Assembly (NCBI GenBank): GCA_958296075.1
Contig: CATQHW010000001.1
Span: forward strand, 372,001-436,000
Reading direction: 5' to 3'
Source: an uncultured Spirochaetia bacterium
Lineage (GTDB): Bacteria; Spirochaetota; Spirochaetia; SZUA-6; Bin103
Length of the DNA stretch: 64,000 nt
The position numbers and the translations under genes are program-made. How positions within the stretch are numbered: position 1 is the first letter of the stretch; each line of letters opens with the position of its first letter. This document shows, in pieces, positions 1 to 64,000 of the stretch. The notes beneath the pieces were generated by a model, which worked only from the letters and a program-made list of their open reading frames with translations, made no database searches and was not told where the DNA came from.

Positions 1-175
1 GGACCGGCCCGTCGATGCCGGCGCTGCGGAACAGCAGCGCCCCTTCCCGATCGACGATCTCGAAGATGCGATGCTTGAAGTCCTGCGCGGACCGCGGCCC
101 GTTCGATCGGCTCAGATCGAGGCGCACGCACGGCACGACCAAGCCGCCGCCGAGCCGCTCATACTCATACGTCAT
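1..175 (-). CDS. Unknown protein, N-terminal part only (runs off window)
   Basis: The reading frame starts with ATG at 175 and stays open to the window edge. It gives about 58 residues beginning MTYEYERLGGGLVVPCVRLD. A plausible sigma-70 promoter lies upstream (see 196-223). I do not recognise the family; there is no signal peptide or membrane segment in the visible part. The next gene is divergent, so this one is the first gene of a leftward unit whose remainder lies outside the window. Confidence 0.5.
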   Translation of the reverse strand, partial: MTYEYERLGGGLVVPCVRLDLSRSNGPRSAQDFKHRIFEIVDREGALLFRSAGIDGPV

Positions 176-195
176 CTCGGACGGTCCCCTGTCGT

Positions 196-223
196 AGCGT
201 AGACGGCCCCGCCTCCCTGTCAA
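196..223 (-). promoter_or_regulatory. Putative sigma-70 promoter for the leftmost gene
   Basis: Reading the minus strand, TTGACA (218-223) is followed after 16 bases by TACGCT (196-201), and the ATG at 175 follows 20 bases further on. The -35 is a perfect consensus match. It lacks the upstream element seen at the two RiPP precursor promoters. Confidence 0.5.
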
Positions 224-254
224 CCGGCCGGTCTTGTTGTGGCATACTGGGGCC

Positions 255-1293
255 ATGATCGAGAGCTTTCGCGAGTTTCGTGTCTCCAACGACGCGCTGC
301 CCGACGCCGGCGAGCTGCGGCGGCGCCGCCGACGGCTACCTGTTCTTCCGCGGTCTCCTCGACCCCGACCGGCTGCGGCGGCTGCGCCGCGAGATGCTGG
401 AGGTCATCGCCGCCGGCGGCTGGCTGGCGCCCGGCACCGATCCGATGGCCGGCATCGCCGACCCGGGCGCACGCTGCACGGAAGGCGACCTCGCCTATGT
501 CGATGTCTATCACCAACTCTACCGGCTTTCGAGCTTCCACCGCGCCGCGCACTGGCCGGCGACCCTGGACGTGCTGGCCAAGATCATCGACGGACCGGTG
601 TTCGCGTTCCCGCAAAAGATCGCGCGGCTCTGGTTCCCGCAGTTCACCGAGCACACCACGCCGATCCACCAGGACTTCGTGCACTTCCAGAGCAGCATGG
701 ACGTGTACTCATGCTGGCATCCGGTCGGCGACTGCCCGCGCGAGCTAGGCGGATTGGCGGTCCTGCCGGGCTCGCATCGAGTCGGGCGGGTGGTCGATCA
801 CCACTTCTCCCTCGGCGCCGGCAGCCTTACCGTGGACCCCGCCGAACACCCGGACGGATGGGTGTCCACCGACTACGAGATCGGCGACGCGCTCTTCTTC
901 CACTGCCTGACCATCCACGGCGCATTGCCGAACGTGACCGCTGATCGACTGCGGGTATCGCTGGACAACCGCTACCAGCGCCTCGGCGCGCCGGTGACCG
1001 CCCACATGCTCGAACCCCATCTGTCGAGCCACCGGCCGCTGTCATGGGATCAGGTCTACGCCGGCTGGAGCGGCTCGGAAGATCTGCGGTACTACTGGCG
1101 CGATCACGAGTTCGAGGTGATCGCCAAGGACACCAGCTTCCAGGAGCGGGGCTTCGCCGATGCGGTCGAGCAGGCGCAGGGCGGCGACCCGCTGGCGCGC
1201 CTGCACCTGCAGCGCATCGCCGACATGAGCCCGGACACCGAGCAGGGCCGGGAAGCGGCGCGCGCGCTCGCCGCGGCGCCGGCCGTCGCGTAG
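255..1293 (+). pseudogene. Phytanoyl-CoA dioxygenase (PhyH) family protein, apparent frameshift near 325
   Basis: PhyH-family proteins are Fe(II)/2-oxoglutarate-dependent oxygenases of the cupin-like fold. The long frame (from 280) contains the H-x-D iron motif as PIHQDFVHFQ near residue 130, and the distal His as TIHGALPNVTADRLRVSLDN, whose Arg would bind 2-oxoglutarate. The expected N-terminus, MIESFREFRVSNDALPDAGE, is encoded in a different frame from ATG 255. The two frames meet in the GC-rich run around 318-332, where the protein should read ...ELRRR-AADGYLFFRG. The ATG at 280 therefore looks like an internal start in a broken gene. Otherwise the length (about 345 aa) is normal. Either it is a real inactivating indel or a sequencing/assembly error in a CGG/CGC-rich run; the enzyme core itself is intact. 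Confidence 0.75.
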
Positions 1294-1346
1294 CCTCACC
1301 CGCCGCAGGTCTCCGAATCTTCGGATAACCGCTCGTCGATCGTCTC

Positions 1347-1979
1347 CTACGCGGGTTGCGCGCGCGCTCGCACCGTGCAGTGGACCCAGTGCCGATCGAC
1401 GTGGAACTCGGGATCGGGCTGGCCGGCGGCGCGCAATTCGCGGCGCGCCGCCGGAATCCCGAATCCGTAGCGCTGCACCAGGCCAAGCACGCGCATCGCT
1501 TCCGCCAGCGCCGGATTGCGGTAGTCGATCACGCCCGGCCTGCCGAAGTTCTCCGGGGTCAGGGCGCCGTACGGCCCACCGGGGCTGTTGATCTCGATCC
1601 GGTCGTCGAACCAGTAGACGTGCACCGGCGCGTTGGTGCCGTCGTAGGTGCGGTGCATTACGGCATTGCCCACCAGTTGCTGCAGAGCGCCGAGCGGATA
1701 GGTCGAGCGGCGAATCTCGGTCGGCACCGGATCATCGACCGCAACGATCATCTTGGCCGCGGCGAGGCGCTCTCCGGCGGTCCGGTCGTTCGCCGCCAGC
1801 GTTTCAGGATCGACCGCCGCCGGCAGGTACTCGTCCATGAAGCGCCCCACCTGCAGATCGTCGAGCCGGGCCGCGCGCACCGGTGAGACGTCGTAGTGCG
1901 GATCGCGATACCGGCGCTTCTCGTTCAGTATCCGTTCGTCCTGCGCTGCCAACTCGCGGTCGGAATAGGCGTCGCTCAT
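1347..1979 (-). CDS. Truncated RecG-like / AlbA_2-type ATP-binding protein (C-terminal part)
   Basis: The 210-aa product matches the middle and C-terminal part of the AlbA_2/HATPase_c_4 group of putative transcriptional regulators. It carries GALQQLVGNAVMHRTYDG followed by DDRIEINSPGGPYG, the GHKL-like ATP-binding region, then PGVIDYRNPALAEAM and a basic end. Full-length members have an N-terminal AlbA_2 DNA-binding domain of about 120 residues plus a linker, which is missing here, so I read this as a truncated, probably non-functional gene. It converges on the PhyH gene; a small TCCGAA/TTCGGA hairpin lies in the 53-bp gap (1311-1324). Confidence 0.6.
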   Translation of the reverse strand: MSDAYSDRELAAQDERILNEKRRYRDPHYDVSPVRAARLDDLQVGRFMDEYLPAAVDPETLAANDRTAGERLAAAKMIVAVDDPVPTEIRRSTYPLGALQQLVGNAVMHRTYDGTNAPVHVYWFDDRIEINSPGGPYGALTPENFGRPGVIDYRNPALAEAMRVLGLVQRYGFGIPAARRELRAAGQPDPEFHVDRHWVHCTVRARAQPA

Positions 1980-2002
1980 CTGGCCGCGGCTCGAGCCGCG
2001 GG

Positions 2003-3802
2003 TTACTGCACGTCGATGCGCACGGAGGTCATGGCGCCGAACGGATCGCCGGCCAGCAGCCGGCGGTGGGCGTCCTGGTCACCCTTGAGGTACCAGTCGA
2101 ACCACGCCCGCGCGTACCAGTCGCGGATCACGTGCGGCAGGTACACCTCGTCCCCCGTCGCGGTGGCGGCCCAGCCGAGTTCGGTGTAGCTCTCGCCGGC
2201 CTCTCCGGGCGGTCCGAACGCGGCGGCGCCGGTCGGCTTGCGCGAGCGCTCGGGCGACATCGCGAACGGCAGGTTGCCGCGGCGGAACTCGGGCCAGGGG
2301 AACTGCCGCGCGAACTCCTCGGCAAGGGTGCCGTGATTGGTGTCGCGCACGATCACCAAGCCGCGGTCGCCGGCGGCGCGGAGCCAGCCGCTCAGGGCCA
2401 CCGGCTGCGGATTGTCCATCCGCTCCGGCGCGGCGCGTTCCGGGGCCAGCGGAAAGGCCACGGACGGGTCGCCGCCGGCGGCGGCGACCGTGGACTGAAA
2501 CAGGCCGACGAACACGCCCTGCACGAACTCATCCTCGTCGCCGATCATCTGCAGCACCGGTTTGCGGCTGCCCACCGGCAGCCCGTCCCGCTCGCCGGCG
2601 CCGAACATCTCTTCCGGCGTCCAGGTGAATGGCGGCGCATTATTCATACCGAACGCGGCGCTTACCCCGGGCACGTGGTTCGCCGCCAGTTGCGCGGTCA
2701 TGGAGCCGAGGGAATGGCCGGCTACGCCGACCTTATCGCCGTCGATCCGTCCCGCCAGCAGGCCGCACAGCTCGCGCGCCGCGGCCGTCGCTCCCAGCGA
2801 CTCGAGCGAGGCCTGGCAGGTCCCCGCATCCGCCCCCAGCAGCCGCATGGTGCGGATCAGCAGCGCCACGTCGGAGACGCGCTGGCGGAACAGGTTCCGC
2901 ATCATGGTCGTCGCCCGCTCCACGCCGCCCGGAACGAGTCCGGCGGAGGCCGGGTCGAAGCTGTCCGGCGGGCCGAAGCCCATGTCTTCCACTCCGAACA
3001 TGAGACGGTAGAAGTAGGGCACGACCTTGAACTCGCCGAAGATCGTCTGATAGGCGCGCTGCACCTCCGCCGGCGACCGGGCCGCGGCAAATGGCGAATC
3101 GGGGTCGTGGAACACCAGCGGCATGCCGCCGTCGGAGATGAAGGTCGGCGCCGCCACCACGTAGCCGTGCGAGGCGAGGAACTCGCCCAGAGTGCTCCAC
3201 ATGGAGTGGGAGCCGCCGAGGCCGTGGGCCACGACGATCAGCGGAAACCGGCCCTCCGCCGGCGGCGCGTCGAGCCAGGCGCCGCGCGGCGCGGTGACGA
3301 GGCGCCGGCCCAGCTCGGAGAACATCTGTCCCTGAGCGGCGGCGCCGGCGTCGGCGAGGGTGCCGCCGCCCTGCACGTGAAGCAGGTTCGGGTCCACCGG
3401 CAGGCCGCCGGCCAGCGCCTGCCCGAGGGCCTGGTCGCCGAAGAAGAAATCGAGAAAGTTGGCGCGCCGGCCGCTGGCTGCGGCCACCGGCGACCGCGGG
3501 CCGGCCACGCGTCCGGCCGAGCCGTCAGCAGCGGCCGGATACCACACGTGGAACACCACGGTGCGCCGTTGTCCGGTCGCTTCGATCTCGCGCATCAGAT
3601 CGCGATACCCGGGACTGGCATACGTGGCGGTCCACGGGTCGAAGCGCTGCTGGTCGTCGACGGCGAATCCCATCACCGAGCCGACCGCGTACTCACCGTA
3701 GACGGCGCTAGGCGGCAGCTCCTGCATCTGTGCCGCGACCGGGAGGGCGAGAAGAGACCCCACGAGAATAGCGGAGGCTATGGTACGGGCTGAACTAGTC
3801 AT
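2003..3802 (-). CDS. Secreted alpha/beta hydrolase (PAF-acetylhydrolase/dienelactone-hydrolase-like)
   Basis: The 599-aa protein starts with a signal peptide (hydrophobic TIASAILVGSLLALPVAAQ, predicted cleavage after AAQ). It shows the alpha/beta-hydrolase oxyanion region LIVVAHGLGGSHSMWS near residue 190, the nucleophile elbow VGVAGHSLGSM near residue 360 (Ser nucleophile), and a late DTNHG that could carry the catalytic His. It is longer than typical family members (300-450 aa), with an insertion between strand and elbow. Substrate unknown; a periplasmic or secreted esterase/lipase is the likeliest role. A TTGACA (3834-3839) stands upstream, with a weak -10 next to the start. It is followed on the same strand by the truncated ATP-binding gene, with no evident functional link. 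Confidence 0.7.
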   Translation of the reverse strand: MTSSARTIASAILVGSLLALPVAAQMQELPPSAVYGEYAVGSVMGFAVDDQQRFDPWTATYASPGYRDLMREIEATGQRRTVVFHVWYPAAADGSAGRVAGPRSPVAAASGRRANFLDFFFGDQALGQALAGGLPVDPNLLHVQGGGTLADAGAAAQGQMFSELGRRLVTAPRGAWLDAPPAEGRFPLIVVAHGLGGSHSMWSTLGEFLASHGYVVAAPTFISDGGMPLVFHDPDSPFAAARSPAEVQRAYQTIFGEFKVVPYFYRLMFGVEDMGFGPPDSFDPASAGLVPGGVERATTMMRNLFRQRVSDVALLIRTMRLLGADAGTCQASLESLGATAAARELCGLLAGRIDGDKVGVAGHSLGSMTAQLAANHVPGVSAAFGMNNAPPFTWTPEEMFGAGERDGLPVGSRKPVLQMIGDEDEFVQGVFVGLFQSTVAAAGGDPSVAFPLAPERAAPERMDNPQPVALSGWLRAAGDRGLVIVRDTNHGTLAEEFARQFPWPEFRRGNLPFAMSPERSRKPTGAAAFGPPGEAGESYTELGWAATATGDEVYLPHVIRDWYARAWFDWYLKGDQDAHRRLLAGDPFGAMTSVRIDVQ

Positions 3803-4046
3803 CGATCAATCTGTGCCCCATGATCCCGCCGCCTGTCAATGCGCAAGTGCGCTGGCGGCCGCCAGCGCCCGCGCCAACGACCGCAGTCCTCCCGCTCCGC
3901 GGTCCAGCCGACCGCGCCCCGTCAGCGCCGCCACCGAGCCCGGATGCGCGGTTTCACCGCTGCGGATGAAATGCCGCGCAAGCGGGCTCCCGGGCTGACT
4001 TGGCGCGCGCGGCGCATCAGGCTTCGATGCAGCACACCGCCGGCCG

Positions 4047-5126
4047 TTACGCGGTTGCAGCCGACTGGGGACGCACGGCCATGCCGACGTAGGCCTTCGC
4101 CACCGTTCGGGCGCCCCGCTCGATGACCACCTTGACGTGGTTGATACCCTGATGGACGAGGTACGTCTCTCCGCCGCCCAGCAGGCGTTCGGTATTCGGC
4201 CAGCGGCGCAGCCCTTCGGCTTTCGCGGGAAGGCACCAGCCCCGCTCCTCGATCCGGGCGATCAGGGGGCGCCACCCCGTACGATCGACCGGAAACCAGT
4301 TCCGGGAGCGGTACAGCTCCAGACCGAGCCGCGGCCCCGGCCCCTGCGCGGTCACGTCCAGGCTGACAAAGACGTAGGCGACAAGGTCGTCCAAGGAAGT
4401 GATTACGTCCGCCGCCGCGGCCGTCGGGCCGGGCCACTGCAGCCGCTCCAGCAAGGCGGGCACCTCTTCCTTCGTGACGCCCGCGACGACCAACCGGAAT
4501 CCCTTTGGGGAGCGCGCCGGAAGAACTCCGGCCTGGAACACGTAGCCCGTTTCCGGCAGGGCCGAAAAGATGCGTTCGACTCCTCGGAGAAACTCGTCGT
4601 GGCCACTCCAGCCAGCGACGGCCGCGAGCGTCGCGAGCAGGCCCTCGGGATCCCGATGCTCGTGGACCCCCTCCCGCGATCCGGAGGCGGAGCGCCGCGC
4701 CGCGAGGAAGATGCCGGGGGAGGACGCTGGGGAAGGCGGCGTGAGTCCGGCCAGATCGTATTCCAGCATCAGCGCGGCCACGGACCGGGCGAGGTAGGAC
4801 TCCGTATTCCCGGCCTGTTCCAGAAGCCCCGCCCCGAGCGCGGCCGCCGCCGACCCCGGCTCGGCGTGCGCGCCCTCGCGGATATAGTGCTGCGCCAGGG
4901 CGGACCCCGACGGCACAACGACGCAGAGATCGGCGTGACCCATGGCCTCGCCGAGATGGAACTCGAAGCCGAAATGGGTGTCGATCACGGCACGGGGCAA
5001 CACCCCCACTCGCTCCAGGAGGCGTTCCCAGCCGGCGGAATCGACCAGCGCCGGCGGGAACAGGGAGCGGCATCCGGCAAGGATCGAGGCGAAGCCGCCC
5101 CGCGTCGAGCGGCTTACCCCGTCCAC
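4047..5126 (-). CDS. Unknown protein next to an NHLP RiPP precursor; candidate maturation enzyme
   Basis: The 359-aa product has no signal peptide or membrane helix, and I cannot assign it to a named family with confidence. Notable features are FGFEFHLGEAMGHADLCVV near residue 55, GPRLGLELYRSRNWF near residue 265, then RGWCLPAKAEGLRRWP, and a closing GINHVKVVIERGARTVAKAY. The ending (HVK...AKAYVGM) is reminiscent of conserved hypothetical proteins beside RiPP synthetases and, more weakly, of the last strands of cyanobactin-type prenyltransferases; this is recollection, not a search. It starts with GTG 90 bp downstream of the precursor gene on the same strand. No cyclodehydratase, radical SAM or LanM gene is nearby, so it is the only local candidate modifier. 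Confidence 0.6.
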   Translation of the reverse strand: MDGVSRSTRGGFASILAGCRSLFPPALVDSAGWERLLERVGVLPRAVIDTHFGFEFHLGEAMGHADLCVVVPSGSALAQHYIREGAHAEPGSAAAALGAGLLEQAGNTESYLARSVAALMLEYDLAGLTPPSPASSPGIFLAARRSASGSREGVHEHRDPEGLLATLAAVAGWSGHDEFLRGVERIFSALPETGYVFQAGVLPARSPKGFRLVVAGVTKEEVPALLERLQWPGPTAAAADVITSLDDLVAYVFVSLDVTAQGPGPRLGLELYRSRNWFPVDRTGWRPLIARIEERGWCLPAKAEGLRRWPNTERLLGGGETYLVHQGINHVKVVIERGARTVAKAYVGMAVRPQSAATA

Positions 5127-5215
5127 TGGATGCCGAGCAGTTCTACCCCCTCGACTAGGACTCCCCGAAGACGACGAGACGACTTCTTAACCCAGAACGG
5201 CCCCGAAAGCTCAGG

Positions 5216-5503
5216 TCAAAGCTCCCACGGCTCCCGCCCCACACCGGCCCAGGAGAACCCTCCCGCGGCCTGCTCCAGATCGGCTTCACCCAGATTGGCG
5301 GAGGGCGGAAGGATCAGGTGACTGATATCCGCCGTGTCCTCGTGCACCTCGACGGTGAACCCGGCGGGCACGTCGACGCCGATTTCCGCCTGGATCGCGG
5401 CCTTGGGGTCGGCGATCAACCGGGTGCGGAATTCGCCGTCCACCGTCGCCTTGCCGATCACGCGATCACGCATCTCGCTGATGGTCGCCGTTTTCTCGTT
5501 CAT
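5216..5503 (-). CDS. NHLP-type RiPP precursor peptide 1
   Basis: The 95-aa peptide has the nitrile-hydratase-like leader architecture: an amphipathic start, then FRTRLIADPKAAIQAEIGV, then VEVHEDTADISHLILPPSA, ending in LEQAAGG at residues 81-82. Cleavage after GG would release the core FSWAGVGREPWEL (13 residues). The core has no Cys or Thr, one Ser and two Trp, so lanthionine or azole chemistry is unlikely. The start is set by a strong ribosome site (AAGGAGAGG) just upstream of the ATG. A promoter with a special upstream element precedes it (5541-5610). A paralogue of identical length lies at 29967-30254. Confidence 0.85.
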   Translation of the reverse strand: MNEKTATISEMRDRVIGKATVDGEFRTRLIADPKAAIQAEIGVDVPAGFTVEVHEDTADISHLILPPSANLGEADLEQAAGGFSWAGVGREPWEL

Positions 5504-5540
5504 GTTCCTCTCCTTCTTCGGGAAAGATTTGCTGACTGAA

Positions 5541-5610
5541 AGGCTATCGACGGCGGCCGGTCGGTGTCAAGGCGACCGCCGGAGAAATGACTTATCCGGG
5601 ATTTCCGTGG
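5541..5610 (-). promoter_or_regulatory. Promoter and conserved upstream element of NHLP precursor 1
   Basis: On the minus strand: TTGACA at 5565-5570, an 18-base spacer, TAGCCT at 5541-5546. Fourteen bases upstream of the -35 is a 26-bp element (5585-5610) that includes CGGAAATCCCGGATA. The element matches the one upstream of the second NHLP gene at 21 of 26 positions, at exactly the same distance from the -35, while the spacer DNA between them differs. This suggests a shared activator site or UP-like element. Confidence 0.6.
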
Positions 5611-5648
5611 GCGGAGTCCATACCGCGGAGCCGCCGGCGGCGAGCGCG

Positions 5649-8600
5649 TCAACCGAGTCGCAGGTCGTCCGACACCTCGGACAGCAGCTCGTTGATCTTC
5701 GCCACCGCTTCGGCGGCGGCCGGACCCTCACCGCCGAGCTCGACGCGGAGGTTGAACTTCAGGTCGTGGCCGACTGCGGCCTGGGCGATTGCGGGAATCT
5801 GATCGGCCAGGTCCTGGATGCCGTTGGCTTGCAGGACCGCCTCCGCCGTGAGCACGCCCGGCCGATGCGCGGCCGGAGGCCACCCGCCGCCGCGGTCCGG
5901 CGGCTTGGCCGGCGGGATTGTCAGGACCACGTGCCGGGCGCCGGCAAGATCGCACGGCCAAGCGGCGCTCTCGGCGCCGAGCTCGACCCAACGGGCGCGG
6001 ATCGCGTCCTCGATCACCGCGCGCACTGCGGTCCAGGGGAGGGTCACGCCGTGCCTGGTCGACAGCGCCGCGGCCACGGCGAGGGCGTTGGTCGCGCCGT
6101 CCTGCCACGCCTCGGGGATCGACTCGGCCATGATTTCATCGACGGGTATCCGGGCGGGCGGCGGCCGCAGGGTGGCGGCGGCGCCGAGCACGCCGGCCGG
6201 CACCGGCTCGCTCAGGATCGACGCCGGCCCGCTGGTGAGCCAGACGATGCCCTGCTCGACCGCCTGCAGCACCGCGGCGCCGACCTGCGCCGGTTCGCAC
6301 GCCGGGGTCACGAAGGTCTCCTCGTAACCCTCACGCGGCACGGTGACTTCGGAGCCGCCGGCGAAGTAGTCGTACACCTCCTGTACGGTGATCGTCTCCG
6401 CGGACCAGAGCGCCGGGAGCTCCCCCGGGCGGAGCAGGCCGGGAGCGAGCCCGCTGAGCGTTGCGGCGGCGGGCAGCAGCAGTTCCAGGCCGGCGTCGTC
6501 GAGCGCCGGCTGGTCGATGGCGGTGCGCCAGAACGTCCGCACCGTCCGGTCCGGGCGCGTCACCTGCGCCACCCAGATGCCGGCCTTCACTCCGTCCACC
6601 ACGGTGTCGAGTATCTCCTTGCTGCGCAGCATCTTCGGCAGCTTCGGATACTGCGCGAAGGCGCCCACCAGGTCCTTGACGCGGCGCGACTGCTCATCCT
6701 CCCGCCAGAGGTCATAGGGGCCGCCCGGCAACAGCGTTTCCGCGTTGATGGCGGTCTCCTGGATGCGGGACCGCTGATCGGCCTTGATGGCGGTGAACAA
6801 CGGCTCGTCGCCCACGACGACCCGGAACGCCTCTATCGCGTCGCTCTCGCCGACGGTCACCACCACGCAGTAAGCGGACCGGACGGCGTTCGGGATGCGC
6901 TTGCGGGCGGCTGCGATCTCAGCGGCGAGCATCTGTTCGCGCAGCGGATCGATCGGCTGCTCCTGCAACTGCGCGCGCACTTCCTCCCACCCGAGGTACT
7001 CCCGCACGCGGGCGCGGGCGCCATCGAGGCCGTCGGGCGAGGGCGCGGCCACGACGATCGCGTTGCGGTAGACGCGGCGCCGGTCCGGCGTCGTGGTCTG
7101 GTCGATGAAGCGGCGCGCTGCCGCGCTCGGCTTGCCGGTGTCCGAGGCCGCCTGCGGGCCGAGCACGACGTAGTGGAACTCTCCGTCATCGGCCACGTCG
7201 CGCGGCCGCGCCGGCAGGTTGTGCGCCCGTGCGCCGGCCGCGACTGCACCGGCGGTGAGCGTCCGTTGCTTCTCGACGGCATCGAGGAGCTGGGATTCGA
7301 CCAGCTCCGGCGGCACCCGGTTGCGGCAGGCGTCGTGGTGCATCTGCCGCAGGTTGGGGCGGTTGCCCAGCCGCCACGCCGCGGGCAACCGGCCGCCCGC
7401 GCCGTCATCGGCGCCGCGCGCAGCCGCCTCCACCTCGTCCAGAAACCACGACACCTCGGTCCAGCGCTGCAGCCCTCTCTCCAGCTCTATCCGGTCCGGC
7501 TTGCCCGCTCCGAGCAGCACCAGCAGCTCCGGCGTCAACGCCTTCTGGTTGATCGGCTGGCAGCTCAGGAACACGGCGACCACCGCCTGCTCCAGCTCCC
7601 GGTGATGGAGACGGGCCGCGTCGGCCTGGAGCAGGCGCGCCTTGGCCAGTTCGCCTTCGAGGATCGGGCGCCACTCGTGGCGCGATCCGGCGCCGGTGTC
7701 GACGCTGGCGCAGGACGCCAGCTCGCTCGCCGCTTCCGCCAAGTCGTTCCGGTCCGGGTGGTTCAGGAACACGTTGGGGCCGATCAGCGGGCTGGTGTCC
7801 CACGACTCGGCATCCCGCAGGGCGGTGGCGAACGTGCGCAGGATGCCGCGCGTGCGCTGGAAGCCGTCGAGCTGGGTCCACCGCGTGTAGAAGATATCGG
7901 TGAGCGCCGGGTGAAAGGGATAGCTCCGGAGATAGCGCTGCTCGGCGACGGCCCGCTCGCGGGCGGTCTGCTCGTCGCGGGCGGCGATGCTGCCGACCGC
8001 CGCGGCCACGTGCGGCCGGAACGCGTCCTGATCGCGGATCGACTCCGGCGTGAAGAAGCGGCGCCGCAGCACCTGCGCCACGTCCTCCTTGCTCACCGGA
8101 CTGGCATCCTCCTCCATCTGCCGGCCGAACACCTCGGACACGTCGCGCAGCAACTCGTTGCCCAGCTCGTCATGCTTGCGCGGGTCGGAGGCGAGCAGCG
8201 ACGCCACCAGGGCGCAGCGGTCCACCTTGACCACCGCCTGCGTCAGGTACTGAAAGAAGCTGATCAGCCGGCCGCGCCAGCTCGGGTCGGTCTCGACCTG
8301 GGCGCGGAGGTACGTCAGCACTTCGTCGAGCAGCACCAGGGTCGCCAAGCCGTCGGCCTGCGGCCGGGCCAGCAACTGCGCCACCAGCGGTTCGGCCGGC
8401 GGGGTCTCCCGTTCCGCGTCCCTGCCGTCGGCGTGGATCAGCCGCAGGCCGTCCGCGCCCGCAAGTTGCCAGGCCAGCACGCTCCACGGCTGCCGGAGCG
8501 CCCGCACCGTCCCGTCCGGGCCGGGCGTGTCCACGCCCTTCTCCAGGTCGATCTTGTCGAAGCACAGCGCCGCAACCCGTGCCCGGGGTGTCCTGAAACC

Positions 8601-8972
8601 GACGTGCGCCTCGAACTCCCGCAGCGCGGGCAGGTCGGGAAGCTCGGCCGGGGCGTGCGCCAAGTGACGGAGCGCAATCAGCGTGTGGGTCTTGCCGCCG
8701 CCGTAGTTGACCGCCAGCTTGCGGTACGCCCGGTCGCTGCGGCCCGCCAGGCGCAGGGCCACCTCCTTGACCAGCTCCCGCAGATTGAAGGTGGGGTAGG
8801 TCAGGGCGAAGAACTCGGCCGGGTGCTCGTAGACCGGCCGCTGCCCCTGCTGCATCACCACGTCGTACAGGTCGGCGGCGAACACCGCCAGCGACAGCTC
8901 GCCGCTCTTCAGATCGTCGCGCAGCCGCACGACTTCATGCCAGGGGCTCGGAGATATACGCGACGTGCTCAT
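5649..8972 (-). CDS. DUF499 family ATPase, defence-associated
   Basis: The 1107-aa protein opens with SPWHEVVRLRDDLKSGEL, characteristic of DUF499. A Walker A loop, NYGGGKTHTL, spans residues 89-98. An acidic LVLLDEVLTYL (about residue 210) serves as Walker B. The rest is a long ATPase core with a C-terminal alpha/beta region. DUF499 ATPases are repeatedly found beside DUF1156 methyltransferases and helicases in antiphage loci, and DISARM-related arrays contain both; the mechanism of the family is not settled to my knowledge. Here it is the last gene of the minus-strand block, separated from the DUF1156 gene by a decayed VapBC remnant. It looks intact. Confidence 0.85.
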   Translation of the reverse strand: MSTSRISPSPWHEVVRLRDDLKSGELSLAVFAADLYDVVMQQGQRPVYEHPAEFFALTYPTFNLRELVKEVALRLAGRSDRAYRKLAVNYGGGKTHTLIALRHLAHAPAELPDLPALREFEAHVGFRTPRARVAALCFDKIDLEKGVDTPGPDGTVRALRQPWSVLAWQLAGADGLRLIHADGRDAERETPPAEPLVAQLLARPQADGLATLVLLDEVLTYLRAQVETDPSWRGRLISFFQYLTQAVVKVDRCALVASLLASDPRKHDELGNELLRDVSEVFGRQMEEDASPVSKEDVAQVLRRRFFTPESIRDQDAFRPHVAAAVGSIAARDEQTARERAVAEQRYLRSYPFHPALTDIFYTRWTQLDGFQRTRGILRTFATALRDAESWDTSPLIGPNVFLNHPDRNDLAEAASELASCASVDTGAGSRHEWRPILEGELAKARLLQADAARLHHRELEQAVVAVFLSCQPINQKALTPELLVLLGAGKPDRIELERGLQRWTEVSWFLDEVEAAARGADDGAGGRLPAAWRLGNRPNLRQMHHDACRNRVPPELVESQLLDAVEKQRTLTAGAVAAGARAHNLPARPRDVADDGEFHYVVLGPQAASDTGKPSAAARRFIDQTTTPDRRRVYRNAIVVAAPSPDGLDGARARVREYLGWEEVRAQLQEQPIDPLREQMLAAEIAAARKRIPNAVRSAYCVVVTVGESDAIEAFRVVVGDEPLFTAIKADQRSRIQETAINAETLLPGGPYDLWREDEQSRRVKDLVGAFAQYPKLPKMLRSKEILDTVVDGVKAGIWVAQVTRPDRTVRTFWRTAIDQPALDDAGLELLLPAAATLSGLAPGLLRPGELPALWSAETITVQEVYDYFAGGSEVTVPREGYEETFVTPACEPAQVGAAVLQAVEQGIVWLTSGPASILSEPVPAGVLGAAATLRPPPARIPVDEIMAESIPEAWQDGATNALAVAAALSTRHGVTLPWTAVRAVIEDAIRARWVELGAESAAWPCDLAGARHVVLTIPPAKPPDRGGGWPPAAHRPGVLTAEAVLQANGIQDLADQIPAIAQAAVGHDLKFNLRVELGGEGPAAAEAVAKINELLSEVSDDLRLG

Positions 8973-8989
8973 GCTATCGATGTTCCCCT

Positions 8990-9180
8990 ATGAAGCTGTT
9001 CCCCGCCCAAGACGGCCAAGCCGCCGACCTCGATCTGGTCAACCGCCTGCGTGATACGGATTCGTGAGCTACCTGCTGGAGGTCAACTTTCTGGTCTCTC
9101 TGTTCGATCCGCGGCCCGTGAATCGCTTGCCGGCACGCCGCTGGCACCGGTCGTGGCGCTGGTCCAGTGATCACCGTGAA
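8990..9180 (+). pseudogene. VapBC-like toxin-antitoxin remnant
   Basis: A 25-aa frame (ATG 8990, stop 9065-9067), MKLFPAQDGQAADLDLVNRL, resembles an antitoxin fragment. It overlaps, GTGA-style, a frame starting at 9064 with VSYLLEVNFLVSLFDPRPVN, the first strand and helix of a PIN-domain toxin. The usual first catalytic Asp (LLDVN) is Glu here. After about 20 residues the PIN sequence drops into other frames (ITVNEVVNGS reappears near 9165), and no full domain exists. This is a decayed module squeezed between DUF499 and DUF1156, on the opposite strand. Confidence 0.55.
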
Positions 9181-9188
9181 TGAAGTGG

Positions 9189-12100
9189 TCAACGGGTCAG
9201 CAGCTCCTTCTGACGATAACCCATACCGCCGCGGGCGACTACGTGATTGCTCAGGGCTTCGAGCAGCGAGCGCTCTTCGGAGCCGGCGCCGGCCAGCTCG
9301 ATGAGCGCCTGCAGGAGACGGTTGAACAGCGCGCTGCGCAGCAGGCCGTGGTCTCGGAGGTGGTCGTCGACCCTGGCCTTATCCCCGGCGTGCCACAGGC
9401 GCATCAGCCGGTGCACCTGGTCGATGAGCGGCGGCAGCCGCTCGCCGGGCGCTTCCAGCCCCAGGTCGCGGCCTTGACGGCGGTCCCAGGGCTTGAGTTT
9501 GACCTTGGCGCCGCTGCCTTCCGATTGTTCCTCGTCCCCGGCCGTATCTACGTCGGGCTGGTCCGCGCCGCGGCGGGCCGATTGCGCCAGCAGGTCGTGC
9601 TGGTGGACCAGTGCCGAGTCGGAGAGGTTGCATGACAGCGCATAGAGGATGCAGCCGCCCACCGGAGCCTCCCCCATACCGAAGTCGTAGCGATGGAGCA
9701 GGTAGTAGGTAGTCACGTCGTCGAGGCCGGTGGACGCCTCCGCATCGCCGTCGCGGGTCAGCACGCGTCCGACCACGAAATCGACCACGATCCGCCGCAC
9801 CTCGCGCAGAAACTCGGAGACGGTCATGAGCTCGTTCGGCGCGTTCGCCTTCTTGACGACCGGGTACCTGCTGAAGGCTTCCAGGGCCGGCCCGGTCGCC
9901 GCCCACACGAAGTCCGGCCCGCGAATGCCCGCGTCCCAGAAGTCGTGGAGCTTCCCGACGACGTTCGCGCGCATCTGGTCGAGGACGCCGCCGTCCCAGC
10001 CCGGGCGTGTGCCGGTGCGCTTACGACAGACCAGCCAGATCGACGACGCCAGTGATGCTCTGCCGTAGTTGCGGACTCCGCCGCGCATCTCCGTAGCGAT
10101 TGGCCAACTGCCGTCGACGACGAATCCCGCTCGAATGATGGCTGAGACCAGCGTCTCCCAGGCATCCGGCCTCTTGTTGGCAAAGACGACGAGAAGCCTG
10201 CCGCTTGGCGGTAACGCTGAGTGGCAGGTCCGAAACGCGCGTGCCATGCCGTCTTCGTAGCTCTCTTTGGACTGAGCTCTGTCGCCGTTGAACCGGCTTG
10301 CGTCGTCGATCAATTCTCCGTCGTTGTCGTCCGCGCTCCACTTTGGCCCTAACGGTTCCCGGAATGACCTGTCGAATTCGGCAGCCAGGCCGGATAGCGT
10401 ACGGCGCAGCCAGATGTAAAAGAAATCCATCAGATCGGAATAGGGAATTGCGTCATAGTAGGGAGGATCCGTGACCACCAAGTCGTGCTGATCAACTGGA
10501 GCGATTGCGCTCTGGCACAGGACCGTCGGCGCAGTGCCGGTCCTTGGAATGGCAGGTGTTATGGAATCCAGTACCCGTGCGACGTTCGAAACTCCGCCGG
10601 CGAACAGGCGGTCTACGGAGGCAAGCGGGTTCCCCTCGGCGAAGTCCCAGGTAATCGGCAAGGCGAACCGCAGGAATGTCTGCTTGATCTCGGAGGCGAC
10701 CGGCTCCCATATGCACAGCGTGCTCATGTAGTTGGCGGCACGATCCAATGCGGCTGCGAGCAGAGCGACTACCGCACGCAGAGCCTCGCCGTCACCGCGA
10801 AAGGACTCCGAGGCCGGAATGCTCCGTATCGTTCCGATGAGCGTCCCGAGCGCCAGGAGCTGACGGTTGGTGAACAGTCTTCGCCAAGTATGGAAGCCAT
10901 ATCCATCTACCGAGAAGGCACGCGATGCGCCCCTTCCTGCCTTCGGCGTCGGCTCCTCCGGCAGCCCGAAGGGAATGTCCGCGTAGACGGCTTGGAGCTG
11001 TTCCTCGGTAACCTCGGCCGCCGCACGCTCATGCTCGGTGGGCCGGCGGTACTCCTTGCCGTTGGGGCCATCGATTACCACGACCGTCATGACCGTACCC
11101 AACCCGGAGCGTCCTTCCAGGCGGATATCCTGCATGGTCATGATCGTCCGGCAGCACGGGCAGGTTGCGCCGACGCGCGACATGGTGCCGGAACCGATGC
11201 GCTTGTCGTGCTCCCGCCGCTGCGCCGCGTTGCCGCCACGCTGCGGTACGACGGCCTGCACGCCGAACACGACGCCCCGCCGCGACTCGTCGGGCTCCAT
11301 CGTCAGCAGTACGCGCTTGCGCTCCTTCTTGCACAGCCAGCGCGTCTTGAGCAGCGGCAGCACGGCGCGGCACCGCTTGCAGATGACCGTGCGCGCGTGC
11401 AGATAGGCGACCGCGGGTTTGGCGACCCACCGAGGGTTGCGGGCGTCTTCCAGGTACTCGGCGTCGAATTCCGCGTTCAGCGCGTCGATCTGCGGTTCTC
11501 CCGCGTCATCCGCCTCCAGCAACCGCAGCGGCCGCGAATCGCAGTCATGGCCACGCTTCAGCGGTACGAACTCGGCGTAGACAGGGTAGCGGGCCGCCAG
11601 CTTCTTACGCGCCTGCGCCAGCACCCACCGGCCCCATGCTCGTACCTGCCACGCAAGGTCCGCGTCGAGCAGCGGATCATCGGGCTCGATGAGGTCGAAC
11701 TGAGTTTCATCATGGTCACCGTGCCCAAGCCGCTGGAGCAGGGCACGCAGCGTGGCGCCCTTGAATCCGTGGGCCTTCAGAAGCGCCTCCATGAAGTCCG
11801 CGTCGCGCACCGCAAACTCAGGCAGTGGATGCGTCCGACCAGCCAGTCGCTGCGGGTAATCAAGCGTGCACTTGAGGATGAACCACGCGACCGGATTGAT
11901 GTCGATCGCGGTCACCTCGCAGCCGAGCCGCATCGCTTCCAGCGGAATGGCGCCACCGCCCGCGAACGGGTCCAACACTCTCGGAGCCCGCCCGCCGTAC
12001 GCCTTGCGAATCTCGTCCCGAAACCACTGCAGATCGTCGCCGTTCTCCCGGCCCCAGTGAAGGATGCCGCCCGCCGTCTCCTCCTTCACGTTCTCCACCA

Positions 12101-12395
12101 AGCGGCCATTGACGCGCTTGCGCTCCACCTTCTCGACCACTCGACCAGCCATCCGTTCCAGAATCGCCTGCCGCCGTTCCCCATCGCCGGGATCGGCAAG
12201 CAGCGTCGCAATCAGCGCCGCCCGGCACGCCGCCAGGGGCCGCCGCGCCGGCCAGATATGCAACGTCGAGACATGCCCGTGCCGCACGTTCTTCTCGTGC
12301 ACCGAATCGAGCGACACCTGCTTCAGCGGAAACGCCGCCTCGATGAGGCGCCTGTCGCTGCGTTCTATATCCACCATCCCCCCGTGGAACGGCAC
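9189..12395 (-). CDS. DUF1156 family adenine-specific DNA methyltransferase, defence-associated
   Basis: The 1068-aa protein has the DUF1156 N-terminus (IEAAFPLKQVSLDSVHEKNV, HIWPARRPLAACRAA), a SAM-binding motif I DPFAGGGAIPLEAMRLG at about residue 142, and the catalytic motif TDPPYYDAIPYSDLMDFFY near residue 640. This motif order marks a large beta-type N6-adenine (or N4-cytosine) methylase. A Cys-rich insertion (ICKRCRAVL, CPCCRTIM) suggests a zinc-binding segment. In DISARM-related systems such enzymes mark self DNA. The start could be the GTG at 12395 or the ATG at 12377 (MVDIERSDRR). It is followed by DUF499 and preceded by a PIN toxin/antitoxin pair. Confidence 0.88.
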   Translation of the reverse strand: MPFHGGMVDIERSDRRLIEAAFPLKQVSLDSVHEKNVRHGHVSTLHIWPARRPLAACRAALIATLLADPGDGERRQAILERMAGRVVEKVERKRVNGRLVENVKEETAGGILHWGRENGDDLQWFRDEIRKAYGGRAPRVLDPFAGGGAIPLEAMRLGCEVTAIDINPVAWFILKCTLDYPQRLAGRTHPLPEFAVRDADFMEALLKAHGFKGATLRALLQRLGHGDHDETQFDLIEPDDPLLDADLAWQVRAWGRWVLAQARKKLAARYPVYAEFVPLKRGHDCDSRPLRLLEADDAGEPQIDALNAEFDAEYLEDARNPRWVAKPAVAYLHARTVICKRCRAVLPLLKTRWLCKKERKRVLLTMEPDESRRGVVFGVQAVVPQRGGNAAQRREHDKRIGSGTMSRVGATCPCCRTIMTMQDIRLEGRSGLGTVMTVVVIDGPNGKEYRRPTEHERAAAEVTEEQLQAVYADIPFGLPEEPTPKAGRGASRAFSVDGYGFHTWRRLFTNRQLLALGTLIGTIRSIPASESFRGDGEALRAVVALLAAALDRAANYMSTLCIWEPVASEIKQTFLRFALPITWDFAEGNPLASVDRLFAGGVSNVARVLDSITPAIPRTGTAPTVLCQSAIAPVDQHDLVVTDPPYYDAIPYSDLMDFFYIWLRRTLSGLAAEFDRSFREPLGPKWSADDNDGELIDDASRFNGDRAQSKESYEDGMARAFRTCHSALPPSGRLLVVFANKRPDAWETLVSAIIRAGFVVDGSWPIATEMRGGVRNYGRASLASSIWLVCRKRTGTRPGWDGGVLDQMRANVVGKLHDFWDAGIRGPDFVWAATGPALEAFSRYPVVKKANAPNELMTVSEFLREVRRIVVDFVVGRVLTRDGDAEASTGLDDVTTYYLLHRYDFGMGEAPVGGCILYALSCNLSDSALVHQHDLLAQSARRGADQPDVDTAGDEEQSEGSGAKVKLKPWDRRQGRDLGLEAPGERLPPLIDQVHRLMRLWHAGDKARVDDHLRDHGLLRSALFNRLLQALIELAGAGSEERSLLEALSNHVVARGGMGYRQKELLTR

Positions 12396-12411
12396 ACGAA
12401 GAAGACCAAGC

Positions 12412-12609
12412 TCACTTGCGCCGACTTTGAGACCCCGATGCAGAGCCTCGCTCTGCTACGTTTCTCGAGCCACTCAGATCGACGACCCGCTGACCCGCGG
12501 GCCGCGGTCTGCTTCGGAAGTAGGCAACAAGCCGGTCGATGTCATACCCGTATTCCCGAGCGATGCTGTCCTTAACCTGCCAGAGTTCCTCGATGACTTC
12601 GTCAGACAT
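12412..12609 (-). CDS. Small antitoxin-like protein
   Basis: The 65-aa product MSDEVIEELWQVKDSIAREY...YDIDRLVAYFRSR resembles the short acidic partners encoded after VapC-like PIN toxins in several phyla. It overlaps the end of the PIN gene by 8 bp, so the order is toxin then antitoxin. The C-terminal half is basic and low complexity. The assignment rests on size, position and general likeness. Confidence 0.5.
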   Translation of the reverse strand: MSDEVIEELWQVKDSIAREYGYDIDRLVAYFRSRPRPAGQRVVDLSGSRNVAERGSASGSQSRRK

Positions 12610-13111
12610 CGTTCGCTACCCCCATTAGTTCTTGCGGTGTACAGATTTCCGGACAGGAATACCCGTGTAGACCGCACACTTCTCTCATAATCGGCTTGGT
12701 TTCGGCATTGTCGATATGCCGAAAATTCCATGTCAAAAGATAATCGACACTATGCACGGACGATACCGCGACATGCAGAGAGTCGTCTTCTGCCTTGGCC
12801 GGTAGAGCTCCTGCCTGGAGAAGAGCTTTGGATAATTGCGCCACGTGCTTCGTGATCGCCAATAGGAGTATACCGGCTAAGGCGTCAGTCCTTCGTCGTG
12901 CTGCGGATGGATTGCCTCTGGCCGCTTCAGCTACGGCGACATCCGAGGTATAAAGGTCGAACTTGCCCCGCTGCGTCTCCCACCATTCAACAGTAACTGT
13001 TCGCCACGCAGTAACCAGTAGATCGTTCGTTGGGCGAGCCGTCAAGTACGATACGACCGAAGTCTCAATGTACACGGACTTTCTGGCCCTTGATATCGAC
13101 CTAATTACCAT
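12602..13111 (-). CDS. PIN-domain ribonuclease toxin (VapC-like)
   Basis: The 169-aa protein begins its PIN fold with SVYIETSVVSYLTARPTND (first strand; Glu in place of the classic Asp, common in this subfamily). It has TSDVAVAEAARGN with the second acid, AEDDSLHVAVSSVHSVDYLL with the third, and LTWNFRHI before the last acid. These are the hallmarks of PIN nucleases that cut RNA. Together with the downstream 65-aa gene it forms a type II toxin-antitoxin candidate. Its start overlaps the end of the AT-rich gene upstream (13101-13111), so the three may be co-transcribed. Confidence 0.75.
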   Translation of the reverse strand: MVIRSISRARKSVYIETSVVSYLTARPTNDLLVTAWRTVTVEWWETQRGKFDLYTSDVAVAEAARGNPSAARRRTDALAGILLLAITKHVAQLSKALLQAGALPAKAEDDSLHVAVSSVHSVDYLLTWNFRHIDNAETKPIMREVCGLHGYSCPEICTPQELMGVANDV

Positions 13112-15032
13112 CGTTTTGCCCGAATATCTCTATATCGACGCCGATGGCCGCGGATTGGCGTCTAATCATCCAGCCCAATATACGCTTGGATAATCGACGC
13201 TGTAACTCTCTCACTGTTACGCCTAGCAAGAGATTCAGGAAAGTCATTATTAGTAACGCTGCACTGCTAATACCTATAGGTAACGCAGCGATAAATGGTA
13301 ATCCTGTGCCTAATCTGACTCCGGCAACCAAGCCAAGAGCAAGCAGCACTGCCAATATCGCCGAACAACCCCATGCTGAGCGATTCGCTTGGCGCTGACA
13401 CTGGGCGTGTATGCGCTTAACGACCTGCTGCTGACTTTGCTGAGCCTCGACCAGCGCCTCCCGAGTCTTTCGGTGATCTTGAGTTTCTAACGCGAGTTTC
13501 TCTGCCTCCTCCCTCTTTACTTCACCTTCCACGCGTGTAAGCGTGTCAGTGATTGTCTCCTGAGTCAGCGCGGTCTCCTCACCGAGCGTCATGTGCATCA
13601 AATCGCGATAGGCAATTGGGCTGCTCCGCAACAACTGATGGTCCCTTACCGTGATAGTTTTTTGTTTCTCAAGCCGATCGATTTCGGACAGGTACTTTCT
13701 TAACCACTCTTCGGATGGCTGCAGTGCCGCATAGGAAAATGATAGCAACTGTGTCTTCGGAATTGCCGGTGTCTTCATCGGTGATTTCAGCCATGCCATG
13801 TTAGCTAGTGTGAAGTCTGTGATCACGCTTGAGACCTCCCGCGAGGACTCGTACCGCTTCCCATACTCCCACGCAGCCTCTGCAAACGCACTGTTGGTGG
13901 TAACAAGCGCGGCCCGTGTCTTTTCTAACGAATGGGTGGCCTCGTTGTCTCTCAGCACGTATATGCTGCGAACAGAGTTTATGTCATACTGTTTCGCTCG
14001 TGGATTATAATGCGCGACCTCGTCATCAAGTATGTGCTCAAATGCTGTCTCGTCAATCTGGAGTTTATGGATGTATTTCGGAGTCGCTACAACATCAATT
14101 CCTAGGGATATAAGCTTGCTATCAACTGACTCAGCGAGCATGATAAGATCTGATTTAGTCGTTTTATTTCTTCGAGATTCATCGACTATTGCTCCACGTC
14201 CTTCAGGTCTGTTAACGTAATTGGAAGCGCCGACGAGTACGTTGTTTAGCTCATCTATGGAGTGGGAAAACACTGCAAATCTGCCACCTAGGCAAGTCAC
14301 TAGCGTGATCAGTTCACAAGCAGCCTTTTTCTTCGCTACCCCTTCAGCTCCGAGTGCTCGGACCAAAAGTGGCGTGTCACAATAGAAAGTCACGTTCTTG
14401 TAGTTCTTTGGAGCCTCATTCAGGTCCGGGCATGTCAATGCGTTTGCTAGCATATGTCCCTGAACCAAAACGATAAAGCTCTCGAATCGTTCCGGAGCCG
14501 TCATTTGTATGTGTTTAACATAGTCGCTGACCAATACGATATCGGTTTCTTTCCCGCCCTGAATATCAGGAATCGCTGTTCCTCGTAAGTAAGAGCGTAA
14601 ACAAGTTATATCGAACTCAGTCAGGAACCGACAAATGGCAGTAACAGCGTCGTCGGCGGCGATAGGACTAATTGTACCTTGCGAGTACTTTTGTAATCCC
14701 TGTACAATGGAATTGATGTGCCGTTTCGCCGCCGCTATATAGGACTCAAGCTGTGGATCATGAAGATTTTTCGTCTTTCGATATACGCCGTGATTGCGCT
14801 CAATATAACCTTGACGTGCGATGCGTTTCAGCACGATATGTACAACGCGACCGGGGATCTCCAATCCGAAGTTCTTCAAGATCAGGTGGCTTACGACGTC
14901 GTCGGTAATACGTTGCGGTTCTTCCTGAATGAGAACGTGACGGATGAACGGAGATAGGTAGTCGATGTAGTCTCTGTTGTGATCTACGTTAACTTTCAGA
15001 ATTGCCAAGCTAGTTAGGGTGTTCCTTGGCAT
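13101..15032 (-). CDS. AT-rich wHTH/PIN-like/coiled-coil protein with two C-terminal membrane helices
   Basis: I do not recognise a named family for this 643-aa protein. Residues about 40-90 (VVHIVLKRIARQGYIERNHG) look like a winged helix. Residues about 215-400 look PIN-like: FYCDTPLLVRALG (acidic first strand), FSHSIDELNNVL (second acid), KSDLIMLAESVDSK, and ALVTTNSAFAEAAWEYG where PIN domains end. A charged coiled coil (EGEVKREEAEKLALETQDHR) spans about residues 490-555. Two hydrophobic helices follow (about 562-582 and 588-615, e.g. AALLIMTFLNLLLG). The gene is much AT-richer than its neighbours, suggesting separate acquisition. Its place in a defence block suggests a membrane-anchored nuclease effector; this is inference. 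Confidence 0.6.
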   Translation of the reverse strand: MPRNTLTSLAILKVNVDHNRDYIDYLSPFIRHVLIQEEPQRITDDVVSHLILKNFGLEIPGRVVHIVLKRIARQGYIERNHGVYRKTKNLHDPQLESYIAAAKRHINSIVQGLQKYSQGTISPIAADDAVTAICRFLTEFDITCLRSYLRGTAIPDIQGGKETDIVLVSDYVKHIQMTAPERFESFIVLVQGHMLANALTCPDLNEAPKNYKNVTFYCDTPLLVRALGAEGVAKKKAACELITLVTCLGGRFAVFSHSIDELNNVLVGASNYVNRPEGRGAIVDESRRNKTTKSDLIMLAESVDSKLISLGIDVVATPKYIHKLQIDETAFEHILDDEVAHYNPRAKQYDINSVRSIYVLRDNEATHSLEKTRAALVTTNSAFAEAAWEYGKRYESSREVSSVITDFTLANMAWLKSPMKTPAIPKTQLLSFSYAALQPSEEWLRKYLSEIDRLEKQKTITVRDHQLLRSSPIAYRDLMHMTLGEETALTQETITDTLTRVEGEVKREEAEKLALETQDHRKTREALVEAQQSQQQVVKRIHAQCQRQANRSAWGCSAILAVLLALGLVAGVRLGTGLPFIAALPIGISSAALLIMTFLNLLLGVTVRELQRRLSKRILGWMIRRQSAAIGVDIEIFGQNDGN

Positions 15033-15041
15033 CTCGTTCTC

Positions 15042-15425
15042 CTATGGCGTCTGCGCGGGTGCAGTCTTGAGGCGGACGGCCGGCAGGCGCTTGAGCCGCT
15101 GGTTCGTTGGATCGACTTCAACGCCGACGGACGCCAGGGCGGTGACGCCGAGCAGCGGTTCGGCATCGGGTTCCCCGAATATGATCGTCCCGCCGACGAT
15201 CTCGCCCATGAATTCGATATCTGCCGTCGTAATATCGAGCTGGATCTCGCGGCCATCGGCCAACTCGTATACCCGCTGACCCTTCGGCCGGAGACCGATT
15301 GCGTCCAGCGCCGGACGCGGTACCAGACAGTCGGTCGCGCCGGTATCGACCAGGAACAGCGCTTCCCAGGCTTTGCTCGGTTCGGCGGGGTTGCGGATGG
15401 TGACGGTGACGTGTGTCGCTCCCAT
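15042..15425 (-). CDS. Retropepsin-like (clan AA) aspartic protease
   Basis: The 127-aa protein carries the single-lobe aspartyl protease signature LFLVDTGATDCLVPR (DTG catalytic triplet, residues about 27-29), a flap-like ELADGREIQLDI, and the second conserved element EPLLGVTALASVGVEVDP near the C-terminus. Such proteins dimerise to form an active site, like retroviral proteases. It lies 16 bp downstream of the SNF2 helicase gene and 9 bp upstream of the AT-rich PIN gene, so it seems part of the transcription unit. Its role there is unknown. Confidence 0.75.
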   Translation of the reverse strand: MGATHVTVTIRNPAEPSKAWEALFLVDTGATDCLVPRPALDAIGLRPKGQRVYELADGREIQLDITTADIEFMGEIVGGTIIFGEPDAEPLLGVTALASVGVEVDPTNQRLKRLPAVRLKTAPAQTP

Positions 15426-15441
15426 ATACCTCTCCTACCAG

Positions 15442-18400
15442 TTACTCGGCCGCCTCGATGATAGCAGACGGCGTGACGGTGTACGTGAGCGATTCGCGGC
15501 TGCGTATGAGCAGCTTGGCGAACGGGTCCTGAACGCGCAGCAGGCGCGGGCGGGGCGTGGCGCAGTCGTAGACGACGTAGAGCCAGTACTCGTCACGGAG
15601 ATTGCACGCCTTGGCCCACTCGTTGTCGCTTACCTCGACGCTGCCGCCGCCGGCGCGGCCCTTGACCTCGATGCAGCGGCGTTCGCCGCCGGCGCGGTGG
15701 GAGAGCAGATCGAAGCCGGGCCAGTCGAGCAACCCGGCGCGCCGCGCCGCCTCCGGCCGCGACACGTCCTGCACGCTGCCGCCGGAGTGTTCCTCGTAGG
15801 CCGCCGCGACCTGTACGGCGATCACCTCCACGCCGGCGTCGAAGCGCTCGATCTCCTCGCGATCCTGCGCGGGGACGACGAGGGCGTGCACCAGGAACTC
15901 CACGGCGCCGGCCCGTACGGAGTCCGCTTCGGCGTGCAACTCGGCCAGGCGCCGCGCGCGGGTCGCCGACAGGGTACGCTGGCGCTCCTTGACCTGGGCC
16001 AGCTCCACCTGGGCAGGTCCGGCGCCGGCGTGCGCCTGGGCGGTGAGGCCGGCGCGCCTGGCGGCCAGTTCGGCGGCCTGAAAATCGAAGCCCCGGTTGG
16101 CGAACTCGACGCGGGCGGGGAGCGCGGCGGCCAGCCGCTGCCGGTGAGCGCCGGCGAGCCGCTCGGTCACTTCCTCGCGGGCGAAGTCGGCGGCAGCCGG
16201 AGCCATGCCGCGGGCCAGGGCGGCGAGCGGCACGCGGCTCGGCGCGATGCCGGCGGCGCCGCGCAGCAGCAACAGGCGCTCGACGGCAGACTCCTGCAGC
16301 GTGCCGTCGCCGGCCTGACGCAGGCCGATCAGACGCGACTCCAGCAGCCGTGCCGTCGATTCCGGGCCGCCGCCCTCATCCGCCGGGAGGTGCTGGTGGA
16401 CCGACGCCAAGCCGACGTGGAACAGATACGCCTCGGTCGCGTACGGATCGACGAACACGGCGCCGCGCAGCGCGCCGGCTCCGAACCGACTCACGATCGC
16501 GGCCGCAATGCCGTCGAACACCGGCTCGCCGGGATGCAGCCACACCGCCCGCTCGCGGTCCGCCGGCTTGTAGACCGTCAGCCGGCCGCGCGCCTCCTCG
16601 GAATACGCCTCCAGGGCCGGCAACAGCGCGTCGGCCGCACCGGGCCGGCGGGGCGCCAGGGCAAACGTCTCCTCCAGATCCCCTTCGATCCGCAAGTCGA
16701 GCAACGGCGCGGCCTGTTCCACGAAGCGGCGCACGTAGCCCGGCAGCAGCCGGCGGTAGTGTTCCCGCTCTGCTTCGCCGGCGAGATCGGCGAGCCGCCG
16801 GCGCACCTCGCCGCCTTCCCCGTACAGCGCCCGCTCCCGCTGCGCCAGCGCCAGCACCTGCTCCTCGGTGAGACGCCCCTCCAGCCGCGCGGCGGCGCCG
16901 GCGCCATCCTCCGTGACCGCCTGCAGCAGAAAGTCCCGCACGGACACCTCCTGGAACAGCCGCCCGATCACGTCGAACACCTTGTCCGACCGGAGTTGCC
17001 GGCGGATCGCCTCCAGCTTGTCGAGCAGGGTCTGCAACACCCGCCCCTCGCGCGTGCCGCCGGACACCAGATTGACGATGACGACCGGATCGTGCGCCTG
17101 CCCGTAGCGATGGATGCGGCCCATGCGCTGCTCCAGCCGCGCCGGGTTCCAGGGGATGTCGTAGTTCACCATCAACCAGCAGAACTGCAGGTTGATGCCC
17201 TCGCCGGCCGCGTCGGTGGCGACCAGGTAATCGGCGCCGCCTTCCGCCGCCGGGCGGCGAAAGAACTCCACCTGCCGGTCCCGCTCCCGATAGGGCAGGC
17301 CGCCGTGGATCAGGGCGACGCGCCCGGCGAAGCCCAGACCTTCGAGCCGGCGCACCAGGAACGCCGCGGTATCCCGGTGCTCGGTGAAGACGATCAGCTT
17401 CTCGCCGCCGAACCGTGGATCGCGGAGCACCTCCCGCAGCGTGCCGAACTTGGACTCGTCGCCCGCCGCCAGGCGGTTGCGCGCCTTGTCGAGCAACGCC
17501 GCCACCTTGAGCCGCTCCGTCTCCAGCTCACCCAGGTTCACCGCCACGGTGGCGCCCAGCGCCCGCTCCTCGAACCCCTCGTGGCGCTCGCCGTCGCCGC
17601 CGGTCCCGGCGTCCTCATCGGCGGTCCGCGTCTCGAACTCGTCGTCGAGACCGTCGAGGCGCCGCTGCCCGCGCGCGAGCTGCTCCTCCGAGAGACGCCC
17701 CTGCCTGATCTCCGCGATCAGCGCCTCCAGCTTCTCGTGGCGTCGTTCGAACGAGCGCAGCAGCGCATACGTGGAGCTGGCGAGCCGCCGCTGGAAGACG
17801 CTCATCGCCAGACGCGCGGCGGACCGGTTCAGGACGCGCGCCCGGTTGTAGTAGTAACGGATGTAGTCGGTCGTTTCGTCGTACAGTTCCTGCTCGCTCC
17901 CCGGCCCCTGCGACAGCTCGTAGCTCAGGGTGTCGCAGCGGCGCTGCGGGTAGAGGGGAGCGCCGTCGAGCCGGACCATCTCTTCCTTGGTGCGGCGGAT
18001 GAAGTGGTTGCGCCGCGACTCCGGCGGGAAGCGGTCGAACGCGTCGCCGGTGGCGAGCGTGTCCGGCAGCAGCAGCCGCCACAGGAAGTAGTAGGGATCG
18101 TCCTTGCCCATGTGCGGCGTTGCCGTGAGCAGCAACAGATGCTGCGCCGACCAGTGCAGCGACCACCGCGCGCTGTCGGCCCCGGCGCCGGCGAGCGCCT
18201 CCGCGAGCTGGTAGCGGCCCGTCTTCCGTACCCGGAAGTCGGGCTCCCGATGGGCCGCCAGCTTGTGCGCCTCGTCGAAGACGACCAGATCGTAGGCGGG
18301 GGTTGCCGGATCGGCGAGCCGGCGGAACGACCGCTCGCCGGCCAACGTGTCGATGCTGGCGATGACCAGGTCGCCGCCGGGCGCGAGGAACGGATTGCCC

Positions 18401-19029
18401 GCGCGGGCGTCCGTGCCGCCGGCGATGCGGAACGGCAGCCGGAACAGGGTGCGCATCTCCCGCTCCCAGTTGCCGACCAGACCTGCCGGCGGCACCACGA
18501 GCACGCGACGGATCAGCCGCCGCGACAGCATCTCACGCACGTACAGACCGGTCATGATGGTTTTGCCGGCGCCGGCGTCGTCAGCCAGCAGGAAGCGCAG
18601 CGGAGCCTGCCGCAGCATGTGCTCGTAAACGGCGATGCGCTGATGCGGCAGCGGGTCGATCAGCGAGGTCTCGGTGGCGAACGCGGGATTGACCAGATGC
18701 CCGTAGGCAAGGCGATGCGCCTCCGCCACCGCGGCGACGGCGTTCGCTTCGGCGGCGAAGTCCATGCGTGGCGGCGGGACCGCGGCGTCGTAGGCGGCGG
18801 CGGTCTCCGCGACGCGCCCGCCGGCCTGGTTCTCGAGCTCGACGATCCGGCGCCACGCCAGCCGGTTGGGACGCGCCTGGCCGTTCTCCCACCGGTTGAC
18901 CGAGGCGTAGGAAACGCCGATCAGCTCCGCGAGCTGGCTCTGGGTGAGCTCTCTGACGCCGCGCAGGCTCTTGATCCTGCGCCCGTAGTCACGCGGTAGA
19001 TCGGTCACCGTAGCGGCTGTGCGGCCCAT
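15442..19029 (-). CDS. HTH-SNF2 helicase with DUF3883 domain (DrmD-like candidate)
   Basis: From ATG 19029 the protein has about 1195 residues. It starts with an XRE-type helix-turn-helix (LTQSQLAELIGVSYASVNRW, residues about 28-47), then a superfamily-2 helicase core: LADDAGAGKTIMTGLYVRE near residue 150, VVFDEAHKLA near 253, and YLVATDAAGEGINLQFCW with the arginine-finger region MGRIHRYGQ. A DUF3883 domain (RRCIEVKGRAGGGSVEVSDN) closes it. Class 1 DISARM uses an SNF2 helicase (DrmD), and this is a candidate equivalent. An ATG at 19071 is in frame, but the promoter -10 at 19060-19065 would overlap it, favouring 19029. It heads the minus-strand block. Confidence 0.82.
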   Translation of the reverse strand: MGRTAATVTDLPRDYGRRIKSLRGVRELTQSQLAELIGVSYASVNRWENGQARPNRLAWRRIVELENQAGGRVAETAAAYDAAVPPPRMDFAAEANAVAAVAEAHRLAYGHLVNPAFATETSLIDPLPHQRIAVYEHMLRQAPLRFLLADDAGAGKTIMTGLYVREMLSRRLIRRVLVVPPAGLVGNWEREMRTLFRLPFRIAGGTDARAGNPFLAPGGDLVIASIDTLAGERSFRRLADPATPAYDLVVFDEAHKLAAHREPDFRVRKTGRYQLAEALAGAGADSARWSLHWSAQHLLLLTATPHMGKDDPYYFLWRLLLPDTLATGDAFDRFPPESRRNHFIRRTKEEMVRLDGAPLYPQRRCDTLSYELSQGPGSEQELYDETTDYIRYYYNRARVLNRSAARLAMSVFQRRLASSTYALLRSFERRHEKLEALIAEIRQGRLSEEQLARGQRRLDGLDDEFETRTADEDAGTGGDGERHEGFEERALGATVAVNLGELETERLKVAALLDKARNRLAAGDESKFGTLREVLRDPRFGGEKLIVFTEHRDTAAFLVRRLEGLGFAGRVALIHGGLPYRERDRQVEFFRRPAAEGGADYLVATDAAGEGINLQFCWLMVNYDIPWNPARLEQRMGRIHRYGQAHDPVVIVNLVSGGTREGRVLQTLLDKLEAIRRQLRSDKVFDVIGRLFQEVSVRDFLLQAVTEDGAGAAARLEGRLTEEQVLALAQRERALYGEGGEVRRRLADLAGEAEREHYRRLLPGYVRRFVEQAAPLLDLRIEGDLEETFALAPRRPGAADALLPALEAYSEEARGRLTVYKPADRERAVWLHPGEPVFDGIAAAIVSRFGAGALRGAVFVDPYATEAYLFHVGLASVHQHLPADEGGGPESTARLLESRLIGLRQAGDGTLQESAVERLLLLRGAAGIAPSRVPLAALARGMAPAAADFAREEVTERLAGAHRQRLAAALPARVEFANRGFDFQAAELAARRAGLTAQAHAGAGPAQVELAQVKERQRTLSATRARRLAELHAEADSVRAGAVEFLVHALVVPAQDREEIERFDAGVEVIAVQVAAAYEEHSGGSVQDVSRPEAARRAGLLDWPGFDLLSHRAGGERRCIEVKGRAGGGSVEVSDNEWAKACNLRDEYWLYVVYDCATPRPRLLRVQDPFAKLLIRSRESLTYTVTPSAIIEAAE

Positions 19030-19059
19030 TGGTTCGTCGTCGAAGTCCTGTTGACGGAA

Positions 19060-19088
19060 ACCGTATCTCATATCTCGTGCTTGGTCAA
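19060..19088 (-). promoter_or_regulatory. Putative sigma-70 promoter of the SNF2 helicase block
   Basis: On the minus strand TTGACC (19083-19088), 17 bases, TACGGT (19060-19065). Transcription would start near 19052, upstream of the ATG at 19029 but downstream of the in-frame ATG at 19071. The protein's own XRE domain makes autoregulation at this promoter possible. Confidence 0.45.
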
Positions 19089-19260
19089 GGGCCGTATAGC
19101 AGATGTTATATCGCCGGGAGGCCGGCCGCCGGGACCGGCCCGCGCCAAGTCAGGGGTTGGAGACCGAGGCGAGGCGTCCTACGCCGCGCGTGCCGCGGTG
19201 ACCGGTCCGGCAGGATCGGTCCGATCTGGTAGGATGCGTGCCACACAACGGAGGGAACAG

Positions 19261-20343
19261 TTGTCCGATTCGATCAAGATCGCCGTCATCGGGGGCGACG
19301 GCACGGGACCCGAGGTGACCGCGGAGGCGTGCAAGGTGCTGGAGGCGGTGTCGCCGCTCGAAGGCATCACCTACGAGCGGGTCGACTTCGACTACGGCGG
19401 CGACCGCTACCTGGCCACCGGCGAGGTGATCACCGAGCGGCAGATCGACGAGCTGCGCCGGTTCGACGCCATCTACCTGGGGGCCATCGGCCACCCGGAC
19501 GTGACGCCGGGCATCCTGGAGAAGGGGCTGCTGCTGGCGATCCGCTTCCAGCTCGACCAGTACGTCAACCTGCGGCCGATCAAGCTCTACCCGGGCGTGG
19601 AGACGCCGCTCAAGGACAAGGGGCCGGACGACATCAGCTTCGAGGTCGTGCGCGAAAACACTGAGGACCTGTACTGCGGCGCCGGCGGCTTCCTGCGCAA
19701 GAACACCCCGCAGGAGGTGGCCACGCAGGAGATGATCGCCACCCGCTTCGGCGTCGACCGCTGCCTGCGCTACGCCTTCGAGCTGTGCCGCCGCCGCAAG
19801 GACAAGATGCAGCTCACGCTGGTGCACAAGACCAACGTGCTCACCTACGCCGCCAACCTGTGGGAGCGCGCCTTCCACGAGATGGGAGCTGAGTATCCCG
19901 ACGTGACCCGCGACTACAACCACGTCGACGCCGCCTGCATGTGGTTCGTGAAGAACCCGGAGTACTACGACACCGTCGTGGTGCCCAACATGTTCGGGGA
20001 CATCATCACCGACATCGGCGCCATGATTCAGGGCGGCCTGGGCGTCTCGGCCGGCGGCAATATCAACCCCGACCCGGGCGGCTGCAGCATGTTCGAGTGC
20101 ATGGGCGGTTCGGCGCCGAAGTACACCGGGCAGAACGTGATCAATCCGATCGCCGCCATCGCCGCCATGGGGATGCTGCTGTCCGTGCTCGGCGAGCAGA
20201 ACGGGCTGGCCAACCTGAGCCGCGCGTCGCAACGGGTCGAGTCCGCGATCCGCGCCACCACGCCCAAGATGCGCAGCATGTCCGCCGGCCGGATGGGCTA
20301 CACCACGACCGAGGTCGGCGACCTGGTCGCCACCGCGCTCTAA
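19261..20343 (+). CDS. Isopropylmalate/tartrate dehydrogenase-like decarboxylating dehydrogenase
   Basis: The 360-aa protein belongs to the isocitrate/isopropylmalate dehydrogenase family: IAVIGGDGTGPEVTAEA at the start (NAD-binding), then RPIKLYPGVETPL, VVRENTEDLYCGAGG, LVHKTNVLTYAANLW (catalytic Lys) and NMFGDIITDIGAMIQGGLG (metal-binding Asp). Reaction: NAD-dependent oxidation and decarboxylation of a 2-hydroxyacid. The start is TTG at 19261, supported by GGAGGG six bases upstream. No leuA/C/D genes are near. The gene stands seven bases before a sugar permease, so a catabolic substrate (tartrate- or malate-like) is as likely as leucine synthesis. Confidence 0.8.
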   Translation: MSDSIKIAVIGGDGTGPEVTAEACKVLEAVSPLEGITYERVDFDYGGDRYLATGEVITERQIDELRRFDAIYLGAIGHPDVTPGILEKGLLLAIRFQLDQYVNLRPIKLYPGVETPLKDKGPDDISFEVVRENTEDLYCGAGGFLRKNTPQEVATQEMIATRFGVDRCLRYAFELCRRRKDKMQLTLVHKTNVLTYAANLWERAFHEMGAEYPDVTRDYNHVDAACMWFVKNPEYYDTVVVPNMFGDIITDIGAMIQGGLGVSAGGNINPDPGGCSMFECMGGSAPKYTGQNVINPIAAIAAMGMLLSVLGEQNGLANLSRASQRVESAIRATTPKMRSMSAGRMGYTTTEVGDLVATAL

Positions 20344-20350
20344 AGCGACG

Positions 20351-21259
20351 ATGGGTGCGCTCCAGTACGTCTGGCGGTACCGATGGCTGTACGCCCTGGC
20401 CCTGCCGGCGGTCGCAGCGGTCATCGTCTTCAACTACCTGCCGATCTACGGCATCACGCTGGCGTTCCGGGACTTCGACGCCGCGCTCGGTCCGTTCCGG
20501 AGCCCCTGGTCGAAGCCGCTGTTCTACAACTTCTGGTTCCTCCAGGACTCCGAGTTCTGGTACGTGCTGCGCAACACGGTCCGCATCTCCGTCGTGAAGT
20601 TCGTCTTCTCATGGCCGGCGCCGATCGTCCTGGCGCTGTTGCTCAACGAGGTACGACGCCCCGGCTTCAAACGCGTCGTGCAGACGATCAGCTACCTCCC
20701 GCACTTCATCTCGTGGGTCATCCTGGCCGGCATCACCTACCGCGTCCTGGGGTTCGAAGCGGACAGTCCGATCAACCTGGTGCGCGGCCTGTTCGGCCAG
20801 CCGCCGGCGGCCCTGATGGGCGAGGTGTCCTTCTTTCTGCCGCTGGTGGTGATCACCGCGATCTTCAAGGAAGTGGGCTGGGGCACCATCATCTATCTGG
20901 CCGCCATGAGCACCATCAATCCCGAACTCTACGAGCAGGGCGAGATCGACGGCGCCGGACGGCTGCGCCAGGCGTGGAACATCACGCTGCCGGGACTCAC
21001 GCCGATCATCGCCATCCTGCTGGTCCTGCAGATCCCGGCGATCCTGCAGGCCGGCCTCGACCAGATATACAATCTCGCCAACGATCTGACCCGAAGGGTC
21101 GCCTACATCACCGACATCTACGTGATTCGTATCGGCCTCATGCAGGGGCGATACTCGTTCGCCACCGCGGTCGGCCTGATCTACTCGGTCGTCGGATTGG
21201 CGCTCACGCTGATCGCCAACCGCGTCTCCAAAGGCTCGGTCGGCCACGGTATTTTCTGA
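20351..21259 (+). CDS. Sugar ABC transporter permease, LplB type (system 1)
   Basis: The 302-aa integral membrane protein has six predicted helices and the permease EAA loop at EQGEIDGAGRLRQAWNITLP. LplB-type markers are VFNYLPIYGITLAFRDF near the start and LLNEVRRPGFKRVVQTISYL. It imports carbohydrate with a second permease and a binding protein. Its likely partner LplC lies at 23583, separated by a propeller gene and a dipeptidase gene, an unusual split. No ATPase gene is in the window. Confidence 0.85.
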   Translation: MGALQYVWRYRWLYALALPAVAAVIVFNYLPIYGITLAFRDFDAALGPFRSPWSKPLFYNFWFLQDSEFWYVLRNTVRISVVKFVFSWPAPIVLALLLNEVRRPGFKRVVQTISYLPHFISWVILAGITYRVLGFEADSPINLVRGLFGQPPAALMGEVSFFLPLVVITAIFKEVGWGTIIYLAAMSTINPELYEQGEIDGAGRLRQAWNITLPGLTPIIAILLVLQIPAILQAGLDQIYNLANDLTRRVAYITDIYVIRIGLMQGRYSFATAVGLIYSVVGLALTLIANRVSKGSVGHGIF

Positions 21260-21280
21260 TCCATGGGAGGATAGGCAAGG

Positions 21281-22567
21281 ATGTCTGCCGCCGAACCGTT
21301 CGAATGCATGCCGATCGCGGCAGATCTCACCCCGTGGGAGGCGAGTGTGGTGACGCTCGCCGGCGACGCGGTCCTGCTCACCTACAGCTTGCGGGAGGTG
21401 CGTTATCTGCAAGGAGTGATCTCACATGACCGCTGCCGCACCTGGGAGCAACCGTTCTTCCTCAAGTCGGTGTCGGGTGACCGGATCGCCGGCTGGCGGT
21501 CCAGCCCGTTGCGGCTCGCCTCCGGCAACCTCGGCATCTTCTATTCCACCCGGCCCCAGCAGCCGGGCCGCGACGGTCCCCTGGCGTTTCGGGTATCTCC
21601 CGACGAGGGGCAGACGTGGTCGGAAGAGACCCTGGTGGACCCTCACTTCGCGGTTCTGCGCAACGGTTGCGCGCGGGTGCTCCGTGACGGGCGCATCGTC
21701 TGCCCCGCCTACCGCTGGATCAGCCACCACCTGGAGGACGCCGAGCAGGACGGCGCGCAGCTCTCCTACTCGTTTGCCTACTTCTCCGATGACGAAGGCG
21801 CCACGTGGCAGCGCAGCGCCAACGAGCTGATGATCCGCCGCAACGACGTCGAGTACGACCTGGTGGACGGCAAGGGGTTCCGGCTGGTCGAGGAGGAGCC
21901 GCCGGGACTGTACGAGTATCTGCAGTTCGAGAAGTACGGCGAGCCGGTGGCGGAGGAACTGCGCGAGGGCCGGTTGATCAACTTCGGCCGCTGCCGCCTG
22001 GGCACGCTGTTCATGAGCTACTCGGCGGACGGCGGCGTGAGCTGGTCGAAGCCGCAGCCCAGCGGCTTGGCCGCCGCCGACGCGCCGCCGACCACCGCGC
22101 GCCTGCCGGGCTCCGGCGATCTGCTCGTCATCTGGAACCAGGCGTCGCCCGATGAGATTGCCTGCGGCCTGGCGCGCCACCGGCTGTCCTGCGCGGTGTC
22201 CTCGGATGAAGGGCGCACCTGGAAGCACTTCAGGAACCTGGAGTCGCTGGACGACGAGTGCCAGTTGCCGGTGCCTCCCTTGCAGGTGTATCAGCAGCCC
22301 ATCGACGGCTACCGGCAGCCGATCGACCGCAGCCGCTACCACCACGCGCCCGGAGCGGTGCGCTGCGCCTATTCGGCGATCACGATCGCCGGTTCCGACG
22401 CGGTGATCTGCTACGACTACGGGTGGCGGCCGGACCCACTCACCGGCAGGCGCAAGCACTTCGGCACCAAGGTCAAGGTGGTGCCCTGCGACTGGTTCAC
22501 AGACTCCTCAGCGGAACGAGAGGATGGGCCGGAAGCGGAGCCGACGGCGACGGCTCCGGGGCGCTGA
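21281..22567 (+). CDS. Sialidase/BNR-repeat beta-propeller protein 1
   Basis: The 428-aa protein has at least four Asp-box motifs (S-x-D-x-G-x-T-W): SPDEGQTWS, SDDEGATWQ, SADGGVSWS and SSDEGRTWK, typical of six-bladed sialidase-fold propellers. No signal peptide is visible, so it is probably cytoplasmic, acting on imported sugar. The arginine triad of true sialidases cannot be confirmed by eye. A strong GGAGG precedes the ATG. It sits between the two permease genes of system 1. Confidence 0.75.
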   Translation: MSAAEPFECMPIAADLTPWEASVVTLAGDAVLLTYSLREVRYLQGVISHDRCRTWEQPFFLKSVSGDRIAGWRSSPLRLASGNLGIFYSTRPQQPGRDGPLAFRVSPDEGQTWSEETLVDPHFAVLRNGCARVLRDGRIVCPAYRWISHHLEDAEQDGAQLSYSFAYFSDDEGATWQRSANELMIRRNDVEYDLVDGKGFRLVEEEPPGLYEYLQFEKYGEPVAEELREGRLINFGRCRLGTLFMSYSADGGVSWSKPQPSGLAAADAPPTTARLPGSGDLLVIWNQASPDEIACGLARHRLSCAVSSDEGRTWKHFRNLESLDDECQLPVPPLQVYQQPIDGYRQPIDRSRYHHAPGAVRCAYSAITIAGSDAVICYDYGWRPDPLTGRRKHFGTKVKVVPCDWFTDSSAEREDGPEAEPTATAPGR

Positions 22568-22571
22568 GACG

Positions 22572-23555
22572 ATGGGTCGTCTGACCGACACGTTCCTGGT
22601 GGTGGACGCGCACTGCGACACCCTGATCCGACGCCAGAACAAGGGCGATGCGGTCGACCTGACGCGCCCCGACCCGAGCTACCAGATCGACCTGCCGCGC
22701 CTCCGCGCAGGCGGCGTCGACTGCCTGTTCTGCATGGTCGGAGATCGCGACCTCGACGCCTCCGTATCGCTGATCGATGCGGTGTACCGGATGTGCGGGG
22801 ACCAGGACGGCGACTACGCGCTCTGCCGGTCCGCCGGCGACGTGCGGGTGGCGCGGGCCGCCGGCAAGATCGCGATCGTGATGACGATCGAAGGTCAAGT
22901 GATGTTCGGCGAGCGGCTCGGCCACCTGCGCACGTGGCACCGCCTGGGCGTCCGGGTCGCCAGCCTGACGCACGGCGATGGGCGGCCCCCGGAGCTGCAG
23001 TACTCCGACAGCTACTTCGGCTACCTCACGCCCGCCGAGCGCGAGACCCTGCGGCGGCAATCCAAGGGCCTGACCCCGTTCGCGCGTGAGGCACTCGCGG
23101 AGATGGCCCGCCTGGCGATGCCCGTTGACCTGGCTCACTGCAACGATGCGGCGTTCTGGGAAGTGCTGGAGGTGGCCGACGTCCCGGTCTGCTACACGCA
23201 TGGGGCCGCCTACGCGCTCTGCCCTCACTCCCGCTTGCTGACCGACGACATGATGCGGGCGCTGGCCGAACGCGGCGGCGTGATGGGTATCGCCTGCTAC
23301 TCCGGCTTCATCGATCGCGAGCAGCCGACGCTGGAGCGGCTTGCGGACCACGTGCTGCACGCCCTTTCGATCATGGGGCCGGACCACGTGGGCATCGGCT
23401 CCGACTTCGACGGGATGCCGATGTGGAGCGAGCCGATCCCCGCCGACATTTCTCATCTCGACGACGTGTTCCAGGCGCTGGCCCGCCGCGGCGTGGACCG
23501 CGCTACGCTGGCCGCGATCGCCGGCGAGAACTTCCTCCGACTGTTGCCGCCCTAG
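22572..23555 (+). CDS. Membrane dipeptidase family (M19) metallopeptidase
   Basis: The 327-aa enzyme shows the M19 zinc ligands in order: DAHCDT at the N-terminus, MTIEGQ (bridging Glu), DLAHCND, THGAAYALCPHSR and GIGSDFDGMP near the C-terminus. Family members hydrolyse dipeptides, often with D-residues at the second position, in an (alpha/beta)8 barrel. The start is ATG 22572, four bases after the propeller gene stop. No signal peptide is present, so it is cytoplasmic. Why a dipeptidase is embedded in a sugar-transport operon is unclear; processing of a peptidoglycan- or glycopeptide-derived substrate would fit. Confidence 0.85.
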   Translation: MGRLTDTFLVVDAHCDTLIRRQNKGDAVDLTRPDPSYQIDLPRLRAGGVDCLFCMVGDRDLDASVSLIDAVYRMCGDQDGDYALCRSAGDVRVARAAGKIAIVMTIEGQVMFGERLGHLRTWHRLGVRVASLTHGDGRPPELQYSDSYFGYLTPAERETLRRQSKGLTPFAREALAEMARLAMPVDLAHCNDAAFWEVLEVADVPVCYTHGAAYALCPHSRLLTDDMMRALAERGGVMGIACYSGFIDREQPTLERLADHVLHALSIMGPDHVGIGSDFDGMPMWSEPIPADISHLDDVFQALARRGVDRATLAAIAGENFLRLLPP

Positions 23556-23582
23556 AGGTGGGAGGACGGAAAGGATACGGCG

Positions 23583-24509
23583 ATGGTTGCCGGGTATCGC
23601 TTGACGACTTCAGAGCGGCTGTTCGGGATCGCCAACCACCTGTTCCTGACGCTGTTCGCACTGGCGACCCTGTATCCGTTCTGGTTCGTGCTGCAGGGAT
23701 CGTTCACCGACCCGGCATTTCCGCTGGCGTTCCTGTGGCCGAAGGGACTCTACTACGCCAACTACCAGCAGGTGTTCACCGTCACGGGGATATGGAAGGC
23801 CTATCTGATCACGATCGCGCGGGTGGGAGTGGCGGTGCCGCTCACGATGCTGGTAACCGGCGGCGCGGCGTTCGCGTTGACGCGTCCGGAGTTCGTGGGC
23901 CGCAACGCCGTGATCCTGCTGTTCTTCATCACCATGTTCATCAACGGCGGGCTGATCCCGTTCTACATGGTGTTGCGCACGGTCGGCCTGATCAACAACT
24001 TCCTGGTCTACGTCATACCGGTCGTCTTCAACGTGTGGATGATGATCGTCATGAAGACGTCGTTCCGGAGTTTGCCGGAAGGGCTGGTAGAGGCGGCGGT
24101 GATCGACGGTGCGAACTACCTGACGATCTTCTTTCGCATCGCGGCACCGCTGTCCGTGCCGATGATCGCGACGATGGGCTTGTTCAATGCCGTGTGGCAC
24201 TGGAACGACTGGCTCTTCGGAGCGTTCTACGTCAGCGAGCCCGACCTGCGGCCCTTGCAGACCTTTCTGCAGGAGGCGGTGCTCGAAGGCGGGTTGTCGG
24301 ACCGGCTGGCGGCGGTCTGGCACCACGGGGGCGGTGATCGCGACGACCTGCGCGTCAACCACAACGTGCTGCGCCAGCTCAAGCGCCTCACGCCCGAGTC
24401 GCTGAAGTTCGCCTTCATCACCGTGACGACCGTGCCGATCCTGTGCGTCTACCCCTTCATCCAGCGATACTTCATCAAGGGCGTCATGATCGGCTCCATC
24501 AAGGAGTAA
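23583..24509 (+). CDS. Sugar ABC transporter permease, LplC type (system 1)
   Basis: The 308-aa permease has six helices, the LplC-like ATLYPFWFVLQGSFTDPAF, an EAA loop at VEAAVIDGANYLTIFFRIA, and the family ending YFIKGVMIGSIKE. Residues about 240-270 (SDRLAAVWHHGGGDRDDL) look unusually hydrophilic compared with the paralogue at 36047; both frames stay open, so I leave it as one gene. It pairs with the LplB-type gene at 20351 and probably with the binding protein at 25841-27598 on the opposite strand. Confidence 0.83.
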   Translation: MVAGYRLTTSERLFGIANHLFLTLFALATLYPFWFVLQGSFTDPAFPLAFLWPKGLYYANYQQVFTVTGIWKAYLITIARVGVAVPLTMLVTGGAAFALTRPEFVGRNAVILLFFITMFINGGLIPFYMVLRTVGLINNFLVYVIPVVFNVWMMIVMKTSFRSLPEGLVEAAVIDGANYLTIFFRIAAPLSVPMIATMGLFNAVWHWNDWLFGAFYVSEPDLRPLQTFLQEAVLEGGLSDRLAAVWHHGGGDRDDLRVNHNVLRQLKRLTPESLKFAFITVTTVPILCVYPFIQRYFIKGVMIGSIKE

Positions 24510-24522
24510 CGATCTGCAGCCG

Positions 24523-25749
24523 TCACAGCCCCGTGACGTCCACCGCGCCGATCTCGATGTCTTCCTTGTTGACGGAGTAGCCGACCAGCAGACGGTCCGG
24601 CTCCTCCAGGCAGCAGGGATACATGTAGCCCTGCAGTTTGAGCAACCCGCGGATCCGCTGGTCCGTCGGATCGTCCACCAGGATGTACACCCGATCGAAA
24701 CGGTATCCGTCATCGCCGATCAGCAGCGTCAGGTGCAGGCGATTGTGCAGCGTCGCGTTGGCGTTGTTGCACAGGTAGAAGCGGCCGTCGGCCAGCCGGC
24801 CAGCGTAGTTGCGCGACATGGCATCCGGGATGTCGGAGATCATCGGATCGCTGAAACTGCGGCCGCCGTCGGTGCTGTGGTTCACCCAGACACGCCCCGA
24901 CTGGCTCTCGTCCCGCCAGAAAACCACGATCGTGCCGTCATCGGTCTGGTACCAGCTCGATTCGCCGCCGTCCAGCTTCGCCCCGAACGGTTGCGGCAGC
25001 GGCAGGATCGCAGGCGTCTGCAGAATGTCAGAGCCCGGCCACAGGAGGATCGCCGGACCGCTGCGCCGGTCGATCGATGACACGCACAGGAGCCGGCCTT
25101 CCGCGGTCATTCGAGGCGTCTCGTAGGTCGCCGCGACGCGCTCGGGAAGCGTCGCTTCCCGCGACCACGCGCTGCCGTCATGCGACGCGTACACGTACGT
25201 CCGCGCGTTGTGCCAGTCGGCGTAGTAGCCGCCCCCTACCGCGTTGGAGTTGGGGTCACGCACGCGGCGCGCCCAGCGGATCATCATGTACAGCGATCCG
25301 CCCAGCGCGGTCAGGCCCACGCACTTGTAGGCGTCGCGCGTGTCCTCCCCCCCGCCGATCACCGATGCGGGGGCGCTCCACTCGCGCCCGTCGTCGGAGT
25401 GGGAGATGCGCACCTGCTGTCCCTCGGTGTCCTCGTCGAGCCGGCCGTTGGTGAACCCGTAGTAGTAGCGGCCTTCCAGCGCCGCGAGCTGCGAGTCGAT
25501 GTTCCAGGAGCCCGCCTCCCGGCTGGCGGTATAGACGCGCGAACGCTCGAACGGCGCATAGGGGATGATCGGCGGCACGCGTGCGCGCAGGCCCTGGTCA
25601 GTGTAGCGAAGGATGCATCCACGTTCCTGCAGGCACTCCAGCGTGTGGAACTTGCCGAGCCGGTCGGCCGCCTCCGGACCGAGCATGGTGACGTATGGCC
25701 GGGACGCGATCTGCAGCCCCGCAACGCCTGTCGCCATCGACCCTCTCAT
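24523..25749 (-). CDS. Sialidase/BNR-like beta-propeller protein 2
   Basis: The 408-aa protein contains Asp-box-like motifs SHSDDGREWS, SHDGSAWSR and STDGGRSFSD and repeated WYQ/YYGF elements of a propeller fold. No signal peptide. Start at 25749, with AGAGG eight bases upstream; an in-frame ATG at 25737 is an alternative. It is the second gene after the binding protein on the minus strand, with a hairpin between them, and converges on the LplC gene. Substrate unknown. Confidence 0.7.
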   Translation of the reverse strand: MRGSMATGVAGLQIASRPYVTMLGPEAADRLGKFHTLECLQERGCILRYTDQGLRARVPPIIPYAPFERSRVYTASREAGSWNIDSQLAALEGRYYYGFTNGRLDEDTEGQQVRISHSDDGREWSAPASVIGGGEDTRDAYKCVGLTALGGSLYMMIRWARRVRDPNSNAVGGGYYADWHNARTYVYASHDGSAWSREATLPERVAATYETPRMTAEGRLLCVSSIDRRSGPAILLWPGSDILQTPAILPLPQPFGAKLDGGESSWYQTDDGTIVVFWRDESQSGRVWVNHSTDGGRSFSDPMISDIPDAMSRNYAGRLADGRFYLCNNANATLHNRLHLTLLIGDDGYRFDRVYILVDDPTDQRIRGLLKLQGYMYPCCLEEPDRLLVGYSVNKEDIEIGAVDVTGL

Positions 25750-25766
25750 GCAGAGATCCTCTCAGG

Positions 25767-25796
25767 TGGTCGAGCGAGCCTGCGCCCGCTCGACCA
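25767..25796 (-). terminator. Perfect 10-bp hairpin between binding protein and propeller gene
   Basis: TGGTCGAGCG pairs with CGCTCGACCA around a 10-base loop. It lies 45 bases after the binding-protein stop and 17 bases before the next start. There is no T-run, so it is more likely an mRNA-stabilising or attenuating stem that keeps the binding protein in excess over downstream products, as is common in ABC operons. Confidence 0.5.
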
Positions 25797-25840
25797 CGCC
25801 GGTTATTCGATCCGCGGTCCGCCCGTCGCGCGCCCCGCGA

Positions 25841-27598
25841 TTACCAGCCCATCACCGCGGCCCACTCGGGGCGCGGCGTGACGGTGATCAGGCTCTCGCG
25901 GTCGTCGACGTCGTTGTCGCTCATCCACTGCTCCCACCGCTGCTGGCGCTCCTCGTAGATCGACCGCCAGTCGGTGATGTCGATCAGGCTCGCAAGCGCG
26001 GCATCGTAATCGGCCTCGAAGTTGCCGGAGGTGATCAACGCGGCGAGGGCGGCGTCGAACCGCTCCCTGGCGGTCGCCATCGCCGAAGCCTCGCGCGGCG
26101 GCAGCGCCACGGTCAGTTGCGCGTACGACGGGATCGAGCTCACCACGGACGCCAGCGGAATCGTGAACGCCGGCGACCAGGACGGCATCGTCGGGTCGCC
26201 CGGGCGATCGCCCACCGCGACGCCGTTCTCACGCAACGCCTGCAGGCTGTGGTAGTTGAGCCGCTGCTGCCATGATGCGTAGTTGGGGGTCCCGAACCAG
26301 TGGCCGTGCGGGGTCACCAGCGGCGGCCGTCCGGCCTGCCGGGTCGTCTCCACGCTGTCCTGCGAATTGGCGATCTGCCGCGAATCATGCGGATGCCTGC
26401 CCTGCAGCTCCGGCTTCATGCGCCAGACCTCCGGGCCGTCCACGAAGTCCCAGTGCACCCCCAGATAGCCGGCGGCGAACATGTTCGAGATACGTCCCTC
26501 GTCGGTCATGTGCCACTGGAGGAACTTCATGACCCCGTCCGGGTTGGGGATGTCCGCCGAAAGCAGCGACGGATTGGGCTGCTTGTTGACGATCCGGCCG
26601 GGAGCGTCGGCGATCGGGTTGACCATCATGATGAACTGCGTGTCGATGGCGGCTTGCGTCTCCGGAGCGTTGCGGCCGTACGTGTCGACGAACCCGGGGA
26701 TCACGTCGTCGCCCATCACCGATGCGTACCACGGCTCGCCGGCGGCGATCGCGTAGCTCGAGGTCTTCAGCCGGTCGATGAATCCTGCCGTATCCATGAC
26801 GAACTGCCCCGCGCCGATCAGCCCCTCGTTCCAGAGCAGGTTGAGGAACTTGAACGACTCGTAGGTCTCAATCGAAGCCCACTCCGGCATCAGCCGCTTC
26901 TCGGCATCCACTTCCCATCCGGCTCCCTTGAGCTGGTACACCACGCGGTGGTTGACCTGCGGCCACGCGCTCCGCCACTGGAAGGGGATGACCGGATCGC
27001 CTGCAAGGTCGGTCAGGCCGGACGCCTTGACCGCCCGCAGCACCTCGAGCAGCTCATCGGTGGTCTTGGGGTAGCCGTATTCCTCGTAGACGTCCTTGCG
27101 GATGTACCAGAGCGCGTCGACCGACACGTCCTCGCACTTCACTGCCCATTCCCAGCCGGGAAGCCCGTAGACCTGGCCATCGACCTTGTACTTCGACAGG
27201 TAGCTCTGGCAGGCGCTGGCGATGATCGGGTAGTTCACCGAGTCGCGAAAATACGCGTCGAGCGGCAGCAACCGGCCGCCGACCGCCAAATCGGCCATGG
27301 TCGTGAAGGGCATGTTCCACATCAGGTCCGGGAACTCGTCCTGGGCGATCAGGAGCTGCAGCGCCTGGTCGGCCGTCTGCCCGTCGGGCACCTTGTCGAT
27401 CCTGCTGACGGTGATGCCGAACTTCTCGCTCGCCCATTCGTTGGAAACGGCGAGCAGTTCCTCGTCGAACGGCCCGTGCGGGACCCCCCAGATCCAGATA
27501 CCGCGATCCGCCTCCATCGAAGCGGATTCCTGGCCGCCCTCCGCAAAGAGCGGCAGCGCGATCGAAAGGACGATCAGGACAGTCGAGACCTTCCTCAT
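25841..27598 (-). CDS. Extracellular solute-binding protein of a sugar ABC transporter (system 1)
   Basis: The 585-aa protein begins with a signal peptide, MRKVSTVLIVLSIALPLFAE, followed by GGQESAS, a junction common in spirochaete binding proteins. It has the LplA-type layout: a long two-lobe protein with QLLIAQDEFPDLMWNMPF and PDGVMKFLQWHMTDEGRI. Start at 27598, set by AAGGGAGG six bases upstream; an in-frame start at 27622 is less likely. No lipobox Cys. It probably serves the permeases at 20351 and 23583. A 106-bp piece of this gene is copied at 30384-30489. Confidence 0.85.
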   Translation of the reverse strand: MRKVSTVLIVLSIALPLFAEGGQESASMEADRGIWIWGVPHGPFDEELLAVSNEWASEKFGITVSRIDKVPDGQTADQALQLLIAQDEFPDLMWNMPFTTMADLAVGGRLLPLDAYFRDSVNYPIIASACQSYLSKYKVDGQVYGLPGWEWAVKCEDVSVDALWYIRKDVYEEYGYPKTTDELLEVLRAVKASGLTDLAGDPVIPFQWRSAWPQVNHRVVYQLKGAGWEVDAEKRLMPEWASIETYESFKFLNLLWNEGLIGAGQFVMDTAGFIDRLKTSSYAIAAGEPWYASVMGDDVIPGFVDTYGRNAPETQAAIDTQFIMMVNPIADAPGRIVNKQPNPSLLSADIPNPDGVMKFLQWHMTDEGRISNMFAAGYLGVHWDFVDGPEVWRMKPELQGRHPHDSRQIANSQDSVETTRQAGRPPLVTPHGHWFGTPNYASWQQRLNYHSLQALRENGVAVGDRPGDPTMPSWSPAFTIPLASVVSSIPSYAQLTVALPPREASAMATARERFDAALAALITSGNFEADYDAALASLIDITDWRSIYEERQQRWEQWMSDNDVDDRESLITVTPRPEWAAVMGW

Positions 27599-27659
27599 GG
27601 AACCTCCCTTGTCGTGGGGCACCTGTCTGGATGATCATGGTGCCCGTATCGACACCCAC

Positions 27660-27688
27660 ACGTTAGGCGAGGACTTCGCGACCGTCAA
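27660..27688 (-). promoter_or_regulatory. Putative sigma-70 promoter of the binding-protein gene
   Basis: Minus strand: TTGACG (27683-27688), 17 bases, TAACGT (27660-27665), in the divergent gap between the binding protein and the RraA-like gene. Confidence 0.45.
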
Positions 27689-27721
27689 GGTCGAACGTCC
27701 GCCGCCGACAGGGAGAGAAAC

Positions 27722-28459
27722 ATGGCGGAAGCGCCGGAGGGGACAGCTCTCCTCGATGATTTGGCCCGATTCGACACGCCCACCATCTGCAACGTGATCG
27801 AGCTGTTCGACGTGCGCTCACCTGCCGGTGGATTCATGGACCGGAACGTTCGTTGCGAGTATCCCGAGCTGCCGCCGATGGTCGGGTATGCGGCTACGGC
27901 CACCTATCGGTCCGCCTACGCTCCGGCAGAGGGCGAAGCCTGCGGACTCGCCGATTTGCTTGCGAGTTTCGAATCGCTGCCGGGCCCCGCGGTGGTGACG
28001 ATCCAGGACCTGGACGAGCCGCCGGCGGCGGCCTGCTTCGGCGACGTTGCCTGCAACAGCTACCTGGCGTTCGGCGCGCGCGGCGTGGTCACCTCCGGCG
28101 CCGGCCGCGATCTGGAGCAGGTACAGGCCCTGCGCTTCCCGGCGTTTACCAGCGGCACGATCTGCTCGCACGGGTTCAGCTACCTGGTGGACACCGGTAT
28201 CCCCGTGCAGGTCGGCGGGATCACGGTGCGTCCCGGCGATCTGATCCATGGAGACCGCAACGGGGTCGTGATCATCCCGCCGGCGATCGCCGCTCAGGTC
28301 GCCGCGCTGGCCGACGACCTCATCGCGGCGGAGCAGGACGTGCTCACGTACGTGCAGTCGGCTCGGCCGCCGACCGTCGCCGGCTACCGCGACGCCGTGG
28401 CGCGCATGCAGCGGAAGCTGGCCGCTCTCAAGGAACGGATCTCCGCGGATCCGGACTGA
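27722..28459 (+). CDS. RraA-family protein (HMG/CHA aldolase-like)
   Basis: The 245-aa protein has the RraA/dimethylmenaquinone-methyltransferase-like fold markers: FDTPTICNVIELFDVR, CFGDVACNSYLAFGARGVVT, SGAGRDLEQV and PVQVGGITVRPGDLIHGDRN. The G-D-x-x-x-x-x-A and R-D pairs match metal-dependent 4-hydroxy-4-methyl-2-oxoglutarate/4-carboxy-4-hydroxy-2-oxoadipate aldolases. It could cleave a 2-keto acid made by the enolase-superfamily and dehydrogenase genes. A GGGAGAG site precedes the ATG. Truncated relics of the same family occur at 55975-56197. Confidence 0.78.
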   Translation: MAEAPEGTALLDDLARFDTPTICNVIELFDVRSPAGGFMDRNVRCEYPELPPMVGYAATATYRSAYAPAEGEACGLADLLASFESLPGPAVVTIQDLDEPPAAACFGDVACNSYLAFGARGVVTSGAGRDLEQVQALRFPAFTSGTICSHGFSYLVDTGIPVQVGGITVRPGDLIHGDRNGVVIIPPAIAAQVAALADDLIAAEQDVLTYVQSARPPTVAGYRDAVARMQRKLAALKERISADPD

Positions 28460-28483
28460 CCGGCGACGGGAGCAGAGGGACCG

Positions 28484-29677
28484 TTGGCGACCCAGCCGGA
28501 CCTGACCGCCGCCGGTGGCGACCGTCCCACGCCTGAGGAGGCGGCGCGCAACGCACCGCTGCTCGCCGGCTACGACTACGACCGCTACCCGTCATCGATC
28601 ACCGGGTTCACCGGCCTCAATCTGCAGCGCGTCTTCGTGCGGCGACAGATGCGCGCGGTGCGCGCCCGCGTCGGGCCGCGCGGCAACTTCAAGGGGGCCA
28701 TCGCGCGTCTGTCCGACGGCGCGCTGGTGGCCGCGGCGTGCCGTCGGATCGACGAGCGCGGGCTGTTCGGCATACACGTCTACCGCAGCGCCGACCGCGG
28801 ATCGACGTGGGACGAGATCGGTGAAGACCCGCTCTACGGCAAGGAGATGAGCCTGACAGCGCTGCCGGACGACGCTCTGTTGCTCACGGTGGAGTCGACC
28901 GTGCCCGGCTACCCGTCGATGACCTTCGCCGACGATCCGACCAGGATGTTCTACCACCGATCGGCCGATGGCGGTCGCACCTGGGACACCGGATCGATCG
29001 ACGGACCGGGCAAGCCACGCAACGTGCTGGTCGAACCGGACGGAAGCCTGCTCATGGCGCGCCCGCGATGCTCGGCGTACCTGCACCGCCTTTATTCATT
29101 GCAAGGCCGGCCGTTCGCGCCGAGCCCGGATCTGGAGCTCAGCCGATCCGCGGACGGCGGCCGCACGTGGCAGAGCACGACCGGCCGCGTGGCGTGGCAG
29201 GTCACCACCTTCGGCGAGGTGTCGATCGCGCGCCTTCCCGGCGGCCGCCTGCTGGCGTCGCTGCGCACCAACCCGCCCGGCACGGAAGGCGAGGGGCAGC
29301 AAGTCACGTACCTCACGAGATCGGATGACGGCGGGGCTACCTGGTGCGCGCCGTGGCCGATGACCAACCTGGCCGAGGTGCAGGTGAACCTGCTCGTGCT
29401 GCGTGACGACCGGCTGCTGGCGACGTATACCAACTACCATCTGCCGTTCGGCGTGTGCGCCGTGGTGTCCGACGACGGCGGCCGGACGTGGAGCTTCGAC
29501 GCCCCGGTGCAGCTCGCGCTGTCGGCGGACTGCTATACGGGCTGGCCGGTGACCGTCGAGCTCGATGACGGCGTATTCATCACCTGCTACATGATCACCG
29601 CCTTTCTGAACGAACCGCCCGACCCCAAGGGCGTGCAGCGCAGCGTCTGCGAGGTGGTCCGCTGGCGACTGCCTTGA
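28484..29677 (+). CDS. Sialidase/BNR-repeat beta-propeller protein 3
   Basis: The 397-aa protein has five or more Asp-boxes: SADRGSTWD, SADGGRTWDT, SADGGRTWQ, SDDGGATWC and SDDGGRTWS. It starts with TTG after GAGGG. No signal peptide. It follows the RraA-like gene by 24 bases. Its final 51 bases and the DNA after its stop are repeated at 30490-30640, which shows that this end took part in a local duplication. Confidence 0.75.
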   Translation: MATQPDLTAAGGDRPTPEEAARNAPLLAGYDYDRYPSSITGFTGLNLQRVFVRRQMRAVRARVGPRGNFKGAIARLSDGALVAAACRRIDERGLFGIHVYRSADRGSTWDEIGEDPLYGKEMSLTALPDDALLLTVESTVPGYPSMTFADDPTRMFYHRSADGGRTWDTGSIDGPGKPRNVLVEPDGSLLMARPRCSAYLHRLYSLQGRPFAPSPDLELSRSADGGRTWQSTTGRVAWQVTTFGEVSIARLPGGRLLASLRTNPPGTEGEGQQVTYLTRSDDGGATWCAPWPMTNLAEVQVNLLVLRDDRLLATYTNYHLPFGVCAVVSDDGGRTWSFDAPVQLALSADCYTGWPVTVELDDGVFITCYMITAFLNEPPDPKGVQRSVCEVVRWRLP

Positions 29678-29950
29678 AACCACCTCGTCTTCTGACCAGC
29701 TTCGCTCCGACCCCCAGGAGCGCCGGTGGAGTCAGTGGCGCGTGATGACCGGGGCTGCGACGGGCTGCAGGCGGACGTTGCCGATCACCGCCACGAACGG
29801 CAGATCGTGGCGCACGGCCGTGTCGATCTCCAGCGGGTGAAACCCGAAGGTGCCGTCTCCCATCGTCGCGGCGATGCGCGCGACGGGAAACAGCGTGCGG
29901 GCGGCGAGCGCGAACGGCAGCGCCGCCCCGCTCGCGCCTGCAGGACCGCT
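29627..29950. repeat. Segmental duplication, copy A (propeller 3' end plus TPP-enzyme 3' end)
   Basis: From 29627 (AAGGGCGTGCAGCGC) to about 29782 the sequence matches 30490-30643 almost base for base. It then jumps, by deletion of about 200 bases at a short ACGTTG-like junction, to match the region from about 30841 to 31000. Similarity is lost near 29950. Copy B is attached to the intact TPP-enzyme gene, so copy A is the derived one. Confidence 0.8.
29732..29950 (-). pseudogene. TPP-enzyme C-terminal fragment with internal deletion
   Basis: This frame encodes GASGAALPFALAARTLFPVA, MGDGTFGFHPLEIDT and then, after a deletion of about 66 codons, VRLQPVAAPVITRH. Both parts are nearly identical to the C-terminus of the intact gene at 30595-32202. 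It has no start or N-terminal domains and cannot be functional. Confidence 0.8.
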
Positions 29951-29964
29951 GAGCGGCTCAGCGG
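29946..29964 (-). terminator. Hairpin just after NHLP precursor 2
   Basis: CCGCTGAG and CTCAGCGG form a perfect 8-bp stem with a 3-base loop, two bases after the precursor's TAA. No T-run follows, so it may be a transcript-end or stability hairpin. It marks the left border of the inserted precursor cassette. Confidence 0.4.
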
Positions 29965-29966
29965 GA

Positions 29967-30254
29967 TTACCAGTGGCTAATGAGTGAGTCGACATTCCGC
30001 CCAAAAAACCTCGACTGACCCCCCGCGGCGACCGCCTGCAGGTCGCCTTCGCTCAGCTTGCTGTCGGGGGGAAGAACCAGATGCGCGGTCGCGCCGCTCT
30101 CTTCGTGAACCTCGACCGACAGAGACGCTGGAATGGTGACACCCAACTCCTGCTTGATCGCCCCCTTCGGATCGCTCAGCAGCCGGGCGCGGAAGTCCGA
30201 GTCCTCGGCTGCCTTGCCCACGATCCTCGCCTGCATTTCCTTTGCCGTTTCCAT
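29967..30254 (-). CDS. NHLP-type RiPP precursor peptide 2 (orphan)
   Basis: The 95-aa peptide is colinear with precursor 1: IVGKAAEDSDFRARLLSDPK, GVTIPASLSVEVHEE, HLVLPPDSKLSEGDL, then AVAAGG (residues 78-79). The predicted core after GG is QSRFFGRNVDSLISHW (16 residues): no Cys or Thr, two Ser, two Phe, one His and a C-terminal Trp. The start is fixed by GAGGAGG just upstream. It has the same promoter type as precursor 1. No modification or export gene is adjacent; it sits within a mosaic of duplicated fragments, so it may rely on the 359-aa protein at 4047 or on distant genes. Confidence 0.83.
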   Translation of the reverse strand: METAKEMQARIVGKAAEDSDFRARLLSDPKGAIKQELGVTIPASLSVEVHEESGATAHLVLPPDSKLSEGDLQAVAAGGQSRFFGRNVDSLISHW

Positions 30255-30308
30255 GGTTCGTTCCTCCTCAAATAGAGTTATGGTTACGTGTCCCGCACGA
30301 TCACCTGT

Positions 30309-30377
30309 ACCCTACGATACCGGCCATCCGATGTCAAGGCCAGATGCACAAAAATGTGTTATCAGGAATTTCCGGGG
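30309..30377 (-). promoter_or_regulatory. Promoter and conserved upstream element of NHLP precursor 2
   Basis: Minus strand: TTGACA (30332-30337), 17 bases, TAGGGT (30309-30314). The 26-bp upstream element (30352-30377, with CGGAAATTCCTGATA and then CATTT) is at the same distance from the -35 as in precursor 1. It ends seven bases before a fragment copied from the binding-protein gene begins, so promoter and peptide gene seem to have moved together. Confidence 0.6.
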
Positions 30378-30383
30378 AACGCG

Positions 30384-30489
30384 GCCGTATCCATGACGAA
30401 CTGCCCCGCGCCGATCAGCCCCTCGTTCCAGGGCAGGTTGAGGAACTTGAACGCCTCGTAGGTCTCAATCGAAGCCATTCCGGCATCAG
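30384..30489. repeat. 106-bp copy of a binding-protein gene segment
   Basis: This stretch matches 26787-26893 inside the solute-binding protein gene, in the same orientation, with a few substitutions and a one-base indel. It is out of context here, encodes nothing useful, and joins directly to copy B of the propeller/TPP duplication at 30490. Confidence 0.85.
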
Positions 30490-30643
30490 AAGGGCGTGCA
30501 GCGCAGCGTCTGCGAGGTGGTCCGCTGGCGACTGCCTTGAATCGCCTCGTCTTCTGAACCAGCTTCGCTCCGACCCCCAGGAGCGCCGGTGGAGTCAGTG
30601 GCGCGTGATGACCGGGGCTGCGACCGGCTGCAGGCGGACGTTG
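30490..30643. repeat. Segmental duplication, copy B
   Basis: Begins with the last 51 bases of the propeller-3 gene (copied from 29627 onward, including its TGA) and runs into the 3' end of the intact TPP-enzyme gene. Differences from copy A are a handful of single bases and small indels. Confidence 0.8.
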
Positions 30644-32202
30644 ACGCACGCGGGGAAGCCAGACGCGTGCGCCGCCTCCAGGGCCGCGGGCAGCGCGGCG
30701 GCCGATTCGACCGCGGCGCCGTAGGCGTCGAGCGCGCGGGCCACGCCGTCGTAGCGGCTGGCGCGCAGCTCGCAGCCGATCGCGCGGTCGGCTCCGTAGT
30801 TCCGGTGCTGTATCTGCACCTCCGCGTTCCAGCGCGCGTCGTTGCCGATCACCGCCACGAACGGCAGATCGTGGCGCACGGCCGTGTCGATCTCCAGCGG
30901 GTGAAACCCGAAGGTGCCGTCGCCCATCGTCGCGGCGATGCGCGCGACGGGAAACAGCGTGCGGGCGGCGAGCGCGAACGGCAGCGCCGCCCCGATCGCC
31001 CCCGCCGGACCGTTGATGATGCGATGCGGGGCGCTCACGCACGCCTGCGCCCACTGCCCGATCTCGCCGCCGTCGGAGACGAACACCGACTCGGCCGAGC
31101 CGGCCAGGAAGTCATGCACGGCATAGCCGAGCCGCGCGGGATGGACCGGCGAATCACCGCCGGCCTGACGCCAATGCGCGGGACGGTAGGCGACGGCCGC
31201 CTCGATCTCCTCGCGCCAACCGACATCCAGCGAGCAGCCGGCCAGCCGTTCTCCCATGGCCGCCGCCCACCGCCCCGGATCGCCCTGCGCCTGCAACATC
31301 AGGCGGCCGCCCGCGTTGCCGGCCGCTTGGCGCAGCGCCTCCGCCTCCGGGTCGATCTGCACGAACCGGCAGTCCGGCGCGAACGGCGGCGCCCGCCCGA
31401 GGTCCAGCATGTGGTCGAGCCGCTTGCCGAGCAGCACGACCAGGTCCGCTTCGGCCACCGCCTCCGCGAATGCGCCCAGGGCCGGGTCGCGCAGCCCGCG
31501 CGGACTGTCCATGGCGACCACCGCTACGCCCGCGTCGCTCAGACTGAGCGTCACACCGGCGGCGTGGCGGCGGCGGTACGGGGGGCCGGCGATCGCCAGC
31601 GGCCGAGCCGCCTCCCCGATCGCCCGGCATACCGCATCCAGGTCCGCCGGCGCCGGCGCGCTCCCCTCCTCCTCGGACTCGACCGCCGGCTCGGCGGCGG
31701 TCTGCACGACCGACTCCAGCACGTCGACCGGCACCGCCACGTGCACCGGGCCCGGACGTCCGGCCTTCGCACGGCGCCACGCCCGCGCGAAGTCGCCGGC
31801 GACCTGTTCGGGAGCGACGCAGGTCCACGACGCCTTGCAGACCGCGGCGGCCAGCCCGGCCTGATCCATCTCCTGGAACGCGCCGGCTCCGGGCCGCCCG
31901 GACGGGGCCGCGCCCGAAAGCAGGACCAGCGGCGACTCCGCGCACCTCGCCGCAAACAGGGCGGACAGCGTGTTGGCGAACCCCGGCCCGGCCGTGACCA
32001 GCGCGACCCCCGGCCGGCCGCTCAGCCGGCCGATGGCGTCGGCCGCGTGCACCGCCGCCGCCTCGTGACGGACGTGGATCAGCTCCAGCGGCACGTCGAC
32101 GGCGGCGTCGAACACCGACATGATCTGATTGCCGGACAGCGCGAAGACGTGCCGCGTACCGCCGGCGACGATGGCGCGCACCAGCGCGTCCGCCGCTCTC
32201 AT
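30595..32202 (-). CDS. Thiamine-diphosphate enzyme, acetolactate-synthase/benzoylformate-decarboxylase family
   Basis: The 535-aa protein has the three-domain layout: an N-terminal Pyr domain with the catalytic Glu in LIHVRHEAAAVHAADAI and GVALVTAGPGFANTLSALF, a central domain, and a C-terminal PP domain with the ThDP motif MGDGTFGFHPLEIDT ending in VIGND (G-D-G to N spacing typical). Reaction: decarboxylation or carboligation of a 2-keto acid; the substrate cannot be read from sequence. It follows the enolase-superfamily gene by 23 bases, so the two likely act in sequence on a sugar acid. A deleted partial copy lies at 29732. Confidence 0.8.
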   Translation of the reverse strand: MRAADALVRAIVAGGTRHVFALSGNQIMSVFDAAVDVPLELIHVRHEAAAVHAADAIGRLSGRPGVALVTAGPGFANTLSALFAARCAESPLVLLSGAAPSGRPGAGAFQEMDQAGLAAAVCKASWTCVAPEQVAGDFARAWRRAKAGRPGPVHVAVPVDVLESVVQTAAEPAVESEEEGSAPAPADLDAVCRAIGEAARPLAIAGPPYRRRHAAGVTLSLSDAGVAVVAMDSPRGLRDPALGAFAEAVAEADLVVLLGKRLDHMLDLGRAPPFAPDCRFVQIDPEAEALRQAAGNAGGRLMLQAQGDPGRWAAAMGERLAGCSLDVGWREEIEAAVAYRPAHWRQAGGDSPVHPARLGYAVHDFLAGSAESVFVSDGGEIGQWAQACVSAPHRIINGPAGAIGAALPFALAARTLFPVARIAATMGDGTFGFHPLEIDTAVRHDLPFVAVIGNDARWNAEVQIQHRNYGADRAIGCELRASRYDGVARALDAYGAAVESAAALPAALEAAHASGFPACVNVRLQPVAAPVITRH

Positions 32203-32225
32203 CGCTGTCGACCGCCGCTGCTCCG

Positions 32226-33485
32226 TCAGTCCGCGCCGACCACCGGGGCGGCCAGGGTCCGCTCGTAGAGCCGCTGGAACTCCGCGCTGCCGTCGTCATC
32301 GATCAGCTCGGTGACCACGCCACGCTCGCAGGCGGGCTGGTTGCCGGCCGCGAAGTAGTTCCACATCGACGTACCGGGCCGCCCCTTGTCCGGGAAGTGC
32401 ACCGTCAGTCCCGACGGCCGCCGGTAGCGGACCACGCGCCGCGGCAGGGTCAGGTCCGCCCGGTCCACCCGGTACCGCTCGAGCGCCCCCTCGTCCACCT
32501 CGACCCCCAGACCGGGCGCCGCGGGCACCGCGGCGTAGCCGCCGGCGACCGGGATGCGCGCCGCCAGCAGGTTATGCTCGTACAGCTCGTGCACGGTGAC
32601 CGCGGGCCAGCGGGCCGATGCCAGCACCGCGCCCAGGTGCAGGCACAGCGAGGTCGTCAGCCCGGTGCCGACCATCTGCAGGAAGAACGGCATGCGCGCA
32701 GCGCCGGCGAAGTGGCCTGCCCGGCAGATGGCGGAGATGCCGCCGCCGACCACGTAGCCGTCGCAGTACTCGGCGCGCGCCACGCCCTGGCGGCCCTCCG
32801 CGTAATGGTGGGCGATCGGCGTGCGCAGCCCGGAGCGCAGCCGCCGGTTACCGTCGACGTCGTCGGATGGGATCGGCCCCTCGTATATCTTGATCTTCGG
32901 GAACTCCGTCTCCAGCGCGCTCAGCACCGGCAGCGCGGTCGGCGCATCGAGCAGGAAGTCGTTCCAGTCGGCGTCGATGCTGAACCACGGCGGCGTCGTT
33001 TCGGAGATGCGCGCGATCGTCTCGTGCACGTCCCACCAGGGCCGCGTCTTGATCTTCATGCAGGTGTAGCCCAGACGCACCGCCTCGCGCGCCTCCGCCT
33101 CGTACAGCGCCGGGGACATGTCGTGGTCCCAGAACGATAGCGGGCAGTGACTGCGCACCTGCTCGCCGAGCAGGCGGTGCGCCGGCACGCCGGCCAGCTT
33201 GCCGGCCAGGTCGAGCACCGCCATCTGCAGGCCGGCGCCCAGGCTGTCGTCCCAGTACAGATCGAACGGCGAGCGGCCGATCGCCCGATCGCCGGCGTCC
33301 GCTCGCCCCCAGGTGTAGTTCTGGACCGTCTCGCCCCAGCCGCTGGCGCCGGAATCGGAGGTCACGCGGATCACCTCGACCTCCGACCAGGCGTGAATGC
33401 CGGCCCGCTCCATCTCGACCCGGATGCGGTCGACCATCGGCACCCAGAGCAGGGTGCGCTCCACCGAAGCGATTCTGGCGTCCAT
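32226..33485 (-). CDS. Enolase-superfamily dehydratase (mandelate racemase/muconate lactonizing type)
   Basis: The 419-aa protein has the capping-domain start VERTLLWVPMVDRIRVEM and the barrel with CMKIKTRPWWD (K-x-K catalytic lysine region), FSIDADWNDF (first metal Asp) and IYEGPIP (second metal Glu). Family enzymes abstract the alpha proton of a carboxylate, often dehydrating sugar acids. AGGAGG seven bases upstream sets the ATG start. With the downstream TPP enzyme and upstream MFS gene it forms a plausible acid-sugar uptake and breakdown group. Confidence 0.8.
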   Translation of the reverse strand: MDARIASVERTLLWVPMVDRIRVEMERAGIHAWSEVEVIRVTSDSGASGWGETVQNYTWGRADAGDRAIGRSPFDLYWDDSLGAGLQMAVLDLAGKLAGVPAHRLLGEQVRSHCPLSFWDHDMSPALYEAEAREAVRLGYTCMKIKTRPWWDVHETIARISETTPPWFSIDADWNDFLLDAPTALPVLSALETEFPKIKIYEGPIPSDDVDGNRRLRSGLRTPIAHHYAEGRQGVARAEYCDGYVVGGGISAICRAGHFAGAARMPFFLQMVGTGLTTSLCLHLGAVLASARWPAVTVHELYEHNLLAARIPVAGGYAAVPAAPGLGVEVDEGALERYRVDRADLTLPRRVVRYRRPSGLTVHFPDKGRPGTSMWNYFAAGNQPACERGVVTELIDDDGSAEFQRLYERTLAAPVVGAD

Positions 33486-33551
33486 CTGTTCCTCCTACCC
33501 AAGCCCGGTACCGTATCACGGAGCCTGGTCTTCCGGGCGCGGTCACGGGGA

Positions 33552-34772
33552 CTACGTCGAAGGCGCCGGCTCCAGCCGGCCCTGCCCCGGCAGGGGCTGA
33601 TCCTTGATCGGCAGGTGCACGATCGCCGCGGCGACCCCCAGGACGATCGCGCCGATCCAGACCGGGTCGTAGGAGCCGGTGGCGTCGAAGATGCGGCCGC
33701 CGAGCCAGACGCCCAGGAAGCTGCCTACCTGATGGGACAGGAAGACGATCCCGTACAGCGACGAGAGATGGCGCGCGCCGAAGATCTGCGCCACGGTGCC
33801 GCTGGTCAGCGGCACAGTCGCCAGCCACAGAAAGCCGATGACCGCCGCAAACACCAGCGCCGTCGCACTCGTGACCGGCACGATCAGGAAGCAGGCGATC
33901 GCCACCGCCCGCGAGAAGTACAGCAGGCTCAGCAGCCGCTTCTTGCGGAAACGGTCGCCCAGCCGGCCGAACAGGAACGAGCCGAGCATGTTGAACAGCC
34001 CGATCAGGGCCAGCGCCGTGGCGCCGATCGCCTGCGCCACGCCTTGGTCGACCAGAAAGGACGGCAGATGGGTGGCGATGAAGGCGACGTGAAAGCCGCA
34101 CACGAAGAAGCCGGCGTTCAGCAACAGATAGCCGGAGTGGGTGCGCGCCCGTCGGACCACGGCGCCGAAGCTCAGCTCGCCGGCGGCGCCGGAAGGCTCG
34201 TCCGCTCCGGTCGCGAACGCCGATCGGACCGGGAAGCCGACCGCGAACAACGCGATCGCTCCGACCGCCAGGGCGGCGTACAGCAGGGTCGCCTGCCACT
34301 GAACCGCGCCGATCAGCCACTGCATGGCCGGCACTACGGCAAAGGTCCCGAATGATCCCGCCGCGGTGATGATGCCGAAGGCCGTTCCCCGCCGCTCCGC
34401 CGGAACGACCTGCGCCACGGCGCCCAGAATCACCACGTACGAGGTCGCGCTCAGCGCCAGGCCGACCATCACGCCCAGGCCCAGGTAGAGCGTGGCTGCC
34501 GAGGCGGCCAGCGACAGCAGCGCGAACCCCAGGGCGTACACGGCGGCGCCCGCCGCCACCACCCAGCGCGGCCCGATCCGGTCGGCGATCATGCCGGCCA
34601 GCGGCAGCCCGAACATGATGTTCTGCACGGCCATGGAAAGGCTGAACGTCTCGCGCCCCGTGGACAGGGTGGCCGAGACCGGCTGCAGGAACAGCCCGAA
34701 CGACTGGCGCGCTCCCATGGCGATAGCCACCGTGACGGCGCCGAGCAGGATGACCGGAGCGGGACGTTTCAT
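33552..34772 (-). CDS. MFS transporter
   Basis: From ATG 34772 (MKRPAPVILLGAVTVAIAMG) the protein has about 406 residues and 12 predicted helices, with MFS loop motifs GMIADRIGPRWVV (between helices 2 and 3) and LFGRLGDRFRKKRLL (between 8 and 9). It resembles the monocarboxylate/cyanate-type branch. In-frame starts at 34820 and 34787 exist; none has a convincing ribosome site. It probably exchanges an organic acid used by the neighbouring enzymes. Confidence 0.78.
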   Translation of the reverse strand: MKRPAPVILLGAVTVAIAMGARQSFGLFLQPVSATLSTGRETFSLSMAVQNIMFGLPLAGMIADRIGPRWVVAAGAAVYALGFALLSLAASAATLYLGLGVMVGLALSATSYVVILGAVAQVVPAERRGTAFGIITAAGSFGTFAVVPAMQWLIGAVQWQATLLYAALAVGAIALFAVGFPVRSAFATGADEPSGAAGELSFGAVVRRARTHSGYLLLNAGFFVCGFHVAFIATHLPSFLVDQGVAQAIGATALALIGLFNMLGSFLFGRLGDRFRKKRLLSLLYFSRAVAIACFLIVPVTSATALVFAAVIGFLWLATVPLTSGTVAQIFGARHLSSLYGIVFLSHQVGSFLGVWLGGRIFDATGSYDPVWIGAIVLGVAAAIVHLPIKDQPLPGQGRLEPAPST

Positions 34773-35057
34773 GACGGTGGCGAGCATACCAATTGGTCGA
34801 GGCCGATCTGGCGGTATCACGGTATCATGAAGACGAGCAAGGACGCCGTCGCCGGGGCGTTTCCGCTGCCTTGGTCGGCCGGCGCGCGGTGGCCGAGAAT
34901 CGGGTCAGCGTCGTGCTGCTGAGCGCGGGTTGTCCTGCTCCGTGCTGCGCAGCCCCTCGGTAACGCTCGATGCGGTATAGTCGACACATGGGCGGCTGCA
35001 TGGACGGTTCGCCGTCGTTTCACGATCGAGCCCGGATCAGGCGCTCTCAGCTCCGGA

Positions 35058-36053
35058 GTGCCGGCATTCGCGGTTCGGCGGATGATGCGTAGACTGATGG
35101 CACGCGCAGGCGCCGAGCGGCTGACTGCCGGCCGGGGGCTCTCCTGGACGGCCGCCACCCTCAGAGGCCTGCGCAAGACCAAGTACCTGCAGTTCCTGAT
35201 GCTGGGCGGCCTGGCCTGGTTCATCATCTTCCACTACGTCCCCATGTACGGGATCGTGGTGGCGTTCCAGGACTATAACTCCCGCATCGGCGTGTTCCGC
35301 AGCGAGTGGGTCGGCCTGGAGAACTTCATCCGCTTCTTCGAACATCCCTACTTCTTCCGGCTGATCCGCAACACCTTCCTGCTCAGTTTCTACGATCTGC
35401 TCTTCGCCTTTCCGGTGCCGATCGTATTTGCCTTGATGCTCAACGAGGTGCGAAACGGCGCCGTGAAGCGCTCGGTGCAGACCATCAGCTTCCTGCCCCA
35501 CTTCATCTCCCTGGTGGCGCTGGTGTCGCTGGCGGCGCTGTTCCTTTCCCCCTCCGAGGGCGTGTTCAACCGATTCCTGGCGAGCCTCGGCATCGAACCG
35601 ATCTACTTCATGAACGAGCCGGGGTGGTTCCGCCCCCTCTACGTCCTCACCGGCATCTGGCAGAACGCGGGCTGGGGAGCGATCATCTATCTGGCGGCGA
35701 TTTCGCAGGTCGACCCGCAACTGTATGAGGCGGCCACGATCGACGGCGCCTCCCGGCTGCAGAGCATGCGCCACGTCACCCTGCCCGGCATCGCCGCCAC
35801 GATCATCATCCTGACCATCCTGCGGGTCGGAGCCCTGCTGAGCGTCGGCTACGAGAAGGTGCTGCTGATGTACAGCCCGGCGACTTACGAGACCGCCGAC
35901 GTGATCGGCACCTTCCTGGTGCGGCGCGGGCTGTTCAAGGCGGACTTCAGCTACGGCGCAGCCGTGGGGCTGTTCAACTCGATCATCAACCTGGGCTTTC
36001 TGATCGCCGCGAACCGGCTGGCGCGCCGCTACACGGAGCACAGCCTGTGGTGA
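35058..36053 (+). CDS. Sugar ABC transporter permease, LplB type (system 2)
   Basis: The 331-aa permease has markers FIIFHYVPMYGIVVAFQDY, LMLNEVRNGAVKRSVQTIS and the EAA loop YEAATIDGASRLQSMRHVTL. The start is GTG 35058 or ATG 35082. It begins a tight operon, permease B, permease C and binding protein, transcribed rightward. TATAGT at 34976-34981 could be its -10, but I see no good -35. Confidence 0.87.
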   Translation: MPAFAVRRMMRRLMARAGAERLTAGRGLSWTAATLRGLRKTKYLQFLMLGGLAWFIIFHYVPMYGIVVAFQDYNSRIGVFRSEWVGLENFIRFFEHPYFFRLIRNTFLLSFYDLLFAFPVPIVFALMLNEVRNGAVKRSVQTISFLPHFISLVALVSLAALFLSPSEGVFNRFLASLGIEPIYFMNEPGWFRPLYVLTGIWQNAGWGAIIYLAAISQVDPQLYEAATIDGASRLQSMRHVTLPGIAATIIILTILRVGALLSVGYEKVLLMYSPATYETADVIGTFLVRRGLFKADFSYGAAVGLFNSIINLGFLIAANRLARRYTEHSLW

Positions 36054-36973
36054 GGACCGGCATGATCCGCGACGCGTCGCCCGGCTCGCTGCTGCTCGAC
36101 GTCTTCGTCTACGGCGCGCTGCTGCTGGTCGTGATCGTCACGCTGTATCCGGTGCTGCACGTCGCCTCCATGGCCATCAGCAGCGGCGACGCGGTCCTCA
36201 AGAAGACCGTCACCTTCTACCCCAAGGGCCTCAGTACGCGCGCCTTCGAGCTGATCTTCAACTCCCGAAACATCCCGATCGGCTACCGCAACCAGGTGAT
36301 GTACGCGGCGCTGGGCACCACGATCAGCCTGAGCCTCACGACCGCGATGGCTTATCCGCTCTCCAAGAAGCGGCTGACGCTGCGCTCCTTCTACACGGTG
36401 CTAGTGGTCGTCACGATGTTCTTCGGCGGCGGCCTGATCCCGCTCTACCTGGTGGTGCGGGGCCTGGGGATGATGAATACGATCTGGGCGGTCGTACTGC
36501 CGGCCGCCATCAGCGCCTACAACGTGATCATCCTGCGCACATTCTTTCAGGCGGTTCCCGGCGAGATGGAGGAGTCCGCGTACCTCGACGGCGCCAACGA
36601 CATCAGGATCCTGGTCTCCATCGTCATGCCGGTCTCCAGGGCTGCGCTCGCCACGATCGGCCTGTTCTATCTGGTCTCCCACTGGAACTCGTGGTTCTAC
36701 GCGGTGATCTTCCTGCGCGACCACGACCTGAAGCCGCTGCAGGTGGTGCTGCGCAACATCATCCTGGAGCAGGGCATGATCGCCGAGGAGCTGGACATCA
36801 ACGAGTCCGACATGCAGGCGATGCGGATGGTCGCTTCCCGCGACAACTACATCAACTACGAGAAACTCAAGCACGCCACGCTGATCGCGGCGATGCTGCC
36901 GATGTTGATCGTCTATCCGTTCATTCAGAAATACTTCGCCAAGGGCGTGATGATCGGATCGCTGAAGGCGTGA
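36047..36973 (+). CDS. Sugar ABC transporter permease, LplC type (system 2)
   Basis: The 308-aa permease starts inside the end of the LplB gene (overlap 7 bp; ATG 36062 is an alternative). It has VTLYPVLHVASMAISSGDAV, the EAA loop EESAYLDGANDIRILVSIV, and the ending YFAKGVMIGSLKA. It forms the heterodimeric channel with the preceding gene. Confidence 0.87.
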   Translation: MVRTGMIRDASPGSLLLDVFVYGALLLVVIVTLYPVLHVASMAISSGDAVLKKTVTFYPKGLSTRAFELIFNSRNIPIGYRNQVMYAALGTTISLSLTTAMAYPLSKKRLTLRSFYTVLVVVTMFFGGGLIPLYLVVRGLGMMNTIWAVVLPAAISAYNVIILRTFFQAVPGEMEESAYLDGANDIRILVSIVMPVSRAALATIGLFYLVSHWNSWFYAVIFLRDHDLKPLQVVLRNIILEQGMIAEELDINESDMQAMRMVASRDNYINYEKLKHATLIAAMLPMLIVYPFIQKYFAKGVMIGSLKA

Positions 36974-37060
36974 GCCGCCCGGCGTCCGAGGGAGGATACC
37001 GAATGTAGCAACCGGCCGCTTTCACGAGAAGAACGTTCAACCAAACAAGGAGAACATTCG

Positions 37061-38626
37061 ATGAAACGAACCTTCGTAGTCATTTCGATGCTGCTCGTCA
37101 TGCCGGGCACGCTGGCGTGGGCGAGCAGCGTCGCCGAGCAGCCGGCAGCGGCAGCAGCCGGGCGGGACATCGTCGAGCTCGACTACATGTATCGCTACTC
37201 ACGCGATCTCATCCCGCCGCCGGACAACCTGTGGGTGCAGGAGATGCTCGAGCGGTTCGACCTGGACATCAACTTCGAGATGGTCCCGTCCAGCGAGTAC
37301 ATGTCGATCATGGAACTGCGCCTGGCGGCCGGGGACGAGCCGGACATCCTGTTCCCGTGGCCGAAGTCGATGACCGACCAGTGGGGGATGCAGGGCTACC
37401 TGCTGCCGATGCAGGACCTTCTGGACGAGATGCCGAACATTCGTGCCCGTTTCGACGATGCCGGCTGGGCGTACGTGATGAAGGCGGCGCCGGCACCGGA
37501 CGGCAACATCTATTCCTATCCGAACGCCAGCTCCATCTATCTGGCCAACGGCTGGGGATACCGCGATCAGGTGTTCGACGCGCTGGGCATCTCCTTCCCC
37601 TCCAACACCGACGAGCTGTATGAGGCGGCGAAGCGGATCAAGGCGGAGTTCCCGGACTCGTGGCCGATCCAGGGATGGGCCAAGACGCGCGGATACCGCT
37701 CCCTGACCGGCGGCTACCGGCTCGCGTGGCGAACCTGGGACGACTGGTACATCGATCCGGACACCAACGCGGTGACCTACGGTCCGCAGACCGACAAGTA
37801 CCGGGAGATCATGAAGTTCCTGAACAAGCTGTATGCGGAGGACTTGGTATTCCCGGAGGTCGATCAGAAGGACTTCACCAAGTGGTCGGAGCTGCTGGCC
37901 GAGGGCAGGCATCACATCATGTTCTTCAACGTCGGCCGCATCGGCCACGTGAACAGCGTGGTGGATCAGGACGATCCCACCGCCCAGTTCAAGATCGTGC
38001 ACGACGGCGTGGTCACCGCGCCGGGCTTCGAGCCGATCGTCGCGCGGGGCAGCCCGTGGAGCGAAGGCGGCTCGATCGCGGCAAGCGCCACCGACGAACA
38101 GGTGGAGCGCTGGCTGGAGTACACCAACTTCCTGGCCTCGCCGGACGGCGGCATCTTCATGTACTACGGCGTCGAAGGTGTGACCTTCAACTGGGGCACG
38201 GACGAGTCCGGCAATCGCATGCCGATCCTCATGGACCACATGGCCACGAGCGCCAACCCGCAGGGGCAGAGCATGTACGAGCAGGGGTTCGTGAAGGGGA
38301 TGTACTATCCGGCCGAGTACGCCCTGGCGGCGACCGGACAGGGGGATACCATGCCGACGCAGAACGCGCTGTCGGTGCACCCGTTCCTGCGCAACAGCAG
38401 CCACATCATCTGGAACCTCAGCGAGGACGACTCCGATATGTTGGCCGACCTGGAAGTGGTCGTCACCGACGTCCGCGACGAGTACGGGTCGAAGTTCCTG
38501 ATGGGAACCCTGGACCCGAACGACGACGGCGACTGGAACGACTATCTGGCCGCCCTGGAACGCGCCGGCCTGGAGCAGGTGCGCGCGATCCGCGACACCA
38601 GCAAGGCGGACTTCGTACCGTATTAG
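37061..38626 (+). CDS. Extracellular solute-binding protein (system 2)
   Basis: The 521-aa protein has a signal peptide (MKRTFVVISMLLVMPGTLAW, cleavage near AWA-SS) and an LplA-like mature chain (ELRLAAGDEPDILFPWPKSM). AAGGAG eight bases before the ATG fixes the start. It closes the system 2 operon and is followed by a good terminator hairpin. No ATPase gene accompanies either system; an MsmK-like shared ATPase elsewhere is expected. Confidence 0.87.
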   Translation: MKRTFVVISMLLVMPGTLAWASSVAEQPAAAAAGRDIVELDYMYRYSRDLIPPPDNLWVQEMLERFDLDINFEMVPSSEYMSIMELRLAAGDEPDILFPWPKSMTDQWGMQGYLLPMQDLLDEMPNIRARFDDAGWAYVMKAAPAPDGNIYSYPNASSIYLANGWGYRDQVFDALGISFPSNTDELYEAAKRIKAEFPDSWPIQGWAKTRGYRSLTGGYRLAWRTWDDWYIDPDTNAVTYGPQTDKYREIMKFLNKLYAEDLVFPEVDQKDFTKWSELLAEGRHHIMFFNVGRIGHVNSVVDQDDPTAQFKIVHDGVVTAPGFEPIVARGSPWSEGGSIAASATDEQVERWLEYTNFLASPDGGIFMYYGVEGVTFNWGTDESGNRMPILMDHMATSANPQGQSMYEQGFVKGMYYPAEYALAATGQGDTMPTQNALSVHPFLRNSSHIIWNLSEDDSDMLADLEVVVTDVRDEYGSKFLMGTLDPNDDGDWNDYLAALERAGLEQVRAIRDTSKADFVPY

Positions 38627-38651
38627 TCTGAGGTTTTCTCGCCGCGCCATG

Positions 38652-38682
38652 CGGGCATCTCTCCACCGCGGGGAGGTGCCCG
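38652..38682 (+). terminator. Terminator hairpin after system 2 binding protein
   Basis: CGGGCATCTCTCC pairs with GGGGAGGTGCCCG (13 bp, two G-U pairs) across a short loop, followed by TTCTTCAT. It lies between two convergent genes and could serve both. Confidence 0.6.
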
Positions 38683-38714
38683 TTCTTCATCAGGCGAAGG
38701 TGACGAGCGCCGGC

Positions 38715-40277
38715 TCACTCGACCGCGTCGCCGAACGCGAACGTGAACAGCTCCGACTCGGTGAGACGGAACCTCAGATGCAGCGCCCGCCCGCGCAGCG
38801 CGCTCAGGTCCCACTTGCCGTTCCAGGTCACCCGGTGGTCGATGCGGTTGCTGCGGATCGTGTCGCAGTCGTCCATGGTGAAGCCGGGCACCGGCCGGCC
38901 GGCCACCACCGCCTGCCGCGCCGGCAGCGACTCCACCAGCTCGATGCGGATGTCGCCCAGCACCGCCATGCCGGTCCGGTTGGGGAAGCGCTGGCCGGTG
39001 GCGCAGTTGATGCGCAGCTCGTTGCCGGCGATCCGCACCTCGCGCGTCAGCAGGAAGCCGGGCTCGCCTTCCGCCTTGAGCGACACGAACCGGTCGCACG
39101 GTAGCTTGGCCAGCCCCACGGCGCTACCCCGGTCCACGGCGACCTGCATCTGCAGAGACTGGCCGCCGTAGTAGAACCACATCTGGTGGCCCACCGCGAC
39201 CGGCGCCGACGCCCCCAGGATCCAGCCGTCGTCGAAGTGGCCCTCCGGCCCGCGCGGGATGAACCAGGCGCGGTCCGGCGCCTGCTGCCAGTGGAAGCCG
39301 TCGCGGCTCCACATGAAGCGGAGCTGCCCGAAGCGGCCGCCCGACGGGTCGACACAGGCGGCGTTGGCCAGGAACAGCCCGTTGTGGAAGAAGGGCCGGA
39401 AGTGATCGATGTCCGGCCAGCCGGTGTCCAGCTCGTCGGGATAGAACGCCGTCCGCACCTTTCCCCAGTTCAGCAGGTCCCGGCTTACCGCCACGGCGAC
39501 GTGACGCCGGTGGTGCCGGCCCACGCCCTGTTCCCAGTCCACGTCGGTCCAGCCCCGCTCCGGCCGCACGTAGCCGAACGCGTGCACCGTCGGCCGGGTG
39601 TAGCAGAGCCAGTGGCGGCGCACCGGGTCCCAGACCGGTGTGTTGACGCAGTCGTAATGGCCCTGGATGACCGGATTGGCCGGCTCCTCCCGCCAGTGGA
39701 TGCCGTCGGCCGAATAGGCGAGGCAGACGCCGCTGGCGCCGCGCGGCTGGTCCAGATATCCCATGATGAAACGGCGCTCGCGGTCGTCCGGGTCGGGGTT
39801 GAGCACCACCGCGGAGCGATCGCACTCGCGCACGCCAGCCAACACGATGTTGTTGCGGTTGGTGCCATGATGGCGCAGCAGACCGAGCTTGGGCTTGACC
39901 CAGTGCACGCCGTCGTCGCTCTCCGCGTAGCGGCAGAAGTCGGCGTGGCCCTCCGCGGAACCCGGTTCGGCGGCGCCGCGATAGTGGGCCTGACTGTCCG
40001 AGTCCTGGTACCACATCCGGAAGCGGCCCCCGTCCGAGCGATCCAGGTCCTCGCGCACCACGTGCGACTCGTAGCAGTAGAACTCGCCGATCTGGTCCGG
40101 CACCATCACCGGGTTGCCCGGGAACTTGGAGGCGATCTGGGAGACCCGCTTGAGGTCCCACACGTCCTCCACCGCGTGATCGTCGAACAGGAACTGCGGG
40201 GTAGTCCCCACCTCCAGCGGCTCGCCCCGAAAGTAGTCCAGACTATCGTTCACCAGCTTCTCCCGTGCCAGCGTCAT
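38715..40277 (-). CDS. Glycoside-hydrolase-like five-bladed propeller protein
   Basis: The 520-aa cytoplasmic protein has repeated propeller elements such as CRYAESDDGVHWVKPKLG, AYSADGIHWREEP and MWSRDGFHWQQAP, plus a C-terminal beta-sandwich-like region (residues about 390-520). The pattern resembles GH32/GH43-like families annotated as conserved hypotheticals in planctomycetes and related groups; I cannot point to the catalytic acids. The start overlaps the end of the Kelch gene by 35 bp, suggesting coupling. Confidence 0.6.
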   Translation of the reverse strand: MTLAREKLVNDSLDYFRGEPLEVGTTPQFLFDDHAVEDVWDLKRVSQIASKFPGNPVMVPDQIGEFYCYESHVVREDLDRSDGGRFRMWYQDSDSQAHYRGAAEPGSAEGHADFCRYAESDDGVHWVKPKLGLLRHHGTNRNNIVLAGVRECDRSAVVLNPDPDDRERRFIMGYLDQPRGASGVCLAYSADGIHWREEPANPVIQGHYDCVNTPVWDPVRRHWLCYTRPTVHAFGYVRPERGWTDVDWEQGVGRHHRRHVAVAVSRDLLNWGKVRTAFYPDELDTGWPDIDHFRPFFHNGLFLANAACVDPSGGRFGQLRFMWSRDGFHWQQAPDRAWFIPRGPEGHFDDGWILGASAPVAVGHQMWFYYGGQSLQMQVAVDRGSAVGLAKLPCDRFVSLKAEGEPGFLLTREVRIAGNELRINCATGQRFPNRTGMAVLGDIRIELVESLPARQAVVAGRPVPGFTMDDCDTIRSNRIDHRVTWNGKWDLSALRGRALHLRFRLTESELFTFAFGDAVE

Positions 40278-41270
40278 CCTCGCCTGATGCCGCCCGATCC
40301 CTGAATGCGATCGCGCGCACGTCGCTGAAGTGCGCCTCGCGCGGGCCGCTCTCGCACCCGCCGAACAGCCACACCGTGTCGCCGACCAGCAGCGGCGAGG
40401 CGCAGTGCCGGCCCGGCCACGGCAGCGATGCCGGGTGGCGGTGCCAGTCCGCCCCGTCGGTCGACCACCACAGCTCCGGCACGTGGCGACCCGAACGCTC
40501 CTCGCGACCGTCGATCAGCCAGAGTCGGTCCCGGTACGGGATCACCGTCGGGAAGTCCCGCGGCGACCACTGCGCCGCACCGGTCACCCGCGTCCACGCG
40601 CAGCCGCCGGCGGAACACCACACGTCGTTGACCGCCGCGCACACCCCCGGCCCCACGAGCTGCATGCCGCCGATGATCCACAGCGCGCCCCGGAAACTCA
40701 CCAGAGCCGGGCTCTTGCGGGCCGAAAAGCGGGCCGCCGGGCACCGGTGCCAGTCGGCGCCGTCCGTAGACCACCAGAGGTCGTCGTAGTACACCTCGCC
40801 GTCCGGCGCGCCGCAGCTCACCCACATCCGGCCGTCGTGCACGGCGGCGGCGAACACGTGGCGAGGCGGCCACGGCGCCGCCGCGGTCACCCCCGCCAGC
40901 TCACGCCGTCGTCCGAGCACCATACGTCGTTGAGGTTCACGCGGTCCGGTCGATAGCGGTGCATGCCGCCGAACATCCAGATGCGGCCGCGATACACGAC
41001 CATCTGCTGCAGGTAGCGCTCGGGCCACGCGGCCGAGACCGCTTCTCGCCTCCACTCCGCGCCGTCGGCGGACGACCAGATGTCGCTCAGGATCGCCGCC
41101 GGATCCTCGCACTGCTCCTCACAACCTCCATAGAGCCAGAAGCGGTCCCGAAAGGACACCACCGCATGGCCGTGGCGCGGCGACCACCCTGCCCGCAACG
41201 CCGCCGTCGCAAAAGAGATGTTCACGGCCGCCGTCAACCGGTGTTGGGAAGGACGTCGATTGCCGGGCAC
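40243..41270 (-). pseudogene. Kelch-repeat propeller protein split by a frameshift at a C5/G5 run
   Basis: Two overlapping frames make one protein. The first (41270-40887) has RFWLYGGCEEQCEDPAAILS and RIWMFGGMHRYRP and ends at WRG-stop. The second continues with VTAAAPWPPRHVFAAAVHD, LWIIGGMQLVGPG, RLWLIDGREERSG and TVWLFGGCESGP to 40243. The switch is at a run of five C (40890-40894; G5 in the coding strand), where a one-base change would rejoin them. Together they encode about six Kelch-like blades (G-G plus W spacing). It could be a real mutation, phase variation or a sequencing error. Confidence 0.65.
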
Positions 41271-41401
41271 TGTTGCAGACGCCGATCCGACGTAACCAGG
41301 GTCAGCCCCAACACCTTCGCACTCGCAGCGATGAAGCGGTCCGCCGGCTCCTGATGCGGAAGCGATATGGCGCGTCTGGCCAACGCCTGAATCTGCTCCA
41401 T
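41234..41401 (-). pseudogene. VapC PIN toxin, C-terminal fragment
   Basis: The 55-aa frame MEQIQALARRAISLPHQEPA, ADRFIAASAKVLGLTLVTSD, RRLQQCPAIDVLPN is the last third of a VapC PIN domain: the conserved PADRFIAA acid, the LVTSD strand and the L-x-x-C end. The first two thirds are absent, so it is inactive. It overlaps the start of the Kelch frame. Confidence 0.7.
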
Positions 41402-41557
41402 GAGCGCCCGCTTATATTACCATGGTCGGGCCTAAGGCGCTGCGTCAGGCGGCGCGCTGGTCGCGGGCAGCGCATCTCCGCTCGCCGCATCCAGCGCTTG
41501 GGGAACAGCACTCGGAAGCATGGCGCGGACCTCTGCTTCAGAGTACATTTCCGAGCA

Positions 41558-42197
41558 ATGGACCTCGTCGAGACGTTGCGCAGGCCCGAGGGCAAGACTC
41601 TGGAGTTCGAGTGGCCGATGCGCTGCTCATCGCGGAAATGCAACGCTTCGCTGGCGGCGAGTCGTTCGATGAGCAGCCGCTGCCGGCGTTGAACTCGGAA
41701 GCTCTGGACTTCCGAGCGGCTTCCGAGTTCTTTGCCCCGGTTCGGAAGCTGTCGCGCCGCGACCTCGAAACCCTGCGGCTGCTCACGCCCCATCAGGGGC
41801 GGCTGGCGCCGACGATCGGCGGCGTGCTGCTTTTCGGGGTGGACCGCCTGGCTCATTTTCCGGACGCGTGGATCCAGGCCGGCCGCTTCGGTGGAGTCGA
41901 CCGCACGACCATTCTCGACCACGCAGACCTCAAGATGCCGCTCATCCGAGCAATCGAGGAAGCCGTCGCAGCGAGGTCACCGGCGCTGTGGCAGTCGATC
42001 CCATCGACCGCTCCATCCTCGGCCTGCTGGAGCAGGGCGAGGGGCGCAGCACGAGCGAGATCGCCGCGGCAATCGGACGCTCACCGCGCGCCACGCGTAC
42101 GCGCCTGACCAGGCTGGTGGCGCTCGGGCTGGTTCGGGAAGTGGGCACCGGCCCGCGCGACCCCAAGCGCCGCTACTTCGGCCGCCTCCGTTTGTGA
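41558..42197 (+). pseudogene. Decayed AlbA_2/RecG-like ATP-binding protein
   Basis: Three frames in order give pieces of one protein: MDLVETLRRPEGKTLEFEW (AlbA_2 start), then after a deletion ADALLIAEMQRFAGGESFDE, LETLRLLTPHQGRLAPTIGG and DHADLKMPLIRAIEEAVA, then after another deletion and shift DPIDRSILGLLEQGEGRSTS and RATRTRLTRLVALGLVRE, the C-terminal winged helix. The GHKL-like ATP-binding middle is missing. Clearly non-functional. Confidence 0.75.
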
Positions 42198-42293
42198 CGG
42201 TACAGGTGGACGGCTAGGCGATCCTCGATCGGATAGCCGCCGGCGTTCGGAGCACGCTCGACTACCCGCGGCCCGCCGGCCCGCCTTCGGATG

Positions 42294-43073
42294 CTACGAG
42301 GACGGAAGCGGCCGCAGCAGGCCCTTCTCGATCAACGTGCGGAAGTGCATCACCGCCGTCTCCGCAAGGGTGCGATCCCGTACCAGCAAACCCAGTTCGA
42401 TGTTGCGGTCGAAGGCAGCCTCGGTGAGGTTCGCCGAGGTGATGAACGCCGATTCGTCGTCCGTCACCACGGCCTTGGCGTGGAGCACGGCGCCGGGGCC
42501 GGCGTCCGCCACCGAACGCGGATCGTAGAACACCCTGGGACGCGTTGCGCCCGGCCATGATTCACCCCAGAAGTGATCCGCGAAACGACGCACCAGGCTG
42601 TCGGCGGCGGTGGTGTCGCCGCGCCGGCGCTCGATGTTGAGCAGCAGCGTGACTTCGAGCCGCGGGATCGAGTCCATGCGCCGGGCCAGTGTCGCGAACG
42701 CGCGCGGCCCGTCGAAGAACGCGTAGCTGCACACCCAGATCGAATGTTGAGCGGAGCTGATCAGCTCCTCGTACACCCGGCGCGTATCGCGGGCGTGCAG
42801 GCCGACGACCTCCGGGCCGGTCCAGACGAAGTCCGGCGCCGGCGCTCGTTCCGCCGCGCGCGCCAAGCTGCGCAGCCAGATGACGCCCGCCTCCGGCGAG
42901 ACGCCGATGCGCTCCCACTCCCGGAGCACTCCCAGGAGCGCGGCCTGGTGGTCGCCGCCCACCGTCGAGCGGATGGCAAGCGCCGAGTACGGCGGGGCGA
43001 GCAGGCCGGACTCCAGCGCGATCGACAACCGGCTGCGCACGTGCGCGGGCAGCGCGAGCAGTGCGTCGATCAC
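42294..43073 (-). CDS. drmC: DISARM-like phospholipase D protein DrmC
   Basis: The 259-aa protein has one phospholipase D HKD motif, HAKAVVTDDESAFITSANLT (H-x-K-x4-D then the SxN element) near residue 220, preceded by a GLHARDTRRVYEELISSAQH segment typical of DrmC-like proteins. PLD proteins of this kind form the third core member of DISARM. It lies 49 bases after the DUF1998 gene and ends the operon. Single-HKD proteins dimerise to cleave phosphodiesters; DrmC has been reported as dispensable in at least some tests. Confidence 0.8.
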   Translation of the reverse strand: MIDALLALPAHVRSRLSIALESGLLAPPYSALAIRSTVGGDHQAALLGVLREWERIGVSPEAGVIWLRSLARAAERAPAPDFVWTGPEVVGLHARDTRRVYEELISSAQHSIWVCSYAFFDGPRAFATLARRMDSIPRLEVTLLLNIERRRGDTTAADSLVRRFADHFWGESWPGATRPRVFYDPRSVADAGPGAVLHAKAVVTDDESAFITSANLTEAAFDRNIELGLLVRDRTLAETAVMHFRTLIEKGLLRPLPSS

Positions 43074-43122
43074 GGCGCGGCGGCGCCGGTCCGGTACGGC
43101 GGCGCCGGTGGCGGAGCGGCGA

Positions 43123-44925
43123 TCACGGCGTGCCGAAGAAGGCGGCTTCTGCGGCGCCCAGCGCCGGGGCTACCAGCGCCCGGTCCAGGTACTCGTTGCG
43201 CATCTCGCAGGAGGTCTCCGCGATCAGCGCGCAGCCGTGGCACGCCGCCCCGTGCAGCCAGCGTTCCTCCATGCTGCGCCCCGGTACGTGCTCGGCGCAG
43301 ACCGGATCGTTGGAACACAGCGTCGCTGACTCCAGCGCGTACTGCAGGTGGTCTTCCACGCGGCGCGCTTCCTGCACCAGACCGCCCAGCGTGCCTTCGG
43401 CGTCCGGGCTCGCGGTGTACAGCAGCAGGGCGTAGCGCTTGCCGGCATCGTCCGCGTAGATGCGTTCCCGGATCGAGGCCGCGGGGTAGCCGCAGCGCAT
43501 GGAGAGGGACTGGATGAGCAGGTGCGCCAGCGTGTGCAGCAGCACGTAGGGTCCGCCCGGGAAGTGTCGCTCGCTGTTGCGGTGCCGCGCCCAGGCGAGG
43601 TGACCGTCGAGCAGTTGGCTCAGCCGTTCCTGCACCGGCTGCCGGCCGAGCCAGTCCGTCACCGCGCCGGCGCTGAGTTGGACCACGATGCCCTCCCCGC
43701 GGTTCTCCACCGCCGGGAACCAGCGCGGTTCCAGCGCGATGTCGGCGCGTTCGACTTCGGCTTCGTACTCTCCGTCGATGTTGGGTATCACCGGTTCGAG
43801 CCGAGTGAAGCCGGCCAGCGCCAACACTTCCCGGAGCCGGTGCACCTGGATGACGCCCTCGATCCCGTCGCAGCGCGACGACCGGCGCCGCCACACGGAC
43901 TCCGGCAGGCGGCGGGCATGGAAGTCGGGATCGACCGGCACGTCGTCGCCGAACCCCTCGGCGGCCGCGAGGAGAGCGTCCAGCTCGGCGTGCTTGATCG
44001 GGCGGTCGCCGGCGTCGCCGCCGGAACGCCGGGCAGCGATCGCGCCCAGCACTTCGGCGTCCGAGAACGCCGCCAAGCGATCCGCCACGCCGGGGTATTG
44101 CTTCACGAAGCCGAGCTGCGCCGCATCCGCGACGATCTGAAGCTGTTGCCAGAGCTCTTCCACCGCCCGATCGACCTCGGTACCGCGATCCGGCAGGGAC
44201 AGCACGCTGAGCACCTGCGGAAACCAGGCGTTCGACGCAGTGCGGATCAACAGGCGGCTCGGCTGGTCGCATCGCTCGTTCGCGTGGCGGCCCAGCCAGG
44301 GCCGGGCGCCGCTACACGTGCCCAGCGCGAAGTTGGCCACGTCGGCAGCCTCGTGCATGCGGCGCCACTTGCCGCACTCGCAGCGCACGATCTGCTCGGC
44401 CAGGTCGCCGCTGGTGCCGCGCTCGTCGAGCCGGAGCTGCCGGCGGCAGGGGTCGTCCGGACCGTGGACGAAGCGAAACCAGTCGATGTCGTCGACGTGC
44501 CCTCTGGAGCAGGCGCGCACGAACCGGGTGGCCACGACGGGCTTCCTGTCGAACTTGCCGCGGTCGAGCGCGGTGCGGCGCACCATGCGGCGGGAACGCG
44601 AGCTCGATCGTCCCCCGGAGCCGGGGCCGAACTCCTGTACGATGAACCACTCGGGAAACCGCCACGCGCCGATGCCGCGTTGCCGATCCTGCGGATGATC
44701 CGGCTCCGGCGGCGGCGCGTACAGCCGCGGATCGGGAACTCCCGTCATGGAGGTCAGCTTGGCCGCAAGGCGCGGTTCGTCGATCTGTTCGAGACTCGAC
44801 TCGGCGCCCCAGGTGTCGAGCCCGCCCACGATCGCGGAGTCGTCCGGCAGGTCGATCAGCGCTCCCGGCCCGAACGTGGTGATCACCTGGCTGCAGCGCA
44901 ACTGGCCGTGCGCCTTACCGTTCAC
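43123..44925 (-). CDS. drmB: DISARM-like DUF1998 protein DrmB
   Basis: The 600-aa protein begins with the DrmB-like CSQVITTFGPGALIDLPDDS, followed by IGAWRFPEWFIVQEFGPG, a zinc-like cluster (FVRACSRGHVDDIDW, IVRCECGKWRRMHEAADV) and the C-terminal DUF1998 domain (VLLHTLAHLLIQSLSMRCGY, LLLYTASPDAEGTLGGLV, C-x2-C pair in GAACHGCALIAETSCEM). DrmB partners the DrmA helicase in sensing and degrading foreign DNA. Its first 11 bases overlap the DUF4276 gene, indicating co-translation. Confidence 0.88.
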   Translation of the reverse strand: MNGKAHGQLRCSQVITTFGPGALIDLPDDSAIVGGLDTWGAESSLEQIDEPRLAAKLTSMTGVPDPRLYAPPPEPDHPQDRQRGIGAWRFPEWFIVQEFGPGSGGRSSSRSRRMVRRTALDRGKFDRKPVVATRFVRACSRGHVDDIDWFRFVHGPDDPCRRQLRLDERGTSGDLAEQIVRCECGKWRRMHEAADVANFALGTCSGARPWLGRHANERCDQPSRLLIRTASNAWFPQVLSVLSLPDRGTEVDRAVEELWQQLQIVADAAQLGFVKQYPGVADRLAAFSDAEVLGAIAARRSGGDAGDRPIKHAELDALLAAAEGFGDDVPVDPDFHARRLPESVWRRRSSRCDGIEGVIQVHRLREVLALAGFTRLEPVIPNIDGEYEAEVERADIALEPRWFPAVENRGEGIVVQLSAGAVTDWLGRQPVQERLSQLLDGHLAWARHRNSERHFPGGPYVLLHTLAHLLIQSLSMRCGYPAASIRERIYADDAGKRYALLLYTASPDAEGTLGGLVQEARRVEDHLQYALESATLCSNDPVCAEHVPGRSMEERWLHGAACHGCALIAETSCEMRNEYLDRALVAPALGAAEAAFFGTP

Positions 44926-45502
44926 ACGCTTCCCTGTGATCGGTGCCGTTCGTCACGGCATCCACGAAGCCCTTGAAACTGGGACTGCGGCCCATGATGG
45001 TCGGCGGGCTCGCCTTGCGGGCAATCTCCGCGGAGACACGGGCGGTGTAGACTTGCGGAAGCAGGTTCTTCAAGTGGAGCTTGGGATTCTCGATTTCGTC
45101 CGGCTTCGAAGTATCCACGTGCCCCAGATTGCGCCCAAGATACTCTCGGAGATTCGTCGCGTCGGCGAAGTACCACGCTTCGAGATGCCATTGAGCGTAC
45201 TCATACCGCACCCGCATCTTGATCTCGTCCGGTAAACGTGTGGAAAGCCGGTGCTGCAGTGGATCCACGACTTGCGCCGGCGATTTCCCATCTACATCGA
45301 CCAGAAGGATGATCTTTTCCGGCTGATTATCGATATCTTCGTACCACACCGACTTGATGAGACTTTCCGCAACCTTGATGAGACTTCGGTTGTTCGGTGG
45401 AATGCGCACCTTGACCGTCGTGCCCTGCAGATGCGATACAAGATGCGGCAGCGAGAGCAGCTCGGTTCTGCCCGACGCGAGTACTACGACGTTACGAGCC
45501 AC
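44915..45502 (-). CDS. DUF4276 Toprim-like protein, partner of the adjacent ATPase
   Basis: The proposed start is GTG 45502, one base after the ATPase stop (TGA at 45504-45506), giving about 195 aa: VARNVVVLASGRTELLSLPH, KIILLVDVDGKSPAQVV (acidic Toprim strand), EYAQWHLEAWYFADATNLRE. A longer frame from 45583 exists but overlaps the ATPase and adds unrelated residues. DUF4276 resembles Toprim nucleases of OLD-like defence pairs. The usual Glu of the first strand (EGxTE) reads ASGRTE here, so the active site may be altered. Confidence 0.75.
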   Translation of the reverse strand: MARNVVVLASGRTELLSLPHLVSHLQGTTVKVRIPPNNRSLIKVAESLIKSVWYEDIDNQPEKIILLVDVDGKSPAQVVDPLQHRLSTRLPDEIKMRVRYEYAQWHLEAWYFADATNLREYLGRNLGHVDTSKPDEIENPKLHLKNLLPQVYTARVSAEIARKASPPTIMGRSPSFKGFVDAVTNGTDHREACER

Positions 45503-45503
45503 G

Positions 45504-46637
45504 TCAAGTCGCCCCGAAGCCCCTGGTCTGGTGGTACTCGCCGAGGCTGAATCCCGATTCATCCAGAGCCCTGCGAACGCCATCGGGATTCGTCTGCCGG
45601 CTCACGGCGGTTCCCTCCCCGTCGTTGCGCTGAACGACGCGCACTACCTTCGGATCATCCAACAGATCGAGCAGCAACGGGGAGTGGGTGGTCACCATGA
45701 ATTGCACTCGGTCTTGCGAGTCGCGCAGATACTCGACGAGGGCAGACAGCGCGCCCGGATGTATGTAATTCTCGGGCTCCTCAATGCCCAACAGGTTCGT
45801 TCCCGGATTACCGTGGAGCGCCGTCATCAGCGCCAGCACACGCAGCGTCCCGCTGGATATACCCATTTGATGCACGGCAAACTGCAGCCCCTCTTCACGC
45901 TGAACGAAGTAGAAGCGATCTTCGGACTCGCGCGTCTCGATCCTCTCAGGGAGGCCGACAATCGCCTGGGTCGCTGACCGGATACGCTCCATGATTTCGG
46001 GGGACGTATTTGCAAGCGCGTATAGCGTCTCACCCAGGTTGCGTCCGTAATGATCGAACCGGCTCGACTCCAATCCCGCCCAGTCGCGGCGGAGCAGAAA
46101 CGGATTTGGATCGAAGAATCCCCATCGGCGTACGAAGTCCGCAATTTCACGCGCGGGAAAGGTCGCATCCGCGGAGGCTGCCGCCAGAGCGCAAACGGTC
46201 GAAGGTTGCTTCATCTCGACTCGTTCGTTGGTGTTGGCCGACCACCACCAACCGGCGCCGCTATCGGCCTGCAGGAGTACCGACGGTGGGGACTGCGGCA
46301 GGAACCGCGCAACACGCTCCTTGATATGGAACTGATACCCCTGCCTGGTGATCTGAACCGACCATTCGATCGGCTCGTCACCGTCCTGCAGGGTCACCGC
46401 CAAGTCGATCTGATGAGCTTCCTCGCCCTTCCAGGCAAGATTGAGGATGCCGCCCCTTGAGGCCACCGGCGCCTCGAAGTCACGCGCATGCACTCCGTCG
46501 TGCAGAAAGCGCAGCGCGTCGAGTATCGTGCTCTTGCCCGAAGCGTTGGCGCCGATGAAGACGTTGAAGTCCTCCATCTCGATGTCCACGTCTCGCAGAC
46601 TGCGAAAGTTCTTCGCCTTGAGGTGCAATAGCTTCAC
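45504..46637 (-). CDS. OLD/AAA_21-type SMC-like ATPase
   Basis: The 377-aa protein has KLLHLKAKNFRSLRDVDIEM, Walker A FIGANASGKSTILDALRF, an ABC-like signature MGISSGTLRVLALMTAL, Walker B LLGIEEPENYIHPGALSALV and the His switch FMVTTHSPLLLDLL. It is a small ABC-like ATPase of the kind that drives Toprim or other nucleases in abortive infection systems. It overlaps the DrmA gene end by four bases and is followed by DUF4276, splitting drmA from drmB. Confidence 0.85.
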   Translation of the reverse strand: MKLLHLKAKNFRSLRDVDIEMEDFNVFIGANASGKSTILDALRFLHDGVHARDFEAPVASRGGILNLAWKGEEAHQIDLAVTLQDGDEPIEWSVQITRQGYQFHIKERVARFLPQSPPSVLLQADSGAGWWWSANTNERVEMKQPSTVCALAAASADATFPAREIADFVRRWGFFDPNPFLLRRDWAGLESSRFDHYGRNLGETLYALANTSPEIMERIRSATQAIVGLPERIETRESEDRFYFVQREEGLQFAVHQMGISSGTLRVLALMTALHGNPGTNLLGIEEPENYIHPGALSALVEYLRDSQDRVQFMVTTHSPLLLDLLDDPKVVRVVQRNDGEGTAVSRQTNPDGVRRALDESGFSLGEYHQTRGFGAT

Positions 46638-49600
46638 TGATTCAGACTCCTTCCGTCGAGTCGGCTGGACAGGTCTTGCAGGAACAGGTTCACCTGCGGC
46701 TCGACGTCGCGCAATGACCGGTTGGCGCGGAACTTCCGGTGGTGGGGCGACTCGAAGTCGGTATCCAGCATCTCGCGCAGGAGTGGCCTTCGGGTCGGGG
46801 CCTCGTACTTCTGATACTGCATTCCCACTCCGTCGGCGCGATAGTCGTCGAGGATCGCGCGCCAGGAGTCCAGCAGGTCGCCGACGCGGTTCTGAATGCT
46901 GCGCAGCCGTTCGTTGCGCTCGGCCTCGTCCTGCAGGGGCTGTTCATTGATTCGGGCGCGAAACACCTCGAGCAACAGTCGCTCCAGGGCCACGCGCTCC
47001 GCCGCGATGGCTTCCACCCCGGCCGGCGGGGTCAGCGCCGGCAGAGCGTGGCGGGCGAGCGCCACCAGCGCCCCCGCGAAGCCGCGGTCCAGGGCGCGGG
47101 CGGCGAAAGGGGTGACGCTGGCGACCTCGACCGAGCGGTAGAACGTCTCATGGTAGTGCCGGAAGCGCTCGTAGTGCGACCGGTCGCGCGGCCGGTGCAC
47201 GTTGTAGAGGGTCACTACCAGTCCGGGGCGACGATCGTCGCGACCGACCCGGCTGGTGGCCTGAATGTACTCCGAATTGGTCTTCGGTTGGCCGTAGACC
47301 AGCATCAGACCGAGCCGCTGGATGTCCAGGCCGACCGAGATCATGTTGGTCGCGATAGCGCAGTCCACCCGCTGCCTGCGGTCGTGGAAGGTCGTTTGCA
47401 GCCGCCGCCGCGCTTCGGCCACGCGGTCGGTACTCACCCGCGAGGTCAGCTCGACCACGTCCGAGAAGCTCGCGCGGTCGCGAAACAGTCCCTGCGGCTC
47501 GCCGAGCCGCCTGCGGTCGCCGTAGCGCTTCAGCGTGTTCTGCACCTCCTCTTCCAGGATGCGCCGGGCGCCGCCGAGTTCGCGCAGGCTGTTGAAGTAG
47601 CCGAGCACGGTCATGTAGGGATCGGCCGGATTGTCCCGGTTGCGGGGACCACCGGCGTCGCGCCACGCGCGTTCGGCGGCGCCCATGAGCGTGAGCAACA
47701 CGCGCCGCATCGCCTCCTTCGGGTTGCGCCCCTGCGAGGCGATGCCGACGTACTGGCGCGCGTGGCGCTGCGCCGCGGGCATGGTGCGGGCGAAGAACGA
47801 GTCGCCGCGCGCCGGTCCCGGCGGTGGGAATATCTGCGTGATCGGCCGCCCGAACAGCCCCTGGATCTGCTGCCGCGCGTGACGCACCGTCGCCGTGGAG
47901 GCGACGATCTTCGGTTTCAACCGGCGGCCGTCGATCGCCCGCGCGCACAGCGCTTCGATCGCCGCCTCGTAGAGGCCGGCCATGGTCCCGAGCGGCCCGG
48001 AGATCAGGTGCAGTTCGTCCTGGATGACGAGGTCCGGCGGCGGCAGCGGGCGCGTCAGGCGGCGGCCGCGGCGGGGTTCGGCGGCGCCGTAGAAGCCGGT
48101 GCCGTCATGGCGGTCCGCGCCGCCGAGAAGCGCCCCGGACTCACCCACCCACGGAAGTGAGGCGAACTTGTCCGCGGTGGCGATCAGGAACGCGGGCAGG
48201 CGCCGGTACAGCGGCTCGTCCACGGCGACGATCGGCAACGGCGTGCCGCCCGAGAAGTCGCACTCCCAATCGGCGCAGGCGATGCGCAGCTCGGTCGGAT
48301 GGTCGGAATCGGGCAGCAGCGTGAAGGAGTCGGGGGTGAACTCTTCCCCGCACCACGGGCAGCGCTCCAACGGTATGGGAGCCGGTTTGCCCTCGGGGTT
48401 GTTCTTGTACTGACTGACCTTGCTGCGCGCCGAGTCGGAGCGGTTGTCGCCGCGTTCGCCGAGTCGGTTGGGCGTGCCGGCCTTGCCCACCCACAGGCCG
48501 ATCTCGAACGGCCACGCGCCGTACCGGCCGGCGTCCGTGCGCCGCTCCAGCTCCAGCGCGCACACCAGACCGGCGGCGCGCCCGAGCTGATCGAGGGTCA
48601 GCAACCGCAGTGTGTAGCGCATGATGACGCTCACGCCGGCCGCGGCCCGGCCGCCGTCTTCCGGATGGCGCAGCCGCCGCAGCACCATGGTGAACGCGGC
48701 GAGCCCGAGATACGCCTCGGTCTTGCCGCCGCCGGTGGGGAAGAAGAGCAGGTCCACGAACTCGCGTTCCGGGTGGGCGGGGTCCGCGAGTCCTGAGACG
48801 TTCAGCAGCAGGAAGGCGAGCTGAAAGGCGCGCCAGCGCGGCGGTTCGGCAACCCGTTCGCGAGTCAGGCGCCGCGCCAGCGCCGCGGCCACGGCGCGGT
48901 TGGCCACGCGGAAGGCGTCGAGCGCATCCGCGTCCGCCGCGAGCACGCGGATGCCGCGCTCGATGCGGTCGGCGGCGGAGCCGGCGAGGAACAGCAGCTT
49001 CTCGGCGGTTTCGCGGCGCGCACCCGTCAGGCCCGTAAACGCGGCGCGCTGCTGATCGATCCAGCCGCGATACCCGGTCACCAGCGGCATCAACGCGCGT
49101 TCCACGGCGGCGGCGCCGGCAAGGTCGCCAAGCACCGCCATGGCGAGCTCCACGCCCGGCACCTCGACCGTTTCCGTCTTCTCCACTTCGGCCGCCGGAA
49201 TCCAGGTGGTGCGGAGCACCCGGCAGGCACCGCCGGTCAGTTCCCAATCGGCGGCCACCCCGTGGCCGGCCGCGTATTCGGGCGTGCCGGCGTAATGCAG
49301 GTCCGCCACGCCTTCGTCCTGGCGCTCGTCCTGATCGTCGCCGGAGACGCCGCGCGGGTCGGGACGCGGCACGAACGGCACCGCGGCGCGCACCTCCAAC
49401 TCGGCCTGAAAGGCGAACGCTTCGTCGCGACCGCGGTCACCGGCCGCGGGCCGGTCATTCACCAGGAACAGCGACACGGAGCGCGTCCCCGGCGGAATCC
49501 GGTCCGCAAAGGTCTCCGCGTGCACCGGGCGGGCGGCCGCGTGGAGGATCAGCCCACCCGAGCCCGGCACCGGGCTCTGACACGGACGGCCGGCCGCCGG

Positions 49601-50179
49601 CAGAACCACGCGGACCGCTTCCTCACCGGGCGTACGTTGCCACCACGTCGATGCGCTACTCTCGCCCGCCGTGGCAGCCTCGCCGGCGCTCTCCGCGTCG
49701 GGCAACTCCCCGCGGTCGGAGGCGCCGGCCGAGCCCCCTCCGTCCGAGGCGTCTTCTCCGACGTAGCGGTAGTCGCCCCAGCGGACGGTCACGTGCAACT
49801 CTTCGACGCCTGCGGCGACCAGGAAGCTCAGGCCCATCGACGACGGAAAGAAGCTTCGCTTTGCGGCCCGGTGATCCTCGGTGGAGTCGTCGCCGAGCCC
49901 CGACTCTCCCGCGACCTCCGGCTCGAAGTCGTCGTCCGCATCGGCGTCCGCGCGCTGTTCGGCCGGCGCCCCGCGCGGGACCAGAAACCCGCTGAGATAC
50001 CAACTGGAGGGCCGCACCCACCCTGGCAGCCGCTCGTCTGCCAGCGCATGTTCTGCCCGCGGACCGATCAGATCGAGCGCCAGCGCCTCCCGCAGTCGGG
50101 CGCGCGCCCCGGCGGAACGCGTCATCGAATCGGCCTCACGCCGCCCCTGAATCCGTACAGATGATAGGCGTTCGTCCAA
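46634..50179 (-). CDS. drmA: DISARM-like superfamily 2 helicase DrmA
   Basis: The 1181-aa protein has Walker A LLFFPTGGGKTEAYLGLA near residue 478, a DExH box LVIQDELHLISGPLGTMAGL near 720, and the helicase C domain with TNMISVGLDIQRLGLMLVYG and YIQATSRVGRDDRRPG near 950. A zinc-like CPWCGEEF lies between. These match DrmA of DISARM. The N-terminal 100 residues are acidic and variable; ATG 50125 (MTRSAGARARLREA) may be the true start. It overlaps the ATPase gene downstream and follows the NACHT gene by 74 bases. Confidence 0.87.
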   Translation of the reverse strand: MDERLSSVRIQGRREADSMTRSAGARARLREALALDLIGPRAEHALADERLPGWVRPSSWYLSGFLVPRGAPAEQRADADADDDFEPEVAGESGLGDDSTEDHRAAKRSFFPSSMGLSFLVAAGVEELHVTVRWGDYRYVGEDASDGGGSAGASDRGELPDAESAGEAATAGESSASTWWQRTPGEEAVRVVLPAAGRPCQSPVPGSGGLILHAAARPVHAETFADRIPPGTRSVSLFLVNDRPAAGDRGRDEAFAFQAELEVRAAVPFVPRPDPRGVSGDDQDERQDEGVADLHYAGTPEYAAGHGVAADWELTGGACRVLRTTWIPAAEVEKTETVEVPGVELAMAVLGDLAGAAAVERALMPLVTGYRGWIDQQRAAFTGLTGARRETAEKLLFLAGSAADRIERGIRVLAADADALDAFRVANRAVAAALARRLTRERVAEPPRWRAFQLAFLLLNVSGLADPAHPEREFVDLLFFPTGGGKTEAYLGLAAFTMVLRRLRHPEDGGRAAAGVSVIMRYTLRLLTLDQLGRAAGLVCALELERRTDAGRYGAWPFEIGLWVGKAGTPNRLGERGDNRSDSARSKVSQYKNNPEGKPAPIPLERCPWCGEEFTPDSFTLLPDSDHPTELRIACADWECDFSGGTPLPIVAVDEPLYRRLPAFLIATADKFASLPWVGESGALLGGADRHDGTGFYGAAEPRRGRRLTRPLPPPDLVIQDELHLISGPLGTMAGLYEAAIEALCARAIDGRRLKPKIVASTATVRHARQQIQGLFGRPITQIFPPPGPARGDSFFARTMPAAQRHARQYVGIASQGRNPKEAMRRVLLTLMGAAERAWRDAGGPRNRDNPADPYMTVLGYFNSLRELGGARRILEEEVQNTLKRYGDRRRLGEPQGLFRDRASFSDVVELTSRVSTDRVAEARRRLQTTFHDRRQRVDCAIATNMISVGLDIQRLGLMLVYGQPKTNSEYIQATSRVGRDDRRPGLVVTLYNVHRPRDRSHYERFRHYHETFYRSVEVASVTPFAARALDRGFAGALVALARHALPALTPPAGVEAIAAERVALERLLLEVFRARINEQPLQDEAERNERLRSIQNRVGDLLDSWRAILDDYRADGVGMQYQKYEAPTRRPLLREMLDTDFESPHHRKFRANRSLRDVEPQVNLFLQDLSSRLDGRSLNQ

Positions 50180-50253
50180 CGTCCATTGTGAAAGAGCATC
50201 TCGGCGTCTTTCCAGTGGCGTGCATCGGTCAAGTCGGCTGGATGTGTTCTCAT

Positions 50254-52743
50254 TCAGATAGAATGGATGGCGCAGTCCGGAAGCGCCGCCTGTAGTTTGT
50301 TGATCTCATGTTCCAACACTGGTGTATCAGACAAGAATATCGATTCAAGTCCGGTTAGCTGAGCGATGGGTGTCAAGTCGGACACCTTAGTCCGGTGTAT
50401 TTGAAGCTCCCGAAGCGAAGTGATGTGAGCGAGCGGTGAAAGGTCGGTTACCTGTGTCCCGTCCAGTGAAAGACGCCGAAGCGAAGTGATGCCAGCGAGC
50501 GGTGAAAGGTCGGTTACCTGTGTCCCGTCCAGCCAAAGATCCTGAAGCGAAGTGATGCCAGCGAGCGGTGAGAGGTCGGTTACCTGTGTCCCGGCCAGCC
50601 AAAGAACTCGAAGCGAAGTGATGTGAGCGAGCGGTGAGAGATCGGTTACCTGTGTCCCGTCCAGTGAAAGAACTTCAAGCGAAGTGATGCCAGCGAGCGG
50701 TGAGAGATCGGTTACCTGTGTCCCGGCCAGTAAAAGAACCTCAAGCGAAGTGATGCCAGCGAGCGGTGAGAGGTCGGTTACCTGTGTCCCTTCCAGTGAA
50801 AGATTCTGAAGCGAAGTGATGCCAGCGAGCGGCGAGAGATCGGTTACCTGTGTCCCGGCCAGTGAAAGAACCTGAAGCGAAGTGATGCCAGCGAGCGGTG
50901 AGAGGTCGGTTACCTGTGTCCCTTCCAGCCAAAGAACCTGAAGCGAAGTGATGCCAGCGAGCGGTGAGAGGTCGGACACCTGAAGGTCTATCAGACTTAG
51001 TTTCCGAATCCGATTCTTGTCATCTTGACGACCAATATCCGTAACAACGTCATGTGGCCTTAAGCGAGAACGCCGATTGAGTACGATTCGAGACAACAGG
51101 ATGTTGAGACGTACGGGTGAATCCTCATAGTCACACAGATGCGCAAAATTCTTTCCGAACACACAATCGCGAAGATCGTCGTACCAGTCATCTTCGGACA
51201 CGAGCAGTTCGAAGAGGAACACGAATGTCTCGAGCCACGTGCTCTTGTTCGCCCAGTTGGTCAAGGACTCGAGGTCGAATAGTCGAGATTTTCTATCTCT
51301 CACCCAAGCGGGGGTAGTGACTTCGCGCTTCATTGCATGTGCGGCGAAGTACTCCTGGAAGGACAGATGGATGAAGGCGTAGCGATCCTCGCCGCGCGGC
51401 AGGAGCAGACCGCTGCGACGCTTGACGAACTGGAGAAATCCCTCCGCAGTCTCCGCTTCCAAGGCGGAGTGACGTTCCATTTCATCCTGCACCCAGCGAA
51501 CAACGTCATCGCCATCGACGAGAATCTCTGAGCTGTCGGTGTTCTCCTGTGCGTCCCGGCGGCATTGCATTTCATATCCGACCCGGGCGAGCCAGCGCTT
51601 CTTGAAGGGCAGGTCGGCGGCACCGGAGTAGATGCCGCGGAATTTGTCGATCGATTCAAGGTACGCCTCGGCGATGCGATCATAGAGCAGCGCCCGCTCC
51701 TGTGGCAGCGTAGCCTCGATTCGATGAATCAACGCCATCATGGTCAGCAGATGCGGGACCCGCGCCAGCCGGAGAATCGCCTCGTCCGCATGAACCGCTT
51801 CGACAAGGCGGGCGGCGTCTTCGCCCGCGCGCACCGCCGCTGCCTCCCGCATCTCGTACCATCTGCGGGCAAACGCCCTGATGCGCCGATCATCGAACGG
51901 TGCGAGGTAGCGTGTAACGACCAAGTCAGGTCGGAAACCCTCGGCCCGCTGATTGAGCAGAGAATCGACTGGCCGATCGGTTCCACGGCCATTACGGGCT
52001 CCGTCACTGTCGCCGTATCCTTTGTGGTCCGGCACGCCGCGGCGGGTGTCCCCGTCGTAACGGCCGAATGGCATCTCTTCGTAGCCGATGATCCTTGATG
52101 TCAATAGCCAACGACAACCTGGGTAGCGACCGATTCCGTCGAACACGGCCCGCTGAAGTTGCTGGCGTATCCCCAGATCGGCGATCTCGTCGATACCGTC
52201 GAGCAGAATGAAACCCCGCCCGTCTGCCAGGGTTTTGGTCAGCAACGTGCCGTCGCGCAGCGGCTCACTCATGGCGTGCGCCAGAAACGCTTGCAGCAAC
52301 CCATCGAAATCCGTCACGTCCTCAAGACGAAGTTCTCTGAGGACCATGGGAACCGGCAGATGCCAACCGATACGCTCCACCAAGCGGTTCTCTGCGGGAC
52401 GCGATAGTAGCCAGACCAGATAATTGACAAGCGATGATTTCCCCGCTCCGGGATCGCCCAGAAGCACGATCGGCTTGTCGACGGTGATCGCCTGCAGCAG
52501 ACGTTCCGCATCCTCGGTCCACTCCGCTGGATCTTCATCGGGAGAAACGTAGCGGCGCGCAACGAGCGGCTCGACGAACAGGCGGTCGACGATGACGTCG
52601 GGATGGTCGCGGCGGTCCGGCAACCCGAGAAAGCGAATGTATCCATGCCAATCCCGCACGTTGGAGAGATAGGATCGAAGCGCCCGGTTGGCGAACAGGT
52701 CGGTCATCGTCAAAGGGGTGCCGGGGTTGGCCAAGCTCTTCAC
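50254..52743 (-). CDS. NACHT NTPase with C-terminal leucine-rich repeats
   Basis: The 829-aa protein carries a STAND/NACHT module: Walker A PIVLLGDPGAGKSSLVNYL near residue 93, Walker B GFILLDGIDEIADLG near 181, and CRWLLTSRIIGYEEM (sensor). A helical middle (FIHLSFQEYFAAHAMKRE) is typical of NACHT NTPases. About ten 22-residue leucine-rich repeats follow, residues about 585-800, e.g. TQVTDLSPLAGITSLQVLSL. NACHT-LRR proteins act as pathogen sensors in eukaryotes, and bacterial NACHT proteins defend against phage. The gene starts in a 4-bp overlap with the KAP gene. No effector domain is obvious at the N-terminus. Confidence 0.85.
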   Translation of the reverse strand: MKSLANPGTPLTMTDLFANRALRSYLSNVRDWHGYIRFLGLPDRRDHPDVIVDRLFVEPLVARRYVSPDEDPAEWTEDAERLLQAITVDKPIVLLGDPGAGKSSLVNYLVWLLSRPAENRLVERIGWHLPVPMVLRELRLEDVTDFDGLLQAFLAHAMSEPLRDGTLLTKTLADGRGFILLDGIDEIADLGIRQQLQRAVFDGIGRYPGCRWLLTSRIIGYEEMPFGRYDGDTRRGVPDHKGYGDSDGARNGRGTDRPVDSLLNQRAEGFRPDLVVTRYLAPFDDRRIRAFARRWYEMREAAAVRAGEDAARLVEAVHADEAILRLARVPHLLTMMALIHRIEATLPQERALLYDRIAEAYLESIDKFRGIYSGAADLPFKKRWLARVGYEMQCRRDAQENTDSSEILVDGDDVVRWVQDEMERHSALEAETAEGFLQFVKRRSGLLLPRGEDRYAFIHLSFQEYFAAHAMKREVTTPAWVRDRKSRLFDLESLTNWANKSTWLETFVFLFELLVSEDDWYDDLRDCVFGKNFAHLCDYEDSPVRLNILLSRIVLNRRSRLRPHDVVTDIGRQDDKNRIRKLSLIDLQVSDLSPLAGITSLQVLWLEGTQVTDLSPLAGITSLQVLSLAGTQVTDLSPLAGITSLQNLSLEGTQVTDLSPLAGITSLEVLLLAGTQVTDLSPLAGITSLEVLSLDGTQVTDLSPLAHITSLRVLWLAGTQVTDLSPLAGITSLQDLWLDGTQVTDLSPLAGITSLRRLSLDGTQVTDLSPLAHITSLRELQIHRTKVSDLTPIAQLTGLESIFLSDTPVLEHEINKLQAALPDCAIHSI
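50335..50985 (-). repeat. Tandem 66-bp repeats encoding the LRR region
   Basis: Ten units with a 66-bp period, eight or nine of them nearly identical at the DNA level (e.g. GCGAAGTGATGCCAGCGAGC). The variable positions cluster in one short window that encodes the residues after ITSL (QVLWLEG, RRLSLDG, QDLWLDG, RELQIHR). This points to recent tandem expansion with diversification of the exposed face. Confidence 0.85.
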
Positions 52744-54155
52744 GTTTGATCTCGTCCGAGATAATGGTGGAATTGGTCCGGGCTCACTTCTACGCCGAGG
52801 TGCTGGATCAAGGACTGGATACAGAATACGCGAGCATCCGCAGGGTCGGGATAGGTGCTTTCCATGCTACTCTGCTCTGTTTGTCCGTCCCTACCCGTAT
52901 CAGCTTCCTTCGGGCGAATCAGAGACTTCAGGAACGAAAGAGTAGTCTGTCCTCCGTTACACCAGTCATATATCTTCGTATAGAGATCGACATCGACTTC
53001 CCATCTCACGTAGAGATCGTGATGAAACTGGTAAATGTATGCAACGATCATGAGAAGCTGTGTTTCCCGGATCGCAGCCTGTTCTCTCTCTTCCTCCGGC
53101 AGTGTCGTAGATACCTTCGGAAGCCGTACCCATAACCTCCCGATCAGATTTGCAAGACCTTTGAGACGCCGGGGGTTGGGTGGTAGACAGTGATGATCCT
53201 TTACCCCACGATGATCCTCTACCCCACGTATGATCCGGCGGCAGGCGGCTTCGTCAGCTACCGTTTTCTTCAGGAGTTTCGCGAGGAACAGATGGGGCTG
53301 CCGAACCGTAGGCAGCCGCCACACATTCTGGCACAGCTTCTCCAGGTAGGCGGCGGCACGAACCTTGCGGGTCTCATCGTCCTGTATCTGTATCTGAATG
53401 CCGATCGCCTCCTCTATCACCTTCTGGTTCATTCCCAGGACGAACACGCAATTTTCCAGAGTCAGATATATCTTGAGACCTTCCAGCAGGCGATAGGCAG
53501 CGGTGGACTCGCAGCGATCGATATCGTCGATGAAGATGACAAGACGACGCAACGGATTACGCTTAGGCTGCAGCAATAGCTGATCGATGGCTTCGCGCAG
53601 GTGCTGGCGCATGGTATGCGACGGCAGAGGAGTCGCAAGATTCTCGGCCTTCCACTCGCGATTGGCTTGCTGGATCTTGGAGTATTGGAAGCCTATCTTC
53701 TTCGTTAGGTCCTCAAGGGAAAGCAGGGCACCTCGGGCGGCCACCTTGGCGGCGTTGGGAATCCGCCGCAGGGTTGACAACTGCGCGCGCATCTCCTGCA
53801 GCAGCGCGACGACGGGCACGTCTTCGTATTGATAGCGCCAAGCGTCGAACCAGATCGCGCGGATCGTCTTTTCGTGCCTCCCCTTGGCTAGGTCACGCGA
53901 TGACGCTTCCTTCGTCGCGTCGTCGGACTGCTGTGGGCAGGCGCCCATCAGGTACCACTGCACCTGATGCAGGAAGCTCGTCTTCCCCAACCCCCAGTCG
54001 CCATGAACGCCAAACACCTGCGGCGGCGTACAGGTGGCGACCGCTTCTCCGACTTCCCGAATCAGCGCTCCCCGCTCAAGGTCATCCTGTAGCGTCGGTT
54101 CGTCGTTGTGCATCGCTCGGCCTCCTGCTATCCACCCGTCATTGCCGGTTTCCAT
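52740..54155 (-). CDS. KAP-family P-loop NTPase
   Basis: The 471-aa protein has Walker A GVHGDWGLGKTSFLHQVQWY near residue 50, WFDAWRYQYEDVP, and Walker B LVIFIDDIDRCESTAAYRLL near 205, all typical of KAP NTPases. KAP proteins usually carry membrane helices inserted in the P-loop domain; none is evident here. The start may be ATG 54113 (MHNDEPTLQDDLERGAL). It overlaps the NACHT gene by four bases, so the two NTPases are probably made together. Confidence 0.82.
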   Translation of the reverse strand: METGNDGWIAGGRAMHNDEPTLQDDLERGALIREVGEAVATCTPPQVFGVHGDWGLGKTSFLHQVQWYLMGACPQQSDDATKEASSRDLAKGRHEKTIRAIWFDAWRYQYEDVPVVALLQEMRAQLSTLRRIPNAAKVAARGALLSLEDLTKKIGFQYSKIQQANREWKAENLATPLPSHTMRQHLREAIDQLLLQPKRNPLRRLVIFIDDIDRCESTAAYRLLEGLKIYLTLENCVFVLGMNQKVIEEAIGIQIQIQDDETRKVRAAAYLEKLCQNVWRLPTVRQPHLFLAKLLKKTVADEAACRRIIRGVEDHRGVKDHHCLPPNPRRLKGLANLIGRLWVRLPKVSTTLPEEEREQAAIRETQLLMIVAYIYQFHHDLYVRWEVDVDLYTKIYDWCNGGQTTLSFLKSLIRPKEADTGRDGQTEQSSMESTYPDPADARVFCIQSLIQHLGVEVSPDQFHHYLGRDQT

Positions 54156-54345
54156 GGAACCAGTTCAGAATGACAGAAACGCGGGCGCTCGTCACCTTCC
54201 GCAGGAGGACCCAGATCCGCGCCTGACGTCGCTGGAGACCGCCGCCAGCGCCCCGAGGCCGCGGAGCAGGCCGGCTGGCGACCAACGCTCTGAGACCAGC
54301 GGGACCCCGCAGGCTAAACTGCCCGCAGCGGAACGGAGCGGCACG

Positions 54346-54600
54346 ATGGAGTTCAGCGAGGAGGTCATCAGGCGCCGGTTTGCGGTTGGGCACGGACGGC
54401 CGCTGGGAGTTCAAGCAGATCGAGTTCCGCGGCAACCGCCCGGTCGGTCCCAATCGGGACAGTCTCGCCGACGAACTGGCGGCCTTCGCCAACGGGAACG
54501 GCGGGGTGTTGCTCTGCGGCGTGACCGACGACGGCCGCGTTCAGGGGATGACCCGCGCTCAGTTGGACGCGGTGGAGCAGCTCGTCATCACCTGCACGGA
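54346..54600 (+). pseudogene. AlbA_2 DNA-binding domain fragment, frameshifted and truncated
   Basis: MEFSEEVIRR from ATG 54346 is followed, after a one-base shift near 54378, by RLGTDGRWEFKQIEFRGN, LADELAAFANGNGGVLLCG and VTDDGRVQGMTRAQLDAVEQ, the AlbA_2 (Schlafen-like) core. Similarity stops at about 54600 (LVITCTD), exactly where the oppositely oriented protease fragment also ends. The ATP-binding half is absent. Confidence 0.75.
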
Positions 54601-54910
54601 TGTCGTCGAGCTGGTACTCGCGCAACCACTCCAATCCGGGGATCTGGTAGACGGCTCGGACGAAGTTCTGAATGGAACCGATGGTCTCGATCACCAAGAC
54701 CTGTTCTGGCAGAAGACCGAGCGGGTTGTCCCGTAGCGCCAAGCGTCGTTCTTCCAGCGCTTCCTGGAGACGCTGAAACTGCGGCACGAGCCGTTGCGCT
54801 TGCCTCGTGTGACCTGGACTCTTGATTCTTCCAGAGCCGCCATTTCTCCGTGCGCGGTCGGCCGCAACTGGCTCAGGAAAGACGAGAAGCGGGAAGTCGG
54901 TATCGGCCAT
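54600..54910 (-). pseudogene. Truncated subtilisin-like protease (IetS-type), N-terminal prodomain only
   Basis: MADTDFPLLVFPEPVAADRA, GGSGRIKSPGHTRQAQRLVP, NPLGLLPEQVLVIETIGSIQ and GLEWLREYQLDDI match the N-terminal region of the S8 proteases that pair with AAA ATPases (IetAS). After about 103 residues the match ends at the junction with the AlbA_2 fragment. The catalytic Asp, His and Ser are all lost. The start is two bases after the ATPase stop, the normal operon arrangement. Confidence 0.75.
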
Positions 54911-54912
54911 TG

Positions 54913-55920
54913 TTATGAATTCGCCCGGTCTTCGTCTGCGCTTTCACTGGGTCGCTTGGGCGTATACCGCTTCTTCCATTGGCGCAGCCGACGCCCGACG
55001 ATGGCTTTGATGTCAGCGTCCGGTTGTTCGATGGCGATCCGGCGCAGCACATCCGTTCCGAAGTCTTCGACCTCGGCGAAGCTCAATCCACGCAGCCGCT
55101 GGGCAAGGCTCCGCGGCGACAGGCCGAGCGGCTGTCCATGCCGCTTCTCGAAACGTCTGAACCACTCCTCGATCTGGCCCTGAGTCGGGGCCGGCAACTC
55201 CAGCCGAATCTGGAAGCGGCGCCACACGGCGCGGTCGAGCAACTCCGGATGATTGCTTGCCGCAACCGCTACGACGTAACTGGGAAGAGCGTCGATTTGA
55301 AGTAATAGCGAACTCACGACGCGCTTTATTTCACCGGTCTCGTGCAGGTCGCCGCGCTCCTTTCCCACCGAATCGAACTCGTCGAAGAACAACACGCAGG
55401 CCCGCGATCGGGCGTGTTCGAAGACCTGGCCGATCCGCTGCGCCGTCTCGCCCAGATAGCTGCCGATGACGGCCTCATACCGGACGACGAGCAGCGGAAC
55501 GTTCAAGGTGTACGCCAACGCCTCCGCGAGCGTGGTCTTGCCGTTTCCCGGAGGACCGGCGAGCAGCACCCGGTTGCGGGGCTCCAGGCTGTACGACCGA
55601 AGCAGATCGGCGCGGTGCTGCTCGGCCACCAACTCACGCATGGTCTCCTCCGCCTCCGCAGGCAGCATCAAGTCTCCCAGGCAACGAGCGGGTATTGTCT
55701 CGGTTACCAGAGGTCCTGGCGCCGAACGGCTGCGGAGGGGGGCCGTCTGCCCGCGCCGGCCGTTATCGGATTGAAGCTGCGCCAACAACCGGTCCGCCAG
55801 GATAGTGTGATTCTTCGCCCGTTCCTCGGCGGCGAGCGCTTCGACCGCCTTCCGTAGTTGCAGGTCGTCGCCCTGCCGGCTGGCCTTGATCAGTGTCAGG
55901 ATCAGGTCGGCGCGTGCCAT
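54913..55920 (-). CDS. ietA: AAA+ ATPase, IetA-like
   Basis: The 335-aa protein has an N-terminal helical part, Walker A VLLAGPPGNGKTTLAEALAY near residue 119, Walker B ACVLFFDEFDSVGKERGD near 175, and the sensor region VVAVAASNHPELLDRAVWRR. It is the ATPase half of the IetAS defence pair (ATPase plus subtilisin-like protease). The gene looks intact, but its protease partner is truncated, so the pair is presumably inactive unless another protease is used. Confidence 0.8.
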   Translation of the reverse strand: MARADLILTLIKASRQGDDLQLRKAVEALAAEERAKNHTILADRLLAQLQSDNGRRGQTAPLRSRSAPGPLVTETIPARCLGDLMLPAEAEETMRELVAEQHRADLLRSYSLEPRNRVLLAGPPGNGKTTLAEALAYTLNVPLLVVRYEAVIGSYLGETAQRIGQVFEHARSRACVLFFDEFDSVGKERGDLHETGEIKRVVSSLLLQIDALPSYVVAVAASNHPELLDRAVWRRFQIRLELPAPTQGQIEEWFRRFEKRHGQPLGLSPRSLAQRLRGLSFAEVEDFGTDVLRRIAIEQPDADIKAIVGRRLRQWKKRYTPKRPSESADEDRANS

Positions 55921-55974
55921 GATCGTTCAGCTCCGCAGTCTATGGGCGGGAACGCAGCGCCGCAAGCCAGCCGG

Positions 55975-56197
55975 GCCGTCCTCTTCGGCGTCCCCGGTGG
56001 AGATTGCGGGCTCCCGATCAATCCGGGCGACCTGCTGCACGGCGATGAGCGGGCTGCTGACGATACCGGCCGAGATTGCCGACCGGGTCCCGCAACAGGC
56101 GCAGGCGGTGTTGGACGTGGAGGCGCCGCTGTTCGAGCTGCTGGAGCGTGACGAGGTGTCGTTGCGGGAACTGCTCGACGCGTATAACGTGCACTGA
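55975..56197 (+). pseudogene. RraA-family C-terminal remnant with several frameshifts
   Basis: Alternating frames give ASPVEIAG, LPINPGDLLHGDER and GLLTIPAEIADRVPQQAQAV, DVEAPLFELLERDEVSLREL, the end of an RraA-like protein (compare PVQVGGITVRPGDLIHGDRN in the intact gene at 27722). At least three shifts within 220 bases show advanced decay. Confidence 0.65.
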
Positions 56198-56199
56198 CC

Positions 56200-57009
56200 A
56201 TGGCCCACCGCATCTATGACCGCGCCGGCATGAGGAAGGTCCAGAAACCGCTCGCCGGCATACTCGCATCCGTAGCACTCACCGCCGGAGCACTGCTCGC
56301 CGGCAGCAGCCTTCTGTGGGGCGACCTTTACGACGTCAGATGGGGGTACGACGGAGACGTCGGCCCGGCGCACTGGGGCTCGCTCGATCCGGCGTTCGCC
56401 GCCTGCGCCCGCGGCTCCGAACAGTCGCCGGTAGACCTCGCCGACGCGCACTCCCGCATCCAGCCCATGATCGACTTCGACTACGCCGCGCGTTCGGCCG
56501 AAATCGTCAACAACGGCCACACCATCCAGGTGAACGTCGCGCCCGGCAGCGGCGTCATCGTCGACGGCGTGCGCTACGAACTGCTCCAGTTTCACTTTCA
56601 CCGCGGCAGCGAACACACGGTCGCCGGCGTCCGGCTTCCGTTGGAGTTGCACCTGGTCCACCGGAGCGACGAGGGCGCCTTGGCCGTGGTCGGCGTCCTG
56701 TACCGCGAAGGCGCCAGCAACCAGGCGCTCGCGCCGATCTGGGAGCTTCTGCCACCGGAGCCGGACGCCACGGTAGCACTCCCGGGCACGATGGACGTGG
56801 CGGCGTTGCTGCCGGATCGCCGCACGACGTGGCGCTACCGGGGATCGCTCACGACGCCGCCCTGCACCGAGAGCGTGTCCTGGCTGATCATGACCGAACC
56901 GATGACCCTGTCGGCGCAGCAGATCGCGACGTTCGCCGCGATCTACGACGGCAACTACCGACCCGTACAGTCGCTCAACGATCGCCTCCTCGGCCGGGAT
57001 GACCGATGA
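56200..57009 (+). CDS. Alpha-class carbonic anhydrase
   Basis: The 269-aa protein has a signal-like hydrophobic start (from ATG 56233: MRKVQKPLAGILASVALTAG), then WGYDGDVGPAHWGSLDPAFA, GSEQSPVDLADAHSRI, two zinc His in LLQFHFHRGSEHTVAG (residues about 130-132), the third in LELHLVHRSDEGALAVVGV, and RYRGSLTTPPCTESVSWLI. All alpha-CA signatures are intact. It catalyses CO2 hydration in the periplasm. The start is 56200 or, more probably, 56233. Neighbours are unrelated. Confidence 0.9.
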   Translation: MAHRIYDRAGMRKVQKPLAGILASVALTAGALLAGSSLLWGDLYDVRWGYDGDVGPAHWGSLDPAFAACARGSEQSPVDLADAHSRIQPMIDFDYAARSAEIVNNGHTIQVNVAPGSGVIVDGVRYELLQFHFHRGSEHTVAGVRLPLELHLVHRSDEGALAVVGVLYREGASNQALAPIWELLPPEPDATVALPGTMDVAALLPDRRTTWRYRGSLTTPPCTESVSWLIMTEPMTLSAQQIATFAAIYDGNYRPVQSLNDRLLGRDDR

Positions 57010-57488
57010 CGGGAGCGGTACGTATAACCACGAACTCGCTCGGTCAGGCGTCAGGGCGTCGTGTCGATAGCGAACGCTGACGATCGCATCGACCGCCGGC
57101 GCCATGATGTCTGCGATGACGCAGTCTGCCGATGAGGTCGCCAACACACCGCTCCAGTCGCGCTGACGGAGCACGACCCGGTACGCGTCGAGTGAGGTTG
57201 CACGTTGTTCCAAAATCTCAGCTACCTCGGCTGACCAGCAGTCATACCCCCGGGCTGGGCGAACCTACGGAAATCCCGGATAGCCATGTTCTTCGGGCGG
57301 GGGTTGACGCCGAACGACCGCCGCCGATATTGTGGTGGTCAACGGCGTCGAACTTCTCCGGCCGCGACCAGCATGACACGGTCGTGACCGGAGATCATTT
57401 CCACCAACGGTGACGGTGACTTCAGCAGCCAAAGACCATCCTGCCGTTCGAGCGCCGCCGCTCCACCGGGCGCGGTCAAGTCCGGCGG
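57010..57488. other. 479-bp gap without a gene, holding an orphan promoter element
   Basis: No frame looks coding. A minus-strand frame from 57213 lacks recognisable motifs and I reject it. The stretch contains the third copy of the NHLP-type promoter (57268-57333) but no precursor gene after it. Confidence 0.6.
57268..57333 (+). promoter_or_regulatory. Orphan copy of the NHLP-type promoter and upstream element
   Basis: CGGAAATCCCGGATA (57268-57282) is identical to the element of precursor 1 over 15 bases. After 21 bases comes TTGACG (57304-57309), an 18-base spacer and TATTGT (57328-57333). The geometry matches the two precursor promoters (22 bases, then TTGACA). Downstream there is only non-coding DNA and then a convergent gene end. 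Confidence 0.6.
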
Positions 57489-59765
57489 TCAGGTCGGAGT
57501 CACCGCCTTGAACCGGTTCAGGACGTAACTCGGGATCTGACTTGCCGTCAGTTCCGTCGTCGCTGGACCGGTACGGACGTAGAACCGTTCAGCTTCGCCG
57601 TCCTTGACGTAGACCGGGGCCGGCGACTTCAGACAACGCGCTCTCAGTACCCGATGACCGTCGTAGTCCTCGAACCGAACGTGCATCGACGTCATCGCCA
57701 TCGCGCCGAGCCGCGTCTTGACGATGTTCACCAGATGCAGGCTCATCTTATCTTCGTTGGGAAATTTGTCCGCAGCGATTCCGACCGGCGTCCCGTCGTC
57801 GGAGACCCCTACGATCAGCGTCCCGCCGTCGGTGTTGAGGAAGCCCGCCACCGTCTTCAACACGGCCTGCTCCATGCGCTTGTCCACTGCCCCGGTGTGC
57901 AGATTGATCCGCAGCGTCGACTTGAACTCCACGCCTTCGGATTCACCCTGTTCGAGCAGCGCAGGCAGGTCCAACCCGGCGCTCCCCGTCTCCTTCTCCG
58001 GTTTCGGCTGCAATCCGTCCAGCAACTCGCAGTAGCCCTGGTGAACGATCCGCGCGATCAGCTCCCGGCGCGTCTCCAGAAAGGCGCGGTACTCCATCCG
58101 CTCCCAGTCCTCCGGCAGCGCGTGAAAGTGGTACATTCGCGCCACGTCGGCGGCACCGAACCGCTGCTTCAGCGGTGCAACGTATTCCGCCGGCGCCTGA
58201 TCGGAGACCCGCATGTTGTCGGTCCATTCCATGTAAGCGTAGTTGGCGATCTGGTTGGTGTCCCGCGTATCGGAGAAACCGAGCTTGTTCAGGTGGCCCC
58301 GGGGAAACAGGTGATGTCGCTCGATCATCGGTCGCGGCGCTCGGACTCCCGGATCCCACTGCTCCGCCACTTTGGCGGGCGAGAACAACACCGGCGCGTC
58401 CAGCAGCACCAGGGCCGCGTGGTAGGCGAACAGCGAAGGACTGCGCGGCGATGCCGTCGCCAGATCGTTCGGCAGCGTGACACGCCAGAAGTCGTTCGTC
58501 AGGGTAACTTCGCAGACCCGCCGGAGGCCGCTGACGAATTGGTCGGTAGCGGTCACGCCGCGGAGCCGCGCCAAGTCGAACTCCATTGCCGTCTCCGGGG
58601 AGCCGGTGAAGCGGCCGGTCACCGCCGACATGAAGTACCACTGCGCTATCGTCCGGCGCAGGGTCAACTCCTCCACCCCGTACTCGGTCCGGCCGATCAG
58701 ATACAACATGTACGAGAACAACAGATTGTTGTTCGAGCTGACCATCTTCCCGCTGCGGAAGCCGGCCATGCGGATGCAGTTCAGGAAGTCGTGCCAGTAC
58801 TGAATGTTCAGCGTGCGGGCCTGCGCCTTCTTCAGAACCTCGAACTGTGAGATCCGCTGATCATCGCTGAACTGACCGGTCTCCAGGTCCTTGCCGCGCA
58901 GGATCGAGTACACGTATCGCAGGCGGGCGCGTTTGAAGCCCACGCCCACACTCACGCGCAGCAGTTGATCGGGAGCCGGTTCGATGAAGTAATTGAAGGG
59001 CGACGCGACGGCTTGCGTGGGCTTCCGGGCAGCTCGACAGAAGCGCTCCAGTTCCGCGCGTCCCTCATCCCAGAACACCGACATCAACGTCAGGATGAAG
59101 TCCGCCTGATTCAGCGGCGTACCGCGGCTGTTGATACGGACGAAGACGTCGGACACGTCCTCGACTTCGACGTCCGCCGCCAACTCCAGCGCGGTGAACG
59201 GAAAGGTCATCAGCGAGCGCAGCTTCTCGATCGCGGTCCGAATCTGCTTCGTCTCCTCGCTGCTGACGTCGCGCGCGGATTTCAAGCCGCTCAGGTGCTC
59301 ATCGGCAATCTCGAAGATGTCCGCCCGGTCGCTCCAGACGCTGGATATGTCCGGGATGAACGCCTTGTCGCGCCGGGTAGCGGCGTCCGCGACCTCGAAC
59401 CGCTCCTCCAGCGGGTTGAAGGCGATGCTAATCCGTTCGCTCTCGTAGTTGGCCCGAACTACGGGTACTCCCCTGATGACCGCATACAGAGAAGTGAGCC
59501 GCTGCTGGCCGTCTACGATGACCAACTTGGGGGGCTTCTGCTTGGTCTCGACACCAATGGTCCGATCGTCCGCCTGCCCGTTCTGCCAGAGCAGCAGATA
59601 GCCGACCGGATAGCCGCGGTACATCGAGTCGAACAGGTCGCGAACCTTGACGTTGTTCCAGACGAACGGCCGCTGAATGTCGGGCAGGCCGATATCGCCC
59701 AACTCGATGTACTTGATCAGCCCGTTCAAGTCATAATCAACTTTCGTAAATACGGTGTCGCTCAC
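57489..59765 (-). CDS. DUF262 (GmrS-like) protein fused to an AlbA_2 domain
   Basis: The 758-aa protein starts with the DUF262 core: YIELGDIGLPDIQRPFVWNN, RGYPVGYLLLWQNG and KLVIVDGQQRLTSLYAVIRG (DGQQR nucleotide-binding motif). An HNH-like RHHLFPRGHLNKLGF lies near residue 480. Residues about 610-750 form an AlbA_2 domain: ESEGVEFKSTLRINLHTG, TVAGFLNTDGGTLIVGVSDD. DUF262 proteins such as GmrSD and SspE cut modified phage DNA; AlbA_2 usually binds nucleic acid. GTG start with GAGGAG upstream. It stands alone. Confidence 0.85.
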   Translation of the reverse strand: MSDTVFTKVDYDLNGLIKYIELGDIGLPDIQRPFVWNNVKVRDLFDSMYRGYPVGYLLLWQNGQADDRTIGVETKQKPPKLVIVDGQQRLTSLYAVIRGVPVVRANYESERISIAFNPLEERFEVADAATRRDKAFIPDISSVWSDRADIFEIADEHLSGLKSARDVSSEETKQIRTAIEKLRSLMTFPFTALELAADVEVEDVSDVFVRINSRGTPLNQADFILTLMSVFWDEGRAELERFCRAARKPTQAVASPFNYFIEPAPDQLLRVSVGVGFKRARLRYVYSILRGKDLETGQFSDDQRISQFEVLKKAQARTLNIQYWHDFLNCIRMAGFRSGKMVSSNNNLLFSYMLYLIGRTEYGVEELTLRRTIAQWYFMSAVTGRFTGSPETAMEFDLARLRGVTATDQFVSGLRRVCEVTLTNDFWRVTLPNDLATASPRSPSLFAYHAALVLLDAPVLFSPAKVAEQWDPGVRAPRPMIERHHLFPRGHLNKLGFSDTRDTNQIANYAYMEWTDNMRVSDQAPAEYVAPLKQRFGAADVARMYHFHALPEDWERMEYRAFLETRRELIARIVHQGYCELLDGLQPKPEKETGSAGLDLPALLEQGESEGVEFKSTLRINLHTGAVDKRMEQAVLKTVAGFLNTDGGTLIVGVSDDGTPVGIAADKFPNEDKMSLHLVNIVKTRLGAMAMTSMHVRFEDYDGHRVLRARCLKSPAPVYVKDGEAERFYVRTGPATTELTASQIPSYVLNRFKAVTPT

Positions 59766-60090
59766 CTGGTGCTCCTCAGCGCGTCTCGCGCATGATGCAT
59801 AGTGCGCCGTTCATGCGCAAGCCTGCCTGCCCGGAAATGCGCCAAGGTCATACGGAACTTCACGGAATCCGGTTCCTGGCCTGGAACAACGTCGCAAATG
59901 GCGCGCACCGCAGGAAAAAGAGGTCTTGCCAGTACTGTTCTCGCCAACGCTTGCCCGCCGGCGATCCCGGCGCGCTCTTCGAGCGGCGTGCGGGTCTGGC
60001 GCGCCGCCGCGCGGCGTGCTATGCTGGCAGCGTCTGAGGCGTAATCGATGGCAAGCTCACTCAGCGCTCCGGTAGCGGTAGACTACCCTA

Positions 60091-61185
60091 GTGGCCCGTA
60101 TCATCAAATTATGTACTATAATCGAAGACATGGAAGAGCCGATTGTGTTGACCGAGGGCGAGCATCGCGAGCTCACCCAGCGGGTCATAAGTCGTACTGG
60201 CCGAGCCGAGGATGCGCGCCGTGCGCGGGTCATTCTCCTGCTCGGTGAAGGGCGCACCTGGGACGAGGTCGGTGATCGCGTCGGCTGCAGCCGCGGCTTC
60301 GTCGCGCTGTGGGCTCGACGCTTTCGTGCCGAGCGACTGGCCGGCTTGTACAGCCGGCACTGTGGTCAGAAGCCGTATCGCTGCACGCCGCAGGTGGAGG
60401 CGAAGATACTCAACGCGACGCGTAAGCGTCCCACCGACGGCAGCACGCACTGGAGCACTCGGCGGTTGGCAGCCAAGCTGGGGGTGTCGCACATGATGGT
60501 GGCGCGTGTCTGGCGCAAGCACGGGCTGGCGCCGCATCGGATGGAGCGCTACATGAGTTCCAACGATCCGGACTTCACCCGGAAGGCTGCCGACATCATC
60601 GGGCTGTATCTGAACCCGCCTGCGCACGCGGCGGTGTTCTGCGTGGACGAGAAGACAGCGATACAAGCGCTTGATCGCAGCGAACCGGTGCTGCCGCTGT
60701 CGCCGGGGCGGGCTGAGCGGCATGGGTTCGAGTACTACCGGCACGGCACGCTGGCGCTGTATGCGGCGTTCGATACGAAGACCGGAGAAGTGCTTGGCAA
60801 GACTGCGGAGCGGCACACATCGGAGCAGTTTGTATCGTTTCTTGGAGACATCGTGGCGCACCAGCCGGCTGGGCGAGAGATTCACGTGATTGTGGACAAC
60901 CTGTCGGCGCACAAGACGAAGCGAGTGGCGGCATTTCTGGACGAACATCCGACGATGAAGCTGCATTTTACGCCGACGTACTCATCGTGGCTGAATCAGG
61001 TTGAGTTGTGGTTCGGGAAGGTATCTCGGGACGTGATTGTCCGAGGGGTGTTCAGTTCGGTGGCTGATCTGAGGCGCAAGCTGATGAGATACATACGCGC
61101 ATACAACAAGAATCCTCGAGTCGTGAAGTGGCGCTATGCTGATCCCTCGCGACACCTCGGTGCACGAGTACGTGTTACAGGCCAC
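60091..61185 (+). mobile_element. IS630-family insertion sequence, 1095 bp
   Basis: The element starts GTGGCCCGTA and ends TACAGGCCAC, an imperfect inverted repeat. It is flanked by TA (60089-60090 and 61186-61187), the target duplication expected for IS630/Tc1-mariner elements. Deleting it and one TA exactly restores a Uma2 reading frame, which proves the borders. Confidence 0.9.
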
Positions 61186-61188
61186 TAG
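60091..61188 (+). CDS. IS630 transposase
   Basis: The 365-aa transposase has an N-terminal helix-turn-helix (TWDEVGDRVGCSRGFVALWA) and the DDE triad: FCVDEKTAIQALDRS (Asp near 185), HVIVDNLSAHKTKRVAAFL (Asp near 268) and SSWLNQVELWFGKVSRDVI (Glu near 303). The frame opens with GTG inside the left inverted repeat, although ATG 60130 (MEEPIVLTEGEHREL) is the likelier start. The stop TAG uses the duplicated target TA. It is complete and potentially active. Confidence 0.92.
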   Translation: MARIIKLCTIIEDMEEPIVLTEGEHRELTQRVISRTGRAEDARRARVILLLGEGRTWDEVGDRVGCSRGFVALWARRFRAERLAGLYSRHCGQKPYRCTPQVEAKILNATRKRPTDGSTHWSTRRLAAKLGVSHMMVARVWRKHGLAPHRMERYMSSNDPDFTRKAADIIGLYLNPPAHAAVFCVDEKTAIQALDRSEPVLPLSPGRAERHGFEYYRHGTLALYAAFDTKTGEVLGKTAERHTSEQFVSFLGDIVAHQPAGREIHVIVDNLSAHKTKRVAAFLDEHPTMKLHFTPTYSSWLNQVELWFGKVSRDVIVRGVFSSVADLRRKLMRYIRAYNKNPRVVKWRYADPSRHLGARVRVTGH

Positions 61189-61507
61189 TTCCGACGGCAA
61201 GCCGATGGCCGAAAGCGATTTCCAACGGATACCGCTGACGTACGCCGTGGACCGGCTGCGGTACTACTTCCGCAACCACGCGGACGTGTATGTTTCCGGC
61301 AACCTGCTGCTCTACTAACAGGCAGTGGCCGCCCGCCAAGCGGCCGAAGCGCGTTTGGCCGAACTCGAGGCTTACTACGCCGCGGACCGGATTAGCGAGC
61401 AAAGATAGGCGAACGCCTCGCGGAGTCACACGAGGCGAGGTGCGCGTCATCGAGCGCCAAGCGGCATCCTGCTCACGGGCTGCTACCGCGGGCGGCGCGG
61501 CGGCGCG

Positions 61508-62143
61508 TCAATAGAGCCGCGTGCGGTTGGCTTCAGCCTCCGAGTCGTCGATTTCTCCTGCATCGGCCCCCGCGATCTGATCCGCCAGCACCTGCCCGTA
61601 GGTAGGAAAGCTGGAGCGCTCGATCCGAACCGCGGGATCCCAAAGCCGGGAACGGATCAGCGCCCTCCCGCAGTGCAGGAACGCCTCCTCGACCGTGACC
61701 CGCAGCGCGGAGAGCGGCGGCTTGCCGCCTACCGACAGGGACGCCAGTGCCTGGGGATCGGTGACGACCTCCGCGGTGCCCTTCACGCGCAGCGTCTCGT
61801 TCATGCCGGGCACGAAGAACAGCAACCCCACTCGCGGTTGCTCGACGATGTTCTGCAGTGAGTCGATCTGGTTGTTTCCGGGGCGGTCGGGAACAACCAG
61901 GGTCCGCCGGTCCGGAACCGCTACGAACCCGGGCGGATCGCCCCTGGGCGAGGCATCCGCTTGGCCATTCGCGCCGGCGGTGCTGAGCACACAGAAGGGA
62001 GACATCGCTATGAAGTTCCGGCAGTGCCGGTCGAGGTGATCGAGCACCTTCTGCGCCGCCCGCTCGTTTGGTGCGCGATAGGTCGCGCGCAACTCGGGTT
62101 TCGTCGCCATGGTCAGGTTTCGTATCGATTCGTCGTCGTGCAT
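61508..62143 (-). CDS. Pyridoxamine-phosphate-oxidase-like FMN flavoprotein
   Basis: From ATG 62143, chosen for AGGAGG seven bases upstream, the protein has about 211 residues. It contains FIAMSPFCVLSTAGANGQAD, SPRGDPPGFVAVPDRRTLVV, PGNNQIDSLQNIVEQPRVGL and LLFFVPGMNETLRVKGTAEV, the split-barrel FMN-binding signature of the MSMEG_1061-type PPOX family. The expected role is a small-molecule oxidoreductase; substrate unknown. In-frame upstream sequence lacks a ribosome site. Confidence 0.85.
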   Translation of the reverse strand: MHDDESIRNLTMATKPELRATYRAPNERAAQKVLDHLDRHCRNFIAMSPFCVLSTAGANGQADASPRGDPPGFVAVPDRRTLVVPDRPGNNQIDSLQNIVEQPRVGLLFFVPGMNETLRVKGTAEVVTDPQALASLSVGGKPPLSALRVTVEEAFLHCGRALIRSRLWDPAVRIERSSFPTYGQVLADQIAGADAGEIDDSEAEANRTRLY

Positions 62144-62323
62144 CACTGCACCTCCTACCACCGACGCAGTATAGCGACAATCGGGAGTAAACATGGCCAG
62201 GGTTCCATGAGGCAACCACCGTGACAGAACACGTGATGCTGGTCCAGAGTCGGTCACTGCAACGGTGTGCCGACTGCGCGCGCCACATTTGCCGAGCGCC
62301 CGCGAAGCAACGACCATCGAGCA

Positions 62324-63184
62324 CTATCGTCGGACCCACGGAGTTGCTTTCAGGAAATCGACGAGCTCCTTACACAGCGACGACTCCTCGAACGCGGTAC
62401 TCGACAGACCGTCGCGGCCGATGACGTGGGTCAGACCGTCTCCCGGTGCGCGAAACTGGCCGGCGGCGGTAATCACCGCCTTCAATTGAGAGGCGCAGCT
62501 ACGGGACACCCTGTCAGAGTCATTCCTGTTATCATGGATGAAGTCGTGCGCCTTGGCGTATCGATCGGGCCACTCTGCTCTCGTCATCGGCGCCAGATGG
62601 TCTTCGAGTGTGCCAGTCTCGTCATCGGTCCCCTTATGAAAGACGAAACAACCGACGGACGAAGTATCGGTCTTGACCCACTTGCCGTGATCGACCGCGG
62701 AGAGATCGCCAAAGTGAGGTCCGTATCGCTCGCGGAATTCATTGACGGTCGCAGTCACCCCGATGGCGTCGGCGTCGAACAGGAAGGCCGCTGCATACTC
62801 TGACACGTCATACCAGTCGATCGGCTCGCCCTCGCAGTCGAAGATCTCGTGCAAGTCCTTGAGCAGCTCCTGAACGGCATTCACCTGATCTTTCCCATGA
62901 GTACGAATCAGCACGAACATCGTGTTCGAATCGGCGTCTTCGACGACCGCCTCGAAACTTGGGAGCGACGGATGTGCAGCACCCTTAAGGGTAAGGTCTT
63001 CGAAAGCCCGTCGCTCGAGTCTCCTGGCAATCAGCCCTTTAGGTACGGTCCGGCTTTCACCGAATGGCGACGGGAGCTCCCCGATGGGCTTCGAGACCCA
63101 ACTACATTTCGCCACAGCTCCCAGACTGCGCGTGGTGAATGCTACATCATGGGAGCCTTCGCAGAAGACCAGTACTGACCTCAA
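62324..63184 (-). CDS. Toprim-like protein, partner of the adjacent ATPase
   Basis: The 286-aa protein starts with SVLVFCEGSHDVAFTTRSL, the Glu strand of a Toprim fold, and has AAAFLFDADAIGVTATVNEF with the acidic pair. The layout resembles DUF3226/DUF4435 nucleases encoded after OLD-like ATPases. Its start overlaps the ATPase end by four bases. It likely forms an ATPase-nuclease defence pair similar in concept to PARIS or OLD class systems; the exact type is undetermined. Confidence 0.7.
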   Translation of the reverse strand: MRSVLVFCEGSHDVAFTTRSLGAVAKCSWVSKPIGELPSPFGESRTVPKGLIARRLERRAFEDLTLKGAAHPSLPSFEAVVEDADSNTMFVLIRTHGKDQVNAVQELLKDLHEIFDCEGEPIDWYDVSEYAAAFLFDADAIGVTATVNEFRERYGPHFGDLSAVDHGKWVKTDTSSVGCFVFHKGTDDETGTLEDHLAPMTRAEWPDRYAKAHDFIHDNRNDSDRVSRSCASQLKAVITAAGQFRAPGDGLTHVIGRDGLSSTAFEESSLCKELVDFLKATPWVRR

Positions 63185-64000
63185 CGAATGCCCCTCAGGT
63201 CGAAGTCTATCGCCTTGTGCAGACGGAGCAGCTTTTCGCCGCCATAGCGTCTCAACCGGGCGCCCTCGCCGGTACGGCTGACCGCATAGCCGACGATGTC
63301 GGCGGTTTGGTATTCGTTGAGAAGCAAAGCGTCGATCGTCTCCTTGCTGTGAGTGGTCAGGAATACCTGCACGTTCAGGTCGGCGGCAAGCTGCTGAACG
63401 ATACGCGTGAACGGCACCAGAAGTTCGGTGTGGATAGCGTTCTCGAACTCGTCGATCAGCAGGACGCCGCCACGAACGCCCGCAAAGAGAAGCCCGATCT
63501 CAAACACCCGGCGTACGCCTTCGCCGAACGAGGCGAGATCGGGCGCGCGGGGGAAGTCGTCATGGCTTACGAGAAAGCGGTTGAATTGGTCGGCGAGTTC
63601 GATGTTATGGAGCCTCGAATCCAAATGTTCCCTGATGAAGTCGATGATCCGCTGCTTCGTTCCGGCTTCCAGACTCTCTTTGTTGCATTGGGCCAGAGTT
63701 TCCGGGCGGCTGGACCAGAACGGACTGGTGAAGGCCGAACGGCACAACCAGTGCTCCCCCTGGAAGCTGGTCCGCCGCCGATTGTCTCCGAAGAACGCGA
63801 CATTCGTAGATTGCTCTCGACCGCCATATTTGGCAGCAATGGTGAGTCGCGTCAGGAAGTCAGTTTGATCTCTGATATCGTCACCCGGATCAGCGAGCAC
63901 CCTGGCCTCGAAGCTCATACGGTTGCACTCGATCCGGTCGAAGCATCCGGAGAGCTGGATTTCCGGCGGAAGCTGCTCCACCAGCCAAAGCGGGTCGGGA
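63181..64000 (-). CDS. OLD-like ATPase, C-terminal part (runs off window)
   Basis: The frame stays open to the right edge (reading PDPLWLVEQLPPEIQ at the border). It contains GGVLLIDEFENAIHTELLVP (Walker B with ABC-type Glu) and VQVFLTTHSKETIDALLLNE (His switch). The Walker A and N-terminus lie beyond 64000. Coupled to the Toprim-like gene by a 4-bp overlap. Confidence 0.75.
   Translation of the reverse strand, partial: PDPLWLVEQLPPEIQLSGCFDRIECNRMSFEARVLADPGDDIRDQTDFLTRLTIAAKYGGREQSTNVAFFGDNRRRTSFQGEHWLCRSAFTSPFWSSRPETLAQCNKESLEAGTKQRIIDFIREHLDSRLHNIELADQFNRFLVSHDDFPRAPDLASFGEGVRRVFEIGLLFAGVRGGVLLIDEFENAIHTELLVPFTRIVQQLAADLNVQVFLTTHSKETIDALLLNEYQTADIVGYAVSRTGEGARLRRYGGEKLLRLHKAIDFDLRGIR

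Follow-up and report, generated by a model that had tools for sequence, protein, structure and literature searches.

A predicted ABBA-fold prenyltransferase paired with NHLP-leader precursors whose cores contain tryptophan in an uncultured Spirochaetia bacterium

What can an unassigned protein do to a RiPP peptide whose core offers no Cys? This question is raised by two neighbouring genes in the 64,000-nucleotide stretch analysed here (the window), taken from an uncultured Spirochaetia bacterium. The features on which the analysis draws are as follows.

5510..5515 (-): AAGGAG, Shine-Dalgarno-like, upstream of the precursor start codon (direct sequence reading)
5216..5503 (-): NHLP-leader RiPP precursor, 95 aa (TIGR03793, above curated cut-off)
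5258-5503 (-): leader part of the precursor, residues ~1-82
5219-5257 (-): core of the precursor, Cys-free, FSWAGVGREPWEL
4047..5126 (-): predicted ABBA-fold peptide prenyltransferase, 359 aa, GTG start (AlphaFold2, Foldseek, VIA, conserved residues)
3857..3997 (-): B-type prenyltransferase gene, remnant, immediately downstream of the intact A-type gene (tblastn)
29967..30254 (-): second, solitary NHLP precursor with a C-terminal Trp core, (G)QSRFFGRNVDSLISHW (TIGR03793, 71.5 bits)

Both reading frames of the pair, described in the initial annotation as a Cys-free NHLP precursor and an unassigned 359-aa protein, were recovered at these positions. TIGR03793 (leader_NHLP) matched residues 9-82 of the precursor with 65.8 bits (E 2.3e-18), above the curated cut-off of 50.9 bits, and the closest paralogue in the window's genome (G000 C1:630824) has the core WSWSEGSGASWWH. 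The 359-aa gene lies 90 bp downstream of the precursor, and its product ends not in AKAYVGM, as first read, but 10 residues further on, in AVRPQSAATA. A counterpart in another MAG shares 77% identity over 353 residues, indicating that the reading frame is a real gene. The two genes had also been taken for each other's sole neighbours on the strand; the flanking genes at 2003-3802 and 5649-8972 are in fact on the minus strand as well, although neither has an apparent link to the pair. The remnant at 3857..3997 aligned in tblastn with a B-type copy (68% over 28 aa) and with the window protein (49% over 45 aa), which indicates that the locus formerly held more genes. On the other side of the pair, two large adjoining genes of 1107 and 1068 aa occupy 5649-12395 (-), the second with a DPPY adenine-methylase motif; they possibly encode a defence-type ATPase and a DNA methyltransferase.

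Fold and conserved residues of the 359-aa protein

Searches of the 359-aa protein against Pfam and NCBIfam gave no match at E <= 1, a PDB sequence search returned nothing meaningful, and an alignment of 18 family members found no useful match in any of the three. The family has no Pfam or NCBIfam model, so genome-mining tools that depend on such models would miss it. An AlphaFold2 model was built on an 11-sequence alignment (the window protein and ten relatives) and reached a pLDDT of 77.8 and a pTM of 0.80, with the other four AlphaFold models at pLDDT 56-68. It contains five beta-beta pairs with helix pairs between them. All 38 Foldseek matches in the PDB at E<=0.001 were ABBA prenyltransferases, PagF included, with TM-scores of ~0.5. 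Furthermore, VIA realignment gave Z 17.5 to FgaPT2 and at least 17 to several other tryptophan/indole prenyltransferases, the class to which most of the best structural neighbours belong. According to this model, the protein has the repeated alpha-beta-beta-alpha barrel of the ABBA superfamily. The structure prediction proposed in the initial annotation thus supports, at the level of a model, what had been a loose guess at a prenyltransferase. A trans-isoprenyl-synthase fold (all-alpha, ComQ/PalQ-like) was ruled out, since the model is a beta barrel.

E122, K332 and K344 are invariant across 34 family members with identities down to ~21%, and E55, D66, D124, R205, R211, D257 and Y346 are nearly invariant across the same 34. 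The conserved residues are also present in the Pseudanabaena, Nostoc and Azospirillum relatives. Most of them lie on predicted strands, in part with i/i+2 spacing (E122/D124, K344/Y346), and would be expected to face the barrel lumen. Conservation and strand position make the basic, acidic and Tyr residues candidate equivalents of known active sites, where basic and Tyr side chains in the barrel bind the diphosphate. A fold with no catalytic pocket had been named beforehand as an outcome that would speak against the guess; the model instead offers a candidate pocket whose residues are retained at the same depth of divergence.

Pairing with precursors and the core tryptophan

NHLP precursors number at least eleven in the window's genome, which encodes the enzyme four times. 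Every enzyme copy adjoins a precursor, and several precursors are solitary. By a rough estimate, adjacency would arise by chance for 0.2% of copies and for all four with a probability of ~2e-11; the pairing is therefore not accidental. Across the close family, a same-strand NHLP precursor lies upstream of all 17 full-length copies, nearly always within 250 bp. Four MAGs labelled Binatia or Gammaproteobacteria contain close relatives, in islands of up to ~13 precursors with 2-3 enzyme copies; a sponge origin of these MAGs is only a guess. NHLP or Nif11 precursors likewise adjoin more distant relatives, found in Azospirillum and cyanobacteria. The neighbourhood survey suggested in the initial annotation thus places homologues next to RiPP precursors in the genome itself, in the MAG islands and in distant bacteria, rather than consistently away from RiPP genes. 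The term 'minimal two-gene locus' describes the immediate surroundings well. It does not hold for the genome: elsewhere there are three further copies of the enzyme and nine or more further precursors, together with a cyclase-like gene, a JmjC oxygenase and an NHLP exporter.

The second precursor in the window ends in ...SLISHW, confirming the terminal Trp reported for it, and no prenyltransferase adjoins it. Positions 29732-30004 repeat parts of an acetolactate-synthase-like gene (30595-32202, -), an apparent partial 3'-end duplication beside this precursor that suggests its insertion by recombination.

The Trp content noted initially for the window core has counterparts in related precursors. 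Among 49 distinct cores, which are not 49 independent observations because related precursors share ancestry, Trp was present in all, Cys in none, and 27 ended in Trp; no other side chain was found in every core. In the 37 cores examined first, Trp accounted for 10.8% of residues, vs 0.06% in the leaders. Lanthipeptide or heterocycle chemistry was rejected for these cores, as they have no Cys and no LanM or YcaO was seen beside the window pair.

The enzyme tree has two fully supported clades, with the window copy in clade A. A Trp-ending precursor lies upstream of 6/6 clade B copies vs 1/11 clade A copies, whose precursors place Trp before the end (hypergeometric p 0.0006, uncorrected for relatedness). 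A Trp at the very end is found again behind other leaders and in other phyla: Azospirillum B510 has two such NHLP precursors (..IPRKW and ..NKKPW), Pseudanabaena galeata has a Nif11 precursor of this kind within a LanM cluster (..PPIKW), and genome G122 has one with an NHLP leader (..KVNIW). Exceptions are a relative with a Tyr-ending core (..AGSGYY, G001), a relative in Nostoc UHCC 0926 near NHLP precursors with Trp-free cores, and, in G456, G459 and G465, precursors whose cores carry CCC.

Terpene cyclase, oxygenases and export

Many enzyme copies adjoin a gene for a cyclase-like protein of ~330 aa. All nine members searched gave weak matches to squalene-hopene cyclase domains in Pfam, and a profile of the protein found squalene-hopene cyclase (2.7e-16), drimenol synthase (3e-13), AstC and MstE in the PDB. 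A DLDD/DMDD motif is present in 3/11 members and DLDS in the rest, and a QW-like QxxxGxWPE motif in all 11; an AlphaFold model reached a pLDDT of 36. Judged by profile similarity and motifs, the partner is class II terpene-cyclase-like. Among 143 genomes related to G453, the enzyme occurs in eight, the cyclase in eight and both in seven (p ~3e-10). Moreover, prenyltransferase and cyclase form one polypeptide in G014 (L052, 668 aa, DMDD motif). The window's own genome encodes one such protein (G000 C2:976225-977190, 502 bits; DLDS, not DxDD) directly after a prenyltransferase copy. The window pair has no cyclase gene beside it, and the window protein has no cyclase domain.

An NHLP-leader-bearing cyclase lies near a prenyltransferase in G456, G457 and G459. 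At L097:10738-12105, L099:10588-11922 and L100:14834-16171, an NHLP leader domain is fused to the N-terminus of the cyclase-like protein, with the prenyltransferase adjoining in L097 and L099.

A JmjC oxygenase often accompanies enzyme and cyclase, and a single cluster (L094) combines precursor, cyclase, prenyltransferase, JmjC and an NHLP HlyD-type secretion gene. In G001, two similar genes lie side by side, one of them for a P450-family protein. The JmjC and P450-family proteins could possibly add oxidation. The genome's own NHLP exporter, above the TIGR03796 cut-off, is on contig C2 and unlinked to the window pair; in G001, G469 and others, NHLP exporters are linked to enzyme loci.

Proposed pathway, alternatives and known systems

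Taken as a whole, these observations are best explained by leader-guided ABBA prenylation of the core Trp, with cyclisation of some products, a reading to which we assign a probability of roughly 0.78. The 359-aa enzyme would dock on the folded NHLP leader of its upstream partner precursor, and probably also, in trans, on the leaders of solitary precursors elsewhere in the genome. It would then use an isoprenyl diphosphate as donor and attach the isoprenyl moiety to a Trp indole of the core, which is short and hypervariable. The acceptor is likely W85 or W93 in the window precursor, and the last Trp in Trp-ending precursors. The class II terpene-cyclase-like protein probably cyclises the attached chain of at least some products, and the JmjC oxygenase probably tailors at least some, both in this genome and in relatives. 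The NHLP-type peptidase-exporter, encoded at an unlinked site on contig C2, would cleave the modified peptide behind the AGG motif and export it. The leader match, the fold model, the repeated pairing, the core composition and the co-occurrence and fusion with the cyclase are computational results, from which we infer the steps between leader binding and export, along with the acceptor atom, chain length and step order. A broader reading, possible although on the doubtful side, is a dispersed combinatorial terpenoid-peptide system: at least eleven hypervariable peptides with NHLP leaders would be lipidated in trans by four related Trp prenyltransferases that share a single class II cyclase, relatives would stack more than a dozen precursors per island, and in some of them the cyclase would use its own NHLP leader domain as a docking tag.

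The enzyme might instead prenylate another residue (His, Tyr, Arg or the C-terminus), with the core Trp kept for export, target binding or later modification. ABBA peptide prenyltransferases acting on Ser, Thr, His, Arg and Tyr are known (PMC12715784), and the Tyr-ending core of G001, the CCC cores and the Trp-free Nostoc cores would suit such an activity. We nevertheless consider it quite improbable, given that Trp is the sole side chain shared by 49/49 distinct cores, that its terminal position recurs across leaders and phyla, and that the nearest structures are mostly tryptophan/indole prenyltransferases. The conservation of basic, acidic and Tyr residues, nearly without exception and as expected for an active enzyme, bears on a further alternative, in which the ABBA-fold protein is a non-catalytic leader-binding partner and Trp is brominated as in srp systems, hydroxylated by JmjC or cross-linked by radical SAM. 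SrpI does brominate a C-terminal Trp of proteusins (PMC10858898), some clusters include JmjC and radical SAM genes, and certain relatives carry a fused SPASM or 2OG-oxygenase domain. However, no halogenase was recognised among the examined genes beside the enzyme, most pairs in the genome itself have no further modifying enzyme next to them, and the terpene-cyclase partner indicates isoprenoid chemistry; this alternative appears very improbable.

It could also be asked whether the window pair is a decaying satellite, its enzyme intact and the local pair disused, with the active system in the contig C2 islands. The B-type remnant just downstream and the location of tailoring and export genes elsewhere fit that picture. 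Both reading frames are intact, however, the leader scores above the cut-off, the enzyme retains all conserved residues and the precursor has a good ribosome-binding site, and we regard disuse as unlikely.

Leader-guided prenylation of a core Trp would be chemistry of a known kind, as MppC (ABBA, leader-dependent Trp prenylation) and NctPC (Trp prenylation and cyclisation) have been published. According to a review (PMC13290415), NctPC (2024) joins an ABBA-type prenyltransferase and an MstE-like terpene cyclase in one fusion protein, which geranylgeranylates Trp and cyclises the chain. As described there, it shares with the window enzyme an ABBA fold of low similarity to cyanobactin enzymes, and with the predicted window system the action on a ribosomal-peptide Trp together with a class II cyclase; its fused architecture recurs in L052 of G014. 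The window enzyme, compared here with NctPC by description, is in contrast a stand-alone protein of 359 aa, and the cyclase partner is encoded separately and at a distance in the same genome (G000 C2:976225-977190). MppC, the lanthipeptide prenyltransferase of Moorena producens, is ABBA-type and leader-dependent and geranylates a core Trp behind a long structured leader (PMC12715784). Pseudanabaena galeata has a distant relative of the window enzyme within a cluster of the MppC type, with LanM and a Nif11 precursor. The window locus, again likened by description, differs in its NHLP leader, its Cys-free core and the absence of a LanM seen beside the pair, so that its product would have no lanthionine ring.

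PalQ/PalX forms a minimal cluster in which an NHLP precursor with a C-terminal Trp lies beside a Trp prenyltransferase (PMC10853753); PalQ belongs to the isoprenoid-synthase superfamily, whereas the window enzyme models as an ABBA barrel. The cyanobactin F family (TruF, LynF, PagF; TIGR04445) has the barrel in common with this model and acts on peptides, as predicted for the window enzyme. These enzymes work after leader removal, whereas the window enzyme is predicted to be leader-guided, and TIGR04445 searches gave no match at E<=10 in the window's genome and none at E<=1 in 18 family members. SrpI clusters of sponge microbiomes also contain proteusin precursors with a C-terminal Trp as modification site (PMC10858898). 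Their enzymes form azol(in)es and brominate, in contrast to the Cys-free window cores and the predicted prenyltransferase. The stand-alone family lacking a database model, the dispersed pairs, the precursor-rich islands, the separate cyclase and the leader-tagged cyclases appear to be new, although some of these may be covered in work on NctPC, which is known here through the review's description. No description of a dispersed, many-peptide version with a separate terpene-cyclase gene was found in the literature examined.

Leader-guided ABBA enzymes are scarce, and peptide prenyltransferases are in demand for selective lipidation. The family brings dozens of natural Trp-containing cores for tests of substrate rules, and a separable cyclase partner would allow the order of prenylation and cyclisation to be tested directly.

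Several minor observations concern more distant loci. Enzyme relatives at L053:8104-9714, L054:11918-13522 and L057:836-2428 are fused to a C-terminal SPASM-like domain; NHLP exporters and a B12 radical-SAM RiPP methyltransferase lie beside the L054 copy, and Cys-bearing Nif11-like precursors adjoin the L057 copy. In the LanM/Nif11 cluster of Pseudanabaena galeata pPg_03, the relative at L111:6007-7800 is fused to a 2OG oxygenase and annotated only as 2OG-Fe(II) oxygenase. NHLP precursors at L096:14029-14289, L098:15384-15638 and L100:8549-8800 have very short CCC cores (..RCCC, ..WCCCGN and ..LCCCW), and their genomes carry deeper-branching prenyltransferases. Finally, a run of short, repeated and very GC-rich reading frames (MARGSVVE.., MMETPVTLG..) at L044:12825-18782 (-) is probably one large repetitive gene.

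Follow-up and report, generated by a model that had tools for sequence, protein, structure and literature searches.

A conserved upstream element before dispersed NHLP-type RiPP precursor genes in an uncultured Spirochaetia bacterium

Two genes for NHLP-type RiPP precursors lie about 25 kb apart in the window, by which we mean the whole analysed stretch of 64,000 nucleotides, and the same 26-bp element stands upstream of both promoters. Why do two separate precursor genes carry this element, and which other genes share it? Judging from the sequences, we consider it likely that one predicted regulator, probably a class I activator, binds the element and thereby controls a dispersed set of genes.

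Precursor genes and element copies in the window

The features on which the analysis is based are as follows.

4047..5126, reverse strand: partner gene on the same strand as precursor 1 and 89 bp behind it, encoding a protein with a predicted ABBA (indole) prenyltransferase fold (AlphaFold2 model, pLDDT 86.6)
5216..5503, reverse strand: NHLP-type RiPP precursor 1, 95 aa in total (TIGR03793, 65.8 bits, above cut-off)
5543..5548, reverse strand: -10-like GATAGC of precursor 1, at the position of GATACT in several paralogues
5565..5570, reverse strand: precursor 1 promoter, -35 TTGACA, separated from the element by 14 nt (sequence)
5585..5610, reverse strand: 26-bp element of precursor 1 (pattern search, promoter model, sequence)
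29627..29952, no strand assigned: direct repeat to the left of the precursor 2 unit (blocks D1-D3, 97-100% identical)
29967..30254, reverse strand: NHLP-type RiPP precursor 2, 95 aa in total (TIGR03793, 71.9 bits, above cut-off)
30309..30314, reverse strand: -10-like TAGGGT of precursor 2 (sequence)
30332..30337, reverse strand: precursor 2 promoter, -35 TTGACA, separated from the element by 14 nt (sequence)
30352..30377, reverse strand: 26-bp element of precursor 2 (pattern search, promoter model, sequence)
30490..31016, no strand assigned: right direct repeat (blocks D1-D3), carrying extra DNA absent from the left copy
57265..57289, forward strand: third element copy, shorter by one base, at a relic promoter
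57304-57309 and 57327-57332, forward strand: relic promoter, -35 TTGACG and -10 GATATT (sequence)

Both reading frames, their strand and their elements are where the original prediction had placed them, and both frames exceed the curated NCBIfam cut-off for TIGR03793 (NHLP), which is 50.9 bits. The 95 residues had been described as leaders; in fact, they make up the whole precursors. Precursor 1 has a leader of 82 aa up to the GG, followed by a 13-aa core, FSWAGVGREPWEL, that contains a Trp, and precursor 2 has a 79-aa leader up to the GG and a 16-aa core, QSRFFGRNVDSLISHW, in which Trp is last. Cleavage of the leader at the GG and modification of the core are predicted for these NHLP precursors.

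The two elements are identical at 21 of 26 positions and lie at the same distance from TTGACA, although the DNA between has diverged (the 14-nt spacers match at 6 positions), just as had been claimed. When the window was scanned with the first element, the single additional 26-mer with at least 18 of 26 matching positions was one of 19/26 at 57265 on the forward strand. This stretch is a third, decayed copy, and it has a -35 and a -10 of its own. The promoter model R1 detects it at an E-value of 7.5e-13 although it is outside the training set, and no precursor gene was seen behind its promoter.

As a separate observation, RNA hairpins in the leader mRNA are strong in some precursors (z-scores of -4.1 and -4.4; ten leaders folded). 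In the same set of foldings they are absent as strong structures from both window precursors, and we therefore exclude them from the common features of the precursors.

Element sites in the genome and in relatives

A TIGR03793 search of the whole genome gave 13 matches. Eleven are above the cut-off and correspond to intact precursors, and the other two are fragments of one frameshifted gene. The intact precursors are spread over two contigs, with six of them, five carrying the element, in a 52-kb segment of contig C2. All 11 have GG at the leader end, and all keep a core Trp and lack core Cys. The paralogues are 35 to 82% identical to precursor 1, and some pairs are close.

The set of precursors that bear the element is larger than the two copies first noticed. 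Over the whole 4.05-Mb genome, promoter model R1 identifies 13 sites at E 1.5e-6 or better, and the next candidate is at 0.027; four of these sites were outside the training set, yet were recovered at 4.6e-13 to 1.5e-6. Such a search had been suggested as a check, in which a strong link to NHLP genes would favor a RiPP regulon, and nine of the 13 sites do stand before NHLP precursors, i.e., before 9 of the 11 intact ones. The outcome supports the original prediction. Two sites, however, precede genes of other kinds, namely a lipoprotein-like ORF and a gene for the binding protein of an amino-acid ABC transporter, which they probably serve; therefore, the regulon seems not to be purely RiPP. 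The last two sites are relics, the one at 57265 (+) and another at C2:188594.

It is important to consider how specific these matches are. A pattern with 20 specified bases and at most three mismatches gave 12 matches in the whole genome, while the reversed pattern, as a control, gave none. When each NHLP site in turn is scored with a matrix built from the remaining eight, the left-out site scores 25 to 48 bits, the relic at 57265 scores 17 to 19 bits and non-site positions reach at most 15.8 bits (251,000 bases scanned). The same site therefore occurs at a constrained position before several promoters, beyond chance. However, the nine NHLP sites are not nine independent cases, because five element-bearing precursors cluster within 52 kb of C2 and some are close paralogues. 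No trace of the element was found before the remaining two intact precursors, whose upstream DNA looks, by eye, replaced or rearranged.

RiPP precursors are usually found via their neighbors. Here, one promoter element ties together nine genes with few common neighbors, and it offers a handle for finding all of these precursors together with their enzymes and the regulator.

Outside the source genome, the element is nearly absent. Its absence from orthologous precursor loci had been named as evidence against a regulator site, and at the single orthologue on hand it is indeed absent: in G001, from another genus of the same family, no element precedes the sole NHLP precursor above the cut-off, and the best match there, 13 of 25 letters, is at chance level. 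Conservation of the regulon in relatives was accordingly not seen at this one locus. Among 394 genomes of the class, the promoter model used for this search scored well only in the source genome and at one site in G011 (contig C78), which belongs to that model's training set. This site has a perfect CCGGAAATTCCGG dyad and an R1 E-value of 0.0076 per genome (61-genome search), and the match may be due to chance. By eye, we labelled the ORFs behind it as MarR-like and TolC-like. The MarR-like protein was rejected as a common regulator, since it has matches in 8 of 26 genomes and none in the source genome at 1e-10. Four further matches in the class are weak (E 1.8e-4 to 6.5e-4). Those in G035, G158 and G328 were set aside because they lack the combination of element and suitably spaced -35. 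The one in G174 has an element-like stretch with TTGACG behind it, which we read as chance because the stretch falls inside a 526-codon frame on the opposite strand.

Beyond the class, the exact pattern of element core plus TTGAC occurs in 30 stretches of an 84,980-genome collection, against about 13 expected by chance according to our own estimate; this pattern would miss 4 of the 9 NHLP sites, and the collection search may omit records of the source genome. Three kinds of stretch stand, by eye, shortly before an ORF start: L103 (Spirochaetales bacterium Zod_Metabat.934), whose letters are those of the G011 site; L093 (Gemmatimonadetes; 59 nt to the start); and L100 (Lachnospiraceae; 30 nt), nearly identical in its letters to L104 from the same MAG. 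We take the L093 and L100 matches as probable products of chance. A stop-free frame of at least 200 codons covers 24 of the 30 stretches, but this measure is not decisive, because in the G+C-rich source genome 8 of the 13 sites also lie in such a frame, as does L103.

Possible roles of the element

Mean pairwise identity among the nine NHLP sites is 85% in the element and 84% in the -35, versus 37% in the spacer between them and 28-29% in the upstream flanks. The -10 region, compared ungapped from the -35, is less conserved, at 42%. The precursor genes themselves are at 68% (third codon positions at 57%), and therefore the element is better kept than the genes behind it. Because flanks and spacer have drifted while the element has not, it is under selection, in line with the original prediction of selection on a regulator site. 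At each of the nine NHLP sites, CGGAAAT and the -35 are 37 or 38 bp apart; at the two non-NHLP genes, the distances are 40 and 37. Invariant letters include CGG and CC..GAT, and the conserved core, CGGAAATNCCG, has partial dyad symmetry, which would fit a dimeric protein.

The sequences show where the sites are, that their spacing is nearly fixed, that the element is under selection and that it is linked to particular genes; from this we propose the following mechanism. A regulator would sit about 63 bp before the transcription start, upstream of the -35 (TTGAC) and a weaker, GATACT-like -10. It would switch on a dispersed set made up of 9 of the 11 intact NHLP precursors and the two non-NHLP genes (transporter binding protein and lipoprotein-like ORF), and the prenyltransferase genes directly behind four of these nine precursors would be expressed with them. 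In class I activator promoters of the CRP type, the site is centered near -60, upstream of the -35. The element resembles these in lying upstream of the -35 with near-fixed spacing, but its sequence is unlike the CRP site.

As to the regulator itself, no gene for one was seen directly behind any of the 13 sites, and the two LuxR/NarL-type proteins of the genome do not adjoin a site. One gene near the precursor at C2:1024.1k (C2:1026265-1027167) has a broken copy beside the relic site at C2:188594; by eye, we take both to be of LysR type. The original prediction knew of no described regulator with this site. A literature search with five spellings of the site, a weak test, matched two of 5.39 million papers, both on unrelated subjects by title, and no regulator site of NHLP genes was reported among the best 10 of 5,418 literature matches or among three matches of another search.

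Activation is not the only conceivable outcome of binding. Seven of the nine NHLP sites have TTGACA or TTGACG as their -35, and a sequence this near to consensus could work without an activator, which counts against our proposal and would suit a repressor or silencer that keeps the precursors off until a signal arrives. Simple repressor sites, however, usually overlap the region from -35 to +1, whereas all of the element is upstream of the -35, with a spacing that hardly varies, and we regard repression as improbable. Rather less probable still is a mobile cassette with the element as its left end, where the sequence would be kept because it moves along with the precursors and is needed for recombination or transposition. 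The precursors are dispersed, direct repeats lie on both sides of the precursor 2 unit and an ORF, presumably for an ISL3-type transposase, ends inside the element at C2:974615. However, an end needs no fixed distance to a -35, the diverged spacer implies that the copies are old, and two sites serve non-NHLP genes. Moreover, the 400 nt behind each of the 11 precursors hold no common motif; the best 14-mer (two mismatches, both strands) is in 5 of the 11 regions, including the one it was taken from, a result equalled in one of three shuffles.

We give little credence to a promoter part of the UP kind, recognized by a nucleoid protein or by the alpha subunit of RNA polymerase and giving strong constitutive expression: position and the T-rich stretch after the core in several copies would suit it, but the invariant CGG and CC..GAT are no A+T tract, and 13 genome copies are few for a general promoter part. 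Least credible of all is a functionless element shared by descent among copied precursor loci, for although the precursors are paralogous (35 to 82% identical to the first) and some pairs close, identity is down to 28-37% in flanks and spacer and to 57% at third codon positions, against 85% in the element.

Predicted prenyltransferase partners and known systems

The protein encoded at 4047-5126 has no Pfam or NCBIfam match. Its structure model has a five-fold alpha-beta-beta-alpha barrel, with similarity to PriB in Foldseek (E 9e-7, TM 0.53, rmsd 6.9) and to MpnD in VIA-align (Z 18.1, rmsd 4.2 over 293 residues). Prenyl transfer to indole is predicted on this basis, although fold alone shows no function. 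Genes of this type are present in four copies, each directly behind a precursor. Because ABBA partners stand beside precursors, and because all 11 cores keep Trp and lack Cys, prenylated-Trp peptides are the likely product, with the conserved Trp as the putative site of prenylation. This suggests that the spirochaete lineage makes a family of such peptides through an unannotated ABBA prenyltransferase family.

The precursors share with known NHLP/proteusin precursors (TIGR03793) the long nitrile-hydratase-like leader, the GG end and the short core, and all 11 intact genes are above the cut-off. They differ in number, in the common upstream element of nine and in their Cys-free cores with a conserved Trp. 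A close parallel is PalX/PalQ of Paenibacillus alvei (PMC10853753), where an NHLP precursor with a conserved C-terminal Trp stands beside a Trp prenyltransferase and is accompanied by a histidine kinase gene. In our genome, the Trp prenyltransferase beside the precursor is a predicted one, and its fold is ABBA, whereas PalQ has an isoprenoid-synthase fold. No kinase gene was noticed among the partly annotated neighbors of the four precursor/prenyltransferase pairs. Proteusins with a modified C-terminal Trp are also represented by SrpE/SrpI, brominated peptides of sponge microbiomes (PMC10858898); the cores studied here are without the Cys residues of SrpE. Trp bromination of the SrpI type was dropped as a candidate, as the whole genome has no match to the Trp halogenase family PF04820 (E 0.01).

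The regulator might run a genome-wide combinatorial set, in which 11 different Trp-core precursors, nine of them co-switched, are modified in trans by four ABBA prenyltransferases. By analogy with the ComX/ComQ pheromones, the prenylated-Trp peptides would then be signals, with the regulator as receiver or its partner, and the peptides would be sensed by a circuit that acts through the element on their own genes. We consider this extension of the regulator proposal a long shot.

For NctPC (Hubrich et al. 2024), the review PMC13290415 describes a prenyltransferase domain with an ABBA-type barrel that has little resemblance to known families, acts on Trp and is joined to a terpene-cyclase-like domain, yielding polycyclic isoprenoid RiPPs. 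By comparison with that description, no protein with both domains was seen in the source genome, where the prenyltransferase and the cyclase-like domain are encoded by separate genes; the relative G014 has them fused. The cyclase-like gene (L044, 16201-17196) lies behind one of the four prenyltransferase genes, matches Pfam SQHop_cyclase_C below the cut-off and has a structure model with a pLDDT of 53. In one aligned stretch, it reads DLDS where the G014 protein reads DMDD, and we liken this stretch to the DXDD motif.

The two window precursors and their promoters

The original prediction was of two NHLP precursor genes in the window that share a promoter and an upstream element. Direct reading of the sequence confirmed both genes and both promoters; their coordinates, with those of one neighbouring gene, are:

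5216-5503 (-), NHLP precursor 1
5585-5610 (-), 26-bp element before precursor 1
4047-5126 (-), gene behind precursor 1, predicted ABBA indole-prenyltransferase fold
29967-30254 (-), NHLP precursor 2
30352-30377 (-), 26-bp element before precursor 2

Both precursors exceed the cut-off of TIGR03793, the NHLP precursor family model. On the minus strand, each gene is preceded by the element, a 14-nt spacer, TTGACA, 16 to 17 nt and a GATAGC or TAGGGT box. As predicted, the 26-mers are identical at 21 of 26 positions, and the DNA between element and -35 has diverged at a constant distance, the 14-nt spacers matching at only 6 of 14 positions. The "95-aa leaders", in turn, need correction: 95 aa is the length of the whole precursors, while the leaders up to GG have only 82 aa (precursor 1) and 79 aa (precursor 2), leaving cores of 13 aa and 16 aa, respectively.

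In window 29627-31016, the precursor 2 unit has a direct repeat on each side (97-100% identity), made up of the end of a gene for a thiamine-diphosphate enzyme plus adjoining DNA, a pattern as might be seen after duplication with insertion. Immediately upstream of precursor 1 are a DUF499 gene (5649-8930, -) and a DUF1156/methylase gene (9189-12395, -), found with Pfam, which we take to resemble a defence-type pair.

Element sites and their conservation in the genome

The assembly (4.05 Mb in 5 contigs, 97.7% complete, 5.2% contaminated; window on contig C1) encodes 11 intact NHLP precursors over the TIGR03793 cut-off. A frameshifted twelfth (L050 8303-8470, C1:909.3k), which gives two rows in that search, is without the element. 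The pattern CACGGAAATNCCNGATAAGTCA has 12 matches in this genome at up to 3 mismatches, and its reversed-pattern control has none. With R1, a sequence model built from nine NHLP promoters of this genome, 13 sites are found (E 4.8e-20 to 1.5e-6; next candidate 0.027), the last four listed below being outside the training set. In this search, which the original prediction had proposed, 9 of the 13 sites precede NHLP precursors. The nine are scattered, yet five of them, and one of the two element-less intact precursors, lie inside 52 kb of C2.

Element sites found with R1 (the first nine NHLP-linked)
C1:377.2k, window, precursor 1
C1:402.0k, window, precursor 2
C2:466.9k
C2:972.9k
C2:974.8k
C2:989.8k
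C2:1022.2k
C2:1024.1k
C2:1605.2k
C3:448009, before an amino-acid ABC binding protein gene; own TTGACG; CGGAAAT-to-minus-35 spacing 40
C2:706821, before a lipoprotein-like ORF (read by eye, absent from crude gene calls); spacing 37
C1:429267, window 57265-57332 (+), relic promoter with element, -35 and -10
C2:188594, second relic site; no precursor seen

The gene behind C3:448009 matches TIGR01096 at E 3e-59, under that family's cut-off. No precursor gene was seen on reading the sequence behind the window relic. The C2:188594 relic seems to have arisen by decay of a duplicate of the C2:1024.1k locus, since the broken LysR-type gene in which it ends is a copy of the intact one close to that precursor.

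Mean pairwise identity among the nine NHLP promoters is 85% in the element and 84% in the -35, and 52% between -35 and -10; the 42% around -10 is lowered because the ungapped alignment meets 1-nt spacing differences. Within this genome, the proposed selection on a putative regulator site is supported by the element's identity as compared with the spacer (37%) and the DNA upstream (29% at -100 to -31, 28% at -30 to -5, counted from the element). For the precursor genes, identity is 68% (79 codons compared), and 57% when third positions are taken alone. CGGAAAT stands 37 or 38 bp from the -35 in each of the nine promoters, and leave-one-out scores of these sites are 25 to 48 bits, the non-site maximum being 15.8 (251,000 bases scanned, 13 sites excepted).

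The two intact precursors that lack the element count as informative cases. The precursor at C1:630.8k duplicates the 5216 gene with 82% identity; read by eye, its resemblance to the 5216 locus breaks off a short way before the ATG, downstream of another gene. Upstream of C2:973.6k is an ORF that we presume to be transposase-like. The best element match in 500 nt of either is at most 13 of 25 letters, which is chance level.

Among ten leaders folded, several genes behind an element have strong stem-loops close to the 5' end of their mRNA (at loci L046, L048 and L041; z is -4.1 at C2:466.9k and -4.4 at the amino-acid transporter), and the two window genes have none.

Possible regulation and spread among relatives

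With the first T of TTGACA taken as -36, the 26-mer would extend from -76 to -51 and be centred near -63, where class I activators usually sit. The best-conserved letters, CGGAAATNCC.GAT.A, include a partial dyad, CGG-N5-CCG, and then a one-sided GATAAG-like arm. A dimeric activator contacting polymerase from one side would leave such an arrangement, and we infer from the sequence that a protein binds the element and activates. No regulator gene was seen immediately before or behind any of the 13 sites. TACCGGAT, a component of the element, also occurs within 200 nt before a LysR-type gene (C2:1026265-1027167). This gene, a broken copy of which moved with the relic element at C2:188594, is the sole positional lead to the regulator, and a weak one.

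A search with R1 of this genome and 60 relatives (61 in all) gives matches in three: this genome, G011 of the same order (a single site, at E 0.0076) and G035 (E 0.0028), where no promoter layout is visible. R2, whose training includes the G011 site, matches at 0.001 in 6 of 394 genomes of the class, namely this one (12 sites), G011 (1) and four weakly; one weak match (G174) resembles element and -35, but lies inside a long frame of the opposite strand. Of the 61 genomes, two have NHLP precursors that exceed the cut-off: this one and G001, from another genus of the same family. The original prediction held orthologous loci without the element to count against it, and the single available orthologue is such a locus: no element was found before the G001 gene. 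Within this sampling, therefore, the precursor expansion and the element are each peculiar to this lineage.

Predicted prenyltransferase partner and possible peptide products

The element sites are a new, small, dispersed putative regulon, linked with a predicted prenyltransferase family that lacks annotation; every component of this finding is a variant of something known. The 4047-5126 protein has no Pfam or NCBIfam match. In its confident structure model (pLDDT 86.6), it has the ABBA barrel of indole prenyltransferases, with similarity to PriB (Foldseek 9e-7, TM 0.53) and MpnD (Z 18.1, rmsd 4.2 over 293 residues). Besides one fragment, the family has four full copies in this genome, each immediately downstream of an NHLP precursor and in the same orientation. 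The sole NHLP gene of G001 has a copy on either side. In another relative, G014, a copy is fused to a cyclase-like domain; TIGR03793 has no match there in the 61-genome set.

Trp is present in all 11 precursor cores, in an invariant aligned column, and is the final residue in six; Cys is absent from all 11, as read from the alignment. As outlined in PMC10853753, PalX/PalQ involves an NHLP peptide prenylated at Trp, although the PalQ fold described there differs from the ABBA fold of the partner predicted here. A cyclase-like gene (L044 16201-17196, +; SQHop_cyclase_C below cut-off) abuts the prenyltransferase gene end at C2:975.1k and aligns to the fused G014 domain at 29% identity. Because of this gene, Trp prenylation and then cyclisation is plausible at that locus, by analogy with NctPC, for which Trp prenylation with cyclisation is outlined in PMC13290415. 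No Trp halogenase was found in this genome. Seven of the 11 precursors, including 29967, lack a prenyltransferase neighbour and would depend on one acting in trans or on a different enzyme. The C2:972.9k precursor is followed, after about 410 nt, by a JmjC_2 (cupin-type oxygenase) gene (L044 11080-12396, -; C2:971080-972396), whose product is a possible hydroxylase of the peptide.

Follow-up and report, generated by a model that had tools for sequence, protein, structure and literature searches.

Whole RiPP clusters are known to move from one bacterium to another, whereas for movement of single precursor cassettes between phyla a literature search, with subscription literature mostly outside it, found no paper. 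The prochlorosins combine a conserved leader, variable cores and unlinked precursors; they have a different leader class (Nif11) and a different enzyme, and, in contrast to them, single cassettes here appear to cross phyla. According to PMC10783134, prochlorosin precursors are served by a solitary promiscuous modifying enzyme. The NHLP (proteusin) peptides SrpE/MprE7 of sponge symbionts resemble the precursor described below in the long NHLP leader, the LxxxxL motif before Gly-Gly and the Trp-ending core (PMC10858898), and the structure matched by the profile of our precursor, PDB 8tb1 (E 3e-16), is that of MprE7-TH1. In the SrpE core, three Cys are converted to thiazolines and a Trp is brominated (PMC10858898); by contrast, the cores here have no run of Cys, and at the loci where an enzyme gene adjoins a precursor, its product has a different fold in the model. 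PalX/PalQ, in which an NHLP precursor is prenylated at its C-terminal Trp, shares the NHLP leader and the conserved C-terminal Trp (PMC10853753), and at the linked loci of this genome a putative prenyltransferase likewise lies beside the precursor. PalQ belongs to the isoprenoid-synthase superfamily (PMC10853753), whereas modelling of the protein here gives an ABBA barrel. NctPC, an ABBA prenyltransferase fused to a terpene cyclase that acts on Trp of a ribosomal peptide (PMC13290415), has the fold modelled here, and at C2:975 kb, where a cyclase was met in this genome, a squalene-cyclase-like gene directly follows a prenyltransferase-like gene; however, the genes here are separate, not fused. 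Given the PalX/PalQ and NctPC precedents, the chemistry predicted here would at most be of an already known kind. On the side of DNA rearrangement, MMBIR/FoSTeS as presented in PMC2621351 resembles the locus in its discontinuous duplications with a deletion and its nearby sources, and may also do so in its joints, mostly of 3-5 bp; unlike there, foreign DNA is included here and one joint is blunt.

The window is a 64,000-nucleotide stretch of a 1.08-Mb contig, in a genome of 4.05 Mb and five contigs (G000). Within 28484-32202, an 863-bp insert separates the true ends of two convergent genes, a BNR propeller gene on the plus strand and a TPP-enzyme gene on the minus strand. The genes and blocks concerned are as follows.

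25841-27622, minus strand: extracellular solute-binding protein gene (PF01547), source of the 106-bp fragment
28484-29677, plus strand: BNR-repeat propeller gene, an intact ORF (PF13088, 57 bits), its true 3' end at the left edge of copy A
29627-29783, plus strand: copy A of propeller end, intergenic sequence and TPP 3' end, a repeat of 30490-30646 at a spacing of 863
29781-29932, minus strand: TPP-gene fragment beyond the 201-bp in-frame skip, a repeat of 30845-30996
30384-30489, minus strand: binding-protein gene fragment, source 26787-26893
30490-30541, plus strand: second, partial copy of the propeller end, 100% identical over 52 bp
30595-32202, minus strand: intact TPP-enzyme gene, acetolactate-synthase-like (PF02776, PF02775 and PF00205 above cut-off)

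From left to right, the true BNR end is joined to a copy of the TPP end, which resumes after skipping 201 bp and leads into the precursor cassette; beyond the cassette come 106 bp copied from the solute-binding-protein gene, then the BNR end a second time and, last, the true TPP end. The initial annotation had described its precursor 2 as lying inside a mosaic of fragments from three genes, and a self-alignment by BLAST recovered all three duplications as 96-97% copies: 29627-29783 against 30490-30646 (96%, E 1e-68), 29776-29952 against 30840-31016 (97%, E 4e-81) and 30384-30489 against 26787-26893 (96%, E 8e-45). With E-values of about 1e-44 to 4e-81, these are far beyond chance. The block copies are 96.8, 99.3 and 96.3% identical, with differences of 3.2% (5/155 columns), 0.7% (1/149) and 3.7% (4/107), respectively. 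Since these differences of about 1-4% comprise both substitutions and indels, plain misassembly is disfavoured. The repeat spacings are 863 and 1064, and copy A is without exactly 201 bp of the TPP gene (67 codons, in frame, skipped at a CGTTG match), so that the deleted TPP end previously ascribed to it stands, with the intact TPP gene on the right. TPP relatives from two Gammaproteobacteria and one Alphaproteobacterium (46-56% amino acid identity) align across the segment missing from copy A, which marks copy A as the derived copy. One genuine gene end lies on each side, the BNR end on the left and the TPP end on the right, and both host genes are intact. All non-cassette blocks share one orientation, and the source of the binding-protein fragment is 3.6 kb distant. 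Read from the letters, the mosaic structure is thus confirmed as real, with better limits. An orthologous BNR-TPP neighbourhood was found in none of the following searches: a TPP search of 61 genomes gave distant matches alone (27-33% identity for those with the best E-values, and up to 40% over short stretches), a BNR scan of the contigs of the named genomes gave no relative, the DNA of 28401-32250 had no match in G001-G003, and the TPP relatives in three other genomes had no adjoining BNR, SBP or RraA match within 15-16 kb each.

The central block carries the precursor gene together with its own signals, and the window holds one other precursor of this kind.

29933-30388, minus strand: precursor cassette of 456 bp, box and promoter through 3' hairpin, 86% identical as a whole and 90-94% in parts to a Binatia array
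29946-29964, minus strand: hairpin just 3' of the stop codon with an 8-bp perfect stem, shared with the array copies
29967-30254, minus strand: NHLP-leader precursor of 95 aa (TIGR03793, 71.9 bits against a cut-off of 50.9), post-GG core QSRFFGRNVDSLISHW
30309-30314, minus strand: -10-like TAGGGT after a 17-bp spacer, read from the sequence and aligned with Binatia
30332-30337, minus strand: -35-like TTGACA, read from the sequence, at the same position in the Binatia copies
30358-30376, minus strand: upstream box CCCGGAAATTCCTGATAAC, exact in Binatia promoters; the genome's own type is CACGGAAATNCCGGATAAG
5216-5503, minus strand: the one other NHLP precursor of the window (subtype 1), preceded by the genome's own type of box at 5591-5609

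The cassette had been placed at 29951-30383; it is present there, but its limits are 29933-30388, as given by the extent of DNA identity to the Binatia array. Its GC content is 60.5%, against 67.4% around it, and the full 456-bp unit occurs once in the genome. A ribosome site, GAGGAGG, belongs to it as well. In the translation, the Gly-Gly boundary between leader and core follows an LxxxxL motif, LSEGDLQAVAAGG (motif as in PMC10858898); the core ends in ISHW, and most MET-type cores end in W. With box, promoter, ribosome site, leader-core ORF and hairpin, the cassette is self-contained, and therefore may be an expression unit that can work where it landed; the fold z-score of the hairpin is just -1.1 to -1.4, which is not exceptional by shuffling. 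The genome has 12 precursor loci, one of them broken, and among nine others compared upstream, eight have the box CACGGAAATNCCGGATAAG or a near variant. We considered this box as a precursor-specific operator and rejected the idea, as it also stands before two other genes, one for a binding protein (C3:448010) and one for a probable lipoprotein (C2:706822).

In a scan of named genomes, the closest relatives of the cassette precursor all came from other phyla: first a Candidatus Binatia MAG, at 87 and 94% amino acid identity, then MAGs of Gamma- and Alphaproteobacteria at 66-87%. The Binatia relatives sit in an array of 13 kb, where 18 precursors lie on the same strand, together with three enzyme genes, and promoter, leader, core and 3' hairpin of the cassette all match this array. 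Compared with three Binatia promoters, the promoter of the cassette shows identities of 90, 90 and 88%, while nine others from its own genome reach no more than 73% and shuffles average 56%, with a maximum of 64%; its box, exact in Binatia, differs from the variant of the other precursors in this genome. A leader tree was built from 63 of 100 rows that passed a filter on leader start and length, and again from 59 after four rows were dropped. In both, the window leader groups with 10 Binatia leaders, with support of 100/95 and 98/94, respectively. On the leader alone, the AU test gave p 0.318 for a grouping with the leaders of its own genome, which is thus not rejected, and p 0.050 with a long-branched row. 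Such likeness stands far above the background of the two organisms: 400 kb of the window genome and 400 kb of the Binatia genome share just three stretches of at least 80% identity, none longer than 102 bp, and their RpoB proteins are 47% identical over 873 aa. With two to four candidates scored per genome, so that weak matches could be missed, the cassette was matched in one of 297 genomes of the class, namely its own, and in one of 148 genomes of the Binatia phylum, namely that MAG.

An origin from the genome's own precursors was considered first, the nearest own paralogue being 90% identical over the leader DNA, and was dropped once the promoter, the core and the 3' end had each been matched to Binatia. 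Identity far above the genome background and a phylogeny at odds with that of the organism make horizontal transfer the economical reading, and the insert most likely holds horizontally acquired DNA. The cassette type, foreign and shared with the Binatia MAG, points to transfer in the present or an earlier event, and the single copy here as against the array in Binatia suggests its direction. The nearest Binatia copies differ from the cassette by 5-14%, so that this MAG would not be the immediate donor; a third party could have supplied both genomes. Leader dN/dS against Binatia is 0.2-0.76 and is uninformative on selection after transfer. As to a phage or plasmid vehicle, the viral, phage and plasmid collections gave no match.

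No enzyme gene is linked to the cassette. The nearest candidate, E1, about 25.5 kb off, adjoins precursor 1 and is encoded as follows.

4047-5126, minus strand: prenyltransferase-like protein E1, without a Pfam or NCBIfam match, fold taken from the model of its homologue E2

The initial annotation had concluded that the leader-promoter unit can move without its enzymes; the precursor was indeed captured with its promoter and without enzyme genes, far from any candidate, but the foreign type of the unit was not foreseen. This suggests that precursor genes can pass around without their processing enzymes. E1-type proteins lie beside precursors in the window and at two C2 loci. E2, the candidate whose subtype matches, is encoded on a different contig, at C2:1022659-1023660, with a precursor on either side (C2:1022-1024 kb); like E1 it has no Pfam or NCBIfam family match. 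An AlphaFold2 model of E2 was built on 19 sequences (some of them shortened; L132 and L138 were not included, and two E2 rows interrupted by an in-frame stop in the aligned span were removed or exchanged) and had a pLDDT of 79 and a pTM of 0.80. Structural similarity search with Foldseek matched ABBA-barrel prenyltransferases (best E 5e-7), with the peptide prenyltransferases PagF, DciF and KgpF among the matches listed. VIA-align gave a Z of 15.8 to FunA (rmsd 4.6 over 301 residues) and of 14-15.4 to several Trp prenyltransferases. The well-scoring matches listed are ABBA barrels, with no trans-IDS (isoprenoid-synthase) fold among them, which makes the latter the less likely fold for the enzyme. 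By this model E2 is a prenyltransferase-like ABBA barrel, and E1 and E2 are the likely enzymes. Its relatives in Binatia, Alpha- and Gammaproteobacteria genomes are 73-78% identical, far above RpoB. As the core ends in Trp, prenylation of this residue in trans would be the most likely fate of the window peptide, probably by the resident E2.

The joints of the insert differ in their overlaps. The TPP skip has a microhomology of 5 bp (CGTTG); the joint of the TPP fragment with the cassette 3' end has 3 bp (GCG) within a homeologous stretch; that of the cassette 5' end with the binding-protein fragment has 5 bp (ACGGC) against two Binatia copies and 3 bp against the third; and that of the binding-protein fragment with the BNR end is blunt (0 bp). 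Random joints in the region reach at least 3 bp in 7.9% of cases and at least 5 bp in 1.1%. The mostly 3-5 bp microhomology leans towards template switching, as had been proposed for this structure, or microhomology end joining; end joining may be available, as Ku is encoded in the genome. Bacterial short-patch illegitimate recombination occurs during transformation and would offer an alternative route for the insert. Because copies A and B have diverged unevenly, by 0.7 to 3.7%, several events are possible, and the insert was perhaps formed in more than one.

Short dispersed copies are frequent in this genome. We counted pairs of 40-1500 bp that were at least 85% identical and at least 300 bp apart inside 20-kb stretches; the counts are unsorted, and some pairs may be repeated domains or mobile elements. 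The counts leave out the final 4 kb of the window as well as stretch L050, which has no precursor. Control stretches of the window genome gave 23 pairs in 400 kb, with 9 of 20 stretches positive. Seven pairs were found in precursor stretches totalling 139.9 kb (3/7 stretches positive) and five in the first 60 kb of the window (2/3). The same rule gave one pair in 400 kb (1/20 stretches) of G025, a single-contig genome of the same order, two in 130 kb of G001 and none in 174 kb of G002, two fragmented assemblies in which repeats may be hidden, as well as eight pairs in 400 kb of the Binatia, five in 200 kb of the Alphaproteobacteria and three in 200 kb of the Gammaproteobacteria genomes. In the control stretch L070, positions 5364-5953 are an inverted, gapped copy of four successive pieces with the same skipping pattern. 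The mosaic as a precursor-specific device was rejected, given similar local copies in 9 of the 20 control stretches: this type of scar is common in the window genome and not special to precursors. Such frequent copies could serve as a natural archive of illegitimate repair events in a bacterium that has not been cultured.

Altogether, we consider it probable that the insert is a repair scar carrying a horizontally acquired cassette. The cell would have received DNA from a precursor array like the one that the Binatia MAG now has. While the convergent ends of the BNR and TPP genes were being repaired or replicated, synthesis would have run through the TPP end, skipping 201 bp at the 5-bp match, and moved onto the cassette at the short homeologous stretch. 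At the 3-5 bp match it would have switched again, to the binding-protein gene 3.6 kb off, and a blunt return to the propeller end would have completed the insert with neither host gene damaged. The self-contained cassette might then be expressed where it landed, and its peptide modified in trans at the C-terminal Trp of the core, probably by E2. The direction of transfer, the repair route, a single event, expression and prenylation are all points that we infer.

The main competitor, a possibility that we hold in lower but real regard, is a stepwise history in which insertion of the cassette between the convergent genes came first, and the mosaic around it was built afterwards by a local duplication that included a deletion and took in binding-protein sequence. 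The uneven divergence of the blocks, the distance of 5-14% between cassette and array members and the frequency of such scars in this genome would all suit it, but the non-cassette blocks share one orientation and the host ends are intact, as in a single chain of switches, and the blocks are small (1/149 against 5/155 and 4/107 columns), which weakens the divergence contrast. It is unlikely that the precursor is a native duplicate of the genome's own family with a diverged promoter, its likeness to Binatia reflecting older shared ancestry. The genome does have about a dozen NHLP precursors, one of them 90% identical over the leader DNA, Binatia and own leaders form a 16-row clade (98/98), and the AU test on leaders does not reject this origin; yet promoter, box variant, core and 3' end side with Binatia, the other 296 genomes of the class had no match (two to four candidates scored per genome), and DNA of such identity is otherwise hardly shared by the two genomes.

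A dedicated mobile element that moves precursor cassettes would explain why precursors are scattered in the genome, several without enzymes, and an integrase-core-like fragment, which we take to be IS3-type, lies about 90 bp past the precursor at C2:1605 kb. Such an element is nevertheless very unlikely: the joints show neither terminal inverted repeats nor a target duplication, eight proteins scanned across 24526-34820 have no transposase domain, and plasmid, phage and viral collections were without a match. Least credible of all is an artefact of assembly or binning, in which reads of different symbionts were joined into a chimera. The bin has an estimated contamination of 5.24%, but the contig of 1.08 Mb has host fragments on either side of the cassette, both substitutions and indels separate the copies, and the genomes searched hold no identical cassette that could be the source of a chimera.

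The repair scar with an acquired cassette, our preferred reading, can be set beside the distribution of leaders and cores. The core survey covered 22 sources, without L141-L161 and without L133, which comes from the same isolate as L134, and removal of duplicates reduced its 103 hits to 100; 78 of the 100 could be split into leader and core, and 50 were judged. The core QSRxFGxNVDxxISxW is found in Binatia, two Alphaproteobacteria, three Gammaproteobacteria and the window genome; AVMGDIGRIWRVQDW in Binatia, one Gammaproteobacterium and the window genome; and ARPRGQEWDPRTW in Binatia, two Alphaproteobacteria and one Gammaproteobacterium. For 50 precursors of the MET type that had a close core elsewhere, the same genome supplied the nearest core in 3 cases and the nearest leader in 30; counted by lineage, the figures were 30 and 48, respectively. 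As judged from these sequences, leaders track lineage and cores less so, and cores recur between phyla. Several of the MAGs are presumably sponge symbionts, and we assume a common community as the source of the window genome and the OY282 MAGs. Tentatively, at least four bacterial lineages might share a RiPP core library, in which single cassettes, equipped with promoter and 3' hairpin of their own, cross phyla as bare DNA, are pasted in by microhomology repair and are acted on in trans by resident prenyltransferases, the leaders staying uniform within a lineage and fitting its own enzyme while the cores circulate. If this is true, peptide repertoire and enzyme would be inherited separately.

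A single precursor that crosses phyla with its promoter and without its enzymes, leaving readable joints, would represent a finer unit of exchange. It raises a testable question, whether a resident enzyme is able to use a foreign precursor that arrives alone. Identical cores in Binatia, Alphaproteobacteria, Gammaproteobacteria and this lineage, each behind lineage-specific leaders, would bear on how peptide repertoires may be shared in microbial communities.

A scar resembling the mosaic of duplicated pieces around the window cassette, but without a precursor, lies in stretch L070 (L070:5364-5953; 25 kb on contig C1 of the same Spirochaetia genome), where an inverted copy, interrupted by gaps, reproduces four consecutive segments of DNA that lies at a distance of 2-3 kb. 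Elsewhere on C1, a broken precursor (L046:8645-10147; C1:908-909.6 kb) is preceded by several short pieces of other loci, some of which are also present in stretches with an integrase-core-like fragment. The precursor at L045:9776-10051 (C1:630.8 kb) is 92.5% identical to that at window 5249-5528, lacks the upstream box that the latter possesses, and is remote from any prenyltransferase-like enzyme gene. At L048:15104-17196, a prenyltransferase-like gene is directly followed by a squalene-cyclase-like gene, with precursors adjoining; this pair is reminiscent of the two-domain RiPP prenyltransferase-cyclases.

The box of the precursor promoters also occurs upstream of a substrate-binding-protein gene (C3:448010, L060) and of a probable lipoprotein gene (C2:706822, L068). 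Within the window, positions 57255-57336 hold a precursor-promoter fragment (box at 57266-57284) that is 86-91% identical to the promoters of two C2 precursors, and no intact precursor was found behind it. Window 55961-56254 shares 92% identity with C2:992417-992715.

Identical core peptides are common to Binatia, Alpha- and Gammaproteobacteria MAGs (L127, L150, L128-L139) and the Spirochaetia genome, and across this same set the precursor leaders sort by lineage into METAK, METAQ and METP types.

Follow-up and report, generated by a model that had tools for sequence, protein, structure and literature searches.

An ABC ATPase–DUF4276 gene pair inserted between drmA and drmB of a class 1 DISARM locus

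In the stretch of DNA analysed herein, 64,000 nucleotides from an uncultured Spirochaetia bacterium (hereafter the window), the genes for the DISARM helicase DrmA and its partner DrmB are separated by an ABC ATPase gene and a DUF4276 gene. The locus raises the question of whether a second defence module has joined the DISARM operon, as proposed in a preliminary description of the sequence, and whether such a module would take part in DISARM function or work on its own.

Gene content of the DISARM locus

As summarized in Table 1, drmA, the ABC ATPase gene, the DUF4276 gene, drmB and drmC follow one another on the minus strand, and this order and the gene identities, both claimed in the preliminary description, were borne out by PADLOC, Pfam and NCBIfam models. 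DrmA was recognised by PADLOC (E = 7e-273) and by the NCBIfam equivalog DISARM_DrmAS (1141 bits against a cut-off of 950), and has intact Walker A (FFPTGGGKTE) and DELH motifs; its frame is open from TTG 50179, and ATG 50125 (MTRSAG...) is the likelier start, in agreement with its relatives. DrmC, the gene of which adjoins drmB, matched DISARM_DrmC_I of NCBIfam (173.5 bits against a cut-off of 133) and carries the PLD motif HAKAVVTD. The ATPase matched AAA_21 (2e-32), had HEC-01A (PDLC04178, 2e-55) as its top PADLOC model, and contains a Walker A motif (GANASGKS), a signature motif (SSGT) and EEPE; its nearest solved relatives in a PDB profile search were OLD, PtuA, GajA and AriA. The DUF4276 protein was recognised by Pfam (38.2 bits against a cut-off of 30.2) and by the PADLOC model HEC-01B (3e-8), and GTG 45502 is a likelier start for it than ATG 45583, which leaves a spacing of 1 bp after the ATPase gene. 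The overlaps that had been claimed on either side of the pair, 4 bp (GTGA) between drmA and the ATPase gene and 11 bp between the DUF4276 gene and drmB, are exact in the sequence.

Table 1. Features of the DISARM locus in window coordinates or, with the prefix C1, in genome coordinates
Feature	Coordinates	Strand	Basis or position
drmC, PLD-family, DISARM class 1 type	42294..43073	minus	PADLOC, Pfam, NCBIfam
drmB (MZB/DUF1998, DrmA partner)	43123..44925	minus	NCBIfam, 541 bits vs cut-off 240
DUF4276 protein, HEC-01B-like, probable nuclease partner, 195 aa	44915..45502	minus	Pfam, PADLOC
Inserted segment with ATPase and DUF4276 genes, 1,712 bp	44926..46637	minus	joint reconstruction
ABC ATPase, OLD/AriA/HEC-01A kind, 377 aa	45504..46637	minus	AAA_21, PADLOC HEC-01A
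drmA, DISARM helicase	46634..50125	minus	PADLOC, NCBIfam
NACHT-LRR (NLR-like) protein, 829 aa, upstream of drmA	50254..52743	minus	Pfam
KAP NTPase (PDC-S20-like), overlaps NACHT-LRR gene by 4 bp	52740..54155	minus	PADLOC, Pfam
IetS N-terminal fragment, protease (subtilase) part absent	54368..54910	minus	PADLOC
Second IetA (AAA) gene	54913..55920	minus	PADLOC, Pfam
GmrSD_N + Schlafen AlbA_2 protein (HEC-05-like N-terminus)	57489..59765	minus	PADLOC, Pfam
PDC-M38B, partner of PDC-M38A	62324..63184	minus	cargo model match
PDC-M38A, cut by window end	63181..64000 (C1:435181-437361)	minus	cargo
TIR/ThsB-like	C1:437566-438165	minus	beyond window
PDC-M50A	C1:438054-438776	minus	beyond window
IetS	C1:438968-441307	minus	beyond window
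IetA	C1:441318-442319	minus	beyond window
drmMI adenine methylase	C1:442298 to about 446410 (window-equivalent about 70.3-74.4 kb)	minus	NCBIfam/PADLOC models
PIN-domain gene	C1:446427-446903	minus	beyond window
NsnB-like ABC ATPase (with DUF3696)	C1:446903-448231	minus	beyond window
drmD SNF2 helicase	C1:448242-451565 (window-equivalent about 76.2-79.6 kb)	minus	NCBIfam/PADLOC models

The locus had initially been described as a DISARM-like core of drmA, drmB and drmC; the genes hold, but not the notion of a core alone, as drmMI and drmD are found past the window end, 20 kb and 26 kb upstream of drmA on the same strand. These two genes rule out a stripped-down DISARM without a methylase, and by its gene content the locus is a complete class 1 DISARM (drmD, drmMI, drmA, drmB, drmC) in canonical order over 37.3 kb. 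All five genes are on one strand in the usual order and are recognised by curated or PADLOC models, as in other class 1 systems; unlike those, the locus extends across 37 kb: drmMI and drmA stand about 20 kb apart, and a module of two genes parts drmA from drmB.

This DISARM carries at least eight modules, whole or partial. The array lies almost entirely on the minus strand, often with tight spacing, and includes a PNPOx gene among the cargo of the drmMI-drmA interval. A eukaryotic-type carbonic anhydrase gene (56200-57009, Pfam 3e-44) sits on the plus strand inside it, so that the array is not necessarily transcribed as one unit; a minus-strand ORF at 55927-57213 (428 aa) was rejected as a gene, its place being occupied by the carbonic anhydrase gene. 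The IetS fragment, whose match to its family is confined to the first ~120 residues, adjoins a full-length IetA gene, and a complete IetAS pair is found ~12-15 kb upstream of it in the same array. The NsnB-like ATPase and PIN genes (window-equivalent 74427-76231) form a second pair of the ATPase plus nuclease type, between drmD and drmMI. Furthermore, a short minus-strand ORF (MRTHPADLTDARHWKDAEMLFHNGRWTNAYHLYGF...) begins at 50253, just past the NACHT-LRR stop codon, and breaks off at about 50126, before drmA. It shares 71% identity over 24 aa with a Tistrella plasmid protein encoded beside an AAA ATPase gene, looks like the beginning of a small HEPN-like protein, and may have been left behind when an earlier cargo was deleted.

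The drmA-drmB joint and the inserted segment

The pentamer GTGAA was found at both borders of the inserted segment (46637-46633 and 44925-44921), and the insert sits precisely where drmA and drmB ancestrally overlapped in GTGA: when its 1,712 bp are taken out, the overlap of the relatives is restored. The rebuilt empty site, GAATCA-GTGA-ACGGTAAGGCG, has the same form as that of the relative L029, GGCGC-GTGA-ACGGGAGGGCG. In particular, the joined drmA end and drmB start (...GAATCA-GTGA-ACGGTAAGGCGCACGG) give a DrmA ending in LNQ before the stop codon and a DrmB beginning with VNGKAHGQ, and the joint in L029, which is among the nearest uninterrupted relatives, reads GGCGC-GTGA-ACGGGAGGGCGCACGG. 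No codon of drmA or drmB was destroyed, and the C-terminus of DrmA and the N-terminus of DrmB are the same as in relatives. As the insertion was made precisely at the 4-bp overlap, both genes remained intact and translational coupling would be kept through the four genes.

The pair also differs in composition from its host, its GC3 being 0.70-0.74 (0.63-0.83 for the pair and all cargo) against 0.85-0.93 in the five drm genes, which agrees with a separate origin. Counts of internal promoters and terminators were not above those in shuffled sequences, a scan made with the sigma-70 consensus only and thus uninformative.

To place this arrangement, other DISARM loci were compared, namely 80 DrmA-related loci from one scan of genome contigs, 13 plasmid loci and spirochaete genomes. 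In agreement with the claim that drmA and drmB are normally adjacent, another gene separated them in 0/92 other loci possessing both, a sample that is not dereplicated and leans to the DrmA branch of the window, and the widest gap was 288 bp. Gaps exceeding 450 bp were observed in the main set at 3/41 drmD-drmMI, 32/58 drmMI-drmA, 0/83 drmA-drmB and 1/63 drmB-drmC joints, the single drmB-drmC case being a frame-shifted drmB, and 60 of the 83 loci have an exact 4-bp drmA/drmB overlap (NTGA). The drmA-drmB joint is thus the most constrained one in DISARM, consistent with the published interlock of the DrmA C-terminus and the DrmB N-terminus (PMC9142583). The contiguity that the window locus lacks is a trait of arrangement and no defining function of class 1 DISARM. 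The closest relatives whose loci are intact, G412 (66% identical in DrmA) and L029, L030 and L047 (74-75%), all have contiguous drmA and drmB. In a genome of the same family (G398, L181 12642-16276), drmA breaks off near residue 707, its frame continuing directly into a class II tRNA-synthetase-like ORF.

The same insertion, for which a survey of other loci had been proposed, occurred in none of the 80 genome loci, the 13 plasmid loci or the spirochaete genomes, and no DUF4276 was detected in those other DISARM loci that were searched with a profile. A literature search likewise returned no report of an insertion between drmA and drmB, and no paper mentioning DUF4276. Class 1 DISARM, HEC-01 and the embedding of defence genes in defence systems are already known.

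By comparison, the drmMI-drmA slot is an insertion hot spot filled with foreign modules, and DISARM can therefore be said to host foreign defence genes often, with the drmA-drmB joint as the host site seen once so far. PARIS-like pairs (an ABC ATPase and a weak DUF4435 match) occupy the slot in L018, L073 and L095, which are cyanobacterial loci, two of them on plasmids; HEC-01A ATPases were found there in L030 and L094, an AbiL-like ATPase with RloB in L092, an NsnB-like ATPase in L034, GmrSD in L081, L090 and L105, and Macro domains in L058 and L096, together with an IrrE peptidase and histidine-kinase ATPases, among other cargo types. In the closest DISARM relatives, L029 (4503-9059) and L030 (3096-7657), the slot holds HEF_HK histidine kinase and Response_reg_2 genes, a combination that resembles Detocs. 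Filled with known and unknown defence genes, the slot is a defined place to seek new systems and guards of DISARM.

The pair as an independent module

A search with PF14103 in 296 genomes of the phylum yielded 32 matches in 22 genomes. Of the 30 matches examined apart from that of the window, one is at a contig end and the other 29, hence 29/29 testable genes, are immediately preceded by a same-strand ABC ATPase ORF, with a spacing of -28 to +95 bp, mostly within tens of bases; the same holds for 5/5 DUF4276 relatives on viral contigs. These counts identify the pair as an obligate module. The source genome itself (~4.05 Mb, 5 contigs) carries four such pairs besides that of the window, at least one of which (C3:265063-266976) has genes of the opposite strand on either side. 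Judged from its models and gene neighbourhoods, the pair is a self-contained defence module, HEC-01 of PADLOC, and no part of DISARM. According to the preliminary description, an occurrence of the pair at this locus only, together with independent promoters and no effect on DISARM function, would refute its proposal; as regards the first of these, the pair at the drmA-drmB joint was indeed found only here as far as DISARM loci were sampled, and HEC-01 occurs alone elsewhere in this genome and in others.

In a tree whose deep part is poorly resolved, the HEC-01A ATPases of DISARM loci do not cluster together, and this scatter is the pattern expected from independent acquisitions; a DISARM-specific HEC-01 lineage was rejected on this basis. 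The window ATPase forms a long isolated branch with 27% identity or less to the others compared, and may thus have diverged in function. The viral contigs searched held nothing closely related to DrmA or the ATPase, and the plasmids searched nothing close to the DUF4276 protein; ATPase matches in plasmids were at most about 29% identical.

In the DUF4276 protein, the DVD (DxD) and LEAW motifs conserved in the family are present, and the acidic residue of motif 1 is replaced by Ser (ASGRTE), most relatives having (V/L)E(G/E/D) or D; this acid is a conserved residue of DUF4276 and no published criterion of HEC-01 membership. Considering that the equivalent substitution E26A inactivates AriB (PMC12409363), nuclease activity of this protein is doubtful. 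Its AlphaFold model (pLDDT 68, moderate) shows alternating strands and helices. When a Toprim fold was sought in it, in keeping with the Toprim-like label of the preliminary description, Foldseek with this model gave no PDB match below E = 0.001, a PDB profile search gave no significant match (best E = 0.01), and hhalign aligned the protein with AriB in register, but weakly and below significance.

Both proteins match the models of HEC-01, an Hma-embedded candidate, in the same two-gene order, whereas the embedding in DISARM, the low identity of the ATPase and the missing motif-1 acid set this pair apart. An OLD-like ATPase with a small partner in two genes also resembles PARIS (AriA and the Toprim nuclease AriB, DUF4435), in which AriA, on sensing a phage protein, sets AriB free (PMC12707154, PMC12409363); the partner here is however DUF4276, and the PARIS-like pairs of DISARM lie between drmMI and drmA. 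As described in two papers (PMC12988326, PMC12255303), the guilt-by-embedding approach (Payne et al., 2024, preprint, doi 10.1101/2024.01.29.577857) concerns defence genes embedded in other systems, and the PDC families and some HECs, at least, stem from it. Several cargo genes match the PADLOC families HEC-01, HEC-05, PDC-M38, PDC-M50 and PDC-S20, but the case is extreme, with so many modules in one DISARM and one of them in an otherwise invariant joint. The locus illustrates the nesting of defence systems one inside another.

Possible roles of the inserted pair

We consider it probable that independent defence modules were inserted into a complete class 1 DISARM, the one between drmA and drmB being a self-sufficient, horizontally acquired HEC-01 pair. 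By analogy with OLD and PARIS, the pair would most likely be an autonomous back-up defence co-expressed with DISARM, the co-expression being suggested by the overlaps. Placed exactly at the start/stop overlap, the OLD/AriA-like ATPase may serve as sensor and scaffold and keep the small DUF4276 protein inactive until a phage trigger frees or activates it, upon which it would cleave nucleic acid; such ATPase-gated release or activation is likely from the resemblance to PARIS, and the pair would then defend the cell alongside DISARM or as a second line, probably in an abortive manner and independently of it. The identity of the module, its occurrence alone elsewhere, the precise insertion, the difference in composition and the uniqueness of the site among the sampled loci are seen in the data; the horizontal origin, the co-expression, the nuclease activity, the trigger and the independence from DISARM are inferred. 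The recurrence of ABC-ATPase modules between drmMI and drmA in other DISARM loci argues for this explanation, and the single known instance of the arrangement, the lost motif-1 acid, the absence of a significant Toprim match for the DUF4276 protein and the isolated branch of the ATPase argue against it. The proposal that a second module had joined the operon thus stands in so far as an independent HEC-01 lies in the DISARM cluster with overlaps on both sides and a rebuilt empty site, but a part in DISARM function is disfavoured by the lack of any second such locus among those sampled. Inserted without codon loss, the pair offers a natural experiment for telling whether the two defences are simply carried together or cooperate.

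One form of cooperation would be surveillance: the pair might monitor DISARM, so that when a phage anti-restriction protein blocks DrmAB, or a DNA mimic appears, the ATPase frees DUF4276 and the cell is shut down, and the slot between drmA and drmB might tie the synthesis and stoichiometry of the pair to the DrmAB heterodimer. We regard both the monitoring and this coupling as unlikely. The idea is attractive in that this DISARM holds two modules of ATPase and partner (the pair, and the NsnB-like ATPase with PIN) and other DISARM loci several, entered repeatedly and independently. Precedents are known in PARIS, which senses Ocr, and in prrC, which lies within the ecoprrI locus and is switched on once EcoPrrI is inhibited by Stp (PMC12707154). 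Like PrrC, the pair would be a second-line module inside a restriction-type operon, although PrrC is a single protein of another family with a proven link to the type I system EcoPrrI, whereas the link of the pair to DISARM is conjecture. If true, DISARM would be a platform onto which ABC-ATPase/nuclease guards (PARIS-like, HEC-01, AbiL-like, NsnB-PIN) are recruited time and again against phage counter-defence. However, the same module also occurs alone elsewhere in the source genome, the HEC-01 ATPases of DISARM form no conserved clade of their own, the drmA-drmB site is unique among the sampled loci, and GmrSD, Macro, IrrE peptidase and histidine-kinase ATPases fill DISARM slots with no evident guard role.

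A non-functional hitchhiker, left as a remnant with an altered DUF4276 motif after insertions had disrupted DISARM expression, appears rather improbable. Decay would account for the motif-1 Ser, for the IetS fragment and the apparent HEPN-like gene stump by drmA among the cargo, for the 20 kb that separate drmMI from drmA and include a carbonic anhydrase gene on the other strand, and for the truncated drmA in the genome of the same family. On the other hand, the five drm genes, the ATPase gene and the DUF4276 gene have all kept open frames, the catalytic motifs that were checked are all there in DrmA, DrmD, DrmMI, DrmC and the ATPase, and the overlaps and every codon of drmA and drmB were retained.

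That the pair has become a true DISARM part, for example with a DrmAB-binding, ATP-driven or nuclease function replacing the dispensable DrmC, is very unlikely: the overlaps at both ends, the position at a joint where co-translational assembly would matter (the C-terminal arm of DrmA wraps the DrmB N-terminus; PMC9142583) and a motif-1 change that could mean a new role would fit it, but no second DISARM is so arranged, none of the others searched by profile contains DUF4276, drmC is present with its PLD motif, and the DrmA and DrmB termini are as in relatives. The comparison favours the view that DISARM tends in general to take up such modules, usually at the drmMI-drmA joint, over that of a fixed new subunit.

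Elsewhere in the source genome (G000:C2:46159-52375), distant drmMI-like and drmD-like genes form a second locus, which is DISARM-, BREX- or ARMADA-like.
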